Positions 1 through 64,000 of a stretch of DNA of 64,000 bases are shown one piece after another. A program made the translations under genes and the position numbers. This DNA comes from Brucella rhizosphaerae (GTDB taxonomy: Bacteria; Pseudomonadota; Alphaproteobacteria; Rhizobiales; Rhizobiaceae): contig NZ_NNRK01000033.1 of NCBI RefSeq assembly GCF_002252475.1, positions 62,001-126,000 of the forward strand, given 5' to 3'. The notes under the pieces were generated by a model that saw only the letters and a program-made list of their open reading frames with translations, made no database searches and had not been told where the DNA came from. How positions within the stretch are numbered: the stretch's first letter is position 1; each line of letters starts with the position of its first letter.

Positions 1-51
1 CTCCATGATCTTGTTCAATGCCTGTTCGTTACGCTCTCTTTGATAATCCAT
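1..51 (-). CDS. 5' end of a phage gene following the portal (truncated by window edge)
   Basis: Only the first 17 codons are visible, beginning MDYQRERNEQALNKI. An ATG at 51-49 has a GGAGAG ribosome binding site seven bases upstream, and the portal stop lies 10 bases before it, so the two genes are very probably cotranscribed. In P22-type phages the gene after the portal is often a scaffold or another head protein, but nothing in these 17 residues shows that. The charged, helical start is compatible with it. Confidence 0.6.
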   Translation of the reverse strand, partial: MDYQRERNEQALNKIME

Positions 52-60
52 TTGCTCTCC

Positions 61-2370
61 TTAAAACTGTGGCGGCATATCCGCTTGCGGAGGCATTAAC
101 CCCTCTGCTTCTGGTGGCATTCCTTCACTTTGAGTGAAGCCCTGCATTGCCTGCTGCATTGCTGCCGCTGCTTCTTGATCTGCCTGTGCCTGCTGCTGGC
201 GGTTCTGTTCGCGTGCGACTTGCATTTGCACCTGCGCATCTTGTTCCGCGCTTGCAAAATCCATGTCCATGCGCTTCGCTTCCTGCTCGGCTTTGATCGC
301 TGCCATATTTACTTGCGCGTTGTATTTGGCCGCGATTTCAGCACGCTTGAGTTCAAGATCGGCGAAGGCCAGGTCGCGAATGCGGTCGTTTTCCATGATG
401 AGTTTCTTCGCTTCAAACTCACGCTTTTCGCGTTCGGACTGCGCACGTAGTTCCGCCTTGGCCTTCTCAACCTCGATTAGACCGAGAGTGTCAGGGCTTG
501 GCTGTGGTGGCTGCGGTGGGGGTGGTGGCGGGATTGTTGCTGGATCTTGGAAGAAGGCGTTAGCGTTCTTAAAGCCTGCGTTCTCGGCTATACGCACAAG
601 CGTTTCATAAATGTGCTGCTGATTAACGAACGGCATCTGGCGTTCCATTGCCGTAAACTGGTTCTGCAAGATCATCTGGAGCGACATCATATTGCCGTCC
701 TTGTTCATCACGCCGAAAGCAACAGTTGCGGAAATGTCTAATTCCGGGTCCCATTCATCCACCAGCATCTTCTCGTACTTGCCAAGCAAGCGCGTAATCA
801 ACGCCTCTGCATCGTCTGGATATTGGATGAGAAGATCGATGATAATGCGGAACAAGTAGCGGTAGCCGGTATCTGCAAAATGGCGACAAACCATTTCAAC
901 AAGCATCTGACTTGCGTTTGCACGCTGGCTTGATGCTGTCGCTGTCGTGTTCTGCATGTCGCTGGCATTGATGCTCATCATCGCACCGCCAACGCCGGTT
1001 GTAAGTTCTGCTGTCTCTCTGATTTGCTCCATCACTGGCAAAGCCGAAGCGCCAGTAAATGGTGTGCTGATGAAGTTAATACCGGCATCAGGGCTTGTTG
1101 ATCGGATAGCAGCACCGGGAGCCAAGTTCAAAGCATCATCAAAACGCGTAACGTCTGGATTGACCACCTTAATCGGATGAACGTGCATATTGAGGTTATC
1201 AATAATACCGCGCTGCATCTTCGAAAGCAGTTCCTGCTCTGGGCCAACGCGATCTGCAATGCCCTGACCGAAGAGCGTGTTTGGCGTTACAAACGGGCAG
1301 AACGCAGCATATGGGTAGAATTTGCTTACTTCTTCATAGCCCAACACGACCGGATTGCTTTGAATATCGCCGGCAAGCGTAATGCGGTAATGACGGCGCT
1401 TTTCGCTCTCAATCGCCATGAACGTATAGATTTCATATACAAATACCTCGTCTTCAATATCGCTTATGCCTTGGTCAAAATTCAGCACTGATGCGCGTTG
1501 CACGCTAATGCCGCTTGTCTCGTCAGATGCGCTAGGAATGCCTTTTATCTTCTCAACATCGTGGCCCTGTTCGATAAGCATCTGGCGTCCTACGACTGCT
1601 TTATGCCCCTGCAACTTTGCGCGAATGCCGCCTGTTTGCTGGTCAAAGTCTGCGTCCTTTGAAACGATGAAGTTTTCAGGAGCGAGGTTCACTATGTTCA
1701 TTCTGCGCTGAGTGCGGATATGGCGAATTTTGAGGTCGTATAACTGCGGCTGCGGCATCAACTGCGCAAATGCAGCCATCGGGTCAGGGTTGTTTGGATC
1801 AGCAGGAGCCGGTGGAGCGCTATAAGGCTCGCTGGCTTCCTCAATGATGATCTTCCCTGCTTCTTCCTGTTCTTGGAAGAAGACTAGTTGCTCGTCCGTA
1901 ACGCCTTTGACCAACTGCGGGAGCAATTCCTCTTTGTGGGCTTTGAAGTCCACCATTACGATGCCAAGGCCAGTAATTGCAGCGTTCTTAACCCACGGAA
2001 GAAGCCAAGCAACATGACTGTTGAGGTCGCGAGCAACAAAATTCGCAACGTCGGTCTGCTGGATTGCAAGCGCTTCCTGATCTGCACGACTTGGGAGAAA
2101 TTCGACCACTTTCTTCTGCGTATCGAAGACGCGAATAATCTGACCTGTCATCCACTCGGTATGCTCTAGGACTTTCGGGACGATGTATTTGGAACGGCCC
2201 TTGATCGATGCATCACCCGCCATTGGCTTGCGCAGATACTGCTTGATTGCTTCTTCTTGTTTCAGTGCAATGTTATCGGTCGAAAAGCCCACAGCCTCGT
2301 TGACCAGACTTCCAATTTTGCGTGCTAGATCGTCGTCGCTCAGGAACTTCTTCTTATTTTTCTTAGCCAT
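61..2370 (-). CDS. Phage portal protein, P22-type
   Basis: Predicted portal: the dodecameric ring at one capsid vertex through which DNA is packaged and ejected. The 769-residue length and N-terminal half (loading region, then a long alpha/beta wing ending near residue 620) resemble P22-like portals of short-tailed phages. Residues 640-769 are proline-rich, then Glu/Gln/Ala-rich and coiled-coil-like, as expected for a barrel/tail segment. The start has a GAAAGG ribosome binding site. It lies 61 bases downstream of TerL in the same direction, the usual packaging order. The last 25 codons contain one copy of the 17-bp palindrome, read as FTQSE. An ATAAATA box sits 48 bases upstream of the start. 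Function is by family resemblance only. Confidence 0.85.
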   Translation of the reverse strand: MAKKNKKKFLSDDDLARKIGSLVNEAVGFSTDNIALKQEEAIKQYLRKPMAGDASIKGRSKYIVPKVLEHTEWMTGQIIRVFDTQKKVVEFLPSRADQEALAIQQTDVANFVARDLNSHVAWLLPWVKNAAITGLGIVMVDFKAHKEELLPQLVKGVTDEQLVFFQEQEEAGKIIIEEASEPYSAPPAPADPNNPDPMAAFAQLMPQPQLYDLKIRHIRTQRRMNIVNLAPENFIVSKDADFDQQTGGIRAKLQGHKAVVGRQMLIEQGHDVEKIKGIPSASDETSGISVQRASVLNFDQGISDIEDEVFVYEIYTFMAIESEKRRHYRITLAGDIQSNPVVLGYEEVSKFYPYAAFCPFVTPNTLFGQGIADRVGPEQELLSKMQRGIIDNLNMHVHPIKVVNPDVTRFDDALNLAPGAAIRSTSPDAGINFISTPFTGASALPVMEQIRETAELTTGVGGAMMSINASDMQNTTATASSQRANASQMLVEMVCRHFADTGYRYLFRIIIDLLIQYPDDAEALITRLLGKYEKMLVDEWDPELDISATVAFGVMNKDGNMMSLQMILQNQFTAMERQMPFVNQQHIYETLVRIAENAGFKNANAFFQDPATIPPPPPPQPPQPSPDTLGLIEVEKAKAELRAQSEREKREFEAKKLIMENDRIRDLAFADLELKRAEIAAKYNAQVNMAAIKAEQEAKRMDMDFASAEQDAQVQMQVAREQNRQQQAQADQEAAAAMQQAMQGFTQSEGMPPEAEGLMPPQADMPPQF
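123..139 (+). repeat. 17-bp palindrome, copy 1
   Basis: CTTCACT-TTG-AGTGAAG, a perfect 7-bp inverted repeat with a TTG spacer, lying inside the 3' end of the portal gene where the minus strand reads it as FTQSE. Confidence 0.9.
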
Positions 2371-2418
2371 AGCGCCTTTCGCCGCATTAATGCGGTTCTC
2401 GTTTTTGAATATTCCGGG

Positions 2419-2425
2419 TATTTAT
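2419..2425 (-). promoter_or_regulatory. ATAAATA box upstream of portal
   Basis: ATAAATA on the minus strand in the short TerL-portal gap, followed by CCCGG. It resembles the T4-type late promoter core (TATAAATA). That is an inference from recurrence at several late genes; no -35 element is evident. Confidence 0.4.
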
Positions 2426-2431
2426 TGGGGC

Positions 2432-3862
2432 TTATTCAAAACAACGCAGATCGCCGTAATCGACCGGACGCGTCCAATCGGCTGTAGTTCCAAGGCTCGT
2501 TGAGGACACTGCAAACGTCAGGCAGAGAGCATCGGCAAAGTCGGGCGAAGCGCCCATGCGTTTGCGGATAGACTTCTTGTCCTCGACCTTAACTTTGCCG
2601 TTTCGTTCCGTGTCGTAAGTTGGAAACGCCAACTCGTTGATGAGTTCTGAATGCTTTGGAATGCTGACATTGCCTTTGACGAACCAGTCTCGGCATTCCC
2701 ACCACAGTTGATCACGAAGGCGATTGAAAAACTCAGGTCGGCGCGTTGGCGTATTGGAAACGACAACCGCTTTTACCGGCACGCCGAGTTCTTTGAGCAT
2801 ACTGGCGATGCCGTTACCGATGCCGATGGCGTCAACGCAAACGAACTTCGGCTGCTCGGCTTTATCGGCAGTGAAATACAAGTCGCGCACTGCATAAGCG
2901 AGCGTTGCGGGTTCTAACCCTTTCCAGACCTTCGGATCGTCAAGCACAACATTGTCATGGCGCTTTATGAGAACGGAACGGTCGCCACCCTGACCAGCAG
3001 GGTCAAGCCCCCAGATTATCGGCTTGTTTGCCGCTGGAATAGCATCTGTATTGAATGCTGCTTCCTCGACCTTATTGCGTGGGATTAGTCCATCTTCATC
3101 GGATAGCGGAAACTCACCGAGGACCATCATGCGATATTCGCGTGAGAACTCCCCCCCGTAATCGGCCTTCGCTTCCTCTGCATCCTCTTGCGTCCATCCC
3201 GGCTTGTCGGAGGACTGGCCGTGAACCTTAGTCCACCTGTCGCTTATTGCGGGATCGTTCCATGTTTCCCAAAAACGACCGCTAGTTCTTGTCGGGTTGG
3301 AAATGAGGCAGAGTTTCGGGTTCTTATCGCGAAAAATACCTTTGAAGGCGTCAAACACTTCATCGGGAACACCTGTGGCCTCATCAACGAAAATGAAGTT
3401 GTTAGGCGCGTGAATACCTCGCGCATTTTCGATGTTCTCTTTGTTCGCCAACTTGAAGACGCCGAGGCAATCATTCGGGCGTGTCTTGCGCTCAACCTTG
3501 GTTGCTGTGGCATCGTATGCTTCCTTAATGTCTTCATCGGACATTTTGCCGTGAAGCATCAGAATTTCATTCCAAATATTTGTTTTAATCTGCTGCTCGG
3601 ACGGCCCGAAGATCGTAACCTTGACGTTGTCGTGACAGATCATGCACCACCAAAACACGACCGCCATAACGTGTGTCTTGCCGAAACCAGCACCACCTTT
3701 GAATGTGATGCGCTTGCTTCGTTGGAATGCTTCTGCAAATTCGATTTGCTTTGGGGAGAGTGTCGTTCCGAACAAGTGATGCGCGAAAAACGCGATATCC
3801 TCTTTGTATTTCGGAAATAAATGCTGCTGAAAAAATTGTGCCTTTTGAGCGGATAATGCCAT
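2432..3862 (-). CDS. Phage terminase large subunit (TerL)
   Basis: DNA-packaging ATPase/nuclease that docks on the portal. Walker A GGAGFGKT lies near residue 58 and Walker B FIFVDEAT near residue 155. The RNase H-like nuclease domain follows with GLDPAG near residue 285, VCVDAIG near 340, and a closing SPDFADAL near 440, giving the expected acidic residues. The ATG at 3862 is preferred over an upstream in-frame GTG because AAAGGTGG precedes it. It is read with the portal. The usual small-subunit partner is not upstream on this strand; a DUF5681 candidate is on the opposite strand at 4698-5099. An ATAAATA box lies 20 bases upstream of the start. Confidence 0.93.
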   Translation of the reverse strand: MALSAQKAQFFQQHLFPKYKEDIAFFAHHLFGTTLSPKQIEFAEAFQRSKRITFKGGAGFGKTHVMAVVFWWCMICHDNVKVTIFGPSEQQIKTNIWNEILMLHGKMSDEDIKEAYDATATKVERKTRPNDCLGVFKLANKENIENARGIHAPNNFIFVDEATGVPDEVFDAFKGIFRDKNPKLCLISNPTRTSGRFWETWNDPAISDRWTKVHGQSSDKPGWTQEDAEEAKADYGGEFSREYRMMVLGEFPLSDEDGLIPRNKVEEAAFNTDAIPAANKPIIWGLDPAGQGGDRSVLIKRHDNVVLDDPKVWKGLEPATLAYAVRDLYFTADKAEQPKFVCVDAIGIGNGIASMLKELGVPVKAVVVSNTPTRRPEFFNRLRDQLWWECRDWFVKGNVSIPKHSELINELAFPTYDTERNGKVKVEDKKSIRKRMGASPDFADALCLTFAVSSTSLGTTADWTRPVDYGDLRCFE

Positions 3863-3881
3863 TAATACCACCTTTCGGTGA

Positions 3882-3888
3882 TATTTAT
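3882..3888 (-). promoter_or_regulatory. ATAAATA box upstream of terL
   Basis: AAATAAATA on the minus strand 20 bases before the TerL start codon, overlapping the stop of the holin-like gene. It belongs to the recurrent late-gene box set. Confidence 0.4.
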
Positions 3889-4283
3889 TTCCCCACGTCT
3901 TTTTCCTGCTTTTCGTCTTCTACGAGCGTTCCGACGATGCCTTTCAGGTCTGCGCTCTTTGGTAATTTTGGATCACGCGCCCAACGCTGCACCATGCGAA
4001 TTGCACCTTCAGCCAGATAAACGCCGATCAAGCCTATACCGAACGCAATGCCGTTGTTCGTTGACAGGTCAGTGTCAGCCACCTGAAAATATTTGGTCAG
4101 GATGGGTGTCAGGTAGACCGCGCAAGCAGTACCGACAAACCCGCCTGTAAGGGTTTCCCACTTCGATTGAGCCTTGACCATCATTGTGCGGACAATCGCA
4201 CCGGCAAGGCCAGCAAACATGTGAGCGTGATTAATTCCAAGCGAGTTGAGCAGCGATAGTATCGCGGCGAGAATTGTAGTCAT
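3885..4283 (-). CDS. Holin-like small phage membrane protein
   Basis: About 132 residues with a hydrophobic N-terminal helix (residues 1-14), a second hydrophobic stretch around residues 45-62 (TGGFVGTACAVYLTP), and a third around 78-95 (GIAFGIGLIGVYLAEG), then a charged lysine-rich tail. This two-to-three helix layout with a charged C-terminus fits phage holins that release endolysin, but no specific family is recognised. Start chosen at 4283 because AAGGGG lies seven bases upstream; a longer reading frame to 4421 has no ribosome binding site. It is immediately upstream of terL (22 bases), which is unusual for a holin, so a head-assembly or other membrane role is possible. Confidence 0.55.
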   Translation of the reverse strand: MTTILAAILSLLNSLGINHAHMFAGLAGAIVRTMMVKAQSKWETLTGGFVGTACAVYLTPILTKYFQVADTDLSTNNGIAFGIGLIGVYLAEGAIRMVQRWARDPKLPKSADLKGIVGTLVEDEKQEKDVGK

Positions 4284-4402
4284 GTTCAGCCCCTTCATCG
4301 GGACCGAAATGCCCCTCTCCGTATTTAATTGGATGGGCTTAATTGGCGCTCTGACTGGCTTCTGGACGGCACACGTCCACACTGATTTCTGGCGTCCTCT
4401 TA

Positions 4403-4409
4403 ATAAATA
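4403..4409 (+). promoter_or_regulatory. ATAAATA box, plus strand
   Basis: TAATAAATAC 23 bases before the start at 4433; the only plus-strand member of the box set. It faces the divergent holin/terL operon across a 150-base gap. Confidence 0.4.
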
Positions 4410-4432
4410 CAAGACAACCAAGGAGGGAATTC

Positions 4433-4705
4433 ATGAAGATTAAAATGGCAATCGCACAGGGCTATGTCGAAGGCGAAATTAAAGGCTTTATCGAAGCAAA
4501 CGCAGGGTTAAGTGCAAGCGAGGCAACAGCGCAATGGGTGGAACAGAAATACGGTCGTTGGATCAAAGAGAACCTAGAAACCGAATATGACATTCGCCTT
4601 ACAGACTCCGACACTTCATTTGTGATCGGTTTTCCAACCGAGGAATTAGCGCTGAAATATCGAGAACTGCTTGGCGGTCATGTGATCGGAGACAAGGATG
4701 CCTAA
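4433..4705 (+). CDS. Small phage protein, unknown
   Basis: 90 residues, acidic and soluble, no recognised domain. The start has an excellent ribosome binding site (AAGGAGG, seven bases upstream). Its 3' end overlaps the next gene by eight bases, so the two are translationally linked. It is the first gene of the rightward transcript, divergent from the packaging operon, and its pairing with a TerS-like gene hints at a packaging or head role. That is context only. Confidence 0.75.
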   Translation: MKIKMAIAQGYVEGEIKGFIEANAGLSASEATAQWVEQKYGRWIKENLETEYDIRLTDSDTSFVIGFPTEELALKYRELLGGHVIGDKDA

Positions 4706-5099
4706 GAGCGATAACAAACATTATCCGCCGTCTCGTCTTGCTGGATTGAAACCATATAAGAAGGGTCAGTCGGGCAATCCGAAAGGCCGTCCACCGACAC
4801 CACCTGAGATTAAGGAAGCGCTGCAAGGTCACTCGCTGGAAGCCGTCAACAAGGCTTACGACTTGATGATGAATAGCACGAACGAAATGGTACAATTGAA
4901 GGCTACTGAAATGTTCCTATCGCCATTCGTGAGCAAAGCGGCGCAGAAGGTCGATATTGACCATCAAGTGACACACAACATGAGCGACCTGATTGCAAAG
5001 ATGAATGCGTCAATGGCTGCTGTCGGACAAGACACTAAGGTCATCGACGTAACGCCGGTCGAAAACATTTCCCCTAAAAAACCGGACGCTTCACTTTGA
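4698..5099 (+). CDS. DUF5681-type protein, candidate terminase small subunit
   Basis: 133 residues. The N-terminal segment GQSGNPKGRPP (about residues 24-34) is the signature of DUF5681 proteins, which commonly sit beside phage terminases and are thought to act as small subunits that recognise the packaging site. A helical region follows (residues 38-80) and a variable tail. It overlaps the previous gene by eight bases. It is encoded divergently from TerL, which is uncommon. The stop codon is embedded in the spacer of a 17-bp palindrome, and a second palindrome follows 36 bases on. DUF membership is confident; the packaging role is inferred. Confidence 0.7.
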   Translation: MPKSDNKHYPPSRLAGLKPYKKGQSGNPKGRPPTPPEIKEALQGHSLEAVNKAYDLMMNSTNEMVQLKATEMFLSPFVSKAAQKVDIDHQVTHNMSDLIAKMNASMAAVGQDTKVIDVTPVENISPKKPDASL

Positions 5100-5105
5100 G
5101 TGAAG
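5089..5105 (+). repeat. 17-bp palindrome, copy 2
   Basis: Perfect CTTCACT-TTG-AGTGAAG. The arms extend to nine bases here (CG on the left, CG on the right). The TGA stop of the DUF5681 gene falls in its centre. Confidence 0.92.
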
Positions 5106-5470
5106 CGGACGCGTCTCACACCATCTTCACTTTGAGTGAAGCATCTCCAAGCCCCCTTCCAATTCCATTTAAGAGTAAATTAATCCTATATTTGGTTAAC
5201 ATAAATTAATACTTGCGACACAAGCAAGGCATAGATAGAACCTCCCTGTCTTGCCGAGTAATCGGCCTGACCGTTCTTTGAAAAGTCATATGTAAAGTCG
5301 TCATGTTACGTCATTCAACTAGTCCTTTAATGGACATGCGTTCCGGCAGGTTGGTGATTGTTTCTACCGTTCAACGGGAAACACGCGGCGGAAAAAATCT
5401 TGGTCATCCGAAGGAAACTTCACGCACCCGACCGAGGTGAAACGTGCAACAAACATGAAAGGACGCACAA
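5106..5470 (+). other. Gene-free 365-bp leader with inverted repeats
   Basis: Between the DUF5681 gene and the 307-residue gene. It holds palindrome copy 3, a short AT-rich stretch (5165-5210), CTTGC/GCAAG arms near 5213 and GCCGA-GTAA-TCGGC near 5258. It probably contains the promoter of the next gene, but no convincing -35/-10 pair was identified. Confidence 0.5.
5125..5141 (+). repeat. 17-bp palindrome, copy 3
   Basis: Perfect CTTCACT-TTG-AGTGAAG exactly 36 bases after copy 2, in the leader of the rightward gene at 5471. Confidence 0.92.
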
Positions 5471-6394
5471 ATGACTGAGATTAAGAATGTATCCAACAAC
5501 TCCATCGACGCTACCATTCTGGCTGAGAAGAAAGTGTTCGCCCTATCGCGTAGTGTGTTTTCACACCACGTATCAGAACTAGAAGTAGCGCCGTCGGCAA
5601 AGCAGTTTATTGTTGAACTCAACGACCAAGCCTCCGGGCTTGTCTTTGACGATAACAAGTTACGCGATGCGACATATCGCTATGTTGCTAAACTTGTGGA
5701 CGCAGCCCGCACTCTAACGGACGTTGAGTCCGAAACGAGGAAGGCATTCATCAAACTTTTCGAGGCTCTTTTTGGAACCAAGAATGTTGAGGAAGCGCTC
5801 AAAAGTAACAATCCTTATCTTATGCTTGTCCGCGCTGTGGACGGTAATTGGGTAACCAAAAAAGATGAGAAAGGTCGCGAACAAACCAAGTGGGCTCCTA
5901 ATCGTAGCAGCGAGAAATATTCGCATGTTTGCCGCTTCGCTATCGAATTTAATCTAACTGGCGACACTCTGCTGGAACACTTTATCACGCGCAAGTCGAT
6001 TACCTTTAATCGGAAAGAGACGAAGCAAACGATAAAGCCGACTATTAATGACATCATCAAAGCAGACCGCGAAATTCACACTACTGGACCGCGCGAAGTG
6101 ATGGACGAAAGCGAATGGAAGGGAGTTTTCGAACTCAATCCACTAGCAACAGTCCCATTCACAAAGCAAATTGAGAAAGCAATCAAGTTACATGAAGGCT
6201 ATCTCGGTGTCGCTCTCGTACGGGTAAAGGACGGTGAACTAGAAATTCTTGGCGACGCCGGTAAGGAAAGCAACGATGTATTGCGCTTGTTCAAGAACCA
6301 GCGCCCTGCGGTTGCTGAAACTTACTGGAAGGCCAAAGAAGAATCGCTAGATGTTGCAGAACTTGATCCGGCTCTGGCTCGCGATGTTAAGTAA
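5471..6394 (+). CDS. Phage protein of unknown function
   Basis: 307 residues, soluble, charged, no domain recognised. Residues 60-115 and 190-235 look helical. An internal basic patch (RKSITFNRKETKQTIKP, around 175-190) could contact nucleic acid. Start at 5471 supported by AAAGGA ten bases upstream. It follows the leader containing two copies of the 17-bp palindrome and is closed by a perfect 10-bp hairpin terminator at 6413-6440, so it looks like a single-gene transcription unit whose expression may be set by the palindromes. Confidence 0.75.
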   Translation: MTEIKNVSNNSIDATILAEKKVFALSRSVFSHHVSELEVAPSAKQFIVELNDQASGLVFDDNKLRDATYRYVAKLVDAARTLTDVESETRKAFIKLFEALFGTKNVEEALKSNNPYLMLVRAVDGNWVTKKDEKGREQTKWAPNRSSEKYSHVCRFAIEFNLTGDTLLEHFITRKSITFNRKETKQTIKPTINDIIKADREIHTTGPREVMDESEWKGVFELNPLATVPFTKQIEKAIKLHEGYLGVALVRVKDGELEILGDAGKESNDVLRLFKNQRPAVAETYWKAKEESLDVAELDPALARDVK

Positions 6395-6412
6395 TAGTTT
6401 TGGAGTTTACGA

Positions 6413-6440
6413 AGGGGATGGCATTGCCATCCCCTCTTTT
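6413..6440 (+). terminator. Intrinsic terminator after 307-residue gene
   Basis: AGGGGATGGC / GCCATCCCCT, a perfect 10-bp stem with loop ATT, followed by CTTTT. It sits 18 bases past the stop and directly before the ribosome binding site of the next gene. Confidence 0.9.
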
Positions 6441-6452
6441 GTTGGAGGTACT

Positions 6453-7052
6453 ATGTCACCCGATTATTCAATCATCTTTGCCGGTTTGCTTATCAGAGCA
6501 CGTTTTGAAAACGCTTTAGACGCATTGCTCAACCAAACTGCTATGCCAAAAAATTTCGTTGATGGTCACCTTACGGTGGAACAACGGATTTCATGGCATC
6601 GGGCAGTTGCGGTACGCAAGAAGGCTGAACGTGAGCAGCGTGAACTGTGTGATGCTCCCGAGGCATCAATTGAGTATTACAGGCGGTGTTCAGTCGTCGC
6701 TCGTGCTCTCACTCATCTGCATAGACGTTTTCGCAACGTTCGATATGCAATCGGCCTTGATCCTAGCAAGCGCCGAGTTGAGTTGAAGCGACTACGGCTT
6801 GAACACCGGCAGCATGAGGAAGCCTTTAGGGCCGTCTTTCGTGAAAAGAGGCTATTGTCTCAAGACGAAAAGGCCGCGTTATCTGTCCGTGAAAGCGGGA
6901 GATACCGTTGGGTTCCTCACATTGAAACCCGCGATCCTGCCGCATCTTGGCCTGTAGAGGTCAGGTATGCGGACGAAATTGCGCTGGTTAGAAAATGGAT
7001 TGCTGAAATCGATGATGCGATTGAGGGATATAAGGCAGCAGTATCGAGTTAA
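6453..7052 (+). CDS. Phage protein of unknown function
   Basis: 199 residues. Start at 6453 (MSPDYSIIF) chosen for GGAGG eight bases upstream; the frame stays open further upstream into the preceding gene and its terminator but without a ribosome binding site. A mostly helical, arginine- and glutamate-rich protein (residues 60-150) with no recognised domain, possibly coiled coil. It lies between two strong terminators, so it needs its own promoter or readthrough. Function unknown. Confidence 0.7.
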   Translation: MSPDYSIIFAGLLIRARFENALDALLNQTAMPKNFVDGHLTVEQRISWHRAVAVRKKAEREQRELCDAPEASIEYYRRCSVVARALTHLHRRFRNVRYAIGLDPSKRRVELKRLRLEHRQHEEAFRAVFREKRLLSQDEKAALSVRESGRYRWVPHIETRDPAASWPVEVRYADEIALVRKWIAEIDDAIEGYKAAVSS

Positions 7053-7055
7053 CAG

Positions 7056-7080
7056 AAGCCCCGGTTCGCCGGGGCTTTTT
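7056..7080 (+). terminator. Intrinsic terminator
   Basis: AAGCCCCGG-TTCG-CCGGGGCTT followed by TTT; a 9-bp stem with a stable tetraloop. Confidence 0.95.
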
Positions 7081-7089
7081 CGTATATGG

Positions 7090-7106
7090 CTTCACTCTAA
7101 GTGAGG
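7090..7106 (+). repeat. 17-bp palindrome, copy 4 (degenerate)
   Basis: CTTCACT-CTA-AGTGAGG: left arm intact, spacer CTA instead of TTG, one change in the right arm. It lies immediately before the ATG at 7111 and covers its ribosome binding site (GTGAGG), so a bound factor could block expression. Confidence 0.7.
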
Positions 7107-7110
7107 CAGA

Positions 7111-7638
7111 ATGAGGCGGGGCATGTTCACAAAGAAACTTACAATTTCACGAGTTTTCGAGCGTATAGACGCATTACGACTAGAGGCAGTGGCAAACGGG
7201 TATTGTTGCTTTAACTATAATGATCGTTTTCGCTATCACGGTGAAACCACAAATAAATTTAGGTCATCACCTTTCAATCCTTCTCTAGAAAACAAGTGGT
7301 CGGACGAATTAATTTTTCTGAGCACCATGCGAGAGAAGTATGGGGTCGATGGAGAAAACACGCTTCTTGTTTTTGAAGGCGTTGACCATCCCGATGTTAA
7401 CGTGGTTCTCGGAAGTATCGTCGGCTCTCGCCAAGCAAGTGTTGATATTAAAATCAAGGCTCACGAAACTGATGAGAGTCAACATGCGCATTTCTTGTTT
7501 ATGGGCTTTGAAGACGCGACTGATATGAAGCAGTTCATTGCCGAATATGGCCGGAAGTCCACCGACGAAATTCTTGGCTCCTCCGATATGCTGACCGAAA
7601 ATCACCTTCTCGAAGGTCTGGATGACTGGTTGGTTTGA
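7111..7638 (+). CDS. Phage protein of unknown function
   Basis: Up to 175 residues. The start is either 7111 (GAGG upstream) or 7123 (GGCGGGG upstream); both are plausible. The sequence mixes aromatic/polar N-terminal residues with a hydrophobic beta-rich centre (NTLLVFEGV, VNVVLGSIVG, around 85-105) and an acidic C-terminus (LLEGLDDWLV). No known domain recognised. It begins right after a terminator and a palindrome copy, so it is likely a separately controlled gene. Confidence 0.7.
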   Translation: MRRGMFTKKLTISRVFERIDALRLEAVANGYCCFNYNDRFRYHGETTNKFRSSPFNPSLENKWSDELIFLSTMREKYGVDGENTLLVFEGVDHPDVNVVLGSIVGSRQASVDIKIKAHETDESQHAHFLFMGFEDATDMKQFIAEYGRKSTDEILGSSDMLTENHLLEGLDDWLV

Positions 7639-7689
7639 ACCACGAGTTCAGTTTCTCCATTTGTTGACTTCGATTAAAAGGACAAAACT

Positions 7690-7980
7690 ATGAGTACTAG
7701 TGATACTCTTTTCGATACCGAACGTAGCCTGAACGAGTGCTGCGTGGACCCTTACACTAATGATGAAACTCGCCTGAAAATTAATCAAATCCGCTGCCAA
7801 ATGGTTGCTCTAAGACTGGAGTTAGACAGTTCTATCCCAATGGAGTGGCTTGAACGTAACCCAATATACGCCGCCGCAAAAAACGGCGATATTGGCCCGC
7901 ACGATGCTTATATGAACGGTGATGATCGAATTCTACTGCCATTCAGCATCGCGTTAGCGAAGGCATTTCCCCAACCGTAA
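7690..7980 (+). CDS. Small acidic phage protein, unknown
   Basis: 96 residues with an AAAGGA ribosome binding site. It contains conserved-looking Trp/Pro and Cys-Cys residues near the N-terminus (NECCVDPY) but no metal motif. Read in the same direction as the neighbours at 7111 and 8038 with short gaps, so probably cotranscribed. No function can be assigned. Confidence 0.65.
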   Translation: MSTSDTLFDTERSLNECCVDPYTNDETRLKINQIRCQMVALRLELDSSIPMEWLERNPIYAAAKNGDIGPHDAYMNGDDRILLPFSIALAKAFPQP

Positions 7981-8037
7981 ATTTTAGCGCTTATTATAGC
8001 GGATTGCCGATGTTCCCCTTCTGTTCTATATGAGGGC

Positions 8038-8298
8038 ATGACACGTACTATCCGATCCCTCGCAGATGCAGCACGCCATGGAATGTTTGTGGTCGCCACC
8101 TGTCGCGACTGCAAACGCGAAGCGCGATTTCTCGCGAGCGATCTTGCCGAAATGTTTGGATATGGTCGAAGTCTGAGCGGTTTACGGTTTAAATGTACTC
8201 GATGTGATTCTCGAAACTGCGAGGTGAAACCGGAACTTCCCGGTTTCGAGCGGCAGCATGAAACGGTCGTTTGGCGACCTGTGAAAGTTAAGGGCTAG
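8038..8298 (+). CDS. Small zinc-ribbon-like protein
   Basis: 86 residues with two Cys pairs, CRDC (about residues 22-25) and CTRC (about 53-56), plus a further Cys in SRNCEV, the spacing of a zinc ribbon. Such proteins are common in alphaproteobacterial genomes and phages and usually bind nucleic acid or another protein; the exact role is unknown. No strong ribosome binding site: the sequence before the ATG reads ATATGAGGGC, giving GAGGG only two to three bases away, so the start is slightly uncertain. It precedes the DUF2971 gene by 23 bases. Confidence 0.65.
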   Translation: MTRTIRSLADAARHGMFVVATCRDCKREARFLASDLAEMFGYGRSLSGLRFKCTRCDSRNCEVKPELPGFERQHETVVWRPVKVKG

Positions 8299-8321
8299 CA
8301 TCTACGAAGGGCGGGCATTTC

Positions 8322-9251
8322 ATGGCAATATTGTATTCAAAAGCAGATTTCGACATCGCGGCGCCCCATGCCCCAGCGGGACTCAGCAACGTAAGGCAAT
8401 ACTTTTTCAAGTATATGTGCGCCAGCACGGCTAAGAAGGTGCTGAGAAACAATACGTTGCGTTGGTCGAAACCGGAGTTACTCAACGATCCATTCGATAT
8501 GCAAATCGACTTAGGAATCGAGACTGATTACATTAAAATCATAGATGAGATAACTGAAGCGGTTTGGGAGAATTACACGAGCGGCAACCCCGCTTCGGGC
8601 GTCTCTAGGATTATGGCGAAGTTTCAGAGTTTTTCGTACGAAACTCAGAAGCAACTGCTGCGTAGTACGATGGCAGAACGACTACCGGAACAACAATTTG
8701 CCAAGATGCCGGGTCTGATCAATGACGCAAATCTGCGTTCTCGTGAGAAGTTCAAACATGTCAAGATGCTATCGCTGACCGTCGATCCGTTTGTGCCCAC
8801 CATGTGGTCCCACTATGCGGATTCACATAAAGGCGTGGTGCTCCGCATTAAAAATAACTCTGAAAAATCAATTCTTCCACACTGCACACCGGTCAGATAT
8901 CGCAAAAAAATCCCGTATATGTTCGCTACTCGGTTGTACGTGGATAAACTGTTTGAAACAGACTCCTTCGATCCAAGGGATATTTTCTACAATTCACTGT
9001 ACGTAAAATCGGATCATTGGTCATATGAGGACGAATGGCGAATAGTATTCCCGGGACGTGCGCCGACGCAGTCTTTCGAAGACATCCCCCTTCATTATGA
9101 GGAAATCGACGGCATTATATTTGGATTGCGAACCTCTAAATCCGACATCGAAGAAATTCTTGAAATCGTCGGTTCGAGGCGAATTTCACTGATGCAAACT
9201 ACTCGGCAAATGGACACTTTTGATATCGGAATCACTGACTACGACCACTGA
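8322..9251 (+). CDS. DUF2971 family protein (candidate defence moron)
   Basis: 309 residues. It matches the DUF2971 pattern: an N-terminal FFKYM plus RWSKPELLNDPFD (around 45-58), the core MWSHYADSHKGVVL (around 157-170), and WSYEDEWRIVFPG (around 232-244). DUF2971 proteins are frequent in defence islands and prophages; no biochemical activity is established to my knowledge. It ends the rightward transcript, and a long hairpin plus a 45-bp repeat follow. A phage-encoded superinfection-exclusion role is an inference from family and location. Confidence 0.8.
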   Translation: MAILYSKADFDIAAPHAPAGLSNVRQYFFKYMCASTAKKVLRNNTLRWSKPELLNDPFDMQIDLGIETDYIKIIDEITEAVWENYTSGNPASGVSRIMAKFQSFSYETQKQLLRSTMAERLPEQQFAKMPGLINDANLRSREKFKHVKMLSLTVDPFVPTMWSHYADSHKGVVLRIKNNSEKSILPHCTPVRYRKKIPYMFATRLYVDKLFETDSFDPRDIFYNSLYVKSDHWSYEDEWRIVFPGRAPTQSFEDIPLHYEEIDGIIFGLRTSKSDIEEILEIVGSRRISLMQTTRQMDTFDIGITDYDH

Positions 9252-9284
9252 AATGTTTTCTCAGCGGTATCAAAATTAGTTGGT

Positions 9285-9329
9285 GATCTGTTCCTGTTTC
9301 ATTTGGACCCACAGGGGGTGTGCTGCCCC
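9285..9329 (+). repeat. 45-bp direct repeat, copy A
   Basis: Matches 11949-11993 at 35 of 45 positions; GATCTGTTCCT at one end and CCACAGGGGGTGT towards the other are identical. Includes the left arm and loop of a hairpin ACAGGGGG-TGTGCTG-CCCCCTGT (9311-9333). The two copies flank the 9.3-11.9 kb cassette. Confidence 0.75.
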
Positions 9330-9333
9330 CTGT
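9311..9333 (+). terminator. Strong hairpin after DUF2971 gene
   Basis: Perfect 8-bp stem ACAGGGGG / CCCCCTGT with a 7-base loop, extendable with TTTGGA/TCCAAA outside a bulge. No U-run follows, so it may be a processed or Rho-assisted end, or a DNA structure. Confidence 0.5.
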
Positions 9334-9635
9334 CCAAACGTGCAATGCAAGTGCGTGTGAGCGTGTCAGCAAGACGCATAGACGTATCGTCCTTGCGCAT
9401 GAAGCAATGCTTGCAAGCCATGCAGCGCCACACGTAAGCGCTTATCCTTGACATGCCTCTAACGCAGTACGACATTACAGTCGTAAAGACGCATAGATGT
9501 ATCGTGCAGCGCAATGCACCCCATGCAGTAACGCAAGCATCCCCGCCCCTGTTACCTCGCTGTGTGAGCGTCTGTGCGTCTTTGCATCCTACTCATGCTG
9601 ACATGACAAAGCCCACCGTTTCCGATGGGCTTCTA
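9330..9635. other. Gene-free region with iteron-like repeats and a candidate regulated promoter
   Basis: AAGACGCATAGACGTATCGT at 9371-9390 recurs with one change at 9486-9505, and a 15-base inverted version lies at 9568-9582. TACGAC-ATTACA-GTCGTA (9468-9485) is a perfect inverted repeat overlapping a weak -10 (GACATT, 9471-9476) that is 17 bases from a perfect TTGACA at 9448-9453. Short open frames here lack ribosome binding sites. Could be an origin, a recombination site or a small RNA gene. Confidence 0.45.
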
Positions 9636-9657
9636 CAACTAATTGCGCAATTAGTTG
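9609..9657 (-). terminator. Tandem hairpins ending the 126-residue gene
   Basis: On the minus strand the first structure is a perfect 22-bp palindrome (9636-9657; arms CAACTAATTGC / GCAATTAGTTG), followed by AAGCCCA/TGGGCTT with an inner CG pair (9609-9632) and a short TTTG. They lie directly past the stop at 9661. Confidence 0.6.
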
Positions 9658-9660
9658 ATG

Positions 9661-10041
9661 TTACGCTTTCGCCTTAGTGCGACCCTTCTTGAGACGTTCG
9701 CTGCGCTCTTTCGAGAACTTAGTGATTGTCTCCTGCAACTTAGCATCCGCTTGAATTGCTTCTTTTGCAGCGGTCAGGATCGCGACCACTTCATCAAGAT
9801 CATTTGCCCGAAATAGTTTGCTACCTGCAATCTCGAAAGCATTACGACCAACACGCACCACGTAACCAGCACCGTCTTTGCGGAACCACAGCGATCGTGT
9901 GTTAAGTGTTTTGCCTTCTTTGACCTGCTTTGCGTTTGCTACCTGCGTATCGATCTTGTTCAGGAAAATCTCTACTGCGTTCTGTCCACCAACAAAGCCA
10001 GTAGTTGCAGCGGCCTTTAGAAGTTCAATTGCGTTTGTCAT
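9661..10041 (-). CDS. Phage protein of unknown function, basic C-terminus
   Basis: 126 residues from the ATG at 10041, chosen because AAAGGA lies nine bases upstream; the frame extends to 10092 without support. Alanine-rich N-terminal helix, central beta-like segment (LWFRKDGAGYVVRVG, around 68-82), a helix, then a lysine/arginine-rich end (SERLKKGRTKAKA) that suggests nucleic-acid binding. No domain recognised. It is last in the leftward cassette bounded by the 45-bp repeats. Confidence 0.65.
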   Translation of the reverse strand: MTNAIELLKAAATTGFVGGQNAVEIFLNKIDTQVANAKQVKEGKTLNTRSLWFRKDGAGYVVRVGRNAFEIAGSKLFRANDLDEVVAILTAAKEAIQADAKLQETITKFSKERSERLKKGRTKAKA

Positions 10042-10135
10042 CAAGTAGTCCTTTGCACCGCAAGCCCTATTGCTTGCGTGCTTGTCTATCAATAGCCGTT
10101 GAGCAATCAGGGCAACCGGAGAATTCAGTCTATTT

Positions 10136-10849
10136 CTAATCTTTTAGCAAGCGCTCAACGCGTTTCACCTGAGAGCGTTCATAAAAAATAATATCCGATC
10201 CACTCTTGATTACTAAGACACTTGATGACGAGAAAACGACGTTCACATTGATAAAAGACTTATCATCCGTATAAACTGAGTAACGAACTTTATCCTTTTC
10301 AATATCATTTGCAGCGCTATATTTTCCTAAGAAAAATAATACTCCATATGCAGCAACAAGTGAGCAAGTGAACGGCACAATTGACTTGAACGCCTTCCGA
10401 TCAGCGAGTGCTGATAAGCCCTGTATCCCGTTTGCTCCAAAGTAGATAAAAAATATCATCATTTGAAAAAAATAAAATCGATCAGGAAAAAACCAATTTA
10501 AGGCTACGGACGAGGCTATGCAAAAGCCAAGAACCCAAACCATAACAAGATTGGGATCGAGCCGATCTGCGACGCTTAGATACTTGTTATTTTTGATCGT
10601 ATCGTCGTCCATTAGGGAAAGAGCACCAAGAAGGCCTAATGCGGGAAGACTTGCGGCTAGGACCCCCACTAAACCCGGAATCGACAATATTGCACCCTGA
10701 ATAAAGTTAGTTTCTAGATAAAAGCCCAACAATTCAGGCCCAAGAACTGAAAAATACCCCATCGTATAAACAGTGTAAAAAACAAAGAGGGTGCCGATAA
10801 AAACTCCGATCCACGGCAATAGACCCGATATAGTTACTTTACGGCTCAT
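10136..10849 (-). CDS. Five-helix membrane protein next to AbiJ/HEPN gene
   Basis: 237 residues. Hydrophobic segments near residues 9-30, 48-80, 100-120, 125-142 and 155-172 suggest about five membrane helices, then a soluble C-terminal domain (175-237) ending in basic residues. AGGTG precedes the ATG. It starts 21 bases after the AbiJ_NTD4 gene stop on the same strand, so the two form a unit. No family recognised. In defence systems a membrane partner may be an effector or an anchor, but here that is conjecture. Confidence 0.7.
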   Translation of the reverse strand: MSRKVTISGLLPWIGVFIGTLFVFYTVYTMGYFSVLGPELLGFYLETNFIQGAILSIPGLVGVLAASLPALGLLGALSLMDDDTIKNNKYLSVADRLDPNLVMVWVLGFCIASSVALNWFFPDRFYFFQMMIFFIYFGANGIQGLSALADRKAFKSIVPFTCSLVAAYGVLFFLGKYSAANDIEKDKVRYSVYTDDKSFINVNVVFSSSSVLVIKSGSDIIFYERSQVKRVERLLKD

Positions 10850-10870
10850 ACGGACACCTAGCGATATTGA

Positions 10871-11827
10871 TTAGGCAAGTGTTTCAGTGCTGGGAATTCT
10901 TTCTTCCGAGCGAGCGAGAAACAAAATAGTGGAAGCCGTCATATGAAGCATATAACTGGCAATCTCTTCAGGCACTTCAGTCGGTTGAACTCCTTGCCCG
11001 TGACCAGACGTCCTATTTCGTGCAGTGGGAATCCCACTCTCCAACCCCGCCCGTAGACATGAAAAATGTTGCTGCCAATACTTGGGAACTAGTTCATTCT
11101 CTAAACAAATCTGAATGAGGTCTTTTGCCGTTGATTTGGGCGAGAATATCCACCCGCGTTTCTCGCAGATTGCCTTCATGGTACTTTCGAAAGACTTTAG
11201 GCAGTCAACTAGAGCCTCTTTTGCTCGACCGTGACGATAGTGTTCGAAGGCACTTAAGAACTCCTGCTGAGCGCCGGAATATCCGCGACCTCTTAAGATC
11301 ACTAAAGCAGGCTTAACCGCTTCTACATGAACGAATTCGGAGTCTATTCGAACTACTTCATTACCTACATACTCAAAACCAATCATCGCCCTCTTGAAGC
11401 GATGATTTATTTCCGCGATGGCAGCATTTGACTTTTCGCGCGCATCCATCAACCCTCGGTAATTAAATTGTGAAGTAAAACTATCTATAATATGCGCTAT
11501 TATCTCCACTGCATCTATGAATTTATCAACAGACGGCTCTTTGAGTAAGAACGATCGTAGGTCATTGAATTTATCCGCTGTAGACATTGTTGGAGAGAGT
11601 TCGAAAACGCCGTATTCGCGACGAAGAGTATCAACGATGTAATCGTATGCTGCACTAACATCCTGCTGATGTCGATTGTAATAACTGTTCCTGTCCCCCA
11701 AATTTTCTTCAACAATCATCCAAATTTGATTTCTTAATGCGTCAGGTACTTTATCGTAAACGTAGACATCCGTATCCTCTCCGCGTAATTCTTTTTGTCG
11801 CTCCGAATACAGTTTTGTTATAGCCAT
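10871..11827 (-). CDS. AbiJ_NTD4 / STM4504-CBY_0614 family protein with HEPN-like C-terminus (candidate abortive infection)
   Basis: About 318 residues. The N-terminus (YSERQKELRGEDTDVYVYD, near residues 6-25) is the hallmark of the STM4504/CBY_0614 family, whose N-terminal domain is classed with AbiJ N-terminal domain 4. The C-terminal third (about 180-300) resembles the Abi_C/HEPN region and has ARNRTSGHGQG near residue 270, the RN...HG pattern of HEPN ribonuclease-like folds. Family knowledge links such proteins to phage-defence islands and RNA cleavage. Start taken at the second of two consecutive ATGs (11827), five bases after GGCGG. Paired with the membrane protein downstream. Activity is untested. 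Confidence 0.75.
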   Translation of the reverse strand: MAITKLYSERQKELRGEDTDVYVYDKVPDALRNQIWMIVEENLGDRNSYYNRHQQDVSAAYDYIVDTLRREYGVFELSPTMSTADKFNDLRSFLLKEPSVDKFIDAVEIIAHIIDSFTSQFNYRGLMDAREKSNAAIAEINHRFKRAMIGFEYVGNEVVRIDSEFVHVEAVKPALVILRGRGYSGAQQEFLSAFEHYRHGRAKEALVDCLKSFESTMKAICEKRGWIFSPKSTAKDLIQICLENELVPKYWQQHFSCLRAGLESGIPTARNRTSGHGQGVQPTEVPEEIASYMLHMTASTILFLARSEERIPSTETLA

Positions 11828-11948
11828 CATCAACCGCCAGAATCGTTACTACCGAAAGATCAATTATAACTTTCGGGCGAAACTTCGAAAGACCGCTCAA
11901 CCGTAAATGGTCTGAAAGCAACAGTTTTTACAATCAAATTTGGCTGAC

Positions 11949-11993
11949 GATCTGTTCCTTATTTGTATGAATCCACAGGGGGTGTATAGCCCC
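11949..11993 (+). repeat. 45-bp direct repeat, copy B
   Basis: Second copy of the 9285-9329 repeat, same orientation, 2.66 kb away. It abuts the stop codon of the serine recombinase gene (stop at 11996-11994). Its GGGGG...CCCC arms are weaker than in copy A. Confidence 0.75.
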
Positions 11994-12620
11994 TTACATT
12001 CCTAGCCTGTGAAGCAAGCGCGTCACCTGTGTTGAGACCCATTGCTTCCCCTGTGCTGTCGGGATTTGCTTCGCATTAAGTTCTCTAGCAATTGCTGCTG
12101 GACCTACTGCGCCGCACTGTATGATGCTCTGGACAATGGGAAACACATGTTCGTCAAATGCATCTATGCGCGCTCTCGTGCTTGCTTGTGTGCCACCGAG
12201 TTTAACGCCACGTTCTTTAGCCGCTGCTAGTGCTGCTTTGGTTCGTTCTGAGATCATCCGGCGTTCTTTGTGCGCAAGGATCGCATATAGATGTAATTGA
12301 AACTCATCTGCATCCGGCATATCCGCACAACGAATGCGAACACCTTTCTCCATAAGCGATAGGATAAACGCTGCATTACGAGACAGGCGATCCAGTTTGG
12401 CAAATACCAGCGTGGCTTTATTCGCTCGTGCAAACTGCATTGCTGCTTGCAACTGGTCACGGTCATTGTTCTTGCCCGACTCAATGTCGGTGAACTCGGC
12501 TATCGGACTATAACCCGCACATGCTGCTCGTTGTGCCTCTAGACCAAGTCCGCTTTGACCTTGTTTAGCAGTCGATACGCGATAATAAGCAACGTAGTTT
12601 GCAGGTTGTGTAGGTTGCAT
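11994..12620 (-). CDS. Small serine recombinase (resolvase/invertase family)
   Basis: 208 residues. The N-terminal catalytic domain has YYRVSTAKQGQSGLGL (the Ser is the nucleophile, near residue 15) and KLDRLSRN (near 70-77), typical of the resolvase/invertase fold. The C-terminal 50 residues (GPAAIARELNAKQIPTAQGK) form a helix-turn-helix-like DNA-binding end. The ATG at 12620 is preferred because GAAGGAG lies eight bases upstream; an upstream TTG lacks support. It is far shorter than large phage serine integrases, so it more likely resolves or inverts local DNA than integrates the phage. The 45-bp repeat at its 3' end and another 2.7 kb away are possible substrates. Confidence 0.88.
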   Translation of the reverse strand: MQPTQPANYVAYYRVSTAKQGQSGLGLEAQRAACAGYSPIAEFTDIESGKNNDRDQLQAAMQFARANKATLVFAKLDRLSRNAAFILSLMEKGVRIRCADMPDADEFQLHLYAILAHKERRMISERTKAALAAAKERGVKLGGTQASTRARIDAFDEHVFPIVQSIIQCGAVGPAAIARELNAKQIPTAQGKQWVSTQVTRLLHRLGM

Positions 12621-12829
12621 AGGTTGTAACTCCTTCGGCACAGTCAACGCACATTGCTTGTGCCTATTGCCAAAAGAGTTTGATGCAAGAGCGAAGATCG
12701 GTTGCCCTTTGAAAACAAAGGCTTACAATGCACCTCTCGGATTTTCTACGAGACGGTGCTGTTTGCGCTGATTGTCTGTTTAAATCGCTATTGCGTGGAA
12801 TACCGCAGTGATCCCACACTGAACTTTAA
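12621..12829 (-). promoter_or_regulatory. Recombinase upstream region
   Basis: 209 bases without a gene between the recombinase start and the stop of the 213-residue gene; presumed to hold the recombinase promoter. No confident -35/-10 or operator was identified. Confidence 0.3.
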
Positions 12830-13471
12830 TCATTGAGAACGACACTTCTTCGCCATACTCTCTACTTTGTCTTTCCATCCGTTGGCGCGATGACTAATTA
12901 ACGTCCACATTGTTTTTATTTTTAGATTGTTTTCTTCGTTGTTCAAGAGAACAGAGTTATCAATAATGAAATCTAGACTGTCGGTCATACCCAAAGCCAC
13001 TTCCAAAACACCGCTTATGCTTTCTGAAAATCGAGGGTCTATAGCACCAACATCGAAAACCAGTTTTTCCAGCGTGCTTGTTGATATTGTTGGAAGATTG
13101 AAAACATACTCTGTTTCTGGAATTCCGTTATAACCGGCAATTTCTATCACTTGACGACCACTACTGCCGGTCTTCACCGAATAACCGTCTGCATCTGGAC
13201 GAACAACAGCACACAGTATGTTGTATAACTTTATATGATTAATCAGCCTCTGACATTCATTAGCGGCAATTCTCTTATAAACCTTCATCCTTCGCGCGTT
13301 GTCTCGCCGTTTCTTAAACCACTCCCACCCCTCTTTTAAGACGAACATGAATATTGCTATCCAAAGACCCGCCGACAAAAACCCACCGACATTAAATCCG
13401 GCAACTTCGACCGCTTGGGTAACTGTCTCAGGCACAAGTGGCCCTGATGCCAGTATCGGCTGTATATCCAT
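12830..13471 (-). CDS. Membrane-anchored phage protein, unknown
   Basis: 213 residues with one clear membrane helix near residues 28-46 (FLSAGLWIAIFMFVL), then a basic stretch (KKRRDNARRMKVYKR) that would stay inside, and a soluble C-terminal domain of about 150 residues. GGGGGA precedes the ATG. It follows the endolysin and its overlapping 59-residue gene on the same strand, so a lysis or superinfection-exclusion role is possible, but no family is recognised. Confidence 0.7.
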   Translation of the reverse strand: MDIQPILASGPLVPETVTQAVEVAGFNVGGFLSAGLWIAIFMFVLKEGWEWFKKRRDNARRMKVYKRIAANECQRLINHIKLYNILCAVVRPDADGYSVKTGSSGRQVIEIAGYNGIPETEYVFNLPTISTSTLEKLVFDVGAIDPRFSESISGVLEVALGMTDSLDFIIDNSVLLNNEENNLKIKTMWTLISHRANGWKDKVESMAKKCRSQ

Positions 13472-13545
13472 GGAAAATCCCCCGTTCGCTCTACCCTTGG
13501 GCTTTACTATTCGGGGGATTGATTACCGTCAATTATGCGTGGGAA

Positions 13546-13725
13546 TTATTCGCGGCTAAGTTTCCAGAGGATTAAGTCTTCGCCCCTTGCATATGCTTGC
13601 AGCACGTCTTCCAACTCCCTCGCGTATTCGTCCTGGCGCTGTTTAATCTCCTGCATACGTTTTGCGTGGAAGCGGACATATGCAAGCAGGGACAGATCGT
13701 TGCGGGTTAGGTGTTCTGCTTTCAT
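13546..13725 (-). CDS. 59-residue helical protein overlapping endolysin
   Basis: A short frame beginning MKAEHLTRNDLSLLAYV and ending LWKLSRE. Its ATG overlaps the endolysin stop as ATGA, a translational-coupling arrangement. The middle (AKRMQEIKQRQDEYARELED) is a strong amphipathic/coiled-coil helix. No signal peptide or membrane segment, so it is not an obvious Rz-type spanin. It probably acts with the endolysin or in the same operon. Confidence 0.55.
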   Translation of the reverse strand: MKAEHLTRNDLSLLAYVRFHAKRMQEIKQRQDEYARELEDVLQAYARGEDLILWKLSRE

Positions 13726-14165
13726 CGCTTAAACAGGGCCACTTCTGCCTGTCTCCGTCTGGTTAAGCCGTTCAGGACTTTGCCGCCGGCTTTGTTCCAT
13801 TGCAGCCAACTACGTTCGATTTCCGCAATTGGTGCTCTACTGTTAATGCGCTTGAGTAGCGTTGACTTGCTCAGGTTCGTTTCGCCCAAGTTGTATGTAA
13901 AACTTACCAGTGCGCCATATTGGTTCTCTGTTAGCGGGACTTTCACCAGACGCTTAACTGCTGCCTCATATGTGGGAAGATCAAACTGCATTAGCAGTCG
14001 ATCTGCTTCACTTTGAGTGATGCGCTTTTTGCCAACGTCTGCTCGGCTTACCGTGCGTGTGTGTCCGTATCCGATGGTGGGAACTCCGGCCGGACAAACA
14101 TATGCTAGGAGTTTGCAGCCTTCGAAGTCCTTGATTAATTTAAGTGATGCTGTGTTTATTGCCAT
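13722..14165 (-). CDS. Phage endolysin, GH24 lysozyme family
   Basis: 147 residues, full length for the family. The N-terminal catalytic Glu is in DFEG (near residue 14), followed by PTIGYGHT (near 30-37) and a Thr/Asp cluster, matching T4/P22-type muramidases that cut glycan strands at lysis. No signal-anchor sequence, so it needs a holin. It has no ribosome binding site; an ATAAATA box ends only four bases before the ATG, implying either a leaderless message or readthrough. One palindrome copy (16 of 17) lies inside the gene and is read ITQSE. Confidence 0.92.
   Translation of the reverse strand: MAINTASLKLIKDFEGCKLLAYVCPAGVPTIGYGHTRTVSRADVGKKRITQSEADRLLMQFDLPTYEAAVKRLVKVPLTENQYGALVSFTYNLGETNLSKSTLLKRINSRAPIAEIERSWLQWNKAGGKVLNGLTRRRQAEVALFKR
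14006..14022 (+). repeat. 17-bp palindrome, copy 5
   Basis: CTTCACT-TTG-AGTGATG, one mismatch in the right arm, within the endolysin gene. Confidence 0.85.
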
Positions 14166-14169
14166 GCCG

Positions 14170-14176
14170 TATTTAT
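14170..14176 (-). promoter_or_regulatory. ATAAATA box upstream of endolysin
   Basis: AATAAATACGGC directly before the endolysin ATG on the minus strand. A -10 at this place would give a leaderless transcript. Confidence 0.4.
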
Positions 14177-14239
14177 TGGCGGCGTGGGAAATTACTATGC
14201 TAGTTTTGGGCAGCGTGCTGCCTTTTTACTAAACCTTAC

Positions 14240-15406
14240 TTAATTTTCAATGCTCTTACTGGCTTGAAGAACACCAAACATTAACTTCTCTTCAACGCCA
14301 TCGAGCATGATATCGAAACTACTCAATATGAACTTTTGTAAATTCATTTGGTGCGTGTCGAACAACTGACCGCATGTTTTATCGAAACAAACATTGATTT
14401 TATCGTAGTACGACTTACGCGTTTGGAAATCATAGTGAGAGTAAATATTTGTTATGCGTCTTTTTAAAGTCTCTTCTACTTCACCTGCTATACCTTTACC
14501 GCTAGCATAGATATTCTTTGGCTCGTCTGATGCTGTAGCAAGTCCACCCATAACGCGCATTAGGTCGAGATTCTGATTATTAAATCCAAATCCGAGAAAC
14601 ACCAAGTTCCTCGCGCTATTGATCGCCGAATGTATCCGCTTGACCAACGCAATGTCTTGAGTTTGCTCCGTATAGGTCCGGATTCGACTCGAAACTTTTC
14701 TTAATGGGAAGTCATAAGAAACAGGCCGTCCAAATGCACACTCGTCATCTTGCGCCGCTCTCAAGTCTTCCGGTACCTTTCCAAGGTAGCCGTATGGATG
14801 AATGATCTCAATTTCGCTTACAATTTCGGCAGCATCTTTTCGTGAGGTGTCGAATGCGACCATAATGGATTCTATGAGGTAGTATTCGATACATCGATCA
14901 TAGTTAAAACAAATAATACGAACTTGCTTTGACAACTCTCTAGCATCGGTGACGCCATCAAATAATATGCGCGTGAATTTACCTATCCAAGTATCAGTTA
15001 TCTCAGACCGATTAAATGTTTCAATCATTCCCGGTATGTAGCCTTCAGTCCTCATTCTAGAATTCGCTTCGGCAGAAGCAATATTCCAAGCGATCAAGGC
15101 TTTCCCCATCTCAACTAAAACTTTATCATTTCTGTTGCGGTGAATAAATGCGTCAATACTGACACTTGTATCAATTGCTGTATGAATCCGTTGAAGCGCT
15201 TTATATATGAGTTCACCGCGAAACTCTGGCCAGCCTTGAGTCACTGCGTGAGCGAAATCCTCATTGGCAATCCTCGACCCGTAATTACGTTCGTATTCGA
15301 GTTTGCATGTTTCGCGAATCTGTTGGGCAAGTTGCGATCCCACCGGTAAGCCAAACTCAGCGCTCGCCCCTGCACCAATCACAAAAGTCGTTTTATCTCT
15401 AAACAT
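14240..15406 (-). CDS. SIR2-like domain protein (candidate NAD-degrading phage defence)
   Basis: About 388 residues. The sequence VIGAGASAEFGLPVG (residues 9-23) is the NAD-binding loop of SIR2-like proteins; ICFNYDRCIEYYL (near 165-177) carries the usual Asn/Asp, IIHPYGYLG (near 208) holds the catalytic-type His, and FLGFGFNNQNLDLM (near 283) matches the late SIR2 motif. SIR2-like proteins of this size occur in several anti-phage systems (for example ThsA- and DSR-type) that deplete NAD. Start at 15406 preferred; a GTG at 15436 is possible, neither with a strong ribosome binding site. It sits alone between the endonuclease I operon and the endolysin, as a moron would. Confidence 0.8.
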   Translation of the reverse strand: MFRDKTTFVIGAGASAEFGLPVGSQLAQQIRETCKLEYERNYGSRIANEDFAHAVTQGWPEFRGELIYKALQRIHTAIDTSVSIDAFIHRNRNDKVLVEMGKALIAWNIASAEANSRMRTEGYIPGMIETFNRSEITDTWIGKFTRILFDGVTDARELSKQVRIICFNYDRCIEYYLIESIMVAFDTSRKDAAEIVSEIEIIHPYGYLGKVPEDLRAAQDDECAFGRPVSYDFPLRKVSSRIRTYTEQTQDIALVKRIHSAINSARNLVFLGFGFNNQNLDLMRVMGGLATASDEPKNIYASGKGIAGEVEETLKRRITNIYSHYDFQTRKSYYDKINVCFDKTCGQLFDTHQMNLQKFILSSFDIMLDGVEEKLMFGVLQASKSIEN

Positions 15407-15521
15407 AATGCCCACGCTCGTCTGAGTTGAAGTCACATAATACTTTGAGTACCAATCGGATCAAAGACGCTTCGTGAAACAGGAATGGGTTAGACACAGA
15501 TAAGCAGTGGTATGTCGTCGA

Positions 15522-15836
15522 CTAGGCTTTTCTCCAAGCAAAGCCGTACTTGTCGCACCAACTAGCGTATGTGGTTTTGCTTCCCTTATTGATGGGTAAT
15601 GTCGGGTTCTGAAATACGATGGTGATGGTGTAATCGGGATGGGCTAGTTTCACTGCTAGCATCTTCTGACGGTCACTTGCTGTAAATCGGCCCTTTGCCT
15701 CAATAATCTCTTTGGTCTGCTCGTTAATCCAATCGGGCAAATAGGTATGCTCGATTGTGTAGGGCAAACGCTTTGCTTCATATGAGAAGCCCTGCCCTAC
15801 TTGTTTCGCTACCTTCTGTTCAAACTTGTTTCTCAC
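15522..15836 (-). CDS. T7-type endonuclease I (Holliday-junction resolvase)
   Basis: 104 residues, shorter than T7 gp3 (149). The core aligns by eye with the Phage_endo_I family: FEQKVAKQV, YEAKRLPYTIEHTYLPDW (Glu and Asp of the active site), IIEAKGRF (Glu-x-Lys), then ITIVFQNP and a closing KGSKTTYASWCDKYGF. It resolves branched DNA before packaging. The start is a GTG overlapping the previous stop as GTGA. It is the last gene of a four-gene leftward operon (17073 to 15522). Confidence 0.92.
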   Translation of the reverse strand: MRNKFEQKVAKQVGQGFSYEAKRLPYTIEHTYLPDWINEQTKEIIEAKGRFTASDRQKMLAVKLAHPDYTITIVFQNPTLPINKGSKTTYASWCDKYGFAWRKA

Positions 15837-16153
15837 AGCACACCACCGTGAGTTAACTTAAACAGAATGGCTTCTTTAGTGTCCTCAATTCGCAAGTCCA
15901 CTCGAATAATATTATTGTCTAAATCATAATACTTTTCATATATGCGAGTATCAGAATTAACTGATTTTAGTTTCTCTCGCACTTGTTCCAGAATAGATTC
16001 ATTAATCAGTTCATGTATTCGCCTAATGCGTTCTGCTGACGACAGTTTTCCCAGTTCATGTGCATTTTTATTTGCCACGCGACTCTGGTTTTCCCAAAAT
16101 GGAAATTCTAGCGTTAATGCATGATATGTTTGAACCCAATTACTATTGCTCAT
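15833..16153 (-). CDS. Phage protein of unknown function
   Basis: 106 residues from the ATG at 16153, chosen for GGAGGTGC just upstream; the frame to 16171 is not supported. It overlaps both neighbours (ATGA with the upstream gene, GTGA with endonuclease I), so the three are coupled. Mixed helix/strand composition, no domain recognised. Confidence 0.7.
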   Translation of the reverse strand: MSNSNWVQTYHALTLEFPFWENQSRVANKNAHELGKLSSAERIRRIHELINESILEQVREKLKSVNSDTRIYEKYYDLDNNIIRVDLRIEDTKEAILFKLTHGGVL

Positions 16154-16596
16154 GCTGCACCTCCGAACCATCTGCGGAAGCCTGAAAAGACATTCTTTTT
16201 TGTCACAATAGGATTGGGATTATATCGCCCCATCGATAACATTCGGCGATGTTTCTCTCTGTTTTCCTCGGCGAACTCCGCGACTTTCGTTGCTGTAATT
16301 GCTTTATCAATCTTTTCCTTCAAATCGATTTCATCAACAATTATTTTAGTTAACTCGTGATGGCATACATTGTTGTAAAATGGCTTGCTTTGCATATCGA
16401 GATAAACCAACTGAAACAAACTTTCAGTTATTTTTGGTCTGCTTGGGCGAGTTAAATCTCTATTATCAAACATACAAGCACGATTAATCATGCATTTCAT
16501 CTCATATGACCAATGCTCCTTTTCAATTTCTGCAATGATTGCTTCGTGTTTTCTGATTTCTTCGCGAATAATCTGGCGTAGTTTTTCCTCTTTCAT
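16150..16596 (-). CDS. Phage protein of unknown function, helical
   Basis: 148 residues. It opens with a highly charged coiled-coil-like helix (MKEEKLRQIIREEIRKHEA) and ends with an aromatic/basic tail (FSGFRRWFGG). GGGAGGGCG precedes the ATG. Couples to the next gene by overlap. Position in an operon with endonuclease I suggests a DNA-metabolism or late role; nothing more can be seen. Confidence 0.7.
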   Translation of the reverse strand: MKEEKLRQIIREEIRKHEAIIAEIEKEHWSYEMKCMINRACMFDNRDLTRPSRPKITESLFQLVYLDMQSKPFYNNVCHHELTKIIVDEIDLKEKIDKAITATKVAEFAEENREKHRRMLSMGRYNPNPIVTKKNVFSGFRRWFGGAA

Positions 16597-16608
16597 ATCG
16601 CCCTCCCC

Positions 16609-17073
16609 TTAAAGTGTTTTGCTCGTTGTTAGATTGTAGAATTCAAGATTGCCGCAACCACTGAGGCGCTTGCCCTGACGGAGAAGGTCAATCAATTTCG
16701 GCAAGTGCTTGAGTTGTGCTTCGCTGTAATCCTTGCGCTGCTGAACCTTGTCCGCATACAAGCCCTCTACATACTGCTGCCATGTCTGCTTTCCGCCACG
16801 TCCGGGTTTTGCGCTGGCATAACCAAGCATGATGATTTTATCGTCTCGGAATGTGTCGCCGATGGTCGTCAACTCGGTGATGAGCAAATCAAGCCAGTTA
16901 CGATCACCCTTTGAGAAGTCCATGAATGGAACTTGCGTTGTGCCGAAACGTGGCTTGTAATCGACTGTCATCGTTGAACGATTTAGGTCTGCAAGCGGGT
17001 CCAAGCGCGACGGCTTGAAGGAAATCTTTGCTTCCATAATTTCGTATAATTCTGTTAAATCTACTTTGTTCAT
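16609..17073 (-). CDS. Phage protein of unknown function
   Basis: 154 residues, soluble, no recognised domain. First gene of the leftward operon leading to endonuclease I, 12 bases before the next gene. The upstream sequence AAAAGAGGTATTTCCAATG gives GAGGT as ribosome binding site. A glycine/lysine segment (SAKPGRGGKQTWQQY, about 86-100) may be a loop for nucleic acid. Confidence 0.7.
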   Translation of the reverse strand: MNKVDLTELYEIMEAKISFKPSRLDPLADLNRSTMTVDYKPRFGTTQVPFMDFSKGDRNWLDLLITELTTIGDTFRDDKIIMLGYASAKPGRGGKQTWQQYVEGLYADKVQQRKDYSEAQLKHLPKLIDLLRQGKRLSGCGNLEFYNLTTSKTL

Positions 17074-17093
17074 TGGAAATACCTCTTTTAAAA

Positions 17094-17276
17094 TTACTGC
17101 TGATTAAAATGTAAAAGTGCCTGTTCAATGCGTTCGATTGCATCTTGTAGGGCTTCAATAAGTTCTGCATGTTCTGCTTGCTGCGCAACGAGTTCTCTGA
17201 TTACCGCTGCTTGTGTTTTTTCCTTCATCGGCAAAGTTTGCGCTGCGATTTCAATTTCATTTATTGGCATCTTCAT
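17094..17276 (-). CDS. Small coiled-coil phage protein
   Basis: 60 residues, nearly all helical: residues 25-55 show Glu/Ala/Leu heptads (ELIEALQDAIERIEQALL). GGGAG lies 13 bases before the ATG, a little far; a second in-frame Met follows two codons on. An ATAAATA box is 35 bases upstream. Likely a small oligomeric protein; no function known. Confidence 0.6.
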   Translation of the reverse strand: MKMPINEIEIAAQTLPMKEKTQAAVIRELVAQQAEHAELIEALQDAIERIEQALLHFNQQ

Positions 17277-17310
17277 TTGCGTTTGTGTTCTCCCTTTTTT
17301 TTTACATTTC

Positions 17311-17317
17311 TATTTAT
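17311..17317 (-). promoter_or_regulatory. ATAAATA box
   Basis: GGATAAATAGAAATG on the minus strand upstream of the 60-residue gene. It shares an extended context (ATAAATAGAA-TGTA) with the box at 18371. Confidence 0.4.
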
Positions 17318-17338
17318 CCAACTAGGTAGAAAACACGC

Positions 17339-17545
17339 TCAAATGCTCTGGAAATGGGGGCTTTTGAATTGCGTTGCTGCTTGCTTGATCTGGGCCTTTT
17401 CCTTCTTCGCGGCTTTCGCTGCTTTCTGTCCCTGACTGATCTTCGCCTTATGCTCTGGCGTTAGTGTTCGTCCGGTCAGTGCTTTGGAAATTGCGGCTTT
17501 GTGTTCTGGAGTTTTGGCAACTCCCTTTTGTCCGTGTTCGCTCAT
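17339..17545 (-). CDS. Small NUMOD3-repeat protein without nuclease domain
   Basis: 68 residues. Two tandem NUMOD3-like modules are visible: TPEHKAAISKALTG (12-25) and TPEHKAKISQGQKA (29-42), then a Lys/Ala-rich helix. NUMOD3 is the helical DNA-binding module usually attached to GIY-YIG or HNH homing endonucleases; here no nuclease is present. GGAGG precedes the ATG. It is 130 bases downstream of the larger NUMOD3 protein on the same strand. Confidence 0.75.
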   Translation of the reverse strand: MSEHGQKGVAKTPEHKAAISKALTGRTLTPEHKAKISQGQKAAKAAKKEKAQIKQAATQFKSPHFQSI

Positions 17546-17570
17546 TGGCGTGTCCTCCGTTGTTACCTAG

Positions 17571-17577
17571 TATTTAC
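17571..17577 (-). promoter_or_regulatory. ATAAATA-like box (GTAAATA)
   Basis: AGTAAATAC on the minus strand 25 bases before the 68-residue gene; six of seven bases match the late box. Confidence 0.3.
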
Positions 17578-17675
17578 TCGGAGCGCCGTTTGAGCAGGCA
17601 AAACAAAACCCGGATCGCTTGTGCAATCCGGGTCTACCTCTGTGGAGTTGAAAGCGGGCCTATTCACCTTCGTTG

Positions 17676-18308
17676 TTATTTATGCGCTTCACTTTGAGTG
17701 AAGGTTTTTGCTTCTCTGGCTGCGGCCCATCTGGCCTTCGCTGCTGCGGCTCGTTTAGCATTGGACTCAGCGGACTTCGGCTTGCCCTTAAGACCCGCTG
17801 ATATGTTTGCACAATGTGTCTCATCGTATTTCTGGCCGGTCTTTGTTTCGGAGATCTTGGTCCTCACCGACTCTGGGCGCTTCTTACCCAACTTCTTCGC
17901 CGCCATGCGCTTGCGTGTCTTTTCGCTGCGTTCTTCACCCGGCAGATAACGGCAGTTCTGCATGGACTCTTTCTGTCCGCAAATGATTGCGGTTGCATCG
18001 TTCATAACGCCATTGAGTTTGTCCTGACGACTAGCCCAACTCAAAACCAGTTTGAAATCCGAACGCTGGCGACCTTCAATTTTTCCTCTGAGGTAAGAAC
18101 GTGCAAGCGAGTTTAACTGATTGTTTGTGAACTTGTCGATGTATTGGGAGAAGGTCAGTTCAAACGTAACGCCCTGCTTTGTTTGGTAACGCGCACTGCG
18201 GGAATAGAACTTGAAAAGTTTTTCTGTGAAATCGTCCACCTTGTCGTTAGGGAAATCGACTAGTTTGTTATGGACTTGGATCGTAATCAAAATATGTTTC
18301 GGTTGCAT
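17676..18308 (-). CDS. NUMOD3-repeat DNA-binding phage protein
   Basis: 210 residues. The N-terminal 125 residues are not recognised with confidence. From about residue 128 there are four consecutive NUMOD3-like modules (RSEKTRKRMAAKKLG, RPESVRTKISETKTG, YDETHCANISAGLKG, KSAESNAKRAAAAKA), then an alanine-rich helix. GIY-YIG residues are absent, and no H-N-H triad is evident. AGGAG precedes the ATG. The last codons contain a palindrome copy read FTQSE. It may be a remnant or a repurposed homing endonuclease acting as a DNA-binding regulator. Confidence 0.7.
   Translation of the reverse strand: MQPKHILITIQVHNKLVDFPNDKVDDFTEKLFKFYSRSARYQTKQGVTFELTFSQYIDKFTNNQLNSLARSYLRGKIEGRQRSDFKLVLSWASRQDKLNGVMNDATAIICGQKESMQNCRYLPGEERSEKTRKRMAAKKLGKKRPESVRTKISETKTGQKYDETHCANISAGLKGKPKSAESNAKRAAAAKARWAAAREAKTFTQSEAHK
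17677..17683 (-). promoter_or_regulatory. ATAAATA box at 3' end of NUMOD3 gene
   Basis: GCATAAATAACA on the minus strand, overlapping the last codons and stop of the 210-residue gene and 130 bases upstream of the 68-residue gene. Confidence 0.35.
17687..17703 (+). repeat. 17-bp palindrome, copy 6
   Basis: Perfect CTTCACT-TTG-AGTGAAG, inside the 3' end of the 210-residue gene. Confidence 0.92.
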
Positions 18309-18370
18309 AGTGAACTCCTGAAAATTTGTTTGCCAATTGCAGAATTATCTCCAAATAATTTCTACACTTC

Positions 18371-18377
18371 TATTTAT
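18371..18377 (-). promoter_or_regulatory. ATAAATA box upstream of NUMOD3 gene
   Basis: ACATAAATAGAAGTGTA on the minus strand, 62 bases before the start of the 210-residue gene; extended context shared with 17311. Confidence 0.45.
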
Positions 18378-18484
18378 GTAATCTACTTCAAAACCCTGCT
18401 CTAATAGGTAAGAAACCGAGGGATTGGAGTCCCTCGGTCCAGTGAGATGTTTTTGGCAAAACAAATGTGAGATGTTCACGCAGA

Positions 18485-18491
18485 TATTTAT
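18485..18491 (-). promoter_or_regulatory. ATAAATA box
   Basis: CCGATAAATATCTG on the minus strand, upstream of the 18415-18438 hairpin and of the box at 18371. Confidence 0.35.
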
Positions 18492-18605
18492 CGGAATGCG
18501 CTGGATTAGGCCGATACCCAGCCGAGTAGTAGATTACATAACTCATAATATAAAGTAATATGGATTGGGTTAATTAACATGAAAGTAGTAGAATACATAA
18601 CTTAT

Positions 18606-18917
18606 CTATATTCTATATAGATAACCCATGCACTCCACCACTTGCATATCAACTAACCTAAGCATACATGGCTGAAGCCAAGTCCGATTTGGCTTTGCCA
18701 ATCTCGTCCTCGCTTCCAGCCTTGTAGTTTTTCTGCTTTGCAGTGCTTCGCACGGCCATTGGTGGGTTATTGGGTTGATTAACCTGCGGTAGCCATTTGG
18801 TCGCTTCGCTCCATCCTGCGGACAGCCAGTCAGAGTTTGGGCTATTGGGGGAGATAAAAACGGGCGCGTTAAACAGCCAGCCAAATCACGAAAACACATA
18901 AATAAAAGTGCGATCAC
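18606..18917 (-). CDS. Doubtful small ORF
   Basis: 103 residues if read from the GTG at 18917, which has AGGAG seven bases upstream. The N-terminus is hydrophobic (IALLFMCF); the rest is rich in Arg, Cys, Pro and Trp, unlike the neighbouring phage proteins. It overlaps hairpins and a palindrome, so it may be non-coding. The clear ribosome binding site is the only positive evidence. Confidence 0.25.
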   Translation of the reverse strand: MIALLFMCFRDLAGCLTRPFLSPPIAQTLTGCPQDGAKRPNGYRRLINPITHQWPCEALQSRKTTRLEARTRLAKPNRTWLQPCMLRLVDMQVVECMGYLYRI

Positions 18918-19012
18918 GAACACACTCCTGATCTACTAGCGATCGCATGTGCTCTCCTGCACCGGGCAGTTGGTTTTTCCTCATTTTCCGACTGCCCCAC
19001 TATTTCCTCAAG

Positions 19013-19042
19013 CCCTTCCTGCTGCGTCAGGGAGGGTTTTTT
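19013..19042 (+). terminator. Intrinsic terminator
   Basis: CCCTTCCTG-CTGCGT-CAGGGAGGG (one G-U pair) followed by six T. It would end a plus-strand transcript coming from the gene-free region at 18.4-19.0 kb, hinting that something there is transcribed. Confidence 0.8.
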
Positions 19043-19105
19043 ATTTCTTGCGCATAAGTATCATTGGCAGTATTGCTATTTTTATTCTTATTCTCGGAGG
19101 GCAAT

Positions 19106-19303
19106 ATGACACTACAAGATGTTTTTAATGGTGTTATACAGATAATTACAATGATATGGACAGCAGACTTACAGACGCTTTGTGTTGCGATACTGGCGAT
19201 TGCTGCTGGTGTACTGTTGCTTGTGGTGAATGAACGAGCGAACAAGGCCGCTTACAGGTACGCACTGGACCGTAAAGCAAAGCGTAATGGCGCGAAGCAA
19301 TAA
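19106..19303 (+). CDS. Small single-helix membrane protein
   Basis: 65 residues from the ATG at 19106, chosen for GGAGG eight bases upstream. One membrane helix near residues 21-41 (LQTLCVAILAIAAGVLLLV), followed by a basic tail (DRKAKRNGAKQ). Size and layout fit a small phage membrane protein (holin, antiholin or exclusion factor), without a recognised family. The next gene overlaps or follows closely. Confidence 0.65.
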   Translation: MTLQDVFNGVIQIITMIWTADLQTLCVAILAIAAGVLLLVVNERANKAAYRYALDRKAKRNGAKQ

Positions 19304-19649
19304 CTTGTTGGGGGCAACAGTGAGCGACAAGCCCACACAATCTAAAAGTGATGAACTCAACACGTTGTTATGCCGATTGTATGAGTTGAGTTATAGCGGC
19401 GATCTCAAGCCAATGCAGAAGGTCACTAATCAGCGGCCTGTTATGTTTGATGCACTGGTGCAGCCGATTAGCCAGATGACCGTTTTAGATGAAATTCATC
19501 GCATCTTTGCAGATGAGATCGAGCCATTCTTGGCTCATGTTCGAAGTCTCGGTTACGAAGGTCAGTTTGCTTACGAAGGTATAACTGGCCGGATACAGAT
19601 GGATTTTGCAACGGCCCTGGACGCGTTGCGTTTCAAGCAAGCGCTATAA
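19287..19649 (+). CDS. Phage protein of unknown function
   Basis: 120 residues if started at the ATG 19287 (17-base overlap with the previous gene), or 109 from a GTG at 19320 with GGGGG upstream; the second is attractive. No domain recognised; the sequence is mildly acidic and helical. Closed by a 10-bp hairpin terminator 4 bases past the stop. Confidence 0.6.
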   Translation: MARSNNLLGATVSDKPTQSKSDELNTLLCRLYELSYSGDLKPMQKVTNQRPVMFDALVQPISQMTVLDEIHRIFADEIEPFLAHVRSLGYEGQFAYEGITGRIQMDFATALDALRFKQAL

Positions 19650-19652
19650 CAG

Positions 19653-19681
19653 GGGGAGTTCGTAGAACACGAACTCCCTTT
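19653..19681 (+). terminator. Hairpin terminator between convergent genes
   Basis: GGGAGTTCGT-AGAAC-ACGAACTCCC followed by TTT on the plus strand. The palindrome copy 7 overlaps its T-run. Confidence 0.85.
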
Positions 19682-19695
19682 CACTTTGAGTGAAG
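19679..19695 (+). repeat. 17-bp palindrome, copy 7
   Basis: TTTCACT-TTG-AGTGAAG, first base changed. It lies between the convergent stops at 19649 and 19697. Confidence 0.85.
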
Positions 19696-19696
19696 G

Positions 19697-20029
19697 CTAC
19701 GGCTCTACGTAGCGTCTATTTGCCCTTGCGGCGCTCGTGTACGCGCTCAAAGGCTTTGTCGGCTCCCAGTGCAAGTCTACCTCGACCTTAAGCCCTGCTG
19801 GCCCTCTGAGGCTTTCCAGTTCCGTTAAACTGACATAACCTAGTTCCGGCTCACCGAGTCCCAAGTCACACAGACCGAAACACGTATCGCCATCAGGCTC
19901 CATGTCTTTCAGTACCCATGTCGCGTTAGCCCATGGCGTGAACAGTTTGACGACCGGAATATGATCCTTCTCACGATCCAGACCATTCTCCAAAAGCCTA
20001 CGGCGATATTGCGCGGACAGCAAAGCCAT
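19697..20029 (-). CDS. DUF2958 family protein
   Basis: 110 residues spanning the whole family: IPVVKLFTPWANATWVL (about 24-40), CFGLCDLGLGEPELGYVSL (about 50-68), RGPAGLKVEVDLHWEP (about 75-90) and PLSAY near the end. DUF2958 proteins are common on plasmids, integrative elements and phages of Proteobacteria; their role is unknown. The ATG shares bases with the stop of the 51-residue gene (TAATG), and GAGGCGG lies upstream. Confidence 0.88.
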   Translation of the reverse strand: MALLSAQYRRRLLENGLDREKDHIPVVKLFTPWANATWVLKDMEPDGDTCFGLCDLGLGEPELGYVSLTELESLRGPAGLKVEVDLHWEPTKPLSAYTSAARANRRYVEP

Positions 20030-20184
20030 TATGCCGCCTCGCTTTTCATTCCGAAAACTTCAATTTCGTATCGACGTTCGTTAATTCGACGCCATGCCTT
20101 CCAAGCAGCAGCGCTTGGAAATACCCGATCAAACAGTTCGTTTCCGAACATTCCCCACACATGAAAACCAACTTGTGATTGCAT
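20029..20184 (-). CDS. Small protein coupled to DUF2958
   Basis: 51 residues from the ATG at 20184, preferred because CGGAG lies ten bases upstream; the frame extends to 20211. Sequence VFPSAAAWKAWRRINERRYEIEVFG is reminiscent of short proteins that accompany DUF2958 genes on mobile elements. Overlaps DUF2958 by one base. Last gene before the chromosome boundary. Confidence 0.6.
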   Translation of the reverse strand: MQSQVGFHVWGMFGNELFDRVFPSAAAWKAWRRINERRYEIEVFGMKSEAA

Positions 20185-20397
20185 TTGTTTAACTCCGTTT
20201 TGCATTTGCAACTCAGAGTTACAGCCGTTGGATTCAAAGGGCGAGCGCCGTGTTCAGGCCCGTAAAATTAAATTACATAGTGTTTTCAATGGGTTATTTA
20301 GGTTGCAAAAAATAGCATAATATAATAAACAAGGAACCTTGTTTTTTAACCGTGTTTATTAATCCTCTGGAAATTATAAACGAGGGTTATGGCCAAC
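20185..20397. other. Probable prophage/chromosome junction region
   Basis: AT-rich 210-bp stretch without a gene between the last mobile-element gene and the glmM terminator. Contains a small terminator at 20328-20347. Base composition changes sharply past 20400. The attachment core cannot be identified without the other end. Confidence 0.4.
20328..20347 (+). terminator. Small intrinsic terminator
   Basis: AACAAG-GAAC-CTTGTT followed by TTTT; AT-rich, plus-strand orientation. Confidence 0.5.
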
Positions 20398-20425
20398 AAA
20401 AAAGCGCGGAAATCTCCGCGCTTTT
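20398..20425 (-). terminator. glmM terminator (bidirectional)
   Basis: AAAAGCGCGGA-AATC-TCCGCGCTTTT; on the minus strand it is followed by further T, 26 bases after the glmM stop. Confidence 0.9.
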
Positions 20426-20450
20426 GGTATTTCTCAGGCAGCCGATATAA

Positions 20451-21803
20451 TCAGGCAGCGGCACTTTCTGAAGAAATGACGCTGATAATATCATTGACAA
20501 CCTTCTCGACGAGAACGCGATCATCCCCTTCCGCCATTACGCGGATCAGCGGTTCGGTTCCCGATGGACGAATGACAAGACGACCCTGAGCGCCAAGACG
20601 TTCAGTGGCTTCGTCAATCGCACTCTTGACCTTCTTGTTCTCAAGCGGCTTACCGCCAGTGGTGCGGACATTCTTGAGAAGCTGCGGCACGGGTTCAAAC
20701 TTACGGCACAGCTCGCTCAGCGGCTTGTTTTCTTCCTGCGCAACCGCAAGAATCTGCAGGGCAGAGACGAGGCCATCGCCTGTCGTGGCAAAATCCGACA
20801 GAACAATATGCCCTGACTGTTCGCCGCCCACATTGAAGCCATGCTGACGCATGTGCTCAACCACGTAACGATCTCCGACTTTGGTGCGGGCAAGCGTCAT
20901 ATTGTGATCATGCAGGAAGCGCTCAAGACCGAGATTGGACATGATGGTCGCGACAATACCGCCGCCTTGCAAACGATCAGACCGTGCCCATGATTCGGCA
21001 ATTACTGCCAGAAGCTGGTCGCCATCGATCACTGTTCCATTCTCGTCCACGAGCAGAACACGGTCAGCATCGCCATCAAGTGCAATACCCACATCGGCCC
21101 GCACTTCATGAACCTTCTTCATCAAACCGATGGGATGGGTTGAACCGCAATCCTCATTGATGTTGATGCCGTTCGGTTCATCATTGATGGTGATAACTTC
21201 TGCACCAAGTTCCCAAAGAGCCGCCGGCGCGACCTTATAGCCAGCACCGTTCGCACAATCGACGACCACACGCAGACCATTGAGCGATATATTGCGCGGA
21301 AGTGTGCGCTTCGCAAATTCGATATAGCGGTAAATATCGCCATCAACACGCTTTGCCTTGCCGACTTCACCATGGGTCGCAAGATGGGCCGAAAGATCGC
21401 TATCGATCAGGCTTTCGATCTGCAGTTCGATTTCGTCAGAAAGCTTGAAACCATCCGGACCGAACAGCTTGATGCCATTGTCAAAGAACGGATTATGCGA
21501 GGCCGAAATCATCACACCAATATCGGCACGCAATGACCGGCAGAGCATAGCAACAGCCGGTGTCGGGATTGGTCCGAGCAAAAAGACGTCCATGCCAGCA
21601 GCGGTGAAACCAGCTACCAGAGCGTTTTCCAGCATATAGCCGGAACGACGTGTGTCCTTGCCGATCACAACGCGCGAGGCTTGGCCCCGACGGCGGAAAA
21701 TATGCCCAACCGCCATGCCAACTTTCATGGCAATATCGGGCGTCATCGGAAAGCTGTTTGCCTTACCGCGAATGCCGTCAGTTCCAAAATATTTACGTGT
21801 CAT
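20451..21803 (-). CDS. glmM: Phosphoglucosamine mutase GlmM
   Basis: Converts glucosamine-6-phosphate to glucosamine-1-phosphate for UDP-GlcNAc, the precursor of peptidoglycan and LPS; cytoplasmic. 450 residues, full length. It starts [13 protein letters not shown], with the phosphoserine loop ISASHNP near residue 100, metal site DGDADR near 240, sugar loop GGEQSGH near 325, and phosphate loop RPSGTEP near 420. The frame runs 14 codons further upstream but homologues start at 21803. It is read in the same direction as ftsH, separated by a 378-base gap that includes the ftsH terminator, so it has its own promoter. Confidence 0.97.
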
Positions 21804-22134
21804 ATTCTTAGCCTTGCGTTGCGCCATAGAGCTATCTCGAAGCAATCCAATATCAGTCGTTCATAAGAACGCGAAACAACGATGGTCGACCGCCGCATCA
21901 GAGAGACGGCAAATGCTTTCAAACAAATCGTTAGAGCGGTTACAACAATTCAGTCTTAGCCGGAACTACTCTGATTGCGTTATTATCCCAAAACCACACA
22001 TCAATGCAATTTCACCTTTTTGGGGCAATTTCACCTTTCGAGGCCATAAAGTGCCAATAGCACCTTAGTTTGCTCGCATGATGCGCCGAAATCCTTAACC
22101 GAGCCTTTTAATAGGGGCAGGACCTGAAAAGAGA
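21804..22134 (-). promoter_or_regulatory. glmM upstream region with tandem repeat
   Basis: Holds a 14-bp direct repeat GCAATTTCACCTTT at 22006-22019 and 22025-22038 (19-base period). No other structure seen. Promoter not resolved. Confidence 0.35.
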
Positions 22135-22162
22135 AAAGCCGGGCAATCAGTTGCCCGGCTTT
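22135..22162 (-). terminator. ftsH terminator
   Basis: AAAGCCGGGCAA / TTGCCCGGCTTT, a perfect 12-bp stem with a 4-base loop, 20 bases past the ftsH stop. Confidence 0.93.
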
Positions 22163-22181
22163 CGAAATTTATAACAGACGC

Positions 22182-24116
22182 TTATTGCGGCTGTGGATTA
22201 GGCTCTATTCCAGGCTCACTGCCTGGTTCCTCACCCTTGCGCTTGCGCGGGCTGCCAGCTTTGGGCACACCCGAACCGCGTGACGGCGTATCATTGCCCT
22301 GATCGCGCGACGGCTTGTTGCCGGCAATCAGCTGTTTGATTTCTTCGCCGCTCAGCGTTTCATATTCGAGAAGACCTTCAGCCAGTGCAATCCAGTCCTC
22401 ACGCTTTTCAGTCAGGATGCGCGTTGCATCAGCATAGGCTTCGTCAATCAGGCGACGCACTTCAGCATCGATGATCTGGGAAGTTTCTTCCGAAACATTC
22501 TGCGTGCGCGAAACCGAATGGCCAAGGAAGACTTCTTCCTGATTGTCGCCATACGCCACACGACCGAGCTTGTCGGAGTAACCCCACTGGGTCACCATCG
22601 AACGAGCAAGCTTGGTGGCCTGCTGAATATCGGAAGATGCACCGGAGGTGATGTTTTCCTTACCGAACTTCAGCTCTTCAGCCACACGGCCGCCCATCAT
22701 GATCGCCAAACGCGAAACCATCCACGTGTAGGTCGCCGAATAACGGTCGCCCTCTGGCAACTGCATCACCATACCCAGCGCGCGACCGCGCGGAATAATT
22801 GTCGCCTTATGGACCGGATCAGAACTCGGGACATTCATCGCTACAATAGCGTGCCCCGCTTCGTGATAAGCCGTATTGGCCTTCTCTTCCTGCGTCATGG
22901 CGGAGCGGCGTTCCGCACCCATCATGATCTTGTCCTTGGCGTCCTCAAACTCCTGCATGGTCACCATGCGCTTGTTACGGCGTGCTGCCATCAAAGCAGA
23001 TTCGTTCACAAGGTTCGCAAGGTCCGCACCAGAGAAACCCGGCGTGCCGCGTGCAATGATCTTAAGATCAACATTGGGTGCAAGCGGAACATTGCGCACA
23101 TGCACTTTGAGGATTTGTTCGCGACCAACGATATCCGGGTTCGGAACCACGACCTGACGGTCGAAACGACCTGGACGAAGAAGTGCTGGATCAAGAACGT
23201 CAGGACGGTTGGTTGCAGCAATCAGAATGATTGATTCGTTTGCCTCAAAACCATCCATCTCGACCAGAAGCTGGTTGAGCGTCTGTTCACGTTCGTCATT
23301 GCCACCGCCAAGACCGGCACCACGATGACGACCGACAGCATCGATTTCGTCGATGAAGATGATGCAAGGTGCATTCTTCTTGGCCTGTTCAAACATGTCG
23401 CGAACGCGGCTTGCACCAACACCAACAAACATTTCAACAAAGTCAGAACCGGAAATCGTGAAGAACGGCACATTGGCTTCGCCAGCAACGGAGCGCGCTA
23501 GAAGCGTCTTACCGGTTCCTGGAGGTCCAACGAGCAGAACGCCGCGTGGAATTTTGCCGCCCAGACGCTGGAATTTCTGCGGATCACGCAGGAATTCAAC
23601 GATTTCCTCCAGATCCTGCTTGGCTTCTTCAACGCCTGCAACATCCTGGAAAGTCACACGTCCGTGCGCTTCGGTCAGAAGTTTAGCTTTGGACTTCCCA
23701 AAGCCCATCGCGCCACGCGAACCGCCCTGCATCTGGCGCATGAAGAAAATCCACACACCCAGAATAAGAATCATCGGAAGCCACGACAGAAGAATGCCCA
23801 GGAGCGAGCTGGAACCGTCGCTTTCAGGACGGGCAGTAATGGCCACGCCCTTTTCTTCAAGACGGGAAACAAGTCCAGTGTCGCCTGGTGAATAAGTCTG
23901 AAAGGTGGAGCCGTTATCGGCAAACGTACCGCTGATCCGCTCACCAGTGATCGTTACCGACTTCACGCGCCCGTTGGAAACGTCGTCGATAAACTGGGAA
24001 TAGGAAACTTCACGGGAATTCGTGCGCTGGCCAGGACTCTGGAACAGGTTGAACAGCGCGATCAAGAGCAGAGCAATGATCGCCCAAAGGGCGAAGTTGC
24101 GATAGTTCGGATTCAT
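22182..24116 (-). CDS. ftsH: ATP-dependent membrane zinc protease FtsH
   Basis: Hexameric inner-membrane AAA+ protease that degrades damaged membrane proteins and regulators such as LpxC and RpoH. 644 residues. Two membrane helices (about 5-23 and 103-120) flank a periplasmic domain. Walker A GPPGTGKT is near 200, Walker [10 protein letters not shown] near 255, the second region of homology near 300, and the zinc site HEAGH near 420. The C-terminus is a Pro/Gly/Arg-rich tail. Homologues start MNPNYRN, hence 24116; the frame extends to 24143. It follows tilS after a 116-base gap. Confidence 0.98.
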
Positions 24117-24232
24117 AACGGGTCCAATCGATACCACGGCCATCCCGCGAGAACGGGACGATGTTTCGACTTAACATAGGATCGAAGGGAGGCCTTGCCA
24201 AGGCACGAGGGCCACCTCGTCTTCGATTCTTG

Positions 24233-25585
24233 TCAATCTGGTTTATAAAAATTAGGACATTCACGGCCAAACCGCTTTTCAACGGCATTTGCCAGTCCAA
24301 AATCATAGCCCGGCAGCACGTGATCGAAGATCGCGAAGTGCCGTTCAACAGTGATTCCTGCGGGTAAACTCTGACCATCCATTGCCGGAAGCCGCAAAAG
24401 TTTGCCGTCTTCATATAAGGCGGGGAGTACGAGCAGGGCTTCCCGTTGGGTCGAATCAATTTCCTGCCCGGTGTTCTTGATAAAATCGATAAGCTCCTGC
24501 CGTTCGGGAGCGTCGATATCAACTGAAAGGCTGCCCTCATTCCTGAAGCGATAACGCCCATCCCAAATGATCCGCTGACCGGGATCAAGCCGCATGACAG
24601 GGAGATTGCGCCGTTCACGTCTGAAGCGGTGCGGTTGCCCCTTCTTGCCAAGTTCGACGAGCGCTCCGAAAACCGTCATCCGGCCGCTTTTCTCCTGTCC
24701 CGATAATACTTTCTCAATGCGGGATCGTTCAGCATCGCCAGGAAGGAAACGCCGTCCGCCTGCAATGGAGGCAAGCAAACCAGAAAACAGTCGCCGCACA
24801 TTTTCCGGCAAAGCCGCATAAATATCGGCATCGACGCTGATCGTGCCAGATTGGCTCATGTTCACGCAATCAGGATTAGCCAGAGCCGCAATCAGAGCCG
24901 CGTTGTCACGTTCACGCGCCGCACTTGCCAGCGCGATCTGCGCAAGGATCATATCAGGATCAGCCTCAGCCGCAGATGTAAGCCGCACTCGCGGGCGTTC
25001 GTAATTGGTGTTTACATTGCTGGGGTCATCGATCCAGACGACATTTCTTTCTGTCAGTTCTCTGCGTAATTCCCCGCGCGGCTTGTCGAGCAATGGTCTG
25101 ATCAGCTCGACTGAATTTTCGAGCCATGAGCGCGAAGCCATTGCAGCAAGCCCGCGTGCTTCCGAATGGGAACTGCGTTCTTTACGCATCAGAAATGTTT
25201 CGATCTGGTCGTCGCGTGTGTGGCCGGTGGCAATAAAGTCTGCGCCTGCCTCTTGAGCAGCCTGAACCAGAAGTCGGTAACGGGCAGAGCGCGCAGCAGC
25301 AGCAACACCACTTTTGGGCTTTGCTTCTTCCCATGCCAGAACTCGATGAGCAATCCCATGCAAATTGCAAAGACGCCCAACGTCTGTGGCCTCAAGGGCC
25401 GATTCGTCGCGCAACCGATGGTCTATGGTTACGGCTGTTAACAACGGGGGATTATCCAGCGTCGTAAGATACTCTTTCAAAAGGAACAACAGTGCCAGTG
25501 AATCACTCCCGCCTGAAACGGCAGCGACAATTCCTTTGGCATTCTGAAGTCCGAAAGGTTCAAAGATTTCGATCGGGGAAAGCCC
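24233..25585 (-). CDS. tilS: tRNA(Ile)-lysidine synthase TilS
   Basis: Converts C34 of the CAU-anticodon tRNA-Ile to lysidine, switching its reading from AUG to AUA; essential. 450 residues with PP-loop SGGSDS near residue 24 and the N-type ATP pyrophosphatase core to about 220, then a family C-terminal region. The start is a GTG at 25585 with GGAG eight bases upstream, rather than the TTG at 25603. It lies 18 bases after the cpoB stop and is cotranscribed with the Tol-Pal block. Confidence 0.95.
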
Positions 25586-25603
25586 CACAAATAATCTCCG
25601 CAA

Positions 25604-27067
25604 TCAACATTTAATACGTGTGCGCTCATCCGTTACCCGCTTCAAAACAGCAGGCGCCGCATTCGGATAGCGGTCAGGGACTTGTTTGAAAGTCGCGCAA
25701 GCAACGTCATGATTGTCCATTTTTTCAAGCGTCATACCGAGCTTGAACATGTTTTCTGCTGCGCGCTTTGAATCAGGGTAATCGCGCTGCGTGTCGATGA
25801 AAACCGTTGCAGCTTCTGGAAAACGTGACTGACCATAAAGCGATTCACCAAGCCAATAGCGTGCCTCTGCAGTCGTCGGATCAGCGGGATAACGTTTGAT
25901 ATGCTCACGGAAACCAGTCTCCGCAGCCTTATAGTCGCCCGACATCAGATACTGATATGCAGCCTGATACAGCGAATTCGGATTGTCATCGGTTGGAAGA
26001 GACGCAACAGCTTCACCAGCAGGAAGTGCTGCACCTTGTTCTGCCGGGCGTGGCTCCACATTCATGGTTTCGCCAATTACATTGCCATTGTTGTCAAAGC
26101 GAATGGAGCCGAGCTCTCTCGGCGGCTCCCCACGCTGAGGACCACCTTGCGGGGCAGCACCTGAACCAATAGCCATGGAATCGGCGCCCGCTGAATTGTT
26201 GGCCGCCGTCTGGGAAGAAGAACCGTAATTACCGTCTTGCGCAGTGCTTCCAGAAACCCCGTTATCGGGGTTTCCGGCAGGAGCCGCATCAGCCAATGAT
26301 GTGTTGCCGCTCTCGTTTGGCGCGCCACCTGCATCCGCACGACCACCATTTTCCAATGCCTGGAACCGGCGTTCATTTTCTTCCTGCATTTTCTGCATCT
26401 GGTCCTGCAGCTCCAGGACCTGGAAGTTCATGGCTTCGGCACGGGCACTCAGTGTATCTGCAATCGCTGCAGGGTTTGTCATGCCCTGTGTGCAAAGATC
26501 GCTGCCTGGTGGAGGTGTGACAGGTGCATTCGGGCTGGCACTTGCCTTGGCTGAGGCGCTCACACCCTTTTTCTTTTCCAGCTCCTCGAAGCGGAAGTCG
26601 TTGTCATCCTGCGTCTTCTGCAACTGCTCGTTCGTGAACGCTATCTGTGCGTCGACGTCCTCAACCTTACCGGTGAGATTGCGAACCAGCTCCTGCTGCA
26701 GGCCGGGGCTTTGATTTCCGCCCTGCCCGCCCGCGCCACCGCTGTCGCGCATGGCATCGTCGAGTATCGCGGTCGAACCGATACTGACATGGTTCTGCGC
26801 GCCACTACGACCCTTTTCCAGTGCCTGAAAACGGGTTTCGTTGTCGCGCTGGATTTTCAGCATATTATCGCGAAGCTGCAGGATACGGGCATAGGACTGC
26901 GCATTCTGATGCGCGAGATTACAGACCTGCTGCGAAAACTGGCCGCCGCCGACATCACCCGCCTGCGCCAGCTGGATAACCCCTTGCTGCGAAGAAACAG
27001 ATGCTGCCAGAACCGGAGCACTTGCCAAAAGCGGCAGCATGGCAATTGCCAGCGTCACTTTTCTCAT
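25604..27067 (-). CDS. cpoB: Tol-Pal system protein CpoB/YbgF
   Basis: Periplasmic partner of Tol-Pal that coordinates outer-membrane constriction with peptidoglycan synthesis. 487 residues, longer than the E. coli protein (263). Signal peptide residues 1-22 (ends PVLAA). Three similar coiled-coil segments follow: ILQLRDNMLKIQRDNETRF (near 60), NEQLQKTQDDNDFRFEELE (near 145), LQDQMQKMQEENERRFQAL (near 220). Low-complexity Gly/Ser/Asn linkers separate them. The C-terminal 120 residues hold TPR-like repeats (YQAAYQYLMSGDYKAAETGF onward). Start at 27067 because GAGGAAACC lies before that ATG. It lies after pal in the operon order. Confidence 0.93.
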   Translation of the reverse strand: MRKVTLAIAMLPLLASAPVLAASVSSQQGVIQLAQAGDVGGGQFSQQVCNLAHQNAQSYARILQLRDNMLKIQRDNETRFQALEKGRSGAQNHVSIGSTAILDDAMRDSGGAGGQGGNQSPGLQQELVRNLTGKVEDVDAQIAFTNEQLQKTQDDNDFRFEELEKKKGVSASAKASASPNAPVTPPPGSDLCTQGMTNPAAIADTLSARAEAMNFQVLELQDQMQKMQEENERRFQALENGGRADAGGAPNESGNTSLADAAPAGNPDNGVSGSTAQDGNYGSSSQTAANNSAGADSMAIGSGAAPQGGPQRGEPPRELGSIRFDNNGNVIGETMNVEPRPAEQGAALPAGEAVASLPTDDNPNSLYQAAYQYLMSGDYKAAETGFREHIKRYPADPTTAEARYWLGESLYGQSRFPEAATVFIDTQRDYPDSKRAAENMFKLGMTLEKMDNHDVACATFKQVPDRYPNAAPAVLKRVTDERTRIKC

Positions 27068-27305
27068 TGGTTTCCTCATTCCCTTTTGCCCCTATCGCTC
27101 ATGTGCCCTAAAATCTTGAACCGCAATAATCATGGCCATGTACAGGATGATCAGGCACCGCGCCTGAATATAATCTGAACACCCAATTTCTCACGGCTCT
27201 TCTCAGCTTTTAGAGAAAATCCATAAAAAGCAAAGATGCTTTCCCTATGACACTGGTGACTTCGGCCAAAATTTGTCGAAATCACCAATAGTCGGGCTCT
27301 AAAGC

Positions 27306-27335
27306 AAAAAAAGCGGCCCAAAGGCCGCTTTTTCC
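27306..27335 (-). terminator. pal terminator
   Basis: AAAAAGCGGCC-CAAA-GGCCGCTTTTT, 28 bases after the pal stop on the minus strand; likely partial since cpoB follows. Confidence 0.9.
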
Positions 27336-27363
27336 GGATTAGGTTCATGCTACTTGCTGAAAC

Positions 27364-27870
27364 TTAGCTACCAGCGCCGTTGAGAACGGTAACGGCACGG
27401 CGGTTCTGAGACCAGCACGAATTATTATCACAAACAGCGATTGGACGCTCGTTACCGTAGGAAACGGTACGCATACGGCTGGTTGGAACACCACGAGCTG
27501 AGAGGAAGTCGCGGGTTGCTGCTGCACGACGCTGGCCGAGCGCAAGGTTGTACTCACGTGTACCGCGTTCGTCGGCATGGCCTTCGACGGTGATCGAGTA
27601 CTGCGGATAACGCTGCAGCCACTGAGCCTGCTTCGACAGCGTCTGCTGTGCATCGGCGCGGATCAGCGAGGAATCGAGATCGAACAGAATACGGTCACCG
27701 ACATTCACGGTGAAATCCTGCGACGAGCCGGGCGTTGCAGCGCCGCCAGCCAAGCCAAGATCACCGGCATTGTTCGGAAGGTTCTTCTTGGACGCACAGC
27801 CAGCAACGGCGAGCGTCATGAAAAGGGCAATAGCGATAGGGCTACGTGCGATCGACTGGAAACGGCGCAT
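27364..27870 (-). CDS. pal: Peptidoglycan-associated lipoprotein Pal (Omp16)
   Basis: Outer-membrane lipoprotein that binds peptidoglycan and TolB. 168 residues. Signal peptide ends in the lipobox AVAGC (Cys near 25), then an OmpA-like domain with VEGHADERGTREYNLALGQ (near 101-119), the diaminopimelate-binding core. Almost identical in my memory to Brucella Omp16, a key taxonomic clue. ATG at 27870 with AAGGAG upstream; the longer frame to 27915 is not used. It is 262 bases from tolB, with a terminator and a palindrome between. Confidence 0.98.
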   Translation of the reverse strand: MRRFQSIARSPIAIALFMTLAVAGCASKKNLPNNAGDLGLAGGAATPGSSQDFTVNVGDRILFDLDSSLIRADAQQTLSKQAQWLQRYPQYSITVEGHADERGTREYNLALGQRRAAATRDFLSARGVPTSRMRTVSYGNERPIAVCDNNSCWSQNRRAVTVLNGAGS

Positions 27871-28057
27871 GGGCCGGAGCTCCTTAAGATTTGATGTTCC
27901 TGCGTAACCAACCAATAATCATATTTAGGTTAAGGCAGGCTCAAGAAGTATGGTTAACAATTTGTTTCGGCCAGATGCAAACCGGTTTTCCCCGGCAGCA
28001 ATTCTTTTTTAGCCAGTGATGGCTAAATGCGGCAGAAACACGGCTCAACGAGCTTGA

Positions 28058-28076
28058 TTATGGCAATTTGCCATAA
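28058..28076. promoter_or_regulatory. 19-bp palindrome in tolB-pal gap
   Basis: TTATGGCAATTTGCCATAA, perfect arms of nine with one central base. It lies just past the tolB terminator and about 190 bases upstream of pal, so it could be an operator for pal; no regulator is identified. Confidence 0.4.
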
Positions 28077-28106
28077 AAAAGGCGCGAAACATGCGTTCCG
28101 CGCCTT
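28073..28106 (-). terminator. tolB terminator
   Basis: AAGGCGCG / CGCGCCTT with inner GAA/TTC pairs and a T-run on the minus strand; 27 bases past the tolB stop. Confidence 0.85.
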
Positions 28107-28132
28107 CCAACGTCTTAACTTAACCCCACAGA

Positions 28133-29464
28133 CTACTCGAGTAGCGGCGACCATGCAGGGTCGGAACCGAAATTCGGGGTCTGGATCTGGCGTTCGTTGC
28201 GACCAGTCAAATCAATCGTAAAGAGCCGTGGACCACCGGCACCTGCTGCCTTGCGGAAGAACATCAAGACACGACCATTCGGAGCCCAGGTCGGACCTTC
28301 GTTGTGGAAGCCTGAAGTCAACAGACGCTCACCCGTACCATCGGTCTTCATGACACCGATGGAGAACTGACCCTGCGACTGCTTTGTGAAAGCGATCAAA
28401 TCACCACGTGGCGACCAGACTGGTGTCGAATAGCTGCCGTCACCCGCCGAGATACGGCGCGGATTGGACCCATCGGCGCCCATGACATAGAGCTGCGGAC
28501 GTCCACCACGGTCAGATGAAAATACGATCTGCGAACCATCTGGCGAATAGGATGCACTGGTATCAATCGCCTGGCTATTGGTCAGACGCGTCGTGGTGCG
28601 GTTACGCAAGTCCATTGTATAGACGTTCGCGCTGCCGTCATCCTGCAGAAGGCTCATAACCACCTTCTGACCGTCAGGCGAAAAGCGCGGTGCAATCGAC
28701 ATGCCCGGGAAATTACCAACGAGTTCACGTTGACCGGTTTCAAGCTGCAACAGGTAAACGCGCGGCTGACCACCAGCAAACGACATGTAAGTCACTTCCT
28801 GACGATTAGGCGAGAAACGTGGCGTCAGCGCCATATCGCGGCCATCGGAAAGATAACGCACATTGGCGCCATCCTGATCCATGATTGCCAAACGCTTGAC
28901 GCGCTTCTGTGCTGGACCGGATTCATCAACGAAAACAATCCGGGTATCAAAGTAGCCCTTTTCACCGGTCAGACGCTCATAAATCGCGTCCGCGATGATG
29001 TGCGCAACACGACGCCAGTTATCCGGCGTTGTGAAAAACTGCTGACCAATCAACTGCTGACCACCAAAAGTATCCCAGAGGCGGAATTCAGCCTTGAGCC
29101 TGCCATCCGGCTGCTTGGTGATACGCCCCGTGACCAATGCCTGCGCATTGATGACTTTCCAATCTTCAAAACGCGGTGTTGCGTCAGGGTTGGAAATCTT
29201 TTCAATGAATGCGTTCTTGTTGATCGGCGCGAAAAGGCCCGACCTCTCAAGATCTGCGGCAATAACCGACGTAATATTCGCTCCCAGCTGATCAGCCGAA
29301 AGAAAATCGGTGATAGCAACCGGTAATGGCTCGACCACACCCTTGTTGATGTTGATTTCCACCACCGCGCGAGCAGGCATGGTAGCCACAAGGCTTGCAG
29401 CAATCATACAGGCGAAAGCCGAAAAAACCGTCCGGATCTTTGTTTTCATGATGCCGATTTTCAT
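28133..29464 (-). CDS. tolB: Tol-Pal periplasmic protein TolB
   Basis: Periplasmic beta-propeller that binds Pal and is pulled by TolA. 443 residues. Signal peptide to about residue 35 (ends PARAV); the N-terminal domain is to about 165. Then WD/PD40-type propeller repeats follow, for example [42 protein letters not shown] and [12 protein letters not shown]. Two in-frame ATGs six residues apart; the first has GAGG upstream. 94 bases downstream of tolA in the same direction. Confidence 0.97.
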
Positions 29465-29558
29465 GTCTTTAGGGACCTCTTTTGTCCTTGACCTTATTGA
29501 GGGGCCTTAATCGATGGGCCTCATTTAGGCATTCGTTAGGATTGACCAGCAAGGCTGA

Positions 29559-30629
29559 TCAGAACATTTCGCTCGGGTCGAAGTTGACGATCACTTCCGA
29601 CCATGAATCATATTTGTCTGCTGGCAGGTTGTATGGTGCGCAACGAGCCACAGCGCGCTTGGCACTTTCAGCTGCAGCACGGCCTACGCCATCACCACCA
29701 CCGCCGGATGTCACCTCAGGAATCCCCTGAATTGAACCGTCCTGGTTAAGATGCATCTTCACCGTCACGACAAGCCCGGGCGCATCCGCCACACCGGCAG
29801 GTACGTTCCAGCACTTGGAAATCGCGCCACGAAGGGCATCCATTTCATTCTGGCTCAGCTTGGAGCCGCCAGTATTCTTCTTGCCGCCCAGCGATGCCTG
29901 ATCGGTTGAGCGCTTTGCACCTCCGCCAGACGCCTTCTGCTTGTTGAGAAGTGCTGCTACCTCATCAGCAATCGCATCATTCTTCGACTGTGACGTCTGA
30001 GAAGCAGTCTGGGACTTCTTCTGATCTTCCGTGGGCTTGCGATCCGGTGTCTTGGCCGTCTGCGCCTGAGGCGGTTTTGGTTTTGCCTGCGGTGCCGGAA
30101 CATTGTCCGGCAGTTTCGGCGTTGTCTGGTCCGGCGCTTCGGCCTGCTTCTCAATGGCTTCCGCCACGGGATCAGGCTTCACTTCCTGCTTTTCTTCAGG
30201 CTTTGTCTGCATTTCAGTCGCAGGAACCGGCGTCGGCTTATCCTGCGGCTTAGGGTCAGGCTTAGGATCTGGCTTCGGCTCTGGTTTCTTGACCGGCTCC
30301 GGCTGTGCCTTGGGTTCCTCAGCTGCCTCAATTGGCTTGGCCTTGTTTTCGGGCCGTGGCGGTGTTTGCGTATCAACCTCCTGATCGCCGATATTCTGGG
30401 CGTCAGGCGTGGTCTGGGGCTTTTTCGTCGGAACAGGAGCCGACTTTTCCTTCATTGGTGCCGTTTTATCGCCCTGCTGAATCTGGGTAATCGATTCGAT
30501 TGGAACGATGTCGACCGGAAACGACTCCGAATCCTGCACGTCGAATGCCTTCGGCGAGGAAAAGGAGAACAGCCCCAGCGCGATAACGACGGTATGGAGC
30601 GCTACAGAAGATGTCAGGCCAGCCTTCAT
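29559..30629 (-). CDS. tolA: Tol-Pal envelope-spanning protein TolA
   Basis: Inner-membrane anchored protein that transmits proton-motive force from TolQR to the outer membrane. 356 residues: membrane helix near residues 8-24, a long Pro/Lys/Glu/Gln-rich spacer (about 50-225; PEPKPDPKPDPKPQDKP is typical) and a C-terminal domain (about 265-356, with KCWNVPAG and VTVKMHLNQDGSI). The start overlaps nothing and is seven bases after tolR. Low-complexity spacers like this vary in length between relatives. Confidence 0.95.
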   Translation of the reverse strand: MKAGLTSSVALHTVVIALGLFSFSSPKAFDVQDSESFPVDIVPIESITQIQQGDKTAPMKEKSAPVPTKKPQTTPDAQNIGDQEVDTQTPPRPENKAKPIEAAEEPKAQPEPVKKPEPKPDPKPDPKPQDKPTPVPATEMQTKPEEKQEVKPDPVAEAIEKQAEAPDQTTPKLPDNVPAPQAKPKPPQAQTAKTPDRKPTEDQKKSQTASQTSQSKNDAIADEVAALLNKQKASGGGAKRSTDQASLGGKKNTGGSKLSQNEMDALRGAISKCWNVPAGVADAPGLVVTVKMHLNQDGSIQGIPEVTSGGGGDGVGRAAAESAKRAVARCAPYNLPADKYDSWSEVIVNFDPSEMF

Positions 30630-30636
30630 GATGGCG

Positions 30637-31089
30637 TCAGCTATCCTGCTCCTGGAGTGTCACAAGGCCGATATTCTTGAAACCGGCGGCGGAAATGCGA
30701 GCCATGACCTTCATGACAGTACCGTAATCGGCAGACTTGTCACCGCGTACGAAAATGCGCTCTTCGTAACCGGTCTTGGCAATCGCCTGAAGTTTGGCAA
30801 CAACTTCATCAAGCGGAATTTCAGTTTCCTGCAGATAAATCTGGCCTTCGCTGTTCACCGAAACGGTGATTGGCTGCGTGTCGGCATTCATGGCTTTTGC
30901 CTGCGTATCCGGCAGATCGATAGGCACGCCGACCGTCAGAAGCGGGGCTGAGACCATGAAGATGATAAGCAACACCAGCATCACGTCCACGAACGGCGTA
31001 ACGTTGATTTCACTCATCAATGCCTTCTTGCGACCACGCCTGCGGCGTCCGCCCGACTGCATTCCCTGATTTCCAACCGACATGCCCAT
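30637..31089 (-). CDS. tolR: Tol-Pal proton-channel subunit TolR
   Basis: 150 residues. N-terminal Arg/Lys-rich patch (GGRRRRGRKKALMSEINVTP), then one membrane helix (about 33-52) starting with FVDVMLVLLIIFMV; the Asp in VDVML is the conserved proton-binding residue of the ExbD/TolR family. The periplasmic domain follows. Read between tolQ and tolA. Confidence 0.96.
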   Translation of the reverse strand: MGMSVGNQGMQSGGRRRRGRKKALMSEINVTPFVDVMLVLLIIFMVSAPLLTVGVPIDLPDTQAKAMNADTQPITVSVNSEGQIYLQETEIPLDEVVAKLQAIAKTGYEERIFVRGDKSADYGTVMKVMARISAAGFKNIGLVTLQEQDS

Positions 31090-31136
31090 TGCAAGTTTCC
31101 CGAAGGCTTGATTTCAACTGTTTTTACTGGAGCGTA

Positions 31137-31847
31137 TTAGCTACGCGGCGTCAGCTTCTCATCAATTTGGCGCGACAGTATGGCAGAGAACTCATCTGCA
31201 AACCCTTCAAGCCGCCCATTGACCTTACCTGCATCACTCGAAAGCTTGTTGTAGGCGATAACAGCAGGGATAGCGGCAAGCAGACCAATGGCAGTTGCAA
31301 GCAGCGCTTCCGCGATACCCGGTGCCACGACCGCAAGGTTGGTGTTCTTCGACGCCGCAATTGCCTGGAACGACGTCATAATACCGACAACCGTACCAAA
31401 GAGCCCGATAAACGGTGCAGCAGAACCAATTGTCGCCAGAAAGCCGAGGCGTGATTCCAATTTGTCACTCTCGCGCGCCAAAGCCACATCCATGGCCTTG
31501 TCGATACGCATCTGAAGTGCAATCGGGGAGCGCGCACCCTTCTCAAATGACTTTTTCCATTCGCGCATGGCAGCCATAAAAATGGAAGCCATACCGGTCG
31601 TCCGGCGATCATTGAGAGTGCGGTAAAGTTCTTCCAGTGACTGCCCGGACCAGAATGCCTGCTCAAAGCGAGCAATGGCGCTACGCGCCCGTCCGTAAGC
31701 AACGATTTTGTCCACGATGATAGCCCAGGTCCAGACCGAGGCGACCACGAGACCAAGCATAACCAGCTTAACGACCCAGCCCGCCTGCATAAACAGGCCC
31801 CAGAGGGTAATATCGGCGGCAGGGGCCGCAAGCGCAACATTTTCCAT
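31137..31847 (-). CDS. tolQ: Tol-Pal proton-channel subunit TolQ
   Basis: 236 residues, three membrane helices (about 22-45, 140-162, 180-203), ExbB/MotA family. SAAPFIGLFGTVVGIM (near 136-151) is the signature. It forms the TolQR proton channel that energises TolA. GAGGACGG precedes the ATG. First gene of the tol block; its upstream 450 bases contain a repeat element and presumably the promoter. Confidence 0.97.
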   Translation of the reverse strand: MENVALAAPAADITLWGLFMQAGWVVKLVMLGLVVASVWTWAIIVDKIVAYGRARSAIARFEQAFWSGQSLEELYRTLNDRRTTGMASIFMAAMREWKKSFEKGARSPIALQMRIDKAMDVALARESDKLESRLGFLATIGSAAPFIGLFGTVVGIMTSFQAIAASKNTNLAVVAPGIAEALLATAIGLLAAIPAVIAYNKLSSDAGKVNGRLEGFADEFSAILSRQIDEKLTPRS

Positions 31848-32297
31848 CGATCTACCGTCCTCGAATCCAAACGCCCGGCCTCTTGACCGGGCGGCATCGC
31901 AAATTATTCAAGAAACGTCCGTTTCCGAACGCCCCAACCTGCGCAGCTTTATTTTTAGAGCGCCGTGCGTTCCATGGAGCGCACAAAGGACGCTCTAAGA
32001 ACTTAAGTTATGCATAGTTCCTTGAACTGGCTTCAATTCAGAGAACTATGCGAAAGCTTTTGCACACCCTGACGGATATGCTGACGCTCTACGCCACAAC
32101 CGCCATTCCGGATTTCAACTTTAAATCCTCACAGCGCTTTTTACGGTTAATTTTGGTGAAAGGAAGGCGCTACGCTTCAACCCGGCCCTTCAACCGATTC
32201 CGTCATCGTGATTAATGGAATATTATGGTTAAAGATGCGTTAGCATTTACCGAGAAGACGTCCTTGCCCGTTAATTATTGCAGGAGCCCTCAGAAAA
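31848..32297. other. Gene-free tolQ-ybgC region
   Basis: 450 bases; holds the palindromic repeat at 31955-31998 and an AT-rich stretch near 32200. ybgC and tolQ are read in the same direction here, so the tol promoter lies inside, but no confident hexamers were found. Confidence 0.4.
31955..31998. repeat. Brucellaceae-type palindromic repeat
   Basis: Outer arms TTAGAGCG / CGCTCTAA enclose a second palindrome GTGCGTTCCA / TGGAGCGCAC (one G-T). It shares GCGCACAAAGGACGCT with the element at 47557-47585, so it is a dispersed family. Confidence 0.65.
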
Positions 32298-32759
32298 TCA
32301 GTCGGCCTTCGTGAAAGCTTCACGCCATTCATCCGGGATACGACGCGGATGACCCTGCTTGGTGATCATCACCGCCTCGACCCTGGCTTCCGACAGCAGG
32401 CGCTCGCCACAGGTGATCTTCTGGGCCATGATAACGCGTGCACCGCGAATCTCGCTCACACGCGTTTCGATCAGAATGAGATCATCCATTCTCGCAGGCG
32501 ATTTATAGTCGATCTCCATACGGCGAACGACCCAGACCATCTCTTCGCCCAGCGCGCCTTCGGCAAGCTCGATATGGTGAACATCCTGAAGTCGGAGAAA
32601 ATCGGTGCGGCCACGTTCATAAAATTCGAGATAGCGGCCATGATAGACAAAACCGGAGAAATCGGTGTCAGCATAATAGATGCGTGCATAGAGATGGTGC
32701 GCACCATCCTTCAATTCGCCCGAAACAGATTGCGCTGCGGCTTGGTCGATTTTACTCAT
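32298..32759 (-). CDS. ybgC: Acyl-CoA thioesterase YbgC
   Basis: 153 residues from the ATG at 32759 (GGAAGACGAG upstream; the frame continues to 32858 into ruvB). Hot-dog fold thioesterase: ARIYYADTDFSGFVYH (near 25-40) contains the catalytic Asp, and RGRTDFLR (near 51-58) follows. The family hydrolyses short-chain or malonyl-type thioesters and in many Proteobacteria is cotranscribed with tolQRAB. It lies 16 bases after ruvB and precedes tolQ. Confidence 0.93.
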   Translation of the reverse strand: MSKIDQAAAQSVSGELKDGAHHLYARIYYADTDFSGFVYHGRYLEFYERGRTDFLRLQDVHHIELAEGALGEEMVWVVRRMEIDYKSPARMDDLILIETRVSEIRGARVIMAQKITCGERLLSEARVEAVMITKQGHPRRIPDEWREAFTKAD

Positions 32760-32775
32760 CACTCGTCTTCCGTGA

Positions 32776-33819
32776 TCATTCGCCTTCGGTGAAAAGTCCG
32801 AACTGCGACTGCTGCACCACCTCGGCCGGTGCTGCCAGCCCCATATGCTGCCAGGCAACTGCGGTCAGAACACGCCCGCGTGGCGTGCGCTGCAAAAAGC
32901 CCTGCTGAATCATATAGGGTTCGATGATGTCTTCAATGGCATCGCGTGGTTCAGACAGCCCCGCTGCTATGGTTTCGATACCAACTGGCCCGCCACCGAA
33001 ATTGCGCGCAATCATATCAAGATAACGCCGGTCAAGCTGATCAAAGCCACGATTATCGACTTCAAGCCGCGACAAAGCCTCATCGGCAATCTTGCGGTCG
33101 ATAATATCAACCCCGGCGACCAGCGCAAAATCGCGAACGCGCCGTAACAGTCGGCCTGCAATACGCGGCGTCCCACGCGAACGGCGCGCAACTTCCAGCG
33201 CACCATCCGGTGAAATGCCCATCTGCATGATGCGCGCACCACGGCGCACAATATATTCGAGTTCTTCGACCGTATAGAAATTGAGCCTTACCGGAATGCC
33301 GAAACGATCACGCAAAGGCGTGGTCAACAGGCCCAGACGCGTCGTTGCTGCAACGAGCGTAAACTTCGCCAGATCAATCTTAACAGACCGCGCTGCCGGT
33401 CCCTCACCGATAATGAGATCAAGCTGGAAATCTTCCATCGCCGGATAGAGAATTTCTTCAACTGCCGGGCTTAAACGATGAATTTCATCAATGAAGAGCA
33501 CGTCCCGGTCTTCAAGATTGGTGAGAAGTGCGGCCAGGTCGCCGGCCTTCGCAATCACCGGGCCGGAAGTCGAACGGAAATTGACACCGAGCTCCTTGGC
33601 CATGATCTGCGCGAGCGTCGTCTTGCCAAGCCCGGGAGGTCCGACGAAGAGAACATGATCGAGCGCTTCACCGCGAACCTTGGCAGCTTCGATAAAAACT
33701 TTGAGATTGGCACGCGCTGCTGCCTGCCCCACAAAATCATTCAGTGTTTGCGGGCGCAATGTGCTGTCGGCGTCTTCGCCACGCACGTCAGCATCAATAA
33801 GAGGATTACGGTCGCTCAT
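32776..33819 (-). CDS. ruvB: Holliday-junction branch-migration ATPase RuvB
   Basis: 347 residues. Walker [11 protein letters not shown] is near residue 60, Walker [11 protein letters not shown] near 106, sensor ATTRLG near 154, and the C-terminal winged helix ([11 protein letters not shown] near 308) is complete. A hexameric motor acting with RuvA and RuvC. GGAGGGAGCC precedes the ATG. 40 bases after the ruvA stop. Confidence 0.98.
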
Positions 33820-33859
33820 GGCTCCCTCCTCGCATGAACGCTGAAGTCAGGCAAGTATC

Positions 33860-34477
33860 TCACCGTGACAGCTCCTTCAGCCCGAGGCGGATAAGCTTGG
33901 CCGAATCGGCCTCATCACCGGCTTCCCTCAACGCAGCAGCCACCGCATTCGCCGCCTGATCGCGCGAATAGCCAAGATTGGAAAGCGCTGACACTGCATC
34001 TGTTACAGGGGCCGAGGCAGCACCTGCGCCCAGCTCCTGCTTGAGACCGATGGTACCGCTTGCATCACCAGCAAAGGCAGGTGCCTTGTTCTTCAATTCG
34101 GTCACAATGCGCTCGGCCACTTTTTTGCCAACACCTGGCGCCCGCGAAACCATCGCGATGTCTCTGAGCGCAATTGCATTGGCAAGTTCAGGTGGTGTTA
34201 GGGTACCAAGCACGCCAAGCGCCACTTTGGCACCCACGCCCTGCACGTTCTGCAACAGGCGAAACCATTCGCGCTCGAGTTGCGATCCGAAACCAAAAAG
34301 GCGGATCATATCCTCGCGCACGTAGGTTTCGATAAACAGAATGGCTGCCTCGCCTGCACCACCCAGATTACCCAGCGTACGCGCTGAGCAAAAGGCAACA
34401 TAGCCGACACCATGCACATCGATGACGACATGATCCTCAGCAATTTCATCGATCACGCCCTTAAGCTTGCCGATCAT
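33860..34477 (-). CDS. ruvA: Holliday-junction DNA-binding protein RuvA
   Basis: 205 residues: OB-fold domain I ([12 protein letters not shown] onward), helix-hairpin-helix pairs with [13 protein letters not shown] (near 71) and [15 protein letters not shown] (near 108), and a C-terminal RuvB-binding domain (about 150-205) after a flexible Ala-rich linker. Read with ruvC and ruvB. Confidence 0.97.
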
Positions 34478-34556
34478 TTGAGTGCTACCCCGCTAAAAGC
34501 GCATACCGAAGAGTGTCAAACTATATTCGGGACCAGATGCGCGTGAACTCAAAATT

Positions 34557-34612
34557 CCAGAACATGTCTCCCAAAAACTGGAACCGGTGTTGGGAAGCAT
34601 GCGTAAAAACAA
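34557..34612. repeat. Rhizobiales-type palindromic repeat
   Basis: Reads CCAGAACATGTCTCCC ... TTGGG...CATGCGTAAAAA with CCCAA/TTGGG and CATG arms, matching by memory the common dispersed palindrome of Brucella/Rhizobium (agagcatgtc...aaagtgg...gacatgcg). In the ruvA-ruvC gap. Confidence 0.6.
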
Positions 34613-34639
34613 ATGGAAGAGTGTTCGGACCTCAACCAA

Positions 34640-35170
34640 TCAGGTTGCAGCGCGTTCTAAGAGCGCCTGCATCCTGCGTGCACTCACAATGCTTTGCCGG
34701 TGATGCGCATGACATATGGCAATGGCGAGCGCATCGGCGGCATCGCTCGTATCAAATGTTGCGCGCGGCATCAGAACCTTCACCATCATATGAATTTGCT
34801 GCTTTTCACCATGACCAACACCAATCACAGCCTTCTTGACAGCATTGGGTGCATATTCAGCAACCGGAAGACCAGCCTGTGCCGGTGCCAGCAGCGCAAT
34901 TCCGCGCGCCTGCCCGAGCTTCAGCGTCGCTGTCGCATCCTTGTTGACGAATGTATGCTCAACCGCAGCTTCATGCGGCACGAATTCATGAAGAACTTTA
35001 GAAAGCCCCTCATGCAGCTGACAAAGCCGCGAAGCCAGATCCATTTCGGCATTCGAGGTCACAGTACCCGAAGCGATAAAATGCAGGGAATTTCCAAGCG
35101 ATTCAACAACGCCCCAACCGGTACGGCGGAGCCCTGGATCAATACCAATGATGCGAATCGTTTCTTTCAT
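34640..35170 (-). CDS. ruvC: Holliday-junction resolvase RuvC
   Basis: 176 residues. Acidic active-site residues are in [14 protein letters not shown] (Asp near 9), [10 protein letters not shown] (Glu near 68) and [13 protein letters not shown] (two Asp near 142-145). Cuts four-way junctions symmetrically. A leader with three complementary 8-mers lies immediately upstream of the ATG and could govern translation. 162 bases from ruvA. Confidence 0.97.
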
Positions 35171-35219
35171 AAGTGAACCCTATCCTCAGACAGGTTCACT
35201 TGACAGTACAAAAGTGAAC
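35171..35219 (-). promoter_or_regulatory. ruvC leader with mutually exclusive hairpins
   Basis: On the minus strand: box A GTTCACTT (35219-35212), box B AAGTGAAC (35201-35194), box C GTTCACTT (35178-35171) ending at the ATG. B can pair with A or C; the B-C hairpin would hold the GAGGATAGG ribosome binding site in its loop. Confidence 0.5.
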
Positions 35220-35230
35220 AAAAGAGAAAC
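35216..35230 (-). promoter_or_regulatory. LexA-like box upstream of ruvC
   Basis: GTTT-N7-GTTC on the minus strand, one base from the alphaproteobacterial LexA consensus GTTC-N7-GTTC. It lies 45 bases before ruvC. Tentative. Confidence 0.3.
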
Positions 35231-35262
35231 ATATGCGCCAGAAAGCGCGTATGAATTCGCTA

Positions 35263-35790
35263 TCAGGAAGCGCCGAAAGCCGTCTTAAGCAGAACGATCT
35301 GGTCAGAAACCGGATTGCCACGCGGTGCTGTTTGCAGGGAAACGACTTCACCATAGACATTGCGATCCATGCGACGGACGCGCGCCTGAAGGCGGATCGA
35401 ACGTTCGATGAGTTCAATGAATGCGAATGGCAGTTCATTCCAGCCCGTCGCTACATCACCAGCCGAAGGCGTATCAAGACGAACTTTCGCCTTCTCGGCC
35501 TCTACCTGCTGGCGAGACATTTCACCATTGCGGGCAGCGCGCTGCAACAGAAGCCACGAAGCGACCTGCATGAGACGAGTGGTCAGGCGCATCGATTCGG
35601 CGGCATAAAGCGTTGCGGCAACGCGTGAGAGATTGCGCGCTTCTTCACGGCCCTCACCGTCGAGATAGCTTGCAGCTTCCTCGACCATATCCATGCCTTC
35701 ACTGTAAATCGGCTTGAAGGAATCCGAGAACACCATGCGTTCAGCAAGGCTGATCATGTTACCCGGCATCTGTCCCTGTTCGCTAATCAC
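35263..35790 (-). CDS. rcdA: RcdA-type protein (regulator of CtrA degradation, DUF1465)
   Basis: 175 residues. The core GMDMVEEAASYLDGEGR (near 32-48) and YAAESMRLTTRLMQVASWLLLQR (62-84) are family signatures. In Caulobacter, RcdA is an adaptor that, with CpdR and PopA, delivers CtrA to ClpXP; the same role here is inferred by homology. The start is uncertain: GTG at 35790 or ATG at 35769 or 35757. Read leftward, upstream of ruvC and separated by 92 bases. Confidence 0.88.
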   Translation of the reverse strand: MISEQGQMPGNMISLAERMVFSDSFKPIYSEGMDMVEEAASYLDGEGREEARNLSRVAATLYAAESMRLTTRLMQVASWLLLQRAARNGEMSRQQVEAEKAKVRLDTPSAGDVATGWNELPFAFIELIERSIRLQARVRRMDRNVYGEVVSLQTAPRGNPVSDQIVLLKTAFGAS

Positions 35791-36167
35791 TGCTCTGCCA
35801 CCTTACATGACCACACAACGGGCGGTCATTCTGTTGCTCACATCCTCGTTAAAGAATGCGAATGAAATTACTGAACCGCTGTTCGACCATGAGGAGAGCT
35901 GGGACGGAACAGCTGCATTAGACAAGTCCACGACAAACTGCACCTTCATGCACGGTCGCGCAAGTTTATGTTTAACGTTCAGTTAATATTTTTCGGCAGT
36001 TTTAAACAAAGCGTGAAAAGCCTTGAGCGCGACGGCAGTTCGAGTTTTCCTGATTCGCTGGGGTGTTTGCACGTTCAGGAGCCACAGAACTTGCTCTCAC
36101 TGTGCTTGTTTCTTGCTGTTTCGCACGGAAACCGGCTCCCACTTTCCTGCAACAGCTCTAAAGCGCA

Positions 36168-36330
36168 TAAAAAAAGAGCCGCAAAGGCGGCTCTCAGGAG
36201 TTTAACAGGGAGGCGTCAAACAAAGTGGCTAAACCACTCGGTAAGAATCCAGCCGAACTGGATGTAAACCATTTAACGCCGTTAAGATTAATGAAGAGTT
36301 AATATCACGGACGAACTGTGGAAAAATCAT
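36168..36330 (-). ncRNA. Candidate small RNA
   Basis: The minus strand has AGAGCCGC-CTTT-GCGGCTCT followed by seven T (36194-36168), a good intrinsic terminator with no coding gene ending there: opgC has its own terminator 160 bases upstream. The segment just before it includes an unpaired-looking CCTCCC that could act on ribosome binding sites. The 5' end is not defined and no promoter is clear. Confidence 0.4.
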
Positions 36331-36353
36331 CATTCAGATACCGCGCCTCGAAC

Positions 36354-36382
36354 AAAAAAGCCGCCCGAAGGCGGCTTTTAAA
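36354..36382 (-). terminator. opgC terminator
   Basis: AAGCCGCC-CGAA-GGCGGCTT flanked by A and T runs, 10 bases past the opgC stop. Confidence 0.92.
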
Positions 36383-36391
36383 ATAGGCTTT

Positions 36392-37597
36392 TTAAACGCG
36401 CTGAAGCGCAGGCTTCGAGGTCGGCTTCAGGTTTGATGTAACCGGAACCTTGGAACCCTCTGCCGTCGCAGGCTTTGCTGCTGGCTTCTTTCCCCAGCCG
36501 ATGGTGGGCAGCCACTCGAGATAATAAGCAAGGGCAAACTGCATCACGACGCCCGTCGCAATCAACAGCGTATCATATGGCAGGCCGCCCGGATTAATCA
36601 GCTTCATGACCTGTGCCACCATCGCCAACAGCGTACCGGCGATAAAGACCGGCAGCGAATGCTTGCCCAGAATGGCCAGCGGATTATCCGGAGCCGTACG
36701 GGCAATACTGTTTAACGTTGGCACAACAGCAATCAGGTAAGCCATTGCAAGAACATGCAGAAGACGCGGAGCAGACAGGAAAGTCTTGTCAAAGCCAGTC
36801 AGCACTGCAGGCATGCCCATCGACGCATCAATACCCCAAAGCGGGATACGAACCCAGGCGAGCGAGAGAACCAGAAAGCCCACTGCAGCTGTGATCATCG
36901 CAGGATGTGCAGGTAGTTTGCCGCCGCGACGCACATAGATCGTTCCGGCAATACCGATCGCAAACAGAAACTGCCACGACAGCGGGTTAAGGAACCAGAC
37001 GCCATCCGTTGGGTAATTGATCGGCGCAACACGATAGAGGCCTGAGAGCAGCCAGATGACACCCGATACACCAAGCATCAAAGACAGGCTGAAACGCGCA
37101 AGCAGCAGCAATAGCGGCGTCATAAGAAGCATGACTGCATACATCGACAGAATATTATTGTAGCCAAGCTGATGTCCCAGCGTGACCAGCCCCAGGAGAG
37201 CCTCAACCGGCTGTTTGACCAGCGGTCCGATATTGATCTGGGTGAGAAGCTCACGATGCTTGAGGAAAATTGCGGCGGCGGCAAAAATACCAATCGTCGC
37301 AAGCGTCGTCATAATATGCGCCGTATAAAGCACACAGGCACGACGCCACATTTTCAACGTCAGCACGAGACGATTGCCAGACGTAAACTTACCGCCATAG
37401 GCCAACGCAACTGCCATGCCTGAAATCAGAACAAAAGCTTCGGCAGAATCAGAAAAGCCGAGATTTTTGTGCGTGAAGTGCTCATAAACCGTACCGGGTA
37501 CATGATTGATGAAAATCGTAAGCAGGGCCAAAGCGCGGAACACGTCGATGCGTGTATCGCGAACCTTTGGCACTATTTTCGCCGTTTCATTCGTCAT
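36392..37597 (-). CDS. opgC: OpgC-type membrane acyltransferase
   Basis: 401 residues, about ten membrane helices. N-terminal RDTRIDVFRALALLTIFINHVPG (near 12-34) with the conserved Arg/Asp and His, and FGFSDSAEAFVLISGM-like segment (near 47) are characteristic of OpgC, which adds succinyl or similar groups to periplasmic glucans. In Brucella-type bacteria these cyclic glucans matter for osmotic adaptation. ATG at 37597 chosen with AGGCGAA upstream; the frame extends to 37645. Confidence 0.9.
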   Translation of the reverse strand: MTNETAKIVPKVRDTRIDVFRALALLTIFINHVPGTVYEHFTHKNLGFSDSAEAFVLISGMAVALAYGGKFTSGNRLVLTLKMWRRACVLYTAHIMTTLATIGIFAAAAIFLKHRELLTQINIGPLVKQPVEALLGLVTLGHQLGYNNILSMYAVMLLMTPLLLLLARFSLSLMLGVSGVIWLLSGLYRVAPINYPTDGVWFLNPLSWQFLFAIGIAGTIYVRRGGKLPAHPAMITAAVGFLVLSLAWVRIPLWGIDASMGMPAVLTGFDKTFLSAPRLLHVLAMAYLIAVVPTLNSIARTAPDNPLAILGKHSLPVFIAGTLLAMVAQVMKLINPGGLPYDTLLIATGVVMQFALAYYLEWLPTIGWGKKPAAKPATAEGSKVPVTSNLKPTSKPALQRV

Positions 37598-37838
37598 TTC
37601 GCCTGCCTGCCGTTTGTTTTTCGTCTGCAATAGCGCAGCACTCATTGCCGCTTATATAACTGGTAATTCCGGCGGAACCCGGTTGGTTCCAATCAACTTT
37701 CGTTCCAGTGGATAACATAATGCCAACAAGTAGCTCCCACGCGCCTCTATAAAGGCACGTCAATGCAAAGGGGCTGTTCAACGAACCCCTCTTACTTTAT
37801 GCCCGAATTCCATCAACATTTTTCGCTAGGTTTGGTTT

Positions 37839-38504
37839 ATGAACGCGCCAACTGCTACAAAAGATAACGAACGCTGCCGCCTTTTGCTGGTTGCACCACC
37901 ACTTGCAGATGGTGATGCACTCGCAAAACTCCTGTCAGCAGCGCTTTCAGGTGGCGATGTTGCAAGCGTGATTCTCGACGGCAGTGGTCTGGATGAAGCG
38001 ACTTTTCAGGCATCTGCTCAAAAGGCTGTTGCAATTATCCAGGATAAGGGCGCAGCCGCAATCATTCTCAATGATACGCGTATCGCAGGTCGTGTCGGCG
38101 CCGATGGCATTCACATTGAAGGCAAGGCAGCCGAGCTTGCAGAAGCCATTGAGAAGCACACACCGAAATTCATCGTTGGTACGGGCAATCTTCGTGATCG
38201 TCATGGCGCGATGGAAATTGGCGAACTGCAACCCGACTATGTTTTCTTTGGCAAAGTAGGTGCGGATAACAAGCCCGATGCTCATCCACGCAATCTGGCA
38301 TTGGCTGGATGGTGGGCTGAACTTGTCGAGATTCCAAGTGTCGCACAGGCTGGCAATACCGTAGAGAGCGTCATTGAAGCAGCCCAGACCGGCGCTGATT
38401 TTGTAGCTCTTGGCCGTGCAGTCTTTGAAGCAGAAGACCCAGCAAAGGCCGTAGCAGAAGCCAACCGGCTTCTTGATGAAAATGCCCCTCGCTTCGAAAA
38501 CTAA
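37839..38504 (+). CDS. Thiamine-phosphate synthase-like protein
   Basis: 221 residues, TIM-barrel ThiE family by pattern: IILNDTRIAGRVGADGIHIEG (near 74-95) replaces the usual ...ADGVHLGQ, and VFFGKV (near 136) replaces the GP(V/I)F phosphate loop. C-terminal TGADFVALGRAVF (near 188) is preserved. The altered substrate loops suggest it may not be a true ThiE. No THI-box riboswitch is visible upstream. A Sel1 gene follows by 25 bases. Confidence 0.75.
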   Translation: MNAPTATKDNERCRLLLVAPPLADGDALAKLLSAALSGGDVASVILDGSGLDEATFQASAQKAVAIIQDKGAAAIILNDTRIAGRVGADGIHIEGKAAELAEAIEKHTPKFIVGTGNLRDRHGAMEIGELQPDYVFFGKVGADNKPDAHPRNLALAGWWAELVEIPSVAQAGNTVESVIEAAQTGADFVALGRAVFEAEDPAKAVAEANRLLDENAPRFEN

Positions 38505-38529
38505 ATCCGCCAAGGTTTTGTACGCCCCC

Positions 38530-39561
38530 ATGAAGAGCAAAATTCTTCTCGCCACCGCTTTGATCTTTGTTGCATCCGCTCCTGTTGCAATGGCTGCAAG
38601 CGCACCGGCAGACGTGCAAAAAAATCATGACGGCAAAAGTGACAAGCCTGCAGACAAGCCAAAGATGCTGCCGCAGCCAGCGACGACAAATACCCTGCCC
38701 GTCATTGATCCGAGCAGATTTGGCGACAAACCTGCCGATGAGGCTTTTGGCGCGTATCAGCGCGGGCTCTATCTGACAGCCTTTAATCTCGCCAAGCCGC
38801 AGGCAGAAAAGGGTGACCCGGCATCGCAAACCCTTATCGCGGAAATCTATGCCCGCGGGCTGGGTGTGCCTGCCGATCAGAAAAAGGCTGCCGAATGGTA
38901 TGCAAAGGCTGCTGATAATGGCGTCAATGAAGCAGAGTTTCGCTATGCCGCCTTATTGCTTCAGGGCCGTTACATTAAGAAAGATGCCGCCAAAGCCACA
39001 GCGTTGATGCAAAAAGCTGCCGAAGGTGGCAACGCGATGGCGCAGTTCAATTACGGCCAGCTTGTCATGATGAGAGCGTCTGGCAAGGCTGGAATTGATC
39101 TGGCATTTCCATGGTTTGAAAAGGCGGCTGCAGCTAAACTGCCCGACGCAGAATACGCAGTCAGCCAAGTTTACGCCAACGGCACTGACAAAATAGCAAA
39201 AGATGACAAGAAAGCGCGGGAATATCTGCTTCTTGCTGCTCGTAAAGGCTATGACACCGCTCAATATGACCTTGGGCGCTGGCTGATCGAAGGCCGTGGC
39301 GGCGAGCGAAATTATGAGCAGGGTTTTGGCTGGATCCAGATTGCTGCCCAGCGCGGTATGGTCTTGGCACAGGCATGGCTCGCCCGCCTTTATCGCGATG
39401 GAATCGGCACTGACGGCGATCTTGTGAAATCCGCAGCCTGGTACGTTATCGCGCAGCGCGCCGGTTTCCATTCGCCAGACCTCAATGACATGATGGACGG
39501 CCTGTCAGACGATCAGCTCAAGGAAGCAATCCAGACTGCTAACAATCTGCGCGTCCGGTAA
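38530..39561 (+). CDS. Secreted Sel1-repeat protein
   Basis: 343 residues. Signal peptide to about 23 (VAMAASA). Sel1-like repeats run from about 85 to 320, for example LIAEIYARGLGVPADQKKAAEWYAKAA, LLLQGRYIKKDAAKATALMQKAA, and LYRDGIGTDGDLVKSAAWYVIA. Such solenoids scaffold envelope or signalling complexes. ATG at 38530 chosen over 38473, which overlaps the previous gene. Confidence 0.85.
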   Translation: MKSKILLATALIFVASAPVAMAASAPADVQKNHDGKSDKPADKPKMLPQPATTNTLPVIDPSRFGDKPADEAFGAYQRGLYLTAFNLAKPQAEKGDPASQTLIAEIYARGLGVPADQKKAAEWYAKAADNGVNEAEFRYAALLLQGRYIKKDAAKATALMQKAAEGGNAMAQFNYGQLVMMRASGKAGIDLAFPWFEKAAAAKLPDAEYAVSQVYANGTDKIAKDDKKAREYLLLAARKGYDTAQYDLGRWLIEGRGGERNYEQGFGWIQIAAQRGMVLAQAWLARLYRDGIGTDGDLVKSAAWYVIAQRAGFHSPDLNDMMDGLSDDQLKEAIQTANNLRVR

Positions 39562-39591
39562 TATCTCCCATTGTCGATGTTTTAAAATGCA

Positions 39592-39622
39592 AAAAGCGCG
39601 TCACCTGAAGTGACGCGCTTTT
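39592..39622. terminator. Bidirectional terminator
   Basis: AAAAGCGCGTCAC-CTGAA-GTGACGCGCTTTT between convergent genes. Confidence 0.95.
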
Positions 39623-39651
39623 GTTTTGCATTTCAGGCCAGACAGGGTGTC

Positions 39652-40509
39652 TTACTGGCTTTCGTAGGCTTTTTTACCGGCATCATAGACGTAAGTCTTC
39701 GCATCACCAGCGCCAAGCTCACGTGTCTTGTCCGGAGCAGAAATCGTCGTACCGCTGAAATTGACAACCAGTTTCGGCATATCGGACTTGCCATCAGGAG
39801 CAAAAGTCACCTCTCCCAAATTTGATATGCATGGCATGACTTCACCATCGGAACAGGCCGCACCATTGTCCTCACCCGCCATGAGATAGCCGACACGGGT
39901 CCATGACTTGTCGAACGCAAACACATCATAGCCATTGTAAGACGTGCCGCGGTCGAAACCCGCAATAGGAATCGCCAGTATCAGCTTGCCCGCTGGCGTC
40001 CGATGTTCCAACGCTTTGCGATTGGTATCAACCTCATCAGGCTTGTCATAAGAGCCCATCGCACCGATATCACGCGCGGCATGTTGGAGCGTCCATGAGC
40101 CATCGGAAAGCGTGAAGGTAGCTTCAGACAGATTAACCTGCGCGCCCGGCCCCGGTTCAGTCTCACCGGAATCACCCTGTTGTTCGCGGCTTTCCCAGGC
40201 AAAACCAGTAAAGTACTGTTTTCCTTCCAGCTCAAACGCATGGCCGGACCAGTAGGTCGCCGTTATTCCTTTTCCGACGTCATAGGAATCGGAGCCATCG
40301 CCTGCAACCTTGTAGATCGACTTTAAAACCGTTGCAGCGTCAGGCTCTGAAACTGCAGCGCCGCTCTGATGTGCGCTGACTGTCGGTGAGGCGGCTGCCG
40401 CAAAAACCGGAACGGACACAACCGCAAAGGTGGAGACCAACAAACCTGCCACAGCAGAACGAACATATTGACGGCGAAAAGCAGGCAATGCCTTCACAAT
40501 GGTTCTCAT
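39652..40509 (-). CDS. Secreted protein of unknown function
   Basis: 285 residues. Twin-hydrophobic signal peptide region near 12-38 ending VFAAA. The mature part is beta-rich with an acidic character; residues 50-200 have SYDVGKGITATYWSG and GKQYFTGFAWES. C-terminal segment includes a Cys pair (AACSDGEVMPC). No family recognised. ATG at 40509 chosen for GGAGAGG upstream; the longer frame to 40578 has none. Confidence 0.75.
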   Translation of the reverse strand: MRTIVKALPAFRRQYVRSAVAGLLVSTFAVVSVPVFAAAASPTVSAHQSGAAVSEPDAATVLKSIYKVAGDGSDSYDVGKGITATYWSGHAFELEGKQYFTGFAWESREQQGDSGETEPGPGAQVNLSEATFTLSDGSWTLQHAARDIGAMGSYDKPDEVDTNRKALEHRTPAGKLILAIPIAGFDRGTSYNGYDVFAFDKSWTRVGYLMAGEDNGAACSDGEVMPCISNLGEVTFAPDGKSDMPKLVVNFSGTTISAPDKTRELGAGDAKTYVYDAGKKAYESQ

Positions 40510-40931
40510 AAGCCTCTCCATAATGTGTGCAAGTAACACGAGAACGGGTTGCCGCATCTTGCCCGTTTGAGAAGACAAAATGACCGCGACAAACCAGGTC
40601 TCCTCCGATCCCGCACGGGGAACTCGTGTTCGGACATAGGGCAGATTCCGGCATCAGGCCACAAGAAATTGCGGTAAAATACAACGCGACGCGATCGAAA
40701 CGGCCGGAAAAATACTCGTCCACATGGCAAAGTTGACGCTAGTTATTGCACTCAAAATGAGCTGAATGCTCGCTCAGGCTTGCACAAAGCCTCATTTTAT
40801 GGTCTTGGAGACCCGATTATCGTGGTTCGAGTTAAAGATGGACGCAACCCCCGAAATAAAGCGGGAGATTGCCTTTCTGTCGTGATGCGCCGGGCCGCAA
40901 CAGTTTTCACATTTATTCCCGGATTAAGCTC
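40510..40931. other. Gene-free region upstream of efp
   Basis: 422 bases. Divergent promoters for the secreted protein and efp are expected here. A long-range inverted repeat AAAATGAG / CTCATTTT spans 40754-40798. Nothing else recognised. Confidence 0.4.
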
Positions 40932-41492
40932 ATGAAGATCAATGGTAACGAAATCCGCCCCGGCAATGTCATCGAGCATGATGGCGGCCTGTGGGCTGCG
41001 GTCAAGACCAATGCGGTCAAGCCCGGCAAAGGTGGCGCCTATAATCAGGTTGAACTGAAGAACCTCATCACCGGCACCAAGCTCAACGAACGTTTCCGCG
41101 CTGCTGAAACTGTTGAGCGTGTCCGTCTGGAACAGAAGGACTTCTCGTTCCTCTACGAACAGGGCGAAGCGCTGATTTTCATGGATACCGAATCCTATGA
41201 ACAGCTCGAACTTCTGAAAGATTTCGTTGGCGACCGCGCTGCCTTCCTTCAGGACGGCATGATGGTCACCGTTGAACTCTACGAAGAAAAGCCAATCGGC
41301 ATTCGTCTTCCAGAACAGGTAACCCTTGCAATTGTCGAAGCTGATCCAGTTGTAAAAGGCCAGACCGCTGCTTCTTCCTATAAGCCAGCTGTGCTTGAAA
41401 ACGGTATCCGTATCCTCGTTCCGCCATTCATCGCATCTGGCGAACGCGTCATTGTTGATACTACCGAACTGACATACATCAGCCGCGCTTAA
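40932..41492 (+). CDS. efp: Elongation factor P
   Basis: 186 residues, full length, three domains. [16 protein letters not shown] starts the protein; KPGKGGA (near 33) carries the lysine that is post-translationally modified in many bacteria. Relieves ribosome stalling at polyproline. The first ATG (40869) is rejected. Followed by a hairpin terminator. Confidence 0.97.
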
Positions 41493-41504
41493 TCACGCCT
41501 ATCG

Positions 41505-41539
41505 ACATGCGGCGCTTGTTTCAGGTGCCGCATGTTTTG
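41505..41539 (+). terminator. efp terminator
   Basis: ACATGCGGC / GCCGCATGT, a 9-bp stem with a GT-rich loop, followed by TTT. Confidence 0.85.
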
Positions 41540-41744
41540 TCGTAGCCAGAACAAATATTTAGAGTGATTCCTCTGATTCATTCAAAATTGGAAATGCTCT
41601 CGGTTGCGACTGTTCTTTCTCAGATTACTCAATTCCCCGATTGTTTTCAGACGTCTTCGCGTCCGAAACATCAAGATATCTACTAAAACTGTGTGATCCA
41701 GCTGGAAGCCACGTTTCGGGATCACGCCAAAAAGGATAAAAGAA

Positions 41745-42536
41745 ATGGCCCGCTCAGCCCTTCTCAATGTCATGGTACAGGCCGCAATGAAGGCCGGCCG
41801 CAGCCTTGCGCGCGACTTCGGCGAAGTCCAGAACCTACAGGTTTCCCTCAAAGGTCCCGGCGACTACGTCAGTCAGGCTGACCGCAAAGCGGAAAAGATT
41901 ATCTACACGGAATTGAGCCGCGCCCGCCCGGATTTTGGCTTCCTGATGGAAGAATCGGGTGAGGTCGAATCCAAAGACGGTCAGCATCGCTGGCTGGTCG
42001 ATCCACTCGATGGCACCACCAATTTCCTTCACGGTATTCCGGTTTTCGCAGTCTCTATCGCTCTTGAGCGTCAGGGACAGATTGTTGCTGGCGTTATCTA
42101 CAATCCGGCCATGGACGAGCTTTACACCGCTGAACGCGGTGGCGGCGTGTTCCTCAATGATCGCCGTCTGCGTGTTGCAGCGCGCAACAAGCTGGTCGAT
42201 TGCGTGATCGGTACTGGCATTCCACATCTGGGTCGTGGCCAGCACGGCCACTACCTCATCGAACTGCGCAATGTCATGGCCGAAACGGCTGGTATCCGTC
42301 GTATGGGCGCCGTTGCCCTTGATCTGGCCTATGTTGCAGCAGGCCGTCTTGATGGTTTCTGGGAAGATGGCATGCATCCGTGGGATCTCGGCGCAGGCAT
42401 GCTGATGATCCGCGAAGCTGGCGGTTTCATCTCTGACAAGAATGGCGGTCAGGATATCTTCGGTACCAAGACCATTGTTGCTGGCAATGAAACCATTCAC
42501 AGTGCATTGTTGAAGACGATCAAGAAGCCAATCTAA
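41745..42536 (+). CDS. suhB: Inositol monophosphatase family protein SuhB
   Basis: 263 residues. Metal-binding EESGE (near 65), WLVDPLDGTTNFLHG (near 82-96, the family signature) and WDLGAGMLMIREAGG (near 214) are complete. Hydrolyses inositol-1-phosphate and also acts in rRNA transcription antitermination in some bacteria. Downstream of efp in the same direction with a separate promoter. Confidence 0.95.
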   Translation: MARSALLNVMVQAAMKAGRSLARDFGEVQNLQVSLKGPGDYVSQADRKAEKIIYTELSRARPDFGFLMEESGEVESKDGQHRWLVDPLDGTTNFLHGIPVFAVSIALERQGQIVAGVIYNPAMDELYTAERGGGVFLNDRRLRVAARNKLVDCVIGTGIPHLGRGQHGHYLIELRNVMAETAGIRRMGAVALDLAYVAAGRLDGFWEDGMHPWDLGAGMLMIREAGGFISDKNGGQDIFGTKTIVAGNETIHSALLKTIKKPI

Positions 42537-42602
42537 AGAAACGGCTTCGCAGTTTTATCGTAACCGCCTTTAAGCGAGCGATTGATTTTATAAGATATGC
42601 AA

Positions 42603-42634
42603 ACAAAGCCGAGCGATTTATCGCTCGGCTTTGT
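42603..42634. terminator. Bidirectional terminator after suhB
   Basis: ACAAAGCCGAGCGA-TTTA-TCGCTCGGCTTTGT, a perfect 14-bp stem; it also ends the minus-strand micropeptide transcript. Confidence 0.95.
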
Positions 42635-42702
42635 TCTTAATTCAGTGTGCTGGACTGGTTCACTTAGATCAAGAAATATCCTAAGTATAAACCGCCTAGT
42701 TA

Positions 42703-42771
42703 TTAACCAAGCTGCCCCAACGCCTTACCAATAGCTTCAAGTATCTGACCAAGAATCTGCCACCAATGCAT
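42703..42771 (-). CDS. 22-residue amphipathic micropeptide
   Basis: Encodes MHWWQILGQILEAIGKALG followed by QLG. GAGGG lies seven bases before the ATG, and a strong terminator lies 70 bases past the stop. The peptide makes an amphipathic helix with Trp/Ile/Leu on one face. The flanking 42775-42930 is extremely AT-rich, unlike the chromosome around it. Could be a membrane-active toxin-like peptide, a leader peptide, or chance. Confidence 0.4.
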   Translation of the reverse strand: MHWWQILGQILEAIGKALGQLG

Positions 42772-43056
42772 ATTACTACCCTCATCTATAAAAAAAACAC
42801 AAACAATAAATAACAAAACTAATAAATTTAAAAATAACAATAATTTATTGAATTTATAGTAGCAATTTTTATATAAAAACAAACATCATCTGAATTTATA
42901 ATTGCTACCGATATTACTATAAAACTATACTTCACAATCAGCCTTTGGCCTCATCGCAAGGCTGACAGCCCACGTCATAAAGCTGTGCAATTTTCTTGTT
43001 TCAGATGATTCCGCTTCATGAACTAATGAAGTAGGATTCTGTTTGAGCACCCGACC
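42772..43056. other. AT-rich upstream region
   Basis: About 285 bases; 42775-42930 is almost entirely A/T. It probably holds the micropeptide promoter and the promoter of the stator pair; specific boxes cannot be chosen among many A/T matches. Confidence 0.4.
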
Positions 43057-43071
43057 ATGGAGCATAGACGC

Positions 43072-44115
43072 ATGAGCGATTTGAGACTTTCACGGGAACG
43101 ACTGGACGATGCACGGGATTATGACCCCTACCGCCTGAGCAGCCCGAGAATCGTCATTCTCTCCATGGTGATCTTTCTCATCATCGTCGCCTTCCTGGCA
43201 GCGGTGCTCATGCGGCAAATCCATACATTCTTCGTTACAAATCCCGGTCTCAACGGTCTGATTCTCCTTGTATTGCTGGTCGGCATTCTGCTGGCCTTCG
43301 GTCAGGTGTTGCGCCTGCTTCCGGAAATCAGGTGGGTCAATTCCTTCCGCGACGGCGAACGCGACGGAGCCACGCGCCCACCTGTGCTGCTTGCTCCCAT
43401 GCGTGCGCTCATCGGACGCAGACAATCCATGGCGCTCACGACGGTATCGATGCGATCGATCCTCGATTCGATTGCCACCCGCCTCGATGAAAGCCGCGAT
43501 ATATCGCGCTATCTGATTGGCCTTCTCGTCTTTCTCGGCCTGCTCGGCACTTTCTGGGGTCTGCTTGAGACTGTCGGCTCCATCGGCAAGACCATTCAGT
43601 CACTTGACCCAAGTTCGGGGAGCACAACAGATGTGCTCGATTCGCTCAAAGCCGGCCTGCAAGCTCCACTGTCAGGCATGGGAACAGCATTCTCATCCTC
43701 GCTCTTTGGCCTGTCCGGCTCGCTCATTCTGGGTTTCCTTGATCTGCAAGCGGGTCGTGCGCAGAATCGTTTTTATACCGAACTTGAAAACTGGCTTTCA
43801 TCGGTAACAGACCTGAATTCCGATCTGACGCCCGAAGATAACCTTGGCGGCATTCGTAACCTCGCTGAACACGTGCAAAACCTGCAAGGCGGTGAAGCCT
43901 CAAGCCAGCGCACGTCAGCAGCACTCGCCAATCTGGCTGAAGGCATTCAGGGGCTTGTAAAAAGCATGCGCAGCGAACAGCAAATGATGCGCGACTGGGT
44001 CGAGAAACAGGCAGAAGAACAGAAAGCTATCCGCGAAACGCTCGATCGTCTCAACAAAGCCATCAGCTCGAAAGCTGCCAATGAGCGGCCAAACGACAGC
44101 AAGCGGCCGGAGTAA
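43072..44115 (+). CDS. MotA/TolQ/ExbB-type proton channel protein
   Basis: 347 residues from the ATG at 43072 (GGAG upstream; 43057 possible). Membrane helices near 26-50, 65-85, 150-172 and 200-222; FLGLLGTFWGLLETVGSIG (near 153-171) is the channel signature, followed by a coiled-coil tail (about 290-347, EQQMMRDWVEKQAEEQKAI). Partner of the OmpA-domain protein 6 bases downstream. The pair is a stator-type ion channel outside any flagellar cluster. Confidence 0.85.
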   Translation: MSDLRLSRERLDDARDYDPYRLSSPRIVILSMVIFLIIVAFLAAVLMRQIHTFFVTNPGLNGLILLVLLVGILLAFGQVLRLLPEIRWVNSFRDGERDGATRPPVLLAPMRALIGRRQSMALTTVSMRSILDSIATRLDESRDISRYLIGLLVFLGLLGTFWGLLETVGSIGKTIQSLDPSSGSTTDVLDSLKAGLQAPLSGMGTAFSSSLFGLSGSLILGFLDLQAGRAQNRFYTELENWLSSVTDLNSDLTPEDNLGGIRNLAEHVQNLQGGEASSQRTSAALANLAEGIQGLVKSMRSEQQMMRDWVEKQAEEQKAIRETLDRLNKAISSKAANERPNDSKRPE

Positions 44116-44120
44116 GCATC

Positions 44121-45152
44121 ATGGCACTTGCTCGTAACCGCCGTCCGCAGCGTCATGTCGATTACTGGCCGGGCTTTGTTGACGCGCTGACGACCCTGCT
44201 TCTGGCCATCATGTTCCTGCTGACCGTCTTCGTGCTGGGGCAGTTTTTGTTGAGCCGCGATGTCGACAGCAAAGACACCGCGCTGGCACGCCTCAACAGC
44301 CAGATACAGGAACTGACGCAGCTTCTGTCCCTGGAAAAAAGCAACTCGCAGGACATGCAGGATACGATTGCCAATTTGCAGGCCTCCCTATCCGGGGCAG
44401 AGAGCGAACGTTCCCGCCTGCAAGCTTTGCTGAACGAAGGAACCGGTGCAGGTGCTGCAGCAGAAAAACGTGCTGGAGAACTGAGCCAGAACCTTGATGC
44501 AGAAAAACAGGTCAGCGCACAGGCACTTTCACAGGTAGAACTGCTCAATCAGCAGATTTCCGCCCTCAGGCGCCAGATTGCAGCACTGGAAGATGCGCTC
44601 AATGCCTCCGAATCGCGGGACCGCGAGTCGAATGCCAAGATTGCCGATCTCGGGCGCCGCCTCAATGTGGCGCTGGCACAGCGGGTGCAGGAACTTAACC
44701 GCTACCGCTCAGATTTCTTTGGCCGCCTCAGGGCGATTCTTTCCGACAAGGAGAACATCCGCATTGTCGGTGATCGATTCGTGTTCCAGTCGGAAGTGCT
44801 TTTCCCAACAGGCTCCTCTGATCTCAATCCTGCTGGTCAGGAAGAAATGAAAAAACTCGCCGATGCGGTTATTACGCTCAATCAGGAAATTCCGGATGAT
44901 ATAAACTGGATCCTGCGCGTCGATGGTCATACCGATAACGTGCCGCTCGCAGGCACCGGGCGCTTCCGTGACAACTGGGAACTTTCATCTGCACGTGCAA
45001 CGGCTGTGGTCAAATATCTGATCGCCAATGGTGTTCCCGCCAATAGGCTTGTCGCAGCGGGCTTTGGCGAGTACCAGCCATTGGATAGTTCCGACGCGCC
45101 GGATGCACGTGCCAGAAACCGCCGTATCGAACTTAAACTGACAGAGCGATAA
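44121..45152 (+). CDS. MotB/OmpA-domain stator partner
   Basis: 343 residues. One membrane helix near 17-43 (YWPGFVDALTTLLLAIMFLL); the Asp in FVDAL is in the position of the proton-binding Asp of MotB. Long coiled coil follows (50-190), then an OmpA-type peptidoglycan-binding domain (about 205-343) with VDGHTDNVPL (near 271) and NWELSSARATAV (near 286). Anchors to peptidoglycan while the channel energises movement or force. It differs from TolR by carrying the peptidoglycan-binding domain itself. Confidence 0.88.
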   Translation: MALARNRRPQRHVDYWPGFVDALTTLLLAIMFLLTVFVLGQFLLSRDVDSKDTALARLNSQIQELTQLLSLEKSNSQDMQDTIANLQASLSGAESERSRLQALLNEGTGAGAAAEKRAGELSQNLDAEKQVSAQALSQVELLNQQISALRRQIAALEDALNASESRDRESNAKIADLGRRLNVALAQRVQELNRYRSDFFGRLRAILSDKENIRIVGDRFVFQSEVLFPTGSSDLNPAGQEEMKKLADAVITLNQEIPDDINWILRVDGHTDNVPLAGTGRFRDNWELSSARATAVVKYLIANGVPANRLVAAGFGEYQPLDSSDAPDARARNRRIELKLTER

Positions 45153-45157
45153 AGCTA

Positions 45158-45199
45158 AAGCGCATCCTGAAAGAGCCAAAGGGCTTTCGGGATGCGCAA
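45158..45199. terminator. Bidirectional terminator
   Basis: GCGCATCC...GGATGCGC with inner GAAAG/CTTTC pairs, between the stator pair and the ABC gene. Confidence 0.85.
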
Positions 45200-45234
45200 A
45201 AAAAGAATCAGGAAGGGCTTTTAGCCCTGCTTAT

Positions 45235-47058
45235 TCAGATACCAAAGGCTCCCGCCCCTGCTTCAAATTGCAGCTTAGCGAGGCGCGCATAAATGCCGCC
45301 CTTTGCAACGAGAGTCTGATGCGTGCCTTCTTCCACAATCCGGCCCTTGTCGAGCACCAGAATACGGTCGGCTTTAAGCACCGTCGCCAGACGATGGGCC
45401 ACAACGAGCGTTGTGCGATTTTCCATCAGCACATCAAGCGCCTTCTGCACCAGCATTTCGCTCTCCGCGTCCAGTGCTGATGTTGCTTCATCAAGCAACA
45501 GAACCGGCGCGGCGCGCAGTATAGCGCGTGCTATGGCAATACGCTGGCGCTGACCACCGGAAAGGGTGACACCGCGTTCGCCGACTTCAGTATCGTAACC
45601 CTTATCCAATGCCAGAATGAAATCATGCGCCAGGGCGGCCTTCGCGGCGGCTTCAATGTCGGCATCGCTCGCACCGGGTCTGCCAAAGCCGATATTCTCA
45701 CGGATACTGGTTGCAAATATCGCAACATCCTGTGGCACCACAGCAATGCGCGCACGCACAGCGACAGGGTCGGCTTCCGGCAATGCCACACCGTCCATCA
45801 GCACTGCACCTGCCTGTGGGTCGTAATAACGCATCACCAGCGAGAAGATTGTGCTTTTCCCGGCTCCAGACGGACCAACAATCGCAACCGTCTCACCGGG
45901 CTTTACAGTAAAGCTCACACCATTCAATGACGGAGCATCCGGGCGTGTCGGGTAAGAGAAGTGCACCGAATCGAAGCTGATTTCGCCCCGCGGTGGCTCC
46001 GGCAAGGCCACAGGCTTCAACGGTGCGGCAATATCAGGATCTTCATCCAGTATTTCTGCAAGACGCTCTGTGGCACCGGCTGCCTGCGCGAGTTCACCAC
46101 CCACTTCCGAAAGCGCACCAAATGCGCTGGCTGCAAACACAGCATAGAGAACAAACTGACCCAGCGTACCTGCGGTCATGGTGCCTGACAGCACATCACG
46201 CGAACCGAACCATAATACCGCGACAACACTTGAGAAGATCAGGAAAATCGCGAACCCGGTCAGGATTGCACGTGCCTTGATCGAAGATCGTGCGGCCTGA
46301 TAGGCCTTTTCAACAGCACCTGCAAAGCGACCCACAACCATGTTTTCATTGGTGAAGGCCTGCAAAGTGCGCATGGCACCGATTTGTTCGCTCGCATAGG
46401 CGTTGGCATGTGCAAGCATATCCTGTGTCATACGCGAACGACGACGCACGGAACGACCAAAAGCAATCAGCGGAATAACAATCAGCGGAATAGCCGCGAT
46501 CACCAAGGCCGACAGTTTCGGACTTGTGACCATCATCATGATGAGCGCGCCGATGCCCAGAATAAGATTTCGCAGTGCAACGGAAGCGGTCGCGCCAACG
46601 ACCGACTTGATCTGCGTGGTATCGACAGACAGACGCGAAACAATCTCGCCCGACTGCGAGCGATCAAAGAATTCCGGCGAAAGGCTTGTGACATGTGTAA
46701 AAACAGCATTGCGCAGATCGGCCACCACGCGCTCGCCCAGCGAGATCACAAAGAAATAGCGAAGGCCAGAAGCAACAGCCAATACGAGCGCGAGCGCGAC
46801 CAGCATACCGAAGTAATTGTTGACGAAGATCGCATTGGCGCCCGTGAAGCCGTGATCGATCATCCGGCGCACAGCCACAGGAACCGCAAGCGTCGTCACG
46901 GCAGCCAGAACCAGCGAGAAAAGCGCGCCTACAACCAGAATCTTGTAGCGTGAAAGGAAGGGAACCATACGCTTCAGAGGCTTCAGCGAGCGGCGTTTAC
47001 GGCCTTCCTGTGCATCGAAATCGGGATTCATGCGAATTTGACTGTCTCTGCTGGCCAT
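45235..47058 (-). CDS. ABC exporter (fused membrane and ATPase domains)
   Basis: About 607 residues. Six membrane helices in residues 30-320. Nucleotide-binding domain follows: Walker A GPSGAGKST near 396, signature LSGGQRQR near 500, Walker B LLLDEATSALDAES near 525, switch His in VVAHRLATV near 555. MsbA/ABCB-like exporter of unknown substrate. The start is uncertain: 47058 (MASRDSQ) chosen over 47184 to limit overlap with rpmE on the other strand. Opposite strand to rpmE and divergent. Confidence 0.85.
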   Translation of the reverse strand: MASRDSQIRMNPDFDAQEGRKRRSLKPLKRMVPFLSRYKILVVGALFSLVLAAVTTLAVPVAVRRMIDHGFTGANAIFVNNYFGMLVALALVLAVASGLRYFFVISLGERVVADLRNAVFTHVTSLSPEFFDRSQSGEIVSRLSVDTTQIKSVVGATASVALRNLILGIGALIMMMVTSPKLSALVIAAIPLIVIPLIAFGRSVRRRSRMTQDMLAHANAYASEQIGAMRTLQAFTNENMVVGRFAGAVEKAYQAARSSIKARAILTGFAIFLIFSSVVAVLWFGSRDVLSGTMTAGTLGQFVLYAVFAASAFGALSEVGGELAQAAGATERLAEILDEDPDIAAPLKPVALPEPPRGEISFDSVHFSYPTRPDAPSLNGVSFTVKPGETVAIVGPSGAGKSTIFSLVMRYYDPQAGAVLMDGVALPEADPVAVRARIAVVPQDVAIFATSIRENIGFGRPGASDADIEAAAKAALAHDFILALDKGYDTEVGERGVTLSGGQRQRIAIARAILRAAPVLLLDEATSALDAESEMLVQKALDVLMENRTTLVVAHRLATVLKADRILVLDKGRIVEEGTHQTLVAKGGIYARLAKLQFEAGAGAFGI

Positions 47059-47229
47059 TCTTGAGATTGCGCCCTTGTTATTGCTGTGCGCCTGATGTAT
47101 AGGCTCGCCAACCCTTTTGGAAGCCGTTGCCTGCAAGTAACGGGTCTTCATATCTGCCATTGGGCGAAAGTGCCGCAGTTTCAAACATTAGAGCTGGGCT
47201 TTTCTCCCCAGACGTTCAGGATTGAGAAG

Positions 47230-47451
47230 ATGAAAGCCGATATCCATCCCGACTACCACACCATCAAGGTCGTGATGACCGATGGCACTGAATATTCAAC
47301 CCGCTCTACCTGGGGCAAGGAAGGCGATACGATGAATCTCGATATCGATCCATCCACGCATCCAGCATGGACCGGTGGTTCGCAGACCCTGCTCGACCGC
47401 GGTGGCCGCGTAACCAAGTTCAAAAACCGTTTCGGCAATCTCGGTATCTAA
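47230..47451 (+). CDS. rpmE: 50S ribosomal protein bL31
   Basis: 73 residues starting [10 protein letters not shown], with the family segments [16 protein letters not shown] and KFKNRFGNL. It has no Cys residues, so it is the zinc-independent form. The ATG at 47230 has GAGAAG just upstream. Closed by a terminator. Confidence 0.95.
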
Positions 47452-47473
47452 TACCGTCATTGATGAACTTACG

Positions 47474-47500
47474 AAAAACCTCGCTCCGGCGGGGTTTTTT
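47474..47500 (+). terminator. rpmE terminator
   Basis: AAAACCTCGC-TCCG-GCGGGGTTTT (one G-T pair) plus TT. Confidence 0.92.
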
Positions 47501-47556
47501 GTTGCTGTTTTTAAAGTACGAACAAGCGCTATAATCTTTGCTTCAAAGATGATCAA

Positions 47557-47585
47557 AGCGTCCTTTGTGCGCCCTTAAGGACGCT
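47557..47585. repeat. Brucellaceae-type palindromic repeat (second copy)
   Basis: AGCGTCCTT / AAGGACGCT arms around an 11-base spacer containing TGTGCGC; shares a 16-base core with the element near tolQ. Confidence 0.55.
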
Positions 47586-47659
47586 CTCACTTCTTTAATC
47601 TGCGCATCGCGCTTTCCAGAAATCGATCCCGGTTTTTGGCCGATGCTGTATTGGAAGTC

Positions 47660-48262
47660 ATGATGGAGCGAGCACTTTCCGATATCCTGATTACCGGCAC
47701 ATCTCACGTGGGCAAAACCACATTTGCCCGCAGGCTTGCTGACGAACTTAGATGGAACATCCTTTTGACGGATGATCTTGCCCGCCATCCCGGGCGTCCA
47801 TGGCCCACAGTCCGTCCCGCCATCGCCGAATATTATGAACGCCTGTCATCAGAGACGATTCACTGGTTTTTGAAAGTGCATCATCAAAATATCTGGCCGG
47901 TCATCAGGCGAAAAATCGAAGATGAAATCCGTGCCGGAAGGCCATTCATCTTTGAAGGCTCAGCGTTACGCCCGGAATATCTTGCGACGCTCAATCCTGC
48001 TTTCACGGCCCGTATCTGCCTTTATGCGGAAGATGGCTTTCTTGAAGAACGAATGCGTCGCGAGGCGGGCTACAGCAGGGTCGAAGCACCTCATCAGTCC
48101 ATAACAGACAAATTCATTGAGCGCTCGCTTCGTGAAAACATCGAGATGCAAGCCGCCGCACAAACTCACCATATGAAATTGGTAAGCGTGGCTGATACCG
48201 GCGCAATGGATGCGCTATATGAGGACTTATTGCGGCAAGCCGCCCCCAACTCTTCAGCATAA
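47660..48262 (+). CDS. P-loop kinase-like protein
   Basis: 200 residues from the ATG at 47660 (GGAAG upstream). Walker A ILITGTSHVGKTT (near 9-21), then TDDLARHPGRPWPTVRP (near 36-52) and FIFEGSALRPEYL (near 96-108), the layout of small-molecule or nucleoside kinases, with a C-terminal lid region (LEERMRREAGYSR). Substrate unknown. Convergent with yebC. Confidence 0.7.
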   Translation: MMERALSDILITGTSHVGKTTFARRLADELRWNILLTDDLARHPGRPWPTVRPAIAEYYERLSSETIHWFLKVHHQNIWPVIRRKIEDEIRAGRPFIFEGSALRPEYLATLNPAFTARICLYAEDGFLEERMRREAGYSRVEAPHQSITDKFIERSLRENIEMQAAAQTHHMKLVSVADTGAMDALYEDLLRQAAPNSSA

Positions 48263-48293
48263 TAAAAAACTCCCGGACTGGCCGGGAGTTTTC
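48263..48293. terminator. Bidirectional terminator
   Basis: AACTCCCGG-ACTGG-CCGGGAGTT with A and T runs on the two sides. Confidence 0.95.
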
Positions 48294-48316
48294 AAATCCA
48301 AAACTAAAAGCCCAAA

Positions 48317-49063
48317 TCAGGCGCTCAGCTTTTCCATGATTTCTTCGCTGACTTCGAAGTTCGTGTAAACGTTCTGCACGTCATCGTCGTCTTCAAGCGC
48401 ATTGAGCAATTTGAGCACAGAGCGCGCCTTTTCCTCATCAAGCTCAGTATTGGTCTGTGGCTTCCAGATCGTCTTGATCGATTCGGCTTCCCCCAAAGAG
48501 GCTTCAAGAGCCTTGGACACATCACCGATATCCTCAAAGGCGCAGAGGATCACATGCTCCTCCTCGCCCGACTGAACGTCATCAGCACCAGCTTCGATAG
48601 CTGCTTCCATGACCTTGTCGGCGTCGCCGACCGCGGCCTTGTAAACAATTTCGCCAACGCGATCGAACATGAAAGACGCAGAACCGGTTTCACCCAGCGC
48701 ACCGCCCGACTTTGTGAAGGCAGCACGAACATTGGAAGCGGTACGGTTGCGGTTGTCAGTCAGAGCTTCAACGATGACCGAAACACCGCCCGGGCCACGA
48801 CCTTCGTAGCGCACTTCATCATAGTTTTCGCCGTCATTGCCGGCGGCCTTCTTGATGGCGCGTTCGATATTGTCTTTCGGCATCGACTGCGCCTTGGCGT
48901 TCTGAATTGCCAGACGCAGGCGCGGATTCATCAATGGGTCAGGTAGACCCTGCTTGGCCGCAACAGTAATTTCGCGTCCGAGCTTGGAAAACATTTTCGA
49001 CCGCACGGCATCCTGGCGCCCTTTGCGGTGCATGATATTTTTAAACTGTGAATGGCCAGCCAT
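48317..49063 (-). CDS. yebC: YebC/PmpR family transcriptional regulator
   Basis: 248 residues starting [18 protein letters not shown], full length. Three alpha/beta domains; [19 protein letters not shown] (near 88-106) is the signature. The family binds DNA and has roles in quorum sensing and in relieving ribosome stalling. ATG at 49063 chosen (AGGGGTG upstream); the frame to 49108 is not used. Here it lies 13 kb from ruvCAB rather than beside it. Confidence 0.96.
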
Positions 49064-49265
49064 GGCACCCCTGTTCTGTTCTAATGAAGCGCACGGAGAA
49101 AGCGTCACATGAGAATAGGGCAGGCCACAGCTCGGGCCACCGTGCTTTCCGTGCAGAATGCGCGCGTTATAAGGAATTGAGCCTCATTCGTCCAGCAAAA
49201 GCGCTGAATTGGTAATTCCTATGTCAATAAAGCACTTAAGCCTCGACGTGATGCAGCAAACAATA

Positions 49266-49275
49266 TTATCTATAA
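49266..49275. promoter_or_regulatory. BioR box of bioR
   Basis: TTATCTATAA, a perfect match to the BioR operator known in alphaproteobacteria. It ends four bases before the bioR ATG. Confidence 0.9.
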
Positions 49276-49279
49276 AATC

Positions 49280-49960
49280 ATGAATCAGCGCTCCAGTGAC
49301 ACTCCCGGCGAAACAATAACCGCCCGCATCAGCCGTATCCTTGCGGACCGTATTATCGCAGGCGAGATCGAGCCGGGCACCAAGCTGCGCCAGGATCATA
49401 TTGCTGAAGAATTTGAGACCAGCCATGTGCCGGTGCGCGAAGCTTTTCGACGACTTGAGGCTCAAGGGCTTGCTGTGTCGGAACCGCGCCGGGGTGTGCG
49501 TGTCGCATCGTTTGATATCAGCGAACTCCATGAAGTTGCTGAAATGCGGGCCGCACTTGAAGTGTTGGCGCTGCGCCACGCCGCTCCGCATATCACCCGC
49601 GCCACACTCGATGCCGCAGAGCAAGCAACTCTTGAAGGCGATAAATCGCGCGATGTGAAGAGCTGGGAAGATGCGAATCGTCGTTTTCACCGATTGATTC
49701 TCGCCCCCTGCAATATGCCTCGCCTGCTCGCGGCGATAGACGATCTCCACGCAGCCAGTGCACGTTTTCTGTTTGCAACATGGCGTTCTGAATGGGAAAC
49801 ACGGACTGATCACGATCACCGTGCAATTCTGACCGCGCTCCGGCAAGATGATGTCGATGTTGCCGCCACGATTCTTGCCCGCCATGTGCAGTGGATTGGC
49901 CATCGCCCGGTCAAGACTGCTTCCGGCAAAACCCGCGATTCCTTCGCTATCGTCGGCTGA
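49280..49960 (+). CDS. bioR: Biotin regulator BioR (GntR family)
   Basis: 226 residues. N-terminal winged helix (ADRIIAGEIEPGTKLRQD, VPVREAFRRLEAQGL) and a C-terminal FCD-type domain with the metal/ligand His (HRLILAPCN, HDHRAI). BioR represses biotin genes in Rhizobiales and Rhodobacterales. No ribosome binding site precedes the ATG, and the BioR box is at the position of a -10, so the gene is probably leaderless and autoregulated. bioY follows with a second box. Confidence 0.93.
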   Translation: MNQRSSDTPGETITARISRILADRIIAGEIEPGTKLRQDHIAEEFETSHVPVREAFRRLEAQGLAVSEPRRGVRVASFDISELHEVAEMRAALEVLALRHAAPHITRATLDAAEQATLEGDKSRDVKSWEDANRRFHRLILAPCNMPRLLAAIDDLHAASARFLFATWRSEWETRTDHDHRAILTALRQDDVDVAATILARHVQWIGHRPVKTASGKTRDSFAIVG

Positions 49961-50097
49961 CCATTTAAAATCACAGCTATGAATCTTCCAGTTTCCGGGC
50001 GGCTTGCGCCTTAGGGCTGGCGATTTATATATTTTATTAATTTCGCCCTTGCCAAACGCCGCCTTTCGCCTGAATTTAAATAGATCGAATCTTAATT

Positions 50098-50107
50098 TTA
50101 TCTATAA
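50098..50107. promoter_or_regulatory. BioR box of bioY
   Basis: TTATCTATAA 12 bases before the bioY ATG. Confidence 0.9.
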
Positions 50108-50119
50108 TTTGAGGAAGCC

Positions 50120-50683
50120 ATGGCAAGCATCACGCAACCACGCGCAACGTTCAGCCCACTCAATCTGGAATCCCGTTCACCGGCAATGCGTCTTGCAGCC
50201 GTTGCATTCGGCACATTGGTGCTGGCGATTACATCACAAGTCGCCGTGCCAATGATTCCGGTTCCAATCACGCTGCAGACACTGATCGTCCCGCTGATTG
50301 GTGCGCTGTATGGCTGGCGTCTTGGCCTTATCACCGTTCTGGCATGGCTCGGTGAAGCCATGATTGGCTTGCCAGTTCTGGCTGGTGGCGCTGGTGGTAT
50401 TCAGCATTTTGCTGGCCCGACAGCTGGCTATCTCGTCTCGTTTCCGATCATCGCAGCAGTGACCGGTTATCTGGCAGAACGCGGCTGGAACGGTAAGCGC
50501 GTCGGCCTTGCTTTCGTATCGTTTCTCGCTGGCAACCTTCTTTGCCTCGCACTCGGCGCAATGTGGCTTGCAGGCGCCATAGGCATTGAAAAGGCTGTGG
50601 CCTTCGGCGTCACACCATTCCTCATCGGTGCGCTCATCAAGTCGGCGCTCGGTGCTGCTATTCTCAAAGCTGCCGCACGATAA
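50120..50683 (+). CDS. bioY: Biotin transporter BioY
   Basis: 187 residues, six membrane helices, S-component of the ECF biotin transporter. Signature PMIPVPITLQTLIVPL (near 42-57), GLPVLAGGAGG (near 89) and PTAGYLVSFP (near 105). GAGGAAGCC precedes the ATG. No bioM/bioN in the window, consistent with a stand-alone BioY. Repressed by BioR by prediction. Confidence 0.96.
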   Translation: MASITQPRATFSPLNLESRSPAMRLAAVAFGTLVLAITSQVAVPMIPVPITLQTLIVPLIGALYGWRLGLITVLAWLGEAMIGLPVLAGGAGGIQHFAGPTAGYLVSFPIIAAVTGYLAERGWNGKRVGLAFVSFLAGNLLCLALGAMWLAGAIGIEKAVAFGVTPFLIGALIKSALGAAILKAAAR

Positions 50684-50695
50684 CGCAGACAAGAC

Positions 50696-50726
50696 AAAGC
50701 CGCCCTTTTAATCAAAGGGCGGCTTT
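50696..50726. terminator. Bidirectional terminator
   Basis: AAAGCCGCCCTTT-TAATC-AAAGGGCGGCTTT, a 13-bp stem between bioY and the TerC gene. Confidence 0.95.
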
Positions 50727-50743
50727 TTAATTTCAGAGCACAA

Positions 50744-51484
50744 TCACTGCTTTCGCCTGCGCCGTGCCAGCATGTTGAGCCCTTCAACCAGTGCCGAGAA
50801 ACCCATAGCTGCGTAAATATAGCCCTTTGGCACGTGGAAACCGAAGCCATCGGCAATCAGCGTCATACCGATCATCAGCAGGAAGCCCAGTGCCAGCATC
50901 ACAATGGTTGGATTGTTGGCAATGAACCGCGACAGCGGATCAGCGGCAACCAGCATGACGGTAACGGCAGCGAGCACCGCAATGACCATGATTGCAATTT
51001 CATCGGTCATACCGACAGCGGTAATGATCGAATCGACCGAAAACACCAGATCAAGGATCAATATCTGCACGATGGCAGCACTCATCGTCAGCTGAACGAC
51101 TTTGCCACCGATATTGTCCTTACCGTCTTCCGGATCGACCGTGTGATGGATTTCCTTGGTAGCCTTCCAGACGAGGAAAAGACCACCAGCGATCAGAATA
51201 ATGTCACGCCAGGAGAAACCATGATCGAAGGCGTGGAAGACCGGCTCTTTAAGCTGCACGATGATCGAGATCGTAAACAGCAATGCCAGACGCAGAATGA
51301 GCGCTGCACCAATACCAATACGCCGCGCTTTGGATTGCAGCTCGGCGGGAAGCTTATTGGTCAGAATCGATATGAAAATAAGATTGTCGATGCCAAGGAC
51401 GATTTCCATCGTCACCAGCGTGATCAGTGCGGCCCATCCGCCCGGGCTTGAAAGAAATGCCAGATGCTCGGCAAAAAACTCCAT
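50744..51484 (-). CDS. TerC family integral membrane protein
   Basis: 246 residues, about seven membrane helices. [20 protein letters not shown] (near 28-47) and [16 protein letters not shown] (near 144-159) are the TerC signatures, each with a conserved Asp pair. The family is linked to metal-ion (Mn) homeostasis and tellurite resistance in others. Followed by 135 bases, then ymdB. Confidence 0.93.
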
Positions 51485-51619
51485 TGAGTCGTGTCCCCTT
51501 ACGAAAGCTCATCGCAAGGAAATAGGAACTCCGCAGAAGCGTTCAACGGGCGGCGGTCGCCTATCTGCAATCAGCCACCCGATTGACGATAACTTCGTAA
51601 ATCAGCACAAAATGAAGCG

Positions 51620-52444
51620 TTATTTCCAGAACGACGGAATGGTCTCTTCAAGCCTTGCGCCAATGCGCAATGGAGCCACTTTTTCGGCAAGACCCGTGCG
51701 GTCAGAAATCTCTATCCCGACACCGCAAATTGTCGCTGGGCCGCTGGCTGCTTCAAAACGGCCTTTGGGTACTTTCGACAAGAAGCGATTGAGCGGCTCT
51801 TCCTTGTCCATGCCAAGCGATGAGTCATAATCGCCACACATGCCTGCATCAGACATATAGGCCGTACCATTGCGCAAAATCTGGCAATCCGCAGTCGGCA
51901 CATGGGTGTGCGTTCCAACAACAGCACTGGCCCGGCCATCGACAAAGTGGCCGAAGCATTGCTTCTCGCTGGTTGCTTCCGCATGGAAATCGAAGAACAC
52001 GGCATCCGCCTGTTCACCAAGCGGACAGGCTTCAAGGATCTTCTCAGCCGCGATGAAAGGATCATCGAGATCCGGATGCATGAAAACGCGACCCATCACA
52101 TTGGACACAAGCACGCGTGCGCCATTTTTCGCAATGAAGAGTCCCTCACCCTTGCCCGCCGTCCCTTTCGGAAAATTAGCGGGACGCAGAAAACGGTCTT
52201 CACGTTTGGAGAAGTCCAGCGCTTCACGCTGATCCCATACGTGATTTCCTGTCGTCACCACATCAGCACCGGCGCGGATCGTATCGTGAAAAATTTCTTC
52301 GGTTATGCCGAAGCCGCCAGCGGCATTCTCACCGTTGACGATCACAAAATCCAGCTTGAGATCGGAGATCAGCCCCGGCAGCTTTTCATAGACCGCCGTG
52401 CGCCCCGACCGGCCCACCATATCACCAAGAAAAAGTAATCTCAT
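51620..52444 (-). CDS. ymdB: YmdB-type metallophosphoesterase
   Basis: 274 residues. FLGDMVGRSG (near 5), VNGENAAGG (near 37), TGNHVWDQ (near 65) and GTHTHVPTADCQIL (near 175-188) carry the calcineurin-like metal ligands. The family (TIGR00282) hydrolyses cyclic nucleotides in Bacillus. 14 bases separate it from the 5-FCL gene on the same strand. Confidence 0.93.
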   Translation of the reverse strand: MRLLFLGDMVGRSGRTAVYEKLPGLISDLKLDFVIVNGENAAGGFGITEEIFHDTIRAGADVVTTGNHVWDQREALDFSKREDRFLRPANFPKGTAGKGEGLFIAKNGARVLVSNVMGRVFMHPDLDDPFIAAEKILEACPLGEQADAVFFDFHAEATSEKQCFGHFVDGRASAVVGTHTHVPTADCQILRNGTAYMSDAGMCGDYDSSLGMDKEEPLNRFLSKVPKGRFEAASGPATICGVGIEISDRTGLAEKVAPLRIGARLEETIPSFWK

Positions 52445-52457
52445 AAATGCGTCTTTA

Positions 52458-53054
52458 TCAGCCCTGATTGAATGAGCGCAAGCCAGTCTCGGTCAGTATC
52501 TGGTGAAGGGCGATGTCGTGCGGCTCATTGGGCACATGTGCCACTTCCTGACAGTCAAACGCCATGCCCACCAACAGCGGTTCCAGACCACGCGCGGCAA
52601 AGCGCGCCAACGCCCGATCATAATGTCCGGCACCATAGCCCAACCGGTGACCACGGCTGTCAAAGCCAGCCAATGGCATAAGCATGATGGCCGGATCGAC
52701 CAGCGGAGCATCTTTGTCCGGCCCCATGGTGCCGAAGCCCGTCTGAACCAGTTCCGCATCGGGTAGAAATTCACGGAAGGCGATCGTCTCCTTATCGAGC
52801 ACTACAGGCAGACAAAGCCTCACACCTTTTTCACGCATGAAAGACAATAACGGACGCGGATCGATTTCTGAGCGAATAGGCCAATAGCCAGCGATCATCA
52901 TGCCTTTGAGAGCGACGATAGCCGTTTCGGCCTTTTTAGCTGCGGACAAGGAAGCCTCATAGCGAAACCGCGGATCAAGCGCATCGCGGCGCGAAAGCAC
53001 CGCACGCCTCAGCGCCTGCTTGTCATCACCCTGATGCTGTCCATTATCGTTCAT
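52458..53054 (-). CDS. 5-formyltetrahydrofolate cyclo-ligase
   Basis: 198 residues. ALRRAVLSRRDALDPRFRY at the start, GRSE-like ATP-binding segment replaced by PIRSEIDPRPLL (near 59-70), and LAGFDSRGHRLGYGAGHYDRAL (near 128-149) the family signature. Converts 5-formyl-THF to 5,10-methenyl-THF. GGAGGG precedes the ATG. Sits in the conserved zapA-6S RNA-5-FCL neighbourhood. Confidence 0.93.
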   Translation of the reverse strand: MNDNGQHQGDDKQALRRAVLSRRDALDPRFRYEASLSAAKKAETAIVALKGMMIAGYWPIRSEIDPRPLLSFMREKGVRLCLPVVLDKETIAFREFLPDAELVQTGFGTMGPDKDAPLVDPAIMLMPLAGFDSRGHRLGYGAGHYDRALARFAARGLEPLLVGMAFDCQEVAHVPNEPHDIALHQILTETGLRSFNQG

Positions 53055-53104
53055 TACAGCGCCCTCCAGTTACTTTGCCAGTGGACCCGGAATGGCGGCA
53101 TCCG

Positions 53105-54088
53105 TCAAGAAGCAGCTGCAATCCGTTCTGAACGATCCCGTATGACTTTCAGCACAACACCATGAAAATCGTTGAGAAACACCTTGCCCCACCAGTCACA
53201 ATAGAAATTGATCGGCGTCGCAATCTGGTAGCGGGTGGTGAGTGTGAGGCGTGTATGACCGTTGGGCAAAGGTTCAAGGCGATAGTCGCCATTGGCGAGT
53301 TTCAGATAGGCGCTGTTCACATCAATATGAGCCTCGACCGCTGCGGGGATCGAATCGGAGGAAAACCGGAAATCCCACGCCAGAAGTCTGTTTTCTTCCC
53401 AGCGCGTCACGATTTCCTGAAATTTGACACCCCGCGTCCATTCAAGCTGACGCACGGCACCAACTCCCGTTCCCTCAAGGCGTGCATCCACCGGCTGTGG
53501 AACGCCGACAATACCATGGCTGAATGTCCATGACAGTTCGTCCTGACGAACATTGCGAATCTCGGCAGTCTGTTGCCAGACGACTTCCGGCGTTGCTGCA
53601 ATATCAATGATTGTTGTCACGGCGCCATCATGCGGCTCATAATTCAGCAAAGGTTCGAACGGAAAAAACAACAACGGCAGCGCGATAACCAACATTGTGG
53701 AGCGCGGCGTGCGAAATCGGCGAATAAGCGACAGCGTTATCCAGGAACCAAGTGCGGAAAAAACGCAGAAAAATGGCGAGGCCATTATAACGCAGATGCC
53801 ACCTTCTCTGAAGCCAACCATGCTGACAACAACAAGGCCGCCGATAATCATCCAACCCATTCTCACATGGCGCCAGAGGCCTTTTTCCGCACGTGGATCG
53901 TTCAGGCTGGAAGCAAGGCTCGATATCGCCATCGGCAAAAGCATAAGCCCGCCGATGAACGGCATCCATTCCCGCGCCGCATTTACCCAGATGAGGATAT
54001 AGAGCAATAGTCCGTAAGCAGCCGCCACGGGAACCGCAACACGCAAACGTTCAAAAAAGCCGGGTGAATCTGGAAGAGAGGATGTCAT
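53105..54088 (-). CDS. Membrane protein with SRPBCC (START-like) domain
   Basis: 327 residues. Four hydrophobic segments (about 17-35, 43-62, 78-95, 103-118 and a further one near 130-147) form the N-terminal membrane part. The C-terminal 170 residues read as a SRPBCC lipid/ligand pocket (IDIAATPEVVWQQTAEIRNV near 162). No catalytic role known. Separates 6S RNA from the 5-FCL gene, which in many relatives are adjacent. Confidence 0.75.
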   Translation of the reverse strand: MTSSLPDSPGFFERLRVAVPVAAAYGLLLYILIWVNAAREWMPFIGGLMLLPMAISSLASSLNDPRAEKGLWRHVRMGWMIIGGLVVVSMVGFREGGICVIMASPFFCVFSALGSWITLSLIRRFRTPRSTMLVIALPLLFFPFEPLLNYEPHDGAVTTIIDIAATPEVVWQQTAEIRNVRQDELSWTFSHGIVGVPQPVDARLEGTGVGAVRQLEWTRGVKFQEIVTRWEENRLLAWDFRFSSDSIPAAVEAHIDVNSAYLKLANGDYRLEPLPNGHTRLTLTTRYQIATPINFYCDWWGKVFLNDFHGVVLKVIRDRSERIAAAS

Positions 54089-54123
54089 CTAAAAACGCAC
54101 ATATCTTTGAAGGATAAGGCGTT

Positions 54124-54172
54124 TTAGAGCATGTCACCGCAAAGTGGAAACCATCTGCATGGGAAAACTGTG
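54124..54172. repeat. Rhizobiales-type palindromic repeat fragment
   Basis: TTTAGAGCATGTC...AAAGTGGAAACC...ATGGGAAAACTGTG resembles the dispersed repeat seen between ruvA and ruvC; partly degenerate. Confidence 0.4.
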
Positions 54173-54279
54173 CAGCGGACCGATTTTTAGTCCTTCTACG
54201 GACCAACACCGTCTTGCTAATAAAGAAAAGTGGCGACCACGACGACCGATGGTTGTGATTGATCCCGGGAACCTACAAC

Positions 54280-54430
54280 GTAGGTGGGTGCCATATGCGA
54301 AAGCCCACAGGCCTTCACAGGGACAGCTCCCTTAGAGATCAATAAGGCCCCGGGGATGCTGTAACACCTGTCGGGAAGCGCAGTACGCCGACAACCTATA
54401 TAGGCCCTGTCAGAGGTGAGCGCCAGTAGC
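54280..54430 (-). ncRNA. ssrS: 6S RNA (SsrS)
   Basis: Minus strand. The segment has the arrangement of alphaproteobacterial 6S RNA: opposing arms (CAGGGCCT with AGGCCTGTG) around a large central bubble with GTTGTCGGCG and CGACAGGTGTT. It lies just downstream of zapA and upstream of 5-FCL, the conserved place of ssrS from E. coli to Brucella. It binds sigma-70 RNA polymerase and mimics an open promoter. Ends are approximate. Confidence 0.8.
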
Positions 54431-54458
54431 TACCTTGATATGAGCTATTATATTTTCG

Positions 54459-54830
54459 TTACGAAGAGCTTGGGCGCGGCGCAATGCGCGAGGCGACCTG
54501 TTCAAGCCGGGCGGCCACGTCCGAAAGCATGCCGGTAATAGCCGCATCGTTCTTGTCGGCACTGGTCAATGCCTCATCACGCGATCGGCGCAGAGTTTCA
54601 ATCTCGGTCTCAAGACCTTTGATACGCTTCTGTGTTTCAGCAAGCTCGTCCATCACCATGATGCCAGCCATCACTGTCAGACGCAGATCACCAATTTCAC
54701 CGAACGACGATTTGAGGTGGGTGACATACTGGTCGAAACGATCAGCAAGACCGGAGAGATGCTCCTCCTGCCCTTCGTCACAGGCCATGCGATAAGCTTT
54801 GCCGTCGATTGTAACGGTAACAGTCGCCAT
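54459..54830 (-). CDS. zapA: Cell-division protein ZapA
   Basis: 123 residues. N-terminal VTIDGKAYRMACDEGQEEHL and a C-terminal coiled coil (about 70-115) match ZapA, which bundles FtsZ at the division ring. Ten bases after the DUF4164 gene; 6S RNA follows. Confidence 0.9.
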   Translation of the reverse strand: MATVTVTIDGKAYRMACDEGQEEHLSGLADRFDQYVTHLKSSFGEIGDLRLTVMAGIMVMDELAETQKRIKGLETEIETLRRSRDEALTSADKNDAAITGMLSDVAARLEQVASRIAPRPSSS

Positions 54831-54840
54831 GCTTATTCCC

Positions 54841-55113
54841 CTATCGATCCAGAACGGCGCGGATGGTCTCCATAGCCGTCACAAGACGACGCGAGACTTC
54901 GCGATTTGCGGCTTCCAGCCGTTCCGCACGCGCCTCGGACTGATCGAGTTCCTGAGCAAGACGGCTGCGGTCAGCGTTCATGCGCTGCACCTCTTCCTCG
55001 GCTTCGGCGAAATCGCCTTCCTTGTCCAGCCGCAAGTCCACCGCTTGTTCAAGCGTGTTGAGTGCCTTTTCCAGCCGTTCTAGGACTTGCCTGAGGGTTG
55101 TTTCGGGTGCCAT
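54841..55113 (-). CDS. DUF4164 coiled-coil protein
   Basis: 90 residues starting MAPETTLRQVLERLEKAL; almost entirely coiled coil. ATG at 55113 chosen because AAAGGATATGG precedes it; the frame to 55212 is rejected. In Rhizobiales this gene sits between tkt and zapA and may take part in division; unproven. Confidence 0.8.
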   Translation of the reverse strand: MAPETTLRQVLERLEKALNTLEQAVDLRLDKEGDFAEAEEEVQRMNADRSRLAQELDQSEARAERLEAANREVSRRLVTAMETIRAVLDR

Positions 55114-55344
55114 CCATATCCTTTCCAATGCCAGATCACAGACATCGAATCGCGCCTGCCGGACGGGCATCTTTGAAAAGACTGTAATAATCGACCGCCC
55201 GATAAGCAACAAATGACGAGCCAGACTGGCTGTTCATGCACCGTTATCAGCGCAAAAAAGGCTTTTCGGTGATGAATAGCCCATAAATTGCCAGTATTAA
55301 CAGTGCGGTCGCGGACTGTTTATCGTCGAAAAGCCATCGTTTTG

Positions 55345-55372
55345 TTGACTCCTCGGGCGCAGGTGCTATGTG
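55345..55372 (+). promoter_or_regulatory. Candidate tkt promoter
   Basis: TTGACT at 55345 and a CTATGT/TATGTG element about 16 bases on, fitting the alphaproteobacterial pattern CTTGAC-N17-CTATAT loosely. The paired operators at 55408-55438 lie just downstream, in the expected transcribed leader. Confidence 0.4.
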
Positions 55373-55407
55373 TCCCAAAGCCTTCTGTAGCGCGAGCATC
55401 TGAAGAA

Positions 55408-55438
55408 TTTAATCGGTTTAAAGAGATTAAATCGTTTA
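55408..55438. promoter_or_regulatory. Paired LacI-type operators before tkt
   Basis: TTTAATCGGTTTAAA and TTAAATCGTTTAG, both fitting TnAAnCGnTTnA. The two CG centres (55414 and 55433) are 19 bases apart, the same spacing as before fba. Confidence 0.55.
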
Positions 55439-55515
55439 GTATAAGGAGTTCGTGCTTCAGTCCCCAGGCATCGCCGCAACCCCGTTAAAACCTCTATGGA
55501 AAGACGGCCGAGACC

Positions 55516-57510
55516 ATGACGAATTCCGATAAACAAAACCAGTTGGCCAACGCTATCCGCTTTCTCTCGATTGATGCGGTTGAGAAAGCCAATTCCGGCC
55601 ATCCCGGCCTGCCTATGGGCGCAGCCGACATTGCGACAACGCTCTATACGCGTTTCCTGTCCCACGACCCGCAGAATCCACATTGGCCAGATCGCGACCG
55701 CTTCGTGCTGTCAGCAGGTCACGGCTCGATGCTTCTTTATTCGCTGCTCTTCCTCTCGGGCTACGAAGATATCACCATCGACGAAATCAAGAATTTCCGT
55801 CAGCTGGGTTCACGCACCGCAGGTCACCCGGAATATGGTCATGCCGCAGGCATCGAAACCACGACCGGTCCACTTGGTCAGGGCATTGCCAACGCTGTCG
55901 GCATGGCACTGTCCGAGCGCATCCTGAACGCACAGTTCGGCGATAGCCTTGTTGACCATTACACCTATGTGATTGCCGGTGACGGCTGCCTCATGGAAGG
56001 CATCAGCCAGGAAGCCATCGCGCTTGCCGGTCATCTGAAGCTTAACAAGCTCATCGTCTTCTGGGATGACAACAGCATCACCATTGATGGTGCCGTTTCC
56101 CTTTCCGATAACACCGACCAGCCTGCACGTTTCGCCGCTTCTGGCTGGAACACGCTTGCTGTTGACGGCCATGATCAGGATGCGATCGCCAAGGCCATTG
56201 AACTTGCCAGAGTTTCGGAAAAGCCAACGCTCATCGCATGCAAGACCACTATTGGTTTCGGTTCGCCAAACAAGGCTGGAACCAACAAGGTCCACGGTTC
56301 GCCGCTCGGTGCAGAAGAAGTCGCTGCAACCCGTAAGGCACTGGGCTGGTCGGCAGAGCCTTTCGTGGTTCCTGCTGAGGTTCTCGACGCATGGCGCGTT
56401 GCTGGCCTGAACTCTGCCAAGAAGCGTCTGGAATGGGAAAAGCGTCTGGCGAATGTTGATGCTGAAACCCGCGCTGAGTTTGAACGCCGCATGCGTGGCG
56501 ATCTGCCAGCAAACTTCGATGAAACCATCATCGAATACAAAAAGAAGCTTTCCGCTGAAAAGCCGAAGGTCGCAACCCGCAAATCGTCGGAAATGGCTCT
56601 GGAAGTCATCAATGGCGTTGTGCCTGAAACCATCGGCGGCTCTGCCGACCTGACTGGTTCCAACAACACCAAGACCAGCCAGACCAAAGCTGTTACGCCC
56701 GAAAACTACGGTGGCCGTTATATCCACTATGGTATCCGCGAACACGGCATGGCTGCTGCGATGAATGGTATGACGCTGCATGGCGGCCTCATTCCTTACT
56801 CCGGCACCTTCCTGACCTTCTCGGATTATTGCCGTCCGGCAATGCGACTGTCATCGCTGATGGGCATCCGCGTCGTCTATGTCATGACCCATGATTCCAT
56901 TGGTCTTGGCGAAGATGGCCCGACCCACCAGCCGGTTGAACATCTGGCTGTTCTGCGCGCAATTCCAAACCACAACGTCTTCCGTCCGGCAGACGCGGTG
57001 GAAGCAGCAGAATGCTGGCAGCTCGCGCTGAAGTCGACCAAGACACCTTCAACGCTGGCTCTGACCCGTCAGAACCTGCCAGTCGTGCGCACCGAACATC
57101 GCGAAGAAAACCTCTCCGGATTTGGCGCTTACGAACTTGCCGCAGCAAGCAACGACGCCAAGGTCACGATCTTCGCAACCGGTTCGGAAGTGGAAATCGC
57201 ACTCAAGGCTCGCGACCTTCTTGAAGGCAAGGGCATTGCAACCCGCGTTGTGTCCGTTCCTTGCTTTGAGCTGTTTGAAGAACAGAGCGATGCATACAAG
57301 CAGGCAACGCTTGGAAATGCGCCAGTCAAGATTGCTATCGAAGCAGCGCTCGGCCTCGGCTGGGAACGCTTCATCGGCGACAACGGTGTGTTCATCGGCA
57401 TGAAGGGCTTCGGCGCTTCGGGTGAGATCAACGATCTTTACAAGCATTTCGGCATCACAGCAGAGGCTGCTGTCGAAGCTGCGGAAAAGAAACTCAACGC
57501 CGCCGCATAA
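55516..57510 (+). CDS. tkt: Transketolase
   Basis: 664 residues, full length. Thiamine-diphosphate site: [18 protein letters not shown] (near 156-173), then the Pyr domain with [11 protein letters not shown] (near 412) and [15 protein letters not shown] (near 435-449). Moves C2 units in the pentose-phosphate pathway. It begins the tkt-gap-(unknown)-pgk cluster. Confidence 0.98.
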
Positions 57511-57515
57511 TTATC

Positions 57516-57544
57516 AAACGCCGGCGTTAAACACGCCGGCGTTT
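57516..57544 (+). terminator. tkt terminator
   Basis: AAACGCCGGCG-TTAAACA-CGCCGGCGTTT; an 11-bp stem, probably partial. Confidence 0.9.
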
Positions 57545-57632
57545 ACGTTTCCAGTGAAGCTGTTCCCAAACGCCTTCAACTGTTTTATCAAGCCACTGCA
57601 TATGCAGAACCCTTTCGGGAGAATTAGAGAAA

Positions 57633-58640
57633 ATGGCAGTTCGCGTCGCAATCAACGGTTTTGGCCGCATCGGCCGTAATGTCCTCCGCGCTATCGTCGA
57701 GTCGGGCCGCACCGACATTCAGGTCGTTGCGATCAATGATCTCGGCCCAGTCGAAACGAATGCGCATCTGCTGCGCTATGACAGCGTTCACGGTCGTTTT
57801 CCAAAAGAAGTAAAAGTCGTTGGCGACACCATCGACGTTGGCTACGGCCCGATCAAGGTACACGCTGTCCGCAACCCGGCTGAACTACCGTGGAAAGAAG
57901 AAGGCGTCGATATCGCCCTGGAATGCACCGGCATTTTCACGTCACGCGACAAGGCTGCTCTTCACCTTGAAGCAGGCGCCAAGCGCGTCATCGTTTCGGC
58001 ACCTGCCGACGGCGCTGACCTGACTGTCGTTTACGGTGTAAACCATGACAAGCTGACGAAGGACCATCTGGTCATTTCCAACGCTTCGTGCACCACCAAC
58101 TGCCTTGCGCCAGTGGCTCAGGTTCTCAATGATGCCATCGGCATTGAAAAGGGCTTCATGACCACGATCCATTCCTACACGGGCGACCAGCCAACGCTGG
58201 ACACCATGCATAAGGATCTCTACCGCGCACGCGCAGCAGCCCTTTCCATGATCCCGACCTCAACGGGTGCTGCAAAGGCTGTTGGTCTGGTTCTGCCAGA
58301 ACTGAAAGGCAAGCTCGACGGCGTTGCAATCCGCGTTCCAACCCCGAATGTCTCGGTCGTTGACCTGACTTTCGTTGCCAAGCGCACGACCACTGTTGAA
58401 GAAATCAACAATGCGATCCGTGAAGCTGCCAATGGTCGCCTCAAGGGTATTCTCGGTTACACCGATGAACCGCTCGTATCGCACGACTTCAACCATGATT
58501 CGCATTCGTCGATCTTCCACACCGACCAGACCAAGGTCATGGACGGCACGATGGTACGCATCCTGTCGTGGTACGACAATGAATGGGGCTTCTCGAGCCG
58601 CATGAGCGACACCGCCGTCGCTTTCGGCAAGCTGATCTAA
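57633..58640 (+). CDS. gap: Glyceraldehyde-3-phosphate dehydrogenase
   Basis: 335 residues. NAD fold [11 protein letters not shown] at the start, catalytic [12 protein letters not shown] (near 149-160), NAD-site [15 protein letters not shown] (near 31-45). GGGAG lies before the ATG. Converts glyceraldehyde-3-phosphate to 1,3-bisphosphoglycerate. It reads almost identical, from memory, to Brucella Gap. Confidence 0.98.
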
Positions 58641-58651
58641 GCAGAAGCCCA

Positions 58652-59221
58652 ATGTTTCGCTCCCTTCTCCCCACCGTTGCGCGCTGGCGTTCGCTGGAAG
58701 GAGAAGGGCTCGAACATCTCAGCATTGCGCCCGCCGGTAACACTATCAACGCCAACAGCGTGATTATCGGCGAGCGTGGCAGCGTTCCTTATGGCGTACA
58801 TTACAATATTTCTTGCACCAGCGACTGGCGCGTCCTCCACTTCCTCATCGAAACAACATCTGGCTTAAGGCTCGAACTCAAATCCGATGGAGATGGGCAC
58901 TGGACCACGATGGCCGGAGCCGCACTGCCCGAGTTTGACGGTTGCATGGACATTGATCTGGCAGGAACACCATTTACGAATACACTGCCAATCCGCCGTC
59001 TCGGCCTGACGCCTCAAAGCGGAACTGTGCAGCTGGATATGCTTTACGTACCGTTTAACAGTTTTTGCCCCTTGCGGGACAGCCAGCGCTATACCTGTCT
59101 TCAGGATGGCAAGCTTTACCGTTACGCTGCGGCTGATCGTTCTTTCACCGCCGAACTGCCCGTAGATCAAGACGGGCTTGTCACCGATTACCCAACCCTG
59201 TTCCAGCGATTGCCTGTCTGA
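58652..59221 (+). CDS. Putative glycolipid-binding family protein (DUF1089)
   Basis: 189 residues from the ATG at 58652, 11 bases after the gap stop. Beta-strand pattern with [24 protein letters not shown] (near 17-40) and [14 protein letters not shown] (near 113), characteristic of the putative glycolipid-binding family. No enzyme is known. Its place inside the glycolytic cluster is unexplained. Confidence 0.7.
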
Positions 59222-59268
59222 GCGATAGTCGCTCACAGACTGCTGGAAAAAGCCCCGGGAGAATTCTC

Positions 59269-60459
59269 ATGAGTTTCCGCACCCTTGATGATGCCGACGT
59301 TAAATCCAAGCGCGTTCTGGTTCGTGTTGACCTCAACGTGCCGATGGCTAACGGAGAGGTAACTGACCTCACCCGTATCGAACGTATTGTCCCAACGATT
59401 ACAGAATTGTCGAAGAAGGGCGCCAAAGTCATCCTGCTCGCCCATTTCGGTCGTCCAAAAGGCGTTGCTTCTGACGAAAACTCGCTGAAACATATCGTCA
59501 AGCCGCTCGCCAAAGTGCTTGGTCACGGCGTACATTTCGCTGAGGACAGCATCGGTGATAAGGCAAAAGCTGCAATCGATGCGCTGAAAGATGGCGACGT
59601 TCTGCTTCTTGAGAACACCCGCTTCCATAAGGGCGAAGAAAAGAACGATCCGGAATTCGTCGCAGCACTTGCTGCCAATGGCGACATCTACGTCAATGAC
59701 GCATTCTCGGCTGCACACCGCGCGCATGCTTCGACTGAAGGACTCGCGCATGTATTACCAGCCTATGCTGGCCGCGGGATGCAGGCAGAACTTGAAGCGC
59801 TGGAAAAAGGCCTCGGTCAGCCAGCGCGTCCGGTTGTTGCCATCGTCGGCGGTGCAAAGGTCTCGACAAAGCTCGACCTGCTATCGAACTTGATTGAAAA
59901 GGTCGATGCGCTGGTGATCGGCGGCGGCATGGCCAATACGTTCCTTGCAGCACAAGGCCACAATGTCGGCAAATCGCTTTGCGAACACGACCTCGCTCAC
60001 ACTGCGCGCGAGATCATGGCCAAGGCTGAAAAGACCAAATGCGCCATCATCCTGCCCGTCGATGCGGTTGTTGGCTGGCACTTTGCTGCCGATACGCCAA
60101 ACCAGACCTATGGTGTTGATGGTGTACCAAGCGATGGCATGATTCTGGATGCCGGCGCATTGTCCACCGACCTGATCGCCTCGGCCATCGATGATGCAGC
60201 AACGCTCGTCTGGAATGGCCCACTCGGTGCATTCGAATTGCGTCCGTTTGATACGGCAACCGTCAAGACGGCAAAGCATGTCGCCGCCCGTACCAAGGCA
60301 GGCAAGCTGGTTTCTGTTGGCGGCGGCGGCGATACCGTGGCAGCTCTCAACCATGCAGGCGTGGCCGACGACTTCACCTATATCTCAACCGCTGGCGGCG
60401 CCTTCCTGGAGTGGATGGAAGGCAAGCCCCTCCCTGGCGTTGATGTGCTGAAGAAGTAA
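59269..60459 (+). CDS. pgk: Phosphoglycerate kinase
   Basis: 396 residues. [15 protein letters not shown] (near 19-33), [10 protein letters not shown] (near 56), [12 protein letters not shown] (near 195-206), and C-terminal [10 protein letters not shown] (near 346) are complete. Makes ATP from 1,3-bisphosphoglycerate. GGGAG before the ATG, same as gap. Confidence 0.98.
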
Positions 60460-60464
60460 CAAAA

Positions 60465-60492
60465 GAAAGGCCCCGGATTTCCGGGGCCTTTC
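60465..60492. terminator. Bidirectional terminator after pgk
   Basis: GAAAGGCCCCGG-ATTT-CCGGGGCCTTTC, a 12-bp stem with flanking A and T runs. Confidence 0.95.
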
Positions 60493-60495
60493 TTT

Positions 60496-61644
60496 TTATG
60501 ACTTAGGCGTCAGCTTCAGCAACCGGCCCGGATTATCATCCTCGATAACCCAGATCGCCCCGTCAGGACCAACAGCCACATCACGGATACGATTTTCCAT
60601 CGCAAACCGTTCGGCCTCGTTCGGTTGGCCGTCGCTGTTGATCGTCACACGGATCAGCGCCATGGATGACAGGCCTGCAATCAACGCAGAACCATTCCAG
60701 TCGGCAAACATCTTGCCCTTATAAAAGGCCAGCCCGCCCGGCGAAATTACCGGCGTCCAGAACAAGGGCGGAGCTTCGAATTCTGGTCGTGTGCTGTGCC
60801 TGGGGATCGGCCTGCCGCTATAGTTGTCACCATTGGAAACAATCGGCCAGCCGTAATTGAGGCCCGGCTTGATGAGATTAAACTCGTCGCCGCCGCGCGG
60901 TCCCATCTCATGTTCCCACAATTTGCCATCGGGTGCGAAGGCAAGACCATAGGGATTACGATGACCAGTGGTCCATGTCAGTGCTTTGACACCACCTTCT
61001 GAAGCCTTCGGATTGTCCTCTGGCACCGCCCCGTCAAGCTTCATACGCAGGATCTTGCCCATCGGCGCATTATCATCCTGAGCAGTAGCGGGCGACATTC
61101 GATCGCCGACCGACAGGAACAGATGCTTTTTGTCAGGTGCAAACGCAATCTTGCCGCCCGGCTGGCCACCCTTGGCGGGCGTACCCTGTTTCCAGATCGG
61201 CCTCAGCTCCTTGAGTTCGGCTTTGCCTTTGCTCTCAGACAGAACAGCACGTGCAAGCACGAGGCTTCCACCGCCATGCTCAGGAGTAACATAGGTGAAA
61301 TAGATCGCTTTGCTCTTGGCGAAATCTGGCGCTGGAACAACATCCAGAAGACCGTTTTGTCCACTGAAAAGTACCTCCGGAACGCTCGAAACTTCAGTCT
61401 TCTCGCCCTTCTCGGTCACGACAAAAATCTTGCCGCCCTTCTCGGTGAGGATCAGTTTGCCGCCCGGCAGAAATGCTATCGCCCATGGTGTATCGAACTC
61501 TGCTACCGCCGCGACATTAAAAGGCAGCTCAGTGGTCGCTTCCCTGCTTCCAGCATTGATGCTTTCTGCAAACGCAGTTTGAGCCGGAAGGGCGAACATC
61601 GATGCAGCCAGAATGAATGGCAGGCTTAGTAGGGCACTTCGCAT
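60496..61644 (-). CDS. PQQ-dependent sugar dehydrogenase-like protein (YliI/Asd type)
   Basis: 382 residues. Signal peptide to about 26 (TAFAES). Beta-propeller: AFLPGGKLILTEKGGKIFV (near 57-75), TGHRNPYGLAFAPDGKLWEHEMGPRGGDE (segmented near 231-259) and IAGLSSMALIRV (near 328). The His/Arg pattern of soluble aldose dehydrogenases is present. Periplasmic oxidation of sugars with PQQ is inferred. AGGAGGAG before the ATG. Confidence 0.88.
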   Translation of the reverse strand: MRSALLSLPFILAASMFALPAQTAFAESINAGSREATTELPFNVAAVAEFDTPWAIAFLPGGKLILTEKGGKIFVVTEKGEKTEVSSVPEVLFSGQNGLLDVVPAPDFAKSKAIYFTYVTPEHGGGSLVLARAVLSESKGKAELKELRPIWKQGTPAKGGQPGGKIAFAPDKKHLFLSVGDRMSPATAQDDNAPMGKILRMKLDGAVPEDNPKASEGGVKALTWTTGHRNPYGLAFAPDGKLWEHEMGPRGGDEFNLIKPGLNYGWPIVSNGDNYSGRPIPRHSTRPEFEAPPLFWTPVISPGGLAFYKGKMFADWNGSALIAGLSSMALIRVTINSDGQPNEAERFAMENRIRDVAVGPDGAIWVIEDDNPGRLLKLTPKS

Positions 61645-61967
61645 CTCTCCTCCTTATGATTGATACCCTTTAGATGGGATTCTCAGACGTCATGTCAAAA
61701 CCTAATGACGATGAAATCTTCAATTAGGTGAACCGAATCTGGAATATTCACTTTGCACCCGAAATAGAGCAGACTTCTGACAACTCGTAAGAAAACTTGC
61801 TTCACCTAAATCGTTTGAAAAAATTTCAATCGTTTCAACAACTTGTGTCGCCATTTTGTTGGCCTAAGTCTTCTGCTATCGACAATGAATATGTGCCTTG
61901 AGAGCGGCTGAGGCTTCTCGCCCAGCTTCCCATAATTGGCCCCAAAAGGGCTTGAAGGAGCTTACAC
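61645..61967. other. Divergent promoter region of fba
   Basis: 323 bases between the dehydrogenase and fba; contains the operator pair at 61807-61838. No clear -35/-10. Confidence 0.5.
61807..61838. promoter_or_regulatory. Paired LacI-type operators before fba
   Basis: TAAATCGTTTGA and TCAATCGTTTCA, both fitting TnAAnCGnTTnA; the two CG centres (61812 and 61831) are 19 bases apart, as before tkt. Confidence 0.6.
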
Positions 61968-62993
61968 ATGACCGAACGTCTCGAAGATATTGCAATTGCG
62001 CTGGTCGCAAACGGCAAAGGAATTCTCGCTGCGGATGAAAGCTCCGGCACCATTGCGAAGCGCTTTGAAGGCATCGGCCTCGCCTCGACCGAGGATTCAC
62101 GCCGTGATTATCGCGAGATGCTTTTCCGTTCCGACGACGCAATGAAGAACTATATTTCAGGCGTCATTCTCTATGATGAAACGATCCGTCAGAAGGCCAG
62201 GGATGGCACTCCACTGGTCGATATCATCCGCAAGGCAGGGTCCATTCCCGGTATCAAAGTCGATGCAGGCGCAAAACCCCTTGCAGGCTTTGACGGCGAA
62301 ACCATCACCGAAGGCCTCGACGGACTGCGTGAACGCCTCAAGGAATATTACGGATTTGGTGCACGGTTTGCAAAATGGCGCGCCGTCATTTCAATCTCTG
62401 ATGATCTTCCGACATGGGGTGCCGTCAAGCAGAACGCACAGGCGCTCGCGCGCTATGCTGCCCTCTGTCAGGAAGCAGGCATCGTGCCGATCGTCGAACC
62501 GGAAGTCCTGATGGATGGCCAGCCCGGAGACCACACTATCGACCGCTGCTATGAAGTAACTGAATGGGTGCTAAAGACCGTCTTCACAGAGCTCTACGAC
62601 GCCCGCGTGAAACTTGAGGGTATGATCCTTAAGCCGAACATGATCATCGATGGCAAGAAGGTCCGCAAAGCTTCGGTGGAAGAAGTTGCAGAAAAGACAG
62701 TTCGCTGCTTCCGTCACACAGTTCCTTCGGCTGTTCCCGGCATTGCCTTCCTGTCTGGCGGACAGACCGGCGAAGAAGCAACAGCGCATTTATCTGCAAT
62801 GAATGCCGGCTTCGACATGCCATGGAAAATGACCTTCTCCTACGGCCGTGCGTTGCAGGCAGCGTCACTGGAAGCATGGGGAGGCAAGGACGAGAACGTC
62901 GCCGCAGGCCAACGCGCCTTTGCACATCGTGCCAAGATGAACGGCTTGGCTGCAACTGGCGGCTGGAAAAAAGACCTCGAAAAGGCAGCCTGA
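61968..62993 (+). CDS. fba: Class I fructose-bisphosphate aldolase
   Basis: 341 residues. Class I features: GILAADESSGTIAKRFEGIG (near 18-37), Schiff-base lysine region EGMILKPNMI (near 216-225), and FLSGGQTGEEAT (near 262). Cleaves fructose-1,6-bisphosphate without metal. It ends the glycolytic group. Read in the same direction as tkt-gap-pgk but with its own promoter and operators. Confidence 0.97.
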   Translation: MTERLEDIAIALVANGKGILAADESSGTIAKRFEGIGLASTEDSRRDYREMLFRSDDAMKNYISGVILYDETIRQKARDGTPLVDIIRKAGSIPGIKVDAGAKPLAGFDGETITEGLDGLRERLKEYYGFGARFAKWRAVISISDDLPTWGAVKQNAQALARYAALCQEAGIVPIVEPEVLMDGQPGDHTIDRCYEVTEWVLKTVFTELYDARVKLEGMILKPNMIIDGKKVRKASVEEVAEKTVRCFRHTVPSAVPGIAFLSGGQTGEEATAHLSAMNAGFDMPWKMTFSYGRALQAASLEAWGGKDENVAAGQRAFAHRAKMNGLAATGGWKKDLEKAA

Positions 62994-63006
62994 TTAAATA
63001 CTGAAT

Positions 63007-63041
63007 AATAGAAGGCCCGGTTCACCACCGGGCCTTCTATT
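63007..63041. terminator. Bidirectional terminator after fba
   Basis: AATAGAAGGCCCGG-TTCACCA-CCGGGCCTTCTATT, a 14-bp stem. Confidence 0.96.
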
Positions 63042-63045
63042 TGAA

Positions 63046-63516
63046 TCAAGCTCCGCGAATTGCGTCGAGTTGTTTGAGGGCGTTACGATTTCGCGCCGCA
63101 TCCGCTAATTCAAGACTGACAACCCGACGACCAATTGGCCACAAGGAAATGGCTGCAAGCTTGAATGATTGAAGGCCAAACGGAATTCCTATGATTGTCA
63201 GGCAGTTGAATATGCCCGCAAAGATATAGCCAAAGAAGAGTACAATCCCGAACGTGCACGCCCAGAGGACATTAAAAATGAACCCGATCGTGCCTGTTGC
63301 AGCAGTGGTGGCGGAAAGCTCCCTACCATCCAGCTCCCGCACATGAACCACTGTCTTTCCAAAGGGAAAGGCTGACATCTTGGCCATCTCAAGTGCTGAT
63401 CGGGTAAGGGGCAAACCCACAATGGACACTGCGAAAATTACCGCTCCCAATAACCATATCAACGCCAGGACGGCGCCGCCAAACACAAACCAGATCACAT
63501 TGCCGACAAACCGCAT
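63046..63516 (-). CDS. YccF-domain membrane protein
   Basis: 156 residues, four membrane segments. Two YccF-type repeats are visible: IVGLPLTRSALEMAKMSAFPFG (about 32-53) and IIGIPFGLQSFKLAAISLWPIG (about 111-132). Role unknown; related proteins are found next to transport or stress genes. Confidence 0.85.
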   Translation of the reverse strand: MRFVGNVIWFVFGGAVLALIWLLGAVIFAVSIVGLPLTRSALEMAKMSAFPFGKTVVHVRELDGRELSATTAATGTIGFIFNVLWACTFGIVLFFGYIFAGIFNCLTIIGIPFGLQSFKLAAISLWPIGRRVVSLELADAARNRNALKQLDAIRGA

Positions 63517-63625
63517 TTTACTATCCCCGCTCTAAAGGCTGTCTCATGAACTGGTGCTATGCCAAATAAAACTGCGCACAACAATTCCCCAAAACGGGGT
63601 CAAAATTATTAGGCTATAATTGAGA

Positions 63626-63790
63626 TCATACGTCACGAAGATGAAAGCCCACGACCACAGCCATTGCAAAGATCGCCACAACCGCAATCTTCCAGAAATC
63701 GCCGCGTCGCTTCATGCCCGGCAAGCCCAATGGCTTGATAATGTGCAGGCCCATAAGTGCCAGAAGCAGCACCGGCAGGATTTTGGTCAC
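63626..63790 (-). CDS. Small membrane protein
   Basis: 54 residues from a GTG at 63790 with AGGTG upstream. Two hydrophobic segments (residues 5-18 and 34-48) around a basic loop (GMKRRGDF), ending HLRDV. No family recognised; a longer frame starts at 63838 without support. Confidence 0.55.
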   Translation of the reverse strand: MTKILPVLLLALMGLHIIKPLGLPGMKRRGDFWKIAVVAIFAMAVVVGFHLRDV

Positions 63791-63838
63791 GAAACACCTC
63801 TCATCCTTCCTTGTGGCCCAGCCATTGATATCCCGCAA

Positions 63839-64000
63839 GTGGTCCCGGCAATCGCAATCAATTTATGCGTTGCTGCCGATACACTTATTCATCTTAAGTT
63901 TCATGGACGAGACTCTGATCATCGGCATACACTGCCCAATGGAGGAGATGAAAGGCGCATGGAGGAGACGAGGCCAAACGGGCCAGTCTGGCGCTTTCAT
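63839..64000. other. Right window edge, no gene assigned
   Basis: Contains GCATGGAGGAGA-like direct repeats and open frames to the edge on both strands (a plus-strand ATG at 63903), none with a ribosome binding site. Confidence 0.4.

What the first reader, a model, noticed from the sequence alone, without database searches (positions are those of the whole stretch)
123..19695. Seven copies of a 17-bp palindrome, all in one orientation, spread across the phage element
CTTCACT-TTG-AGTGAAG is perfect at 123, 5089, 5125 and 17687, one base off at 14006 and 19679, and degenerate at 7090. It appears both between genes and inside genes on the opposite strand. In all six good copies the asymmetric TTG spacer is on the plus strand, so the sites are polar although the arms are symmetric. 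I saw no copy in the core-chromosome part by eye. A dispersed, oriented operator set resembles the stoperators of mycobacteriophage L5-type repressors; a packaging or segregation signal is another option.
Basis: partly seen in the sequence, partly recalled or inferred. Interest (0 to 1): 0.78.

Follow-up and report, generated by a model that had tools for sequence, protein, structure and literature searches.

The report
Dispersed operator-like sites in a prophage
A virus dormant in a bacterial chromosome carries nine copies of one short mirror-image DNA word along its length, kept nearly unchanged in its relatives, most likely docking sites with which a virus protein of unknown type keeps the virus genes silent.

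Summary
In detail: in the window four perfect copies, two one base off, one degenerate. The genome adds two more in the same prophage, outside the window; the only others found are two with two mismatches. The arms look selected: in relatives 111 of 112 arm bases are identical, against 740 of 997 flanking positions. Polarity is not a property of the system: at two homologous places the three-base centre is inverted in a relative with the arms intact, and each of three relatives has a site running the other way. The dispersed set travels with an orphan two-gene module (5471-7052) that it brackets; two relatives also have a site inside its first gene, one of them a variant. Best reading: symmetric, dispersed operators of a phage-encoded silencer, most likely the 307-aa protein at 5471-6394, working like the inverted repeats of phiC31 rather than L5 stoperators. 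The same finder run on phiC31 recovers 16 dispersed copies, but the proteins are unrelated. Binding is inferred, not shown; no fold could be predicted. Against: relatives without the module still hold one to three sites.

The parts
123..139 (+). site, perfect; inside portal gene near its 3' end (codes F-T-Q-S-E on -)
   Evidence: arms 14/14 conserved in L029 although flanks are 73% identical
5089..5105 (+). site, perfect; holds the stop codon of the small-terminase-like gene 4698-5099
   Evidence: gene name from a weak PHROG match (E 0.00055)
5125..5141 (+). site, perfect; second of a pair whose starts are 36 bp apart, upstream of the 5471 gene; centre inverted (CAA) in relative G153
5269..5283 (+). 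leader element GACCGTTCTTTGAAA, found in the four phages that have the 5471 gene; boxA-like (name recalled)
5471..6394 (+). 307-aa orphan protein (P0001), proposed site-binding silencer
   Evidence: no Pfam, NCBIfam or PDB match, PHROG matches only weak (best E 0.074)
6351..7052 (+). 233-aa orphan protein (P0002), second gene of the module
7058..7080 (+). terminator-like hairpin with T run after P0002
   Evidence: read by eye; not listed by the mechanical scan
7090..7106 (.). degenerate site just after that hairpin and before the 7111 gene; perfect in relative G153
14006..14022 (+). site, 1 off; inside lysozyme gene 13722-14165 (I-T-Q-S-E on -)
17687..17703 (+). site, perfect; last codons of the 17676-18308 gene (FTQSEAHK stop)
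19679..19695 (+). site, 1 off; between two convergent genes, one base from the stop codon of 19697-20029

Best explanation
The palindromes are binding sites (dispersed operators) for a symmetric DNA-binding protein of the phage itself. The protein sits on the site pair upstream of its own operon and on sites scattered through the structural, lysis and late genes, and by blocking initiation at some sites and elongation at others keeps the prophage silent (immunity). The most likely binder is the 307-aa protein at 5471-6394, possibly with its partner at 6351-7052. Shown: the sites are real, confined to the phage, conserved in the arms above their flanks, tolerant of inversion in the centre, conserved in layout, and strongest where the module is present. 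Inferred: that the binder is this protein, that it represses, and that sites inside genes act as roadblocks.
For: Confinement to the prophage. Arms 111/112 against flanks 740/997 identical over 8 homologous site pairs (6 with G153, 2 with L029), Fisher p about 1.5e-12; the centre is identical in only 5 of 8. In four phages whose P0001 versions are 73, 38 and 32% identical to this one, the site nearest the P0001 leader is aligned in all four with centre TTG, CAA, TTA or TTG, and a site follows the P0002 terminator in all four. A site lies inside P0001 in G157 (perfect) and in G156 (variant CCTCACT-TTG-AGTGAGG, changed symmetrically in both arms). Of the element's ORFs compared, only P0001 and (by profile) P0002 have homologues in G153, G156 and G157 and in none of the other relatives held. 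Pfam shows no recognisable repressor among the 30 element ORFs scanned. Control: the same finder on phiC31 recovers 16 copies of a palindrome with core ACTCACGTGAGT (15 exact, 1 one off); set by eye against the annotation, 15 lie between genes and one inside repressor gene c, with one pair 39 bp apart. PMC4557955 (passages) says two such systems, phiC31 and, by its context, L5, have 18-30 dispersed repressor sites.
Against: No promoter-like match in 4900-7300 (0 found, 2.9 expected). Relatives without P0001 still hold sites with at most one arm mismatch: G158 2, G159 2, G160 3, G161 2, G167 1 (contexts of all but G161), more than chance by my own arithmetic (about 0.005 per 33 kb), including a perfect site over the integrase stop codon in three of them. 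Only four distinct phages carry the module, so co-occurrence is weak statistically. Absence of P0001 in G161 and G163-G166 rests on partial loci and on the pattern-limited scan.
Confidence: 0.5

Rival explanations
1. The sites are operators, but of another protein (host factor, or a phage protein shared by more relatives), and P0001/P0002 are merely regulated by them.
For: Sites also occur in ones, twos and threes in relatives lacking the module. The half-site TCACT..AGTGA stands next to a gene that looks like an XRE-type repressor (recalled from its sequence) in an unrelated prophage (L081), so an HTH-type dimer is plausible.
Against: No recognisable repressor among the 30 element ORFs scanned by Pfam. 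No other ORF compared shows the module's distribution. The host chromosome has no site with 0-1 mismatch outside the prophage, which argues against a host factor.
Confidence: 0.22
2. RNA hairpins: the palindromes act in transcripts, as 3'-end stabilisers, terminators or sites of an RNA-binding protein.
For: Six of nine sites lie within 80 bp of a stop codon (cutoff chosen after seeing the data). The 19-nt RNA folds to -9.3 kcal/mol with either centre. One variant in G156 changes both arms in a pairing-preserving way.
Against: In the one stretch scanned (4900-7300) only the 5089 site was listed as terminator-like, on the strand opposite to its gene. Some sites are mid-gene. The loop differs by strand (UUG or CAA) at genes of both directions. 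The arm sequence itself, not only pairing, is kept: 111/112.
Confidence: 0.1
3. A tiny mobile or spreading palindrome (like a REP or Rickettsia palindromic element, both recalled) copied into tolerated places near gene ends.
For: A relative has two copies in the portal tail (L029 12049 and 12130). Copies code F-T-Q-S-E near protein C-termini. Centre inversions look like hairpin-mediated events.
Against: Flanks diverge while arms do not, which points to selection rather than recent copying. The same gene-end position is occupied in different reading frames (DASL stop, DPHSK stop). No copy with 0-1 mismatch in the host chromosome outside the prophage.
Confidence: 0.1
4. Segregation (parS-like) or packaging (pac/cos-like) signal.
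For: Dispersed palindromes; two sites at the end of the small-terminase-like gene.
Against: No ParA/ParB match among the ORFs scanned by Pfam; one 295-aa tail protein has a weak PHROG match named ParB-like, outscored by tail families. The element carries a serine integrase and lies inside a 258-kb contig. A pac site would not be spread over more than 30 kb.
Confidence: 0.04

Closest known systems
phiC31 conserved inverted repeats (CIRs; name recalled) and repressor c
   Same: One short near-perfect palindrome dispersed over the phage, a close pair, copies just past gene ends, a copy inside the (here putative) repressor gene in two relatives; serine integrase here and an integrase in phiC31 (that it is of the serine kind is recalled).
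   Different: Different sequence and a three-base centre instead of none; P0001 (307 aa) unrelated to repressor c (683 aa; hhalign probability 0.2%). Five of nine sites are inside genes here, against one of 16 in phiC31.
Mycobacteriophage L5 / cluster A stoperators
   Same: Dispersed sites inside and between genes, proposed silencing of the prophage.
   Different: L5 sites are asymmetric 13-mers, bound by a monomer, oriented with transcription (PMC9283540, passages). Here palindromic, orientation not tied to transcription and inverted in relatives.
Mycobacteriophage BPs repressor operators
   Same: Palindromic operator sequence, with complete and partial operator sites elsewhere in the genome (PMC4557955, passages).
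   Different: BPs uses 12-bp half sites in adjacent pairs and integration-dependent immunity (same passages and abstract); that arrangement was not looked for systematically here, and the sites differ in sequence and length.

Membership tests
phiC31-type CIR immunity | many copies of one palindrome dispersed over the phage genome | tested here: met
   control
phiC31-type CIR immunity | repressor homologous to phiC31 gene c product | tested here: not met
   hhalign of A2 against repressor c: probability 0.2%, 7 columns
phiC31-type CIR immunity | site inside the repressor gene | tested here: inconclusive
   inside P0001 in G157 and (variant, two arm changes) G156; absent in this window and in G153; P0001 not shown to be a repressor
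phiC31-type CIR immunity | repressor binds the sites and confers immunity | not testable with these tools
   needs a bench test
L5-type stoperators | asymmetric site | tested here: not met
   palindromic arms conserved above flanks; definition from PMC9283540 (passages)
L5-type stoperators | orientation correlates with transcription | tested here: not met
   TTG on + at the end of the rightward gene 4698-5099 and inside leftward genes; centres inverted in relatives
L5-type stoperators | repressor homologous to the L5 repressor | not tested
   no L5 record under the two accessions tried
ParABS partition | ParA/ParB genes | tested here: not met
   no ParA/ParB among the 30 ORFs scanned by Pfam; one weak PHROG match named ParB-like in a tail protein

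The most novel reading that the evidence does not exclude
P0001 and P0002 are a new, fold-unknown class of phage silencer. It coats the prophage at dispersed palindromes, many written into coding sequence at tolerated places (protein C-termini, stop codons), and so represents an independent invention of genome-wide operator immunity in podovirus-like prophages of Alphaproteobacteria.
Probability: 0.3. Interest if true: 0.68.

Novelty: new variant of a known kind. Interest (0 to 1): 0.52.

Why it matters
In the papers whose passages I saw, genome-wide operator systems of temperate phages are named for phiC31, L5 and its kin, and BPs. This would be an unrelated case in a podovirus-like prophage group, with a natural experiment suggesting that the site centre can flip while the arms hardly change. 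It points to a small orphan gene pair as the regulator to test, and shows how operators can be accommodated inside genes.

Tried and rejected
L5-type polarity: rejected (centre inverted at homologous places). Coding coincidence: the F-T-Q-S-E frame recurs because the other frames of the 17-mer hold stops or give SLKVK (read); the intergenic copies exclude a protein motif as the cause. The lysozyme copy alone may have begun as ordinary codons. The homing-endonuclease-like (17676-18308), zinc-ribbon-like (8038-8298) and resolvase (11994-12647) proteins as binder: homologues occur in relatives without sites, G162 and G168; NUMOD3 protein 17339-17545: weak matches in G162 and G160 only, besides the close relative. 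De novo palindrome search in relatives lacking the module (G162, G167, G168, L041, L043, L044, L045, L047; the L entries are partial): no 7-bp-arm family of 3 or more copies, so no alternative operator set was seen; three-copy families of other GC-rich palindromes do occur in G157 and G159, so three copies alone prove little. Paired-site scans: viral contigs gave 5 stretches, the known phages plus L081, an unrelated prophage; genome contigs gave 34 stretches, 26 by their titles from Bacteroidota, seen as a listing only. P0001 homologues: none in 393 other family, 396 other order and 384 other class genomes (samples overlap in part), none in the phage collection or the plasmid collection, none confirmed among 76 pattern matches in genome contigs. 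Rfam: four matches up to E 1 in window 1-20500, none at its gathering score. 16S not found in this assembly, so the boxA idea could not be checked against the host rrn leader. No direct repeat of 9 bp or more between the two stretches tried as prophage ends. Literature: the 17-mer is in 0 papers of the held library; the other searches showed, in their listings, no account of this site; only passages of PMC5492332, PMC9283540 and PMC4557955 were seen.

Full report
What is there. The 17-mer CTTCACT-TTG-AGTGAAG is at every coordinate given: four perfect, two one base off, one degenerate (7090, one arm mismatch). The window starts at C26:62001 of a 4.9-Mb, 36-contig genome. The prophage reaches further left, to a serine integrase at C26:46391-48124 (phrog_95), and holds two more sites at C26:49509 and 52252. 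No other site with 0 or 1 mismatch exists in the genome, and only two with 2 mismatches. None of the 150 other family genomes searched has an exact copy. Its genes include a portal, a major head protein, a DNA ejection protein and a phage endonuclease I, a podovirus-like set. Annotated phage records are distant: 765 hold a terminase match, each under 60% identical, the best-ranked 34.6%; among those listed are Sinorhizobium phage phiM5 and Escherichia phage phiV10. The right end is taken to be just before the gene at window 20451-21845, which I recognise from recall as glmM; att sites were not found.

Relatives. Twenty-two viral stretches hold the exact 17-mer; several are single copies in contigs with no other link to this phage, about the number I would expect by chance in a collection of that size. 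The terminase finds 20 related loci. G151 and G152 carry the same terminase and P0001 as this prophage (100% identical). G153 (95% in terminase), G156 (57%) and G157 (54.5% over 453 aa) are increasingly distant and have 6, 4 and 3 sites (arms with at most 2 mismatches). G154 and G155 are fragments of a close relative with 4 sites each; their P0001 region is not in the loci held.

Selection on the arms, not the centre. For eight sites with a homologous place in G153 (six) or L029 (two), 111 of 112 arm bases are identical against 740 of 997 flanking positions; the centre is identical in 5 of 8. Centres were inverted in place twice: at the second site of the pair (TTG here, CAA in G153) and over the integrase stop codon (CAA in G158 and G159, TTG in G160 on the coding strand). 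This is what a symmetric dimer-binding site predicts. Polarity is 8 of 8 in this element; set in the window's orientation, at least one site runs the other way in each of G153, G156 and G157.

Placement. In four phages the site nearest the P0001 leader is aligned although much of the surrounding sequence is not. A first site precedes it in three of four. It contains the stop codon of the small-terminase-like gene in different frames: DASL-stop here and in G153, DPHSK-stop in G156. A site follows the P0002 terminator in all four (degenerate here, one arm mismatch in G157). A further site lies inside P0001, coding TLSE, in G157 (perfect) and in G156 (CCTCACT-TTG-AGTGAGG, a symmetric change of both arms). 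Six of nine sites here are within 80 bp of a stop codon (expected fraction 0.18, p about 0.002, cutoff chosen after looking, eight small ORFs left out).

The module. P0001 (5471-6394) and P0002 (6351-7052) have homologues in G153, G156 and G157 only among the relatives held, by tblastn for P0001 and by profiles built from the two closest copies alone (P0001: E 2e-60 and 2e-33; P0002: E 1e-5 and 3e-4, next best 0.09). No other ORF compared shows that distribution. A leader element GACYGTTCTTTGA(AA) was found in the same four phages and in no other of the records and loci searched, some of which are partial; it resembles a boxA antitermination element as I recall it. Neither protein has a Pfam match at a curated cut-off; P0001 has none in NCBIfam or the PDB and only weak PHROG matches. 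Thirty element ORFs were scanned by Pfam (ten each) and none is a recognisable repressor; most structural genes were scanned only with PHROGs and a few not at all. Relatives without the module were partly searched as loci rather than whole records (L041, L043, L044, L045, L047).

Control. The same palindrome finder run on phiC31 recovers 16 dispersed copies of one palindrome. Set by eye against the record's annotation, 15 are intergenic, one is inside repressor gene c, and one pair is 39 bp apart. I take these to be the CIRs (name recalled). PMC4557955 (passages) states that two systems, phiC31 and by its context L5, have 18-30 dispersed repressor sites. P0001 and repressor c are unrelated. 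So the layout works like phiC31; membership is not claimed. One difference counts against a close analogy: five of nine sites are inside genes here.

Against. Sites persist in relatives without the module (G158 2, G159 2, G160 3, G161 2, G167 1, with at most one arm mismatch). Two of the G160 copies sit in codons that may be ordinary (lysozyme ITQSEA, terminase-like LTRSEA), but the integrase-stop site is perfect in three phages and is unexplained unless these phages once had, or share, the binder. No promoter match was found by the simple scan. No fold could be obtained.

Noticed in passing
window 5269-5283: GACCGTTCTTTGAAA leader element, nearly invariant in four phages, boxA-like as recalled; suggests antitermination in the P0001-P0002 operon.
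   Followed up: partly
window 5330-5382: A 53-nt run of the P0001 leader is identical in G153 although the surroundings diverge; short conserved ORF or structured leader.
   Followed up: no
window 8322-9251, 10871-11833, 14240-15436: Possible anti-phage cargo: DUF2971/PDC-S31, AbiJ_NTD4-DUF7014/PDC-S32, SIR2-like.
   Followed up: partly
L029 12049 and 12130: The portal C-terminus of a relative carries two copies of the site in a repeated QAMQGFTQSE stretch.
   Followed up: partly
G158 31669, G159 12800, G160 1783: Perfect site over the integrase stop codon in three phages lacking the P0001 module, centre inverted in one.
   Followed up: partly
L081 8166-8271: Unrelated prophage with four TCACTNNNAGTGA-like sites (each 3 arm mismatches to ours) just upstream of a gene that looks XRE-type, sharing the half-site.
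   Followed up: partly
G168: Mosaic relative: resolvase 93% and endonuclease I 85% identical to the window's while head and tail genes are 24-57%.
   Followed up: no
G156 433-8590 and 49170-49258: A different palindrome family (arm CTCCCCC, 9 places) near both ends of the G156 record, outside the phage genes matched; probably host repeats.
   Followed up: no
L083, L093, L096 and others: Several paired TCACTNNNAGTGA stretches per locus in Marinifilum genomes (listing only).
   Followed up: no
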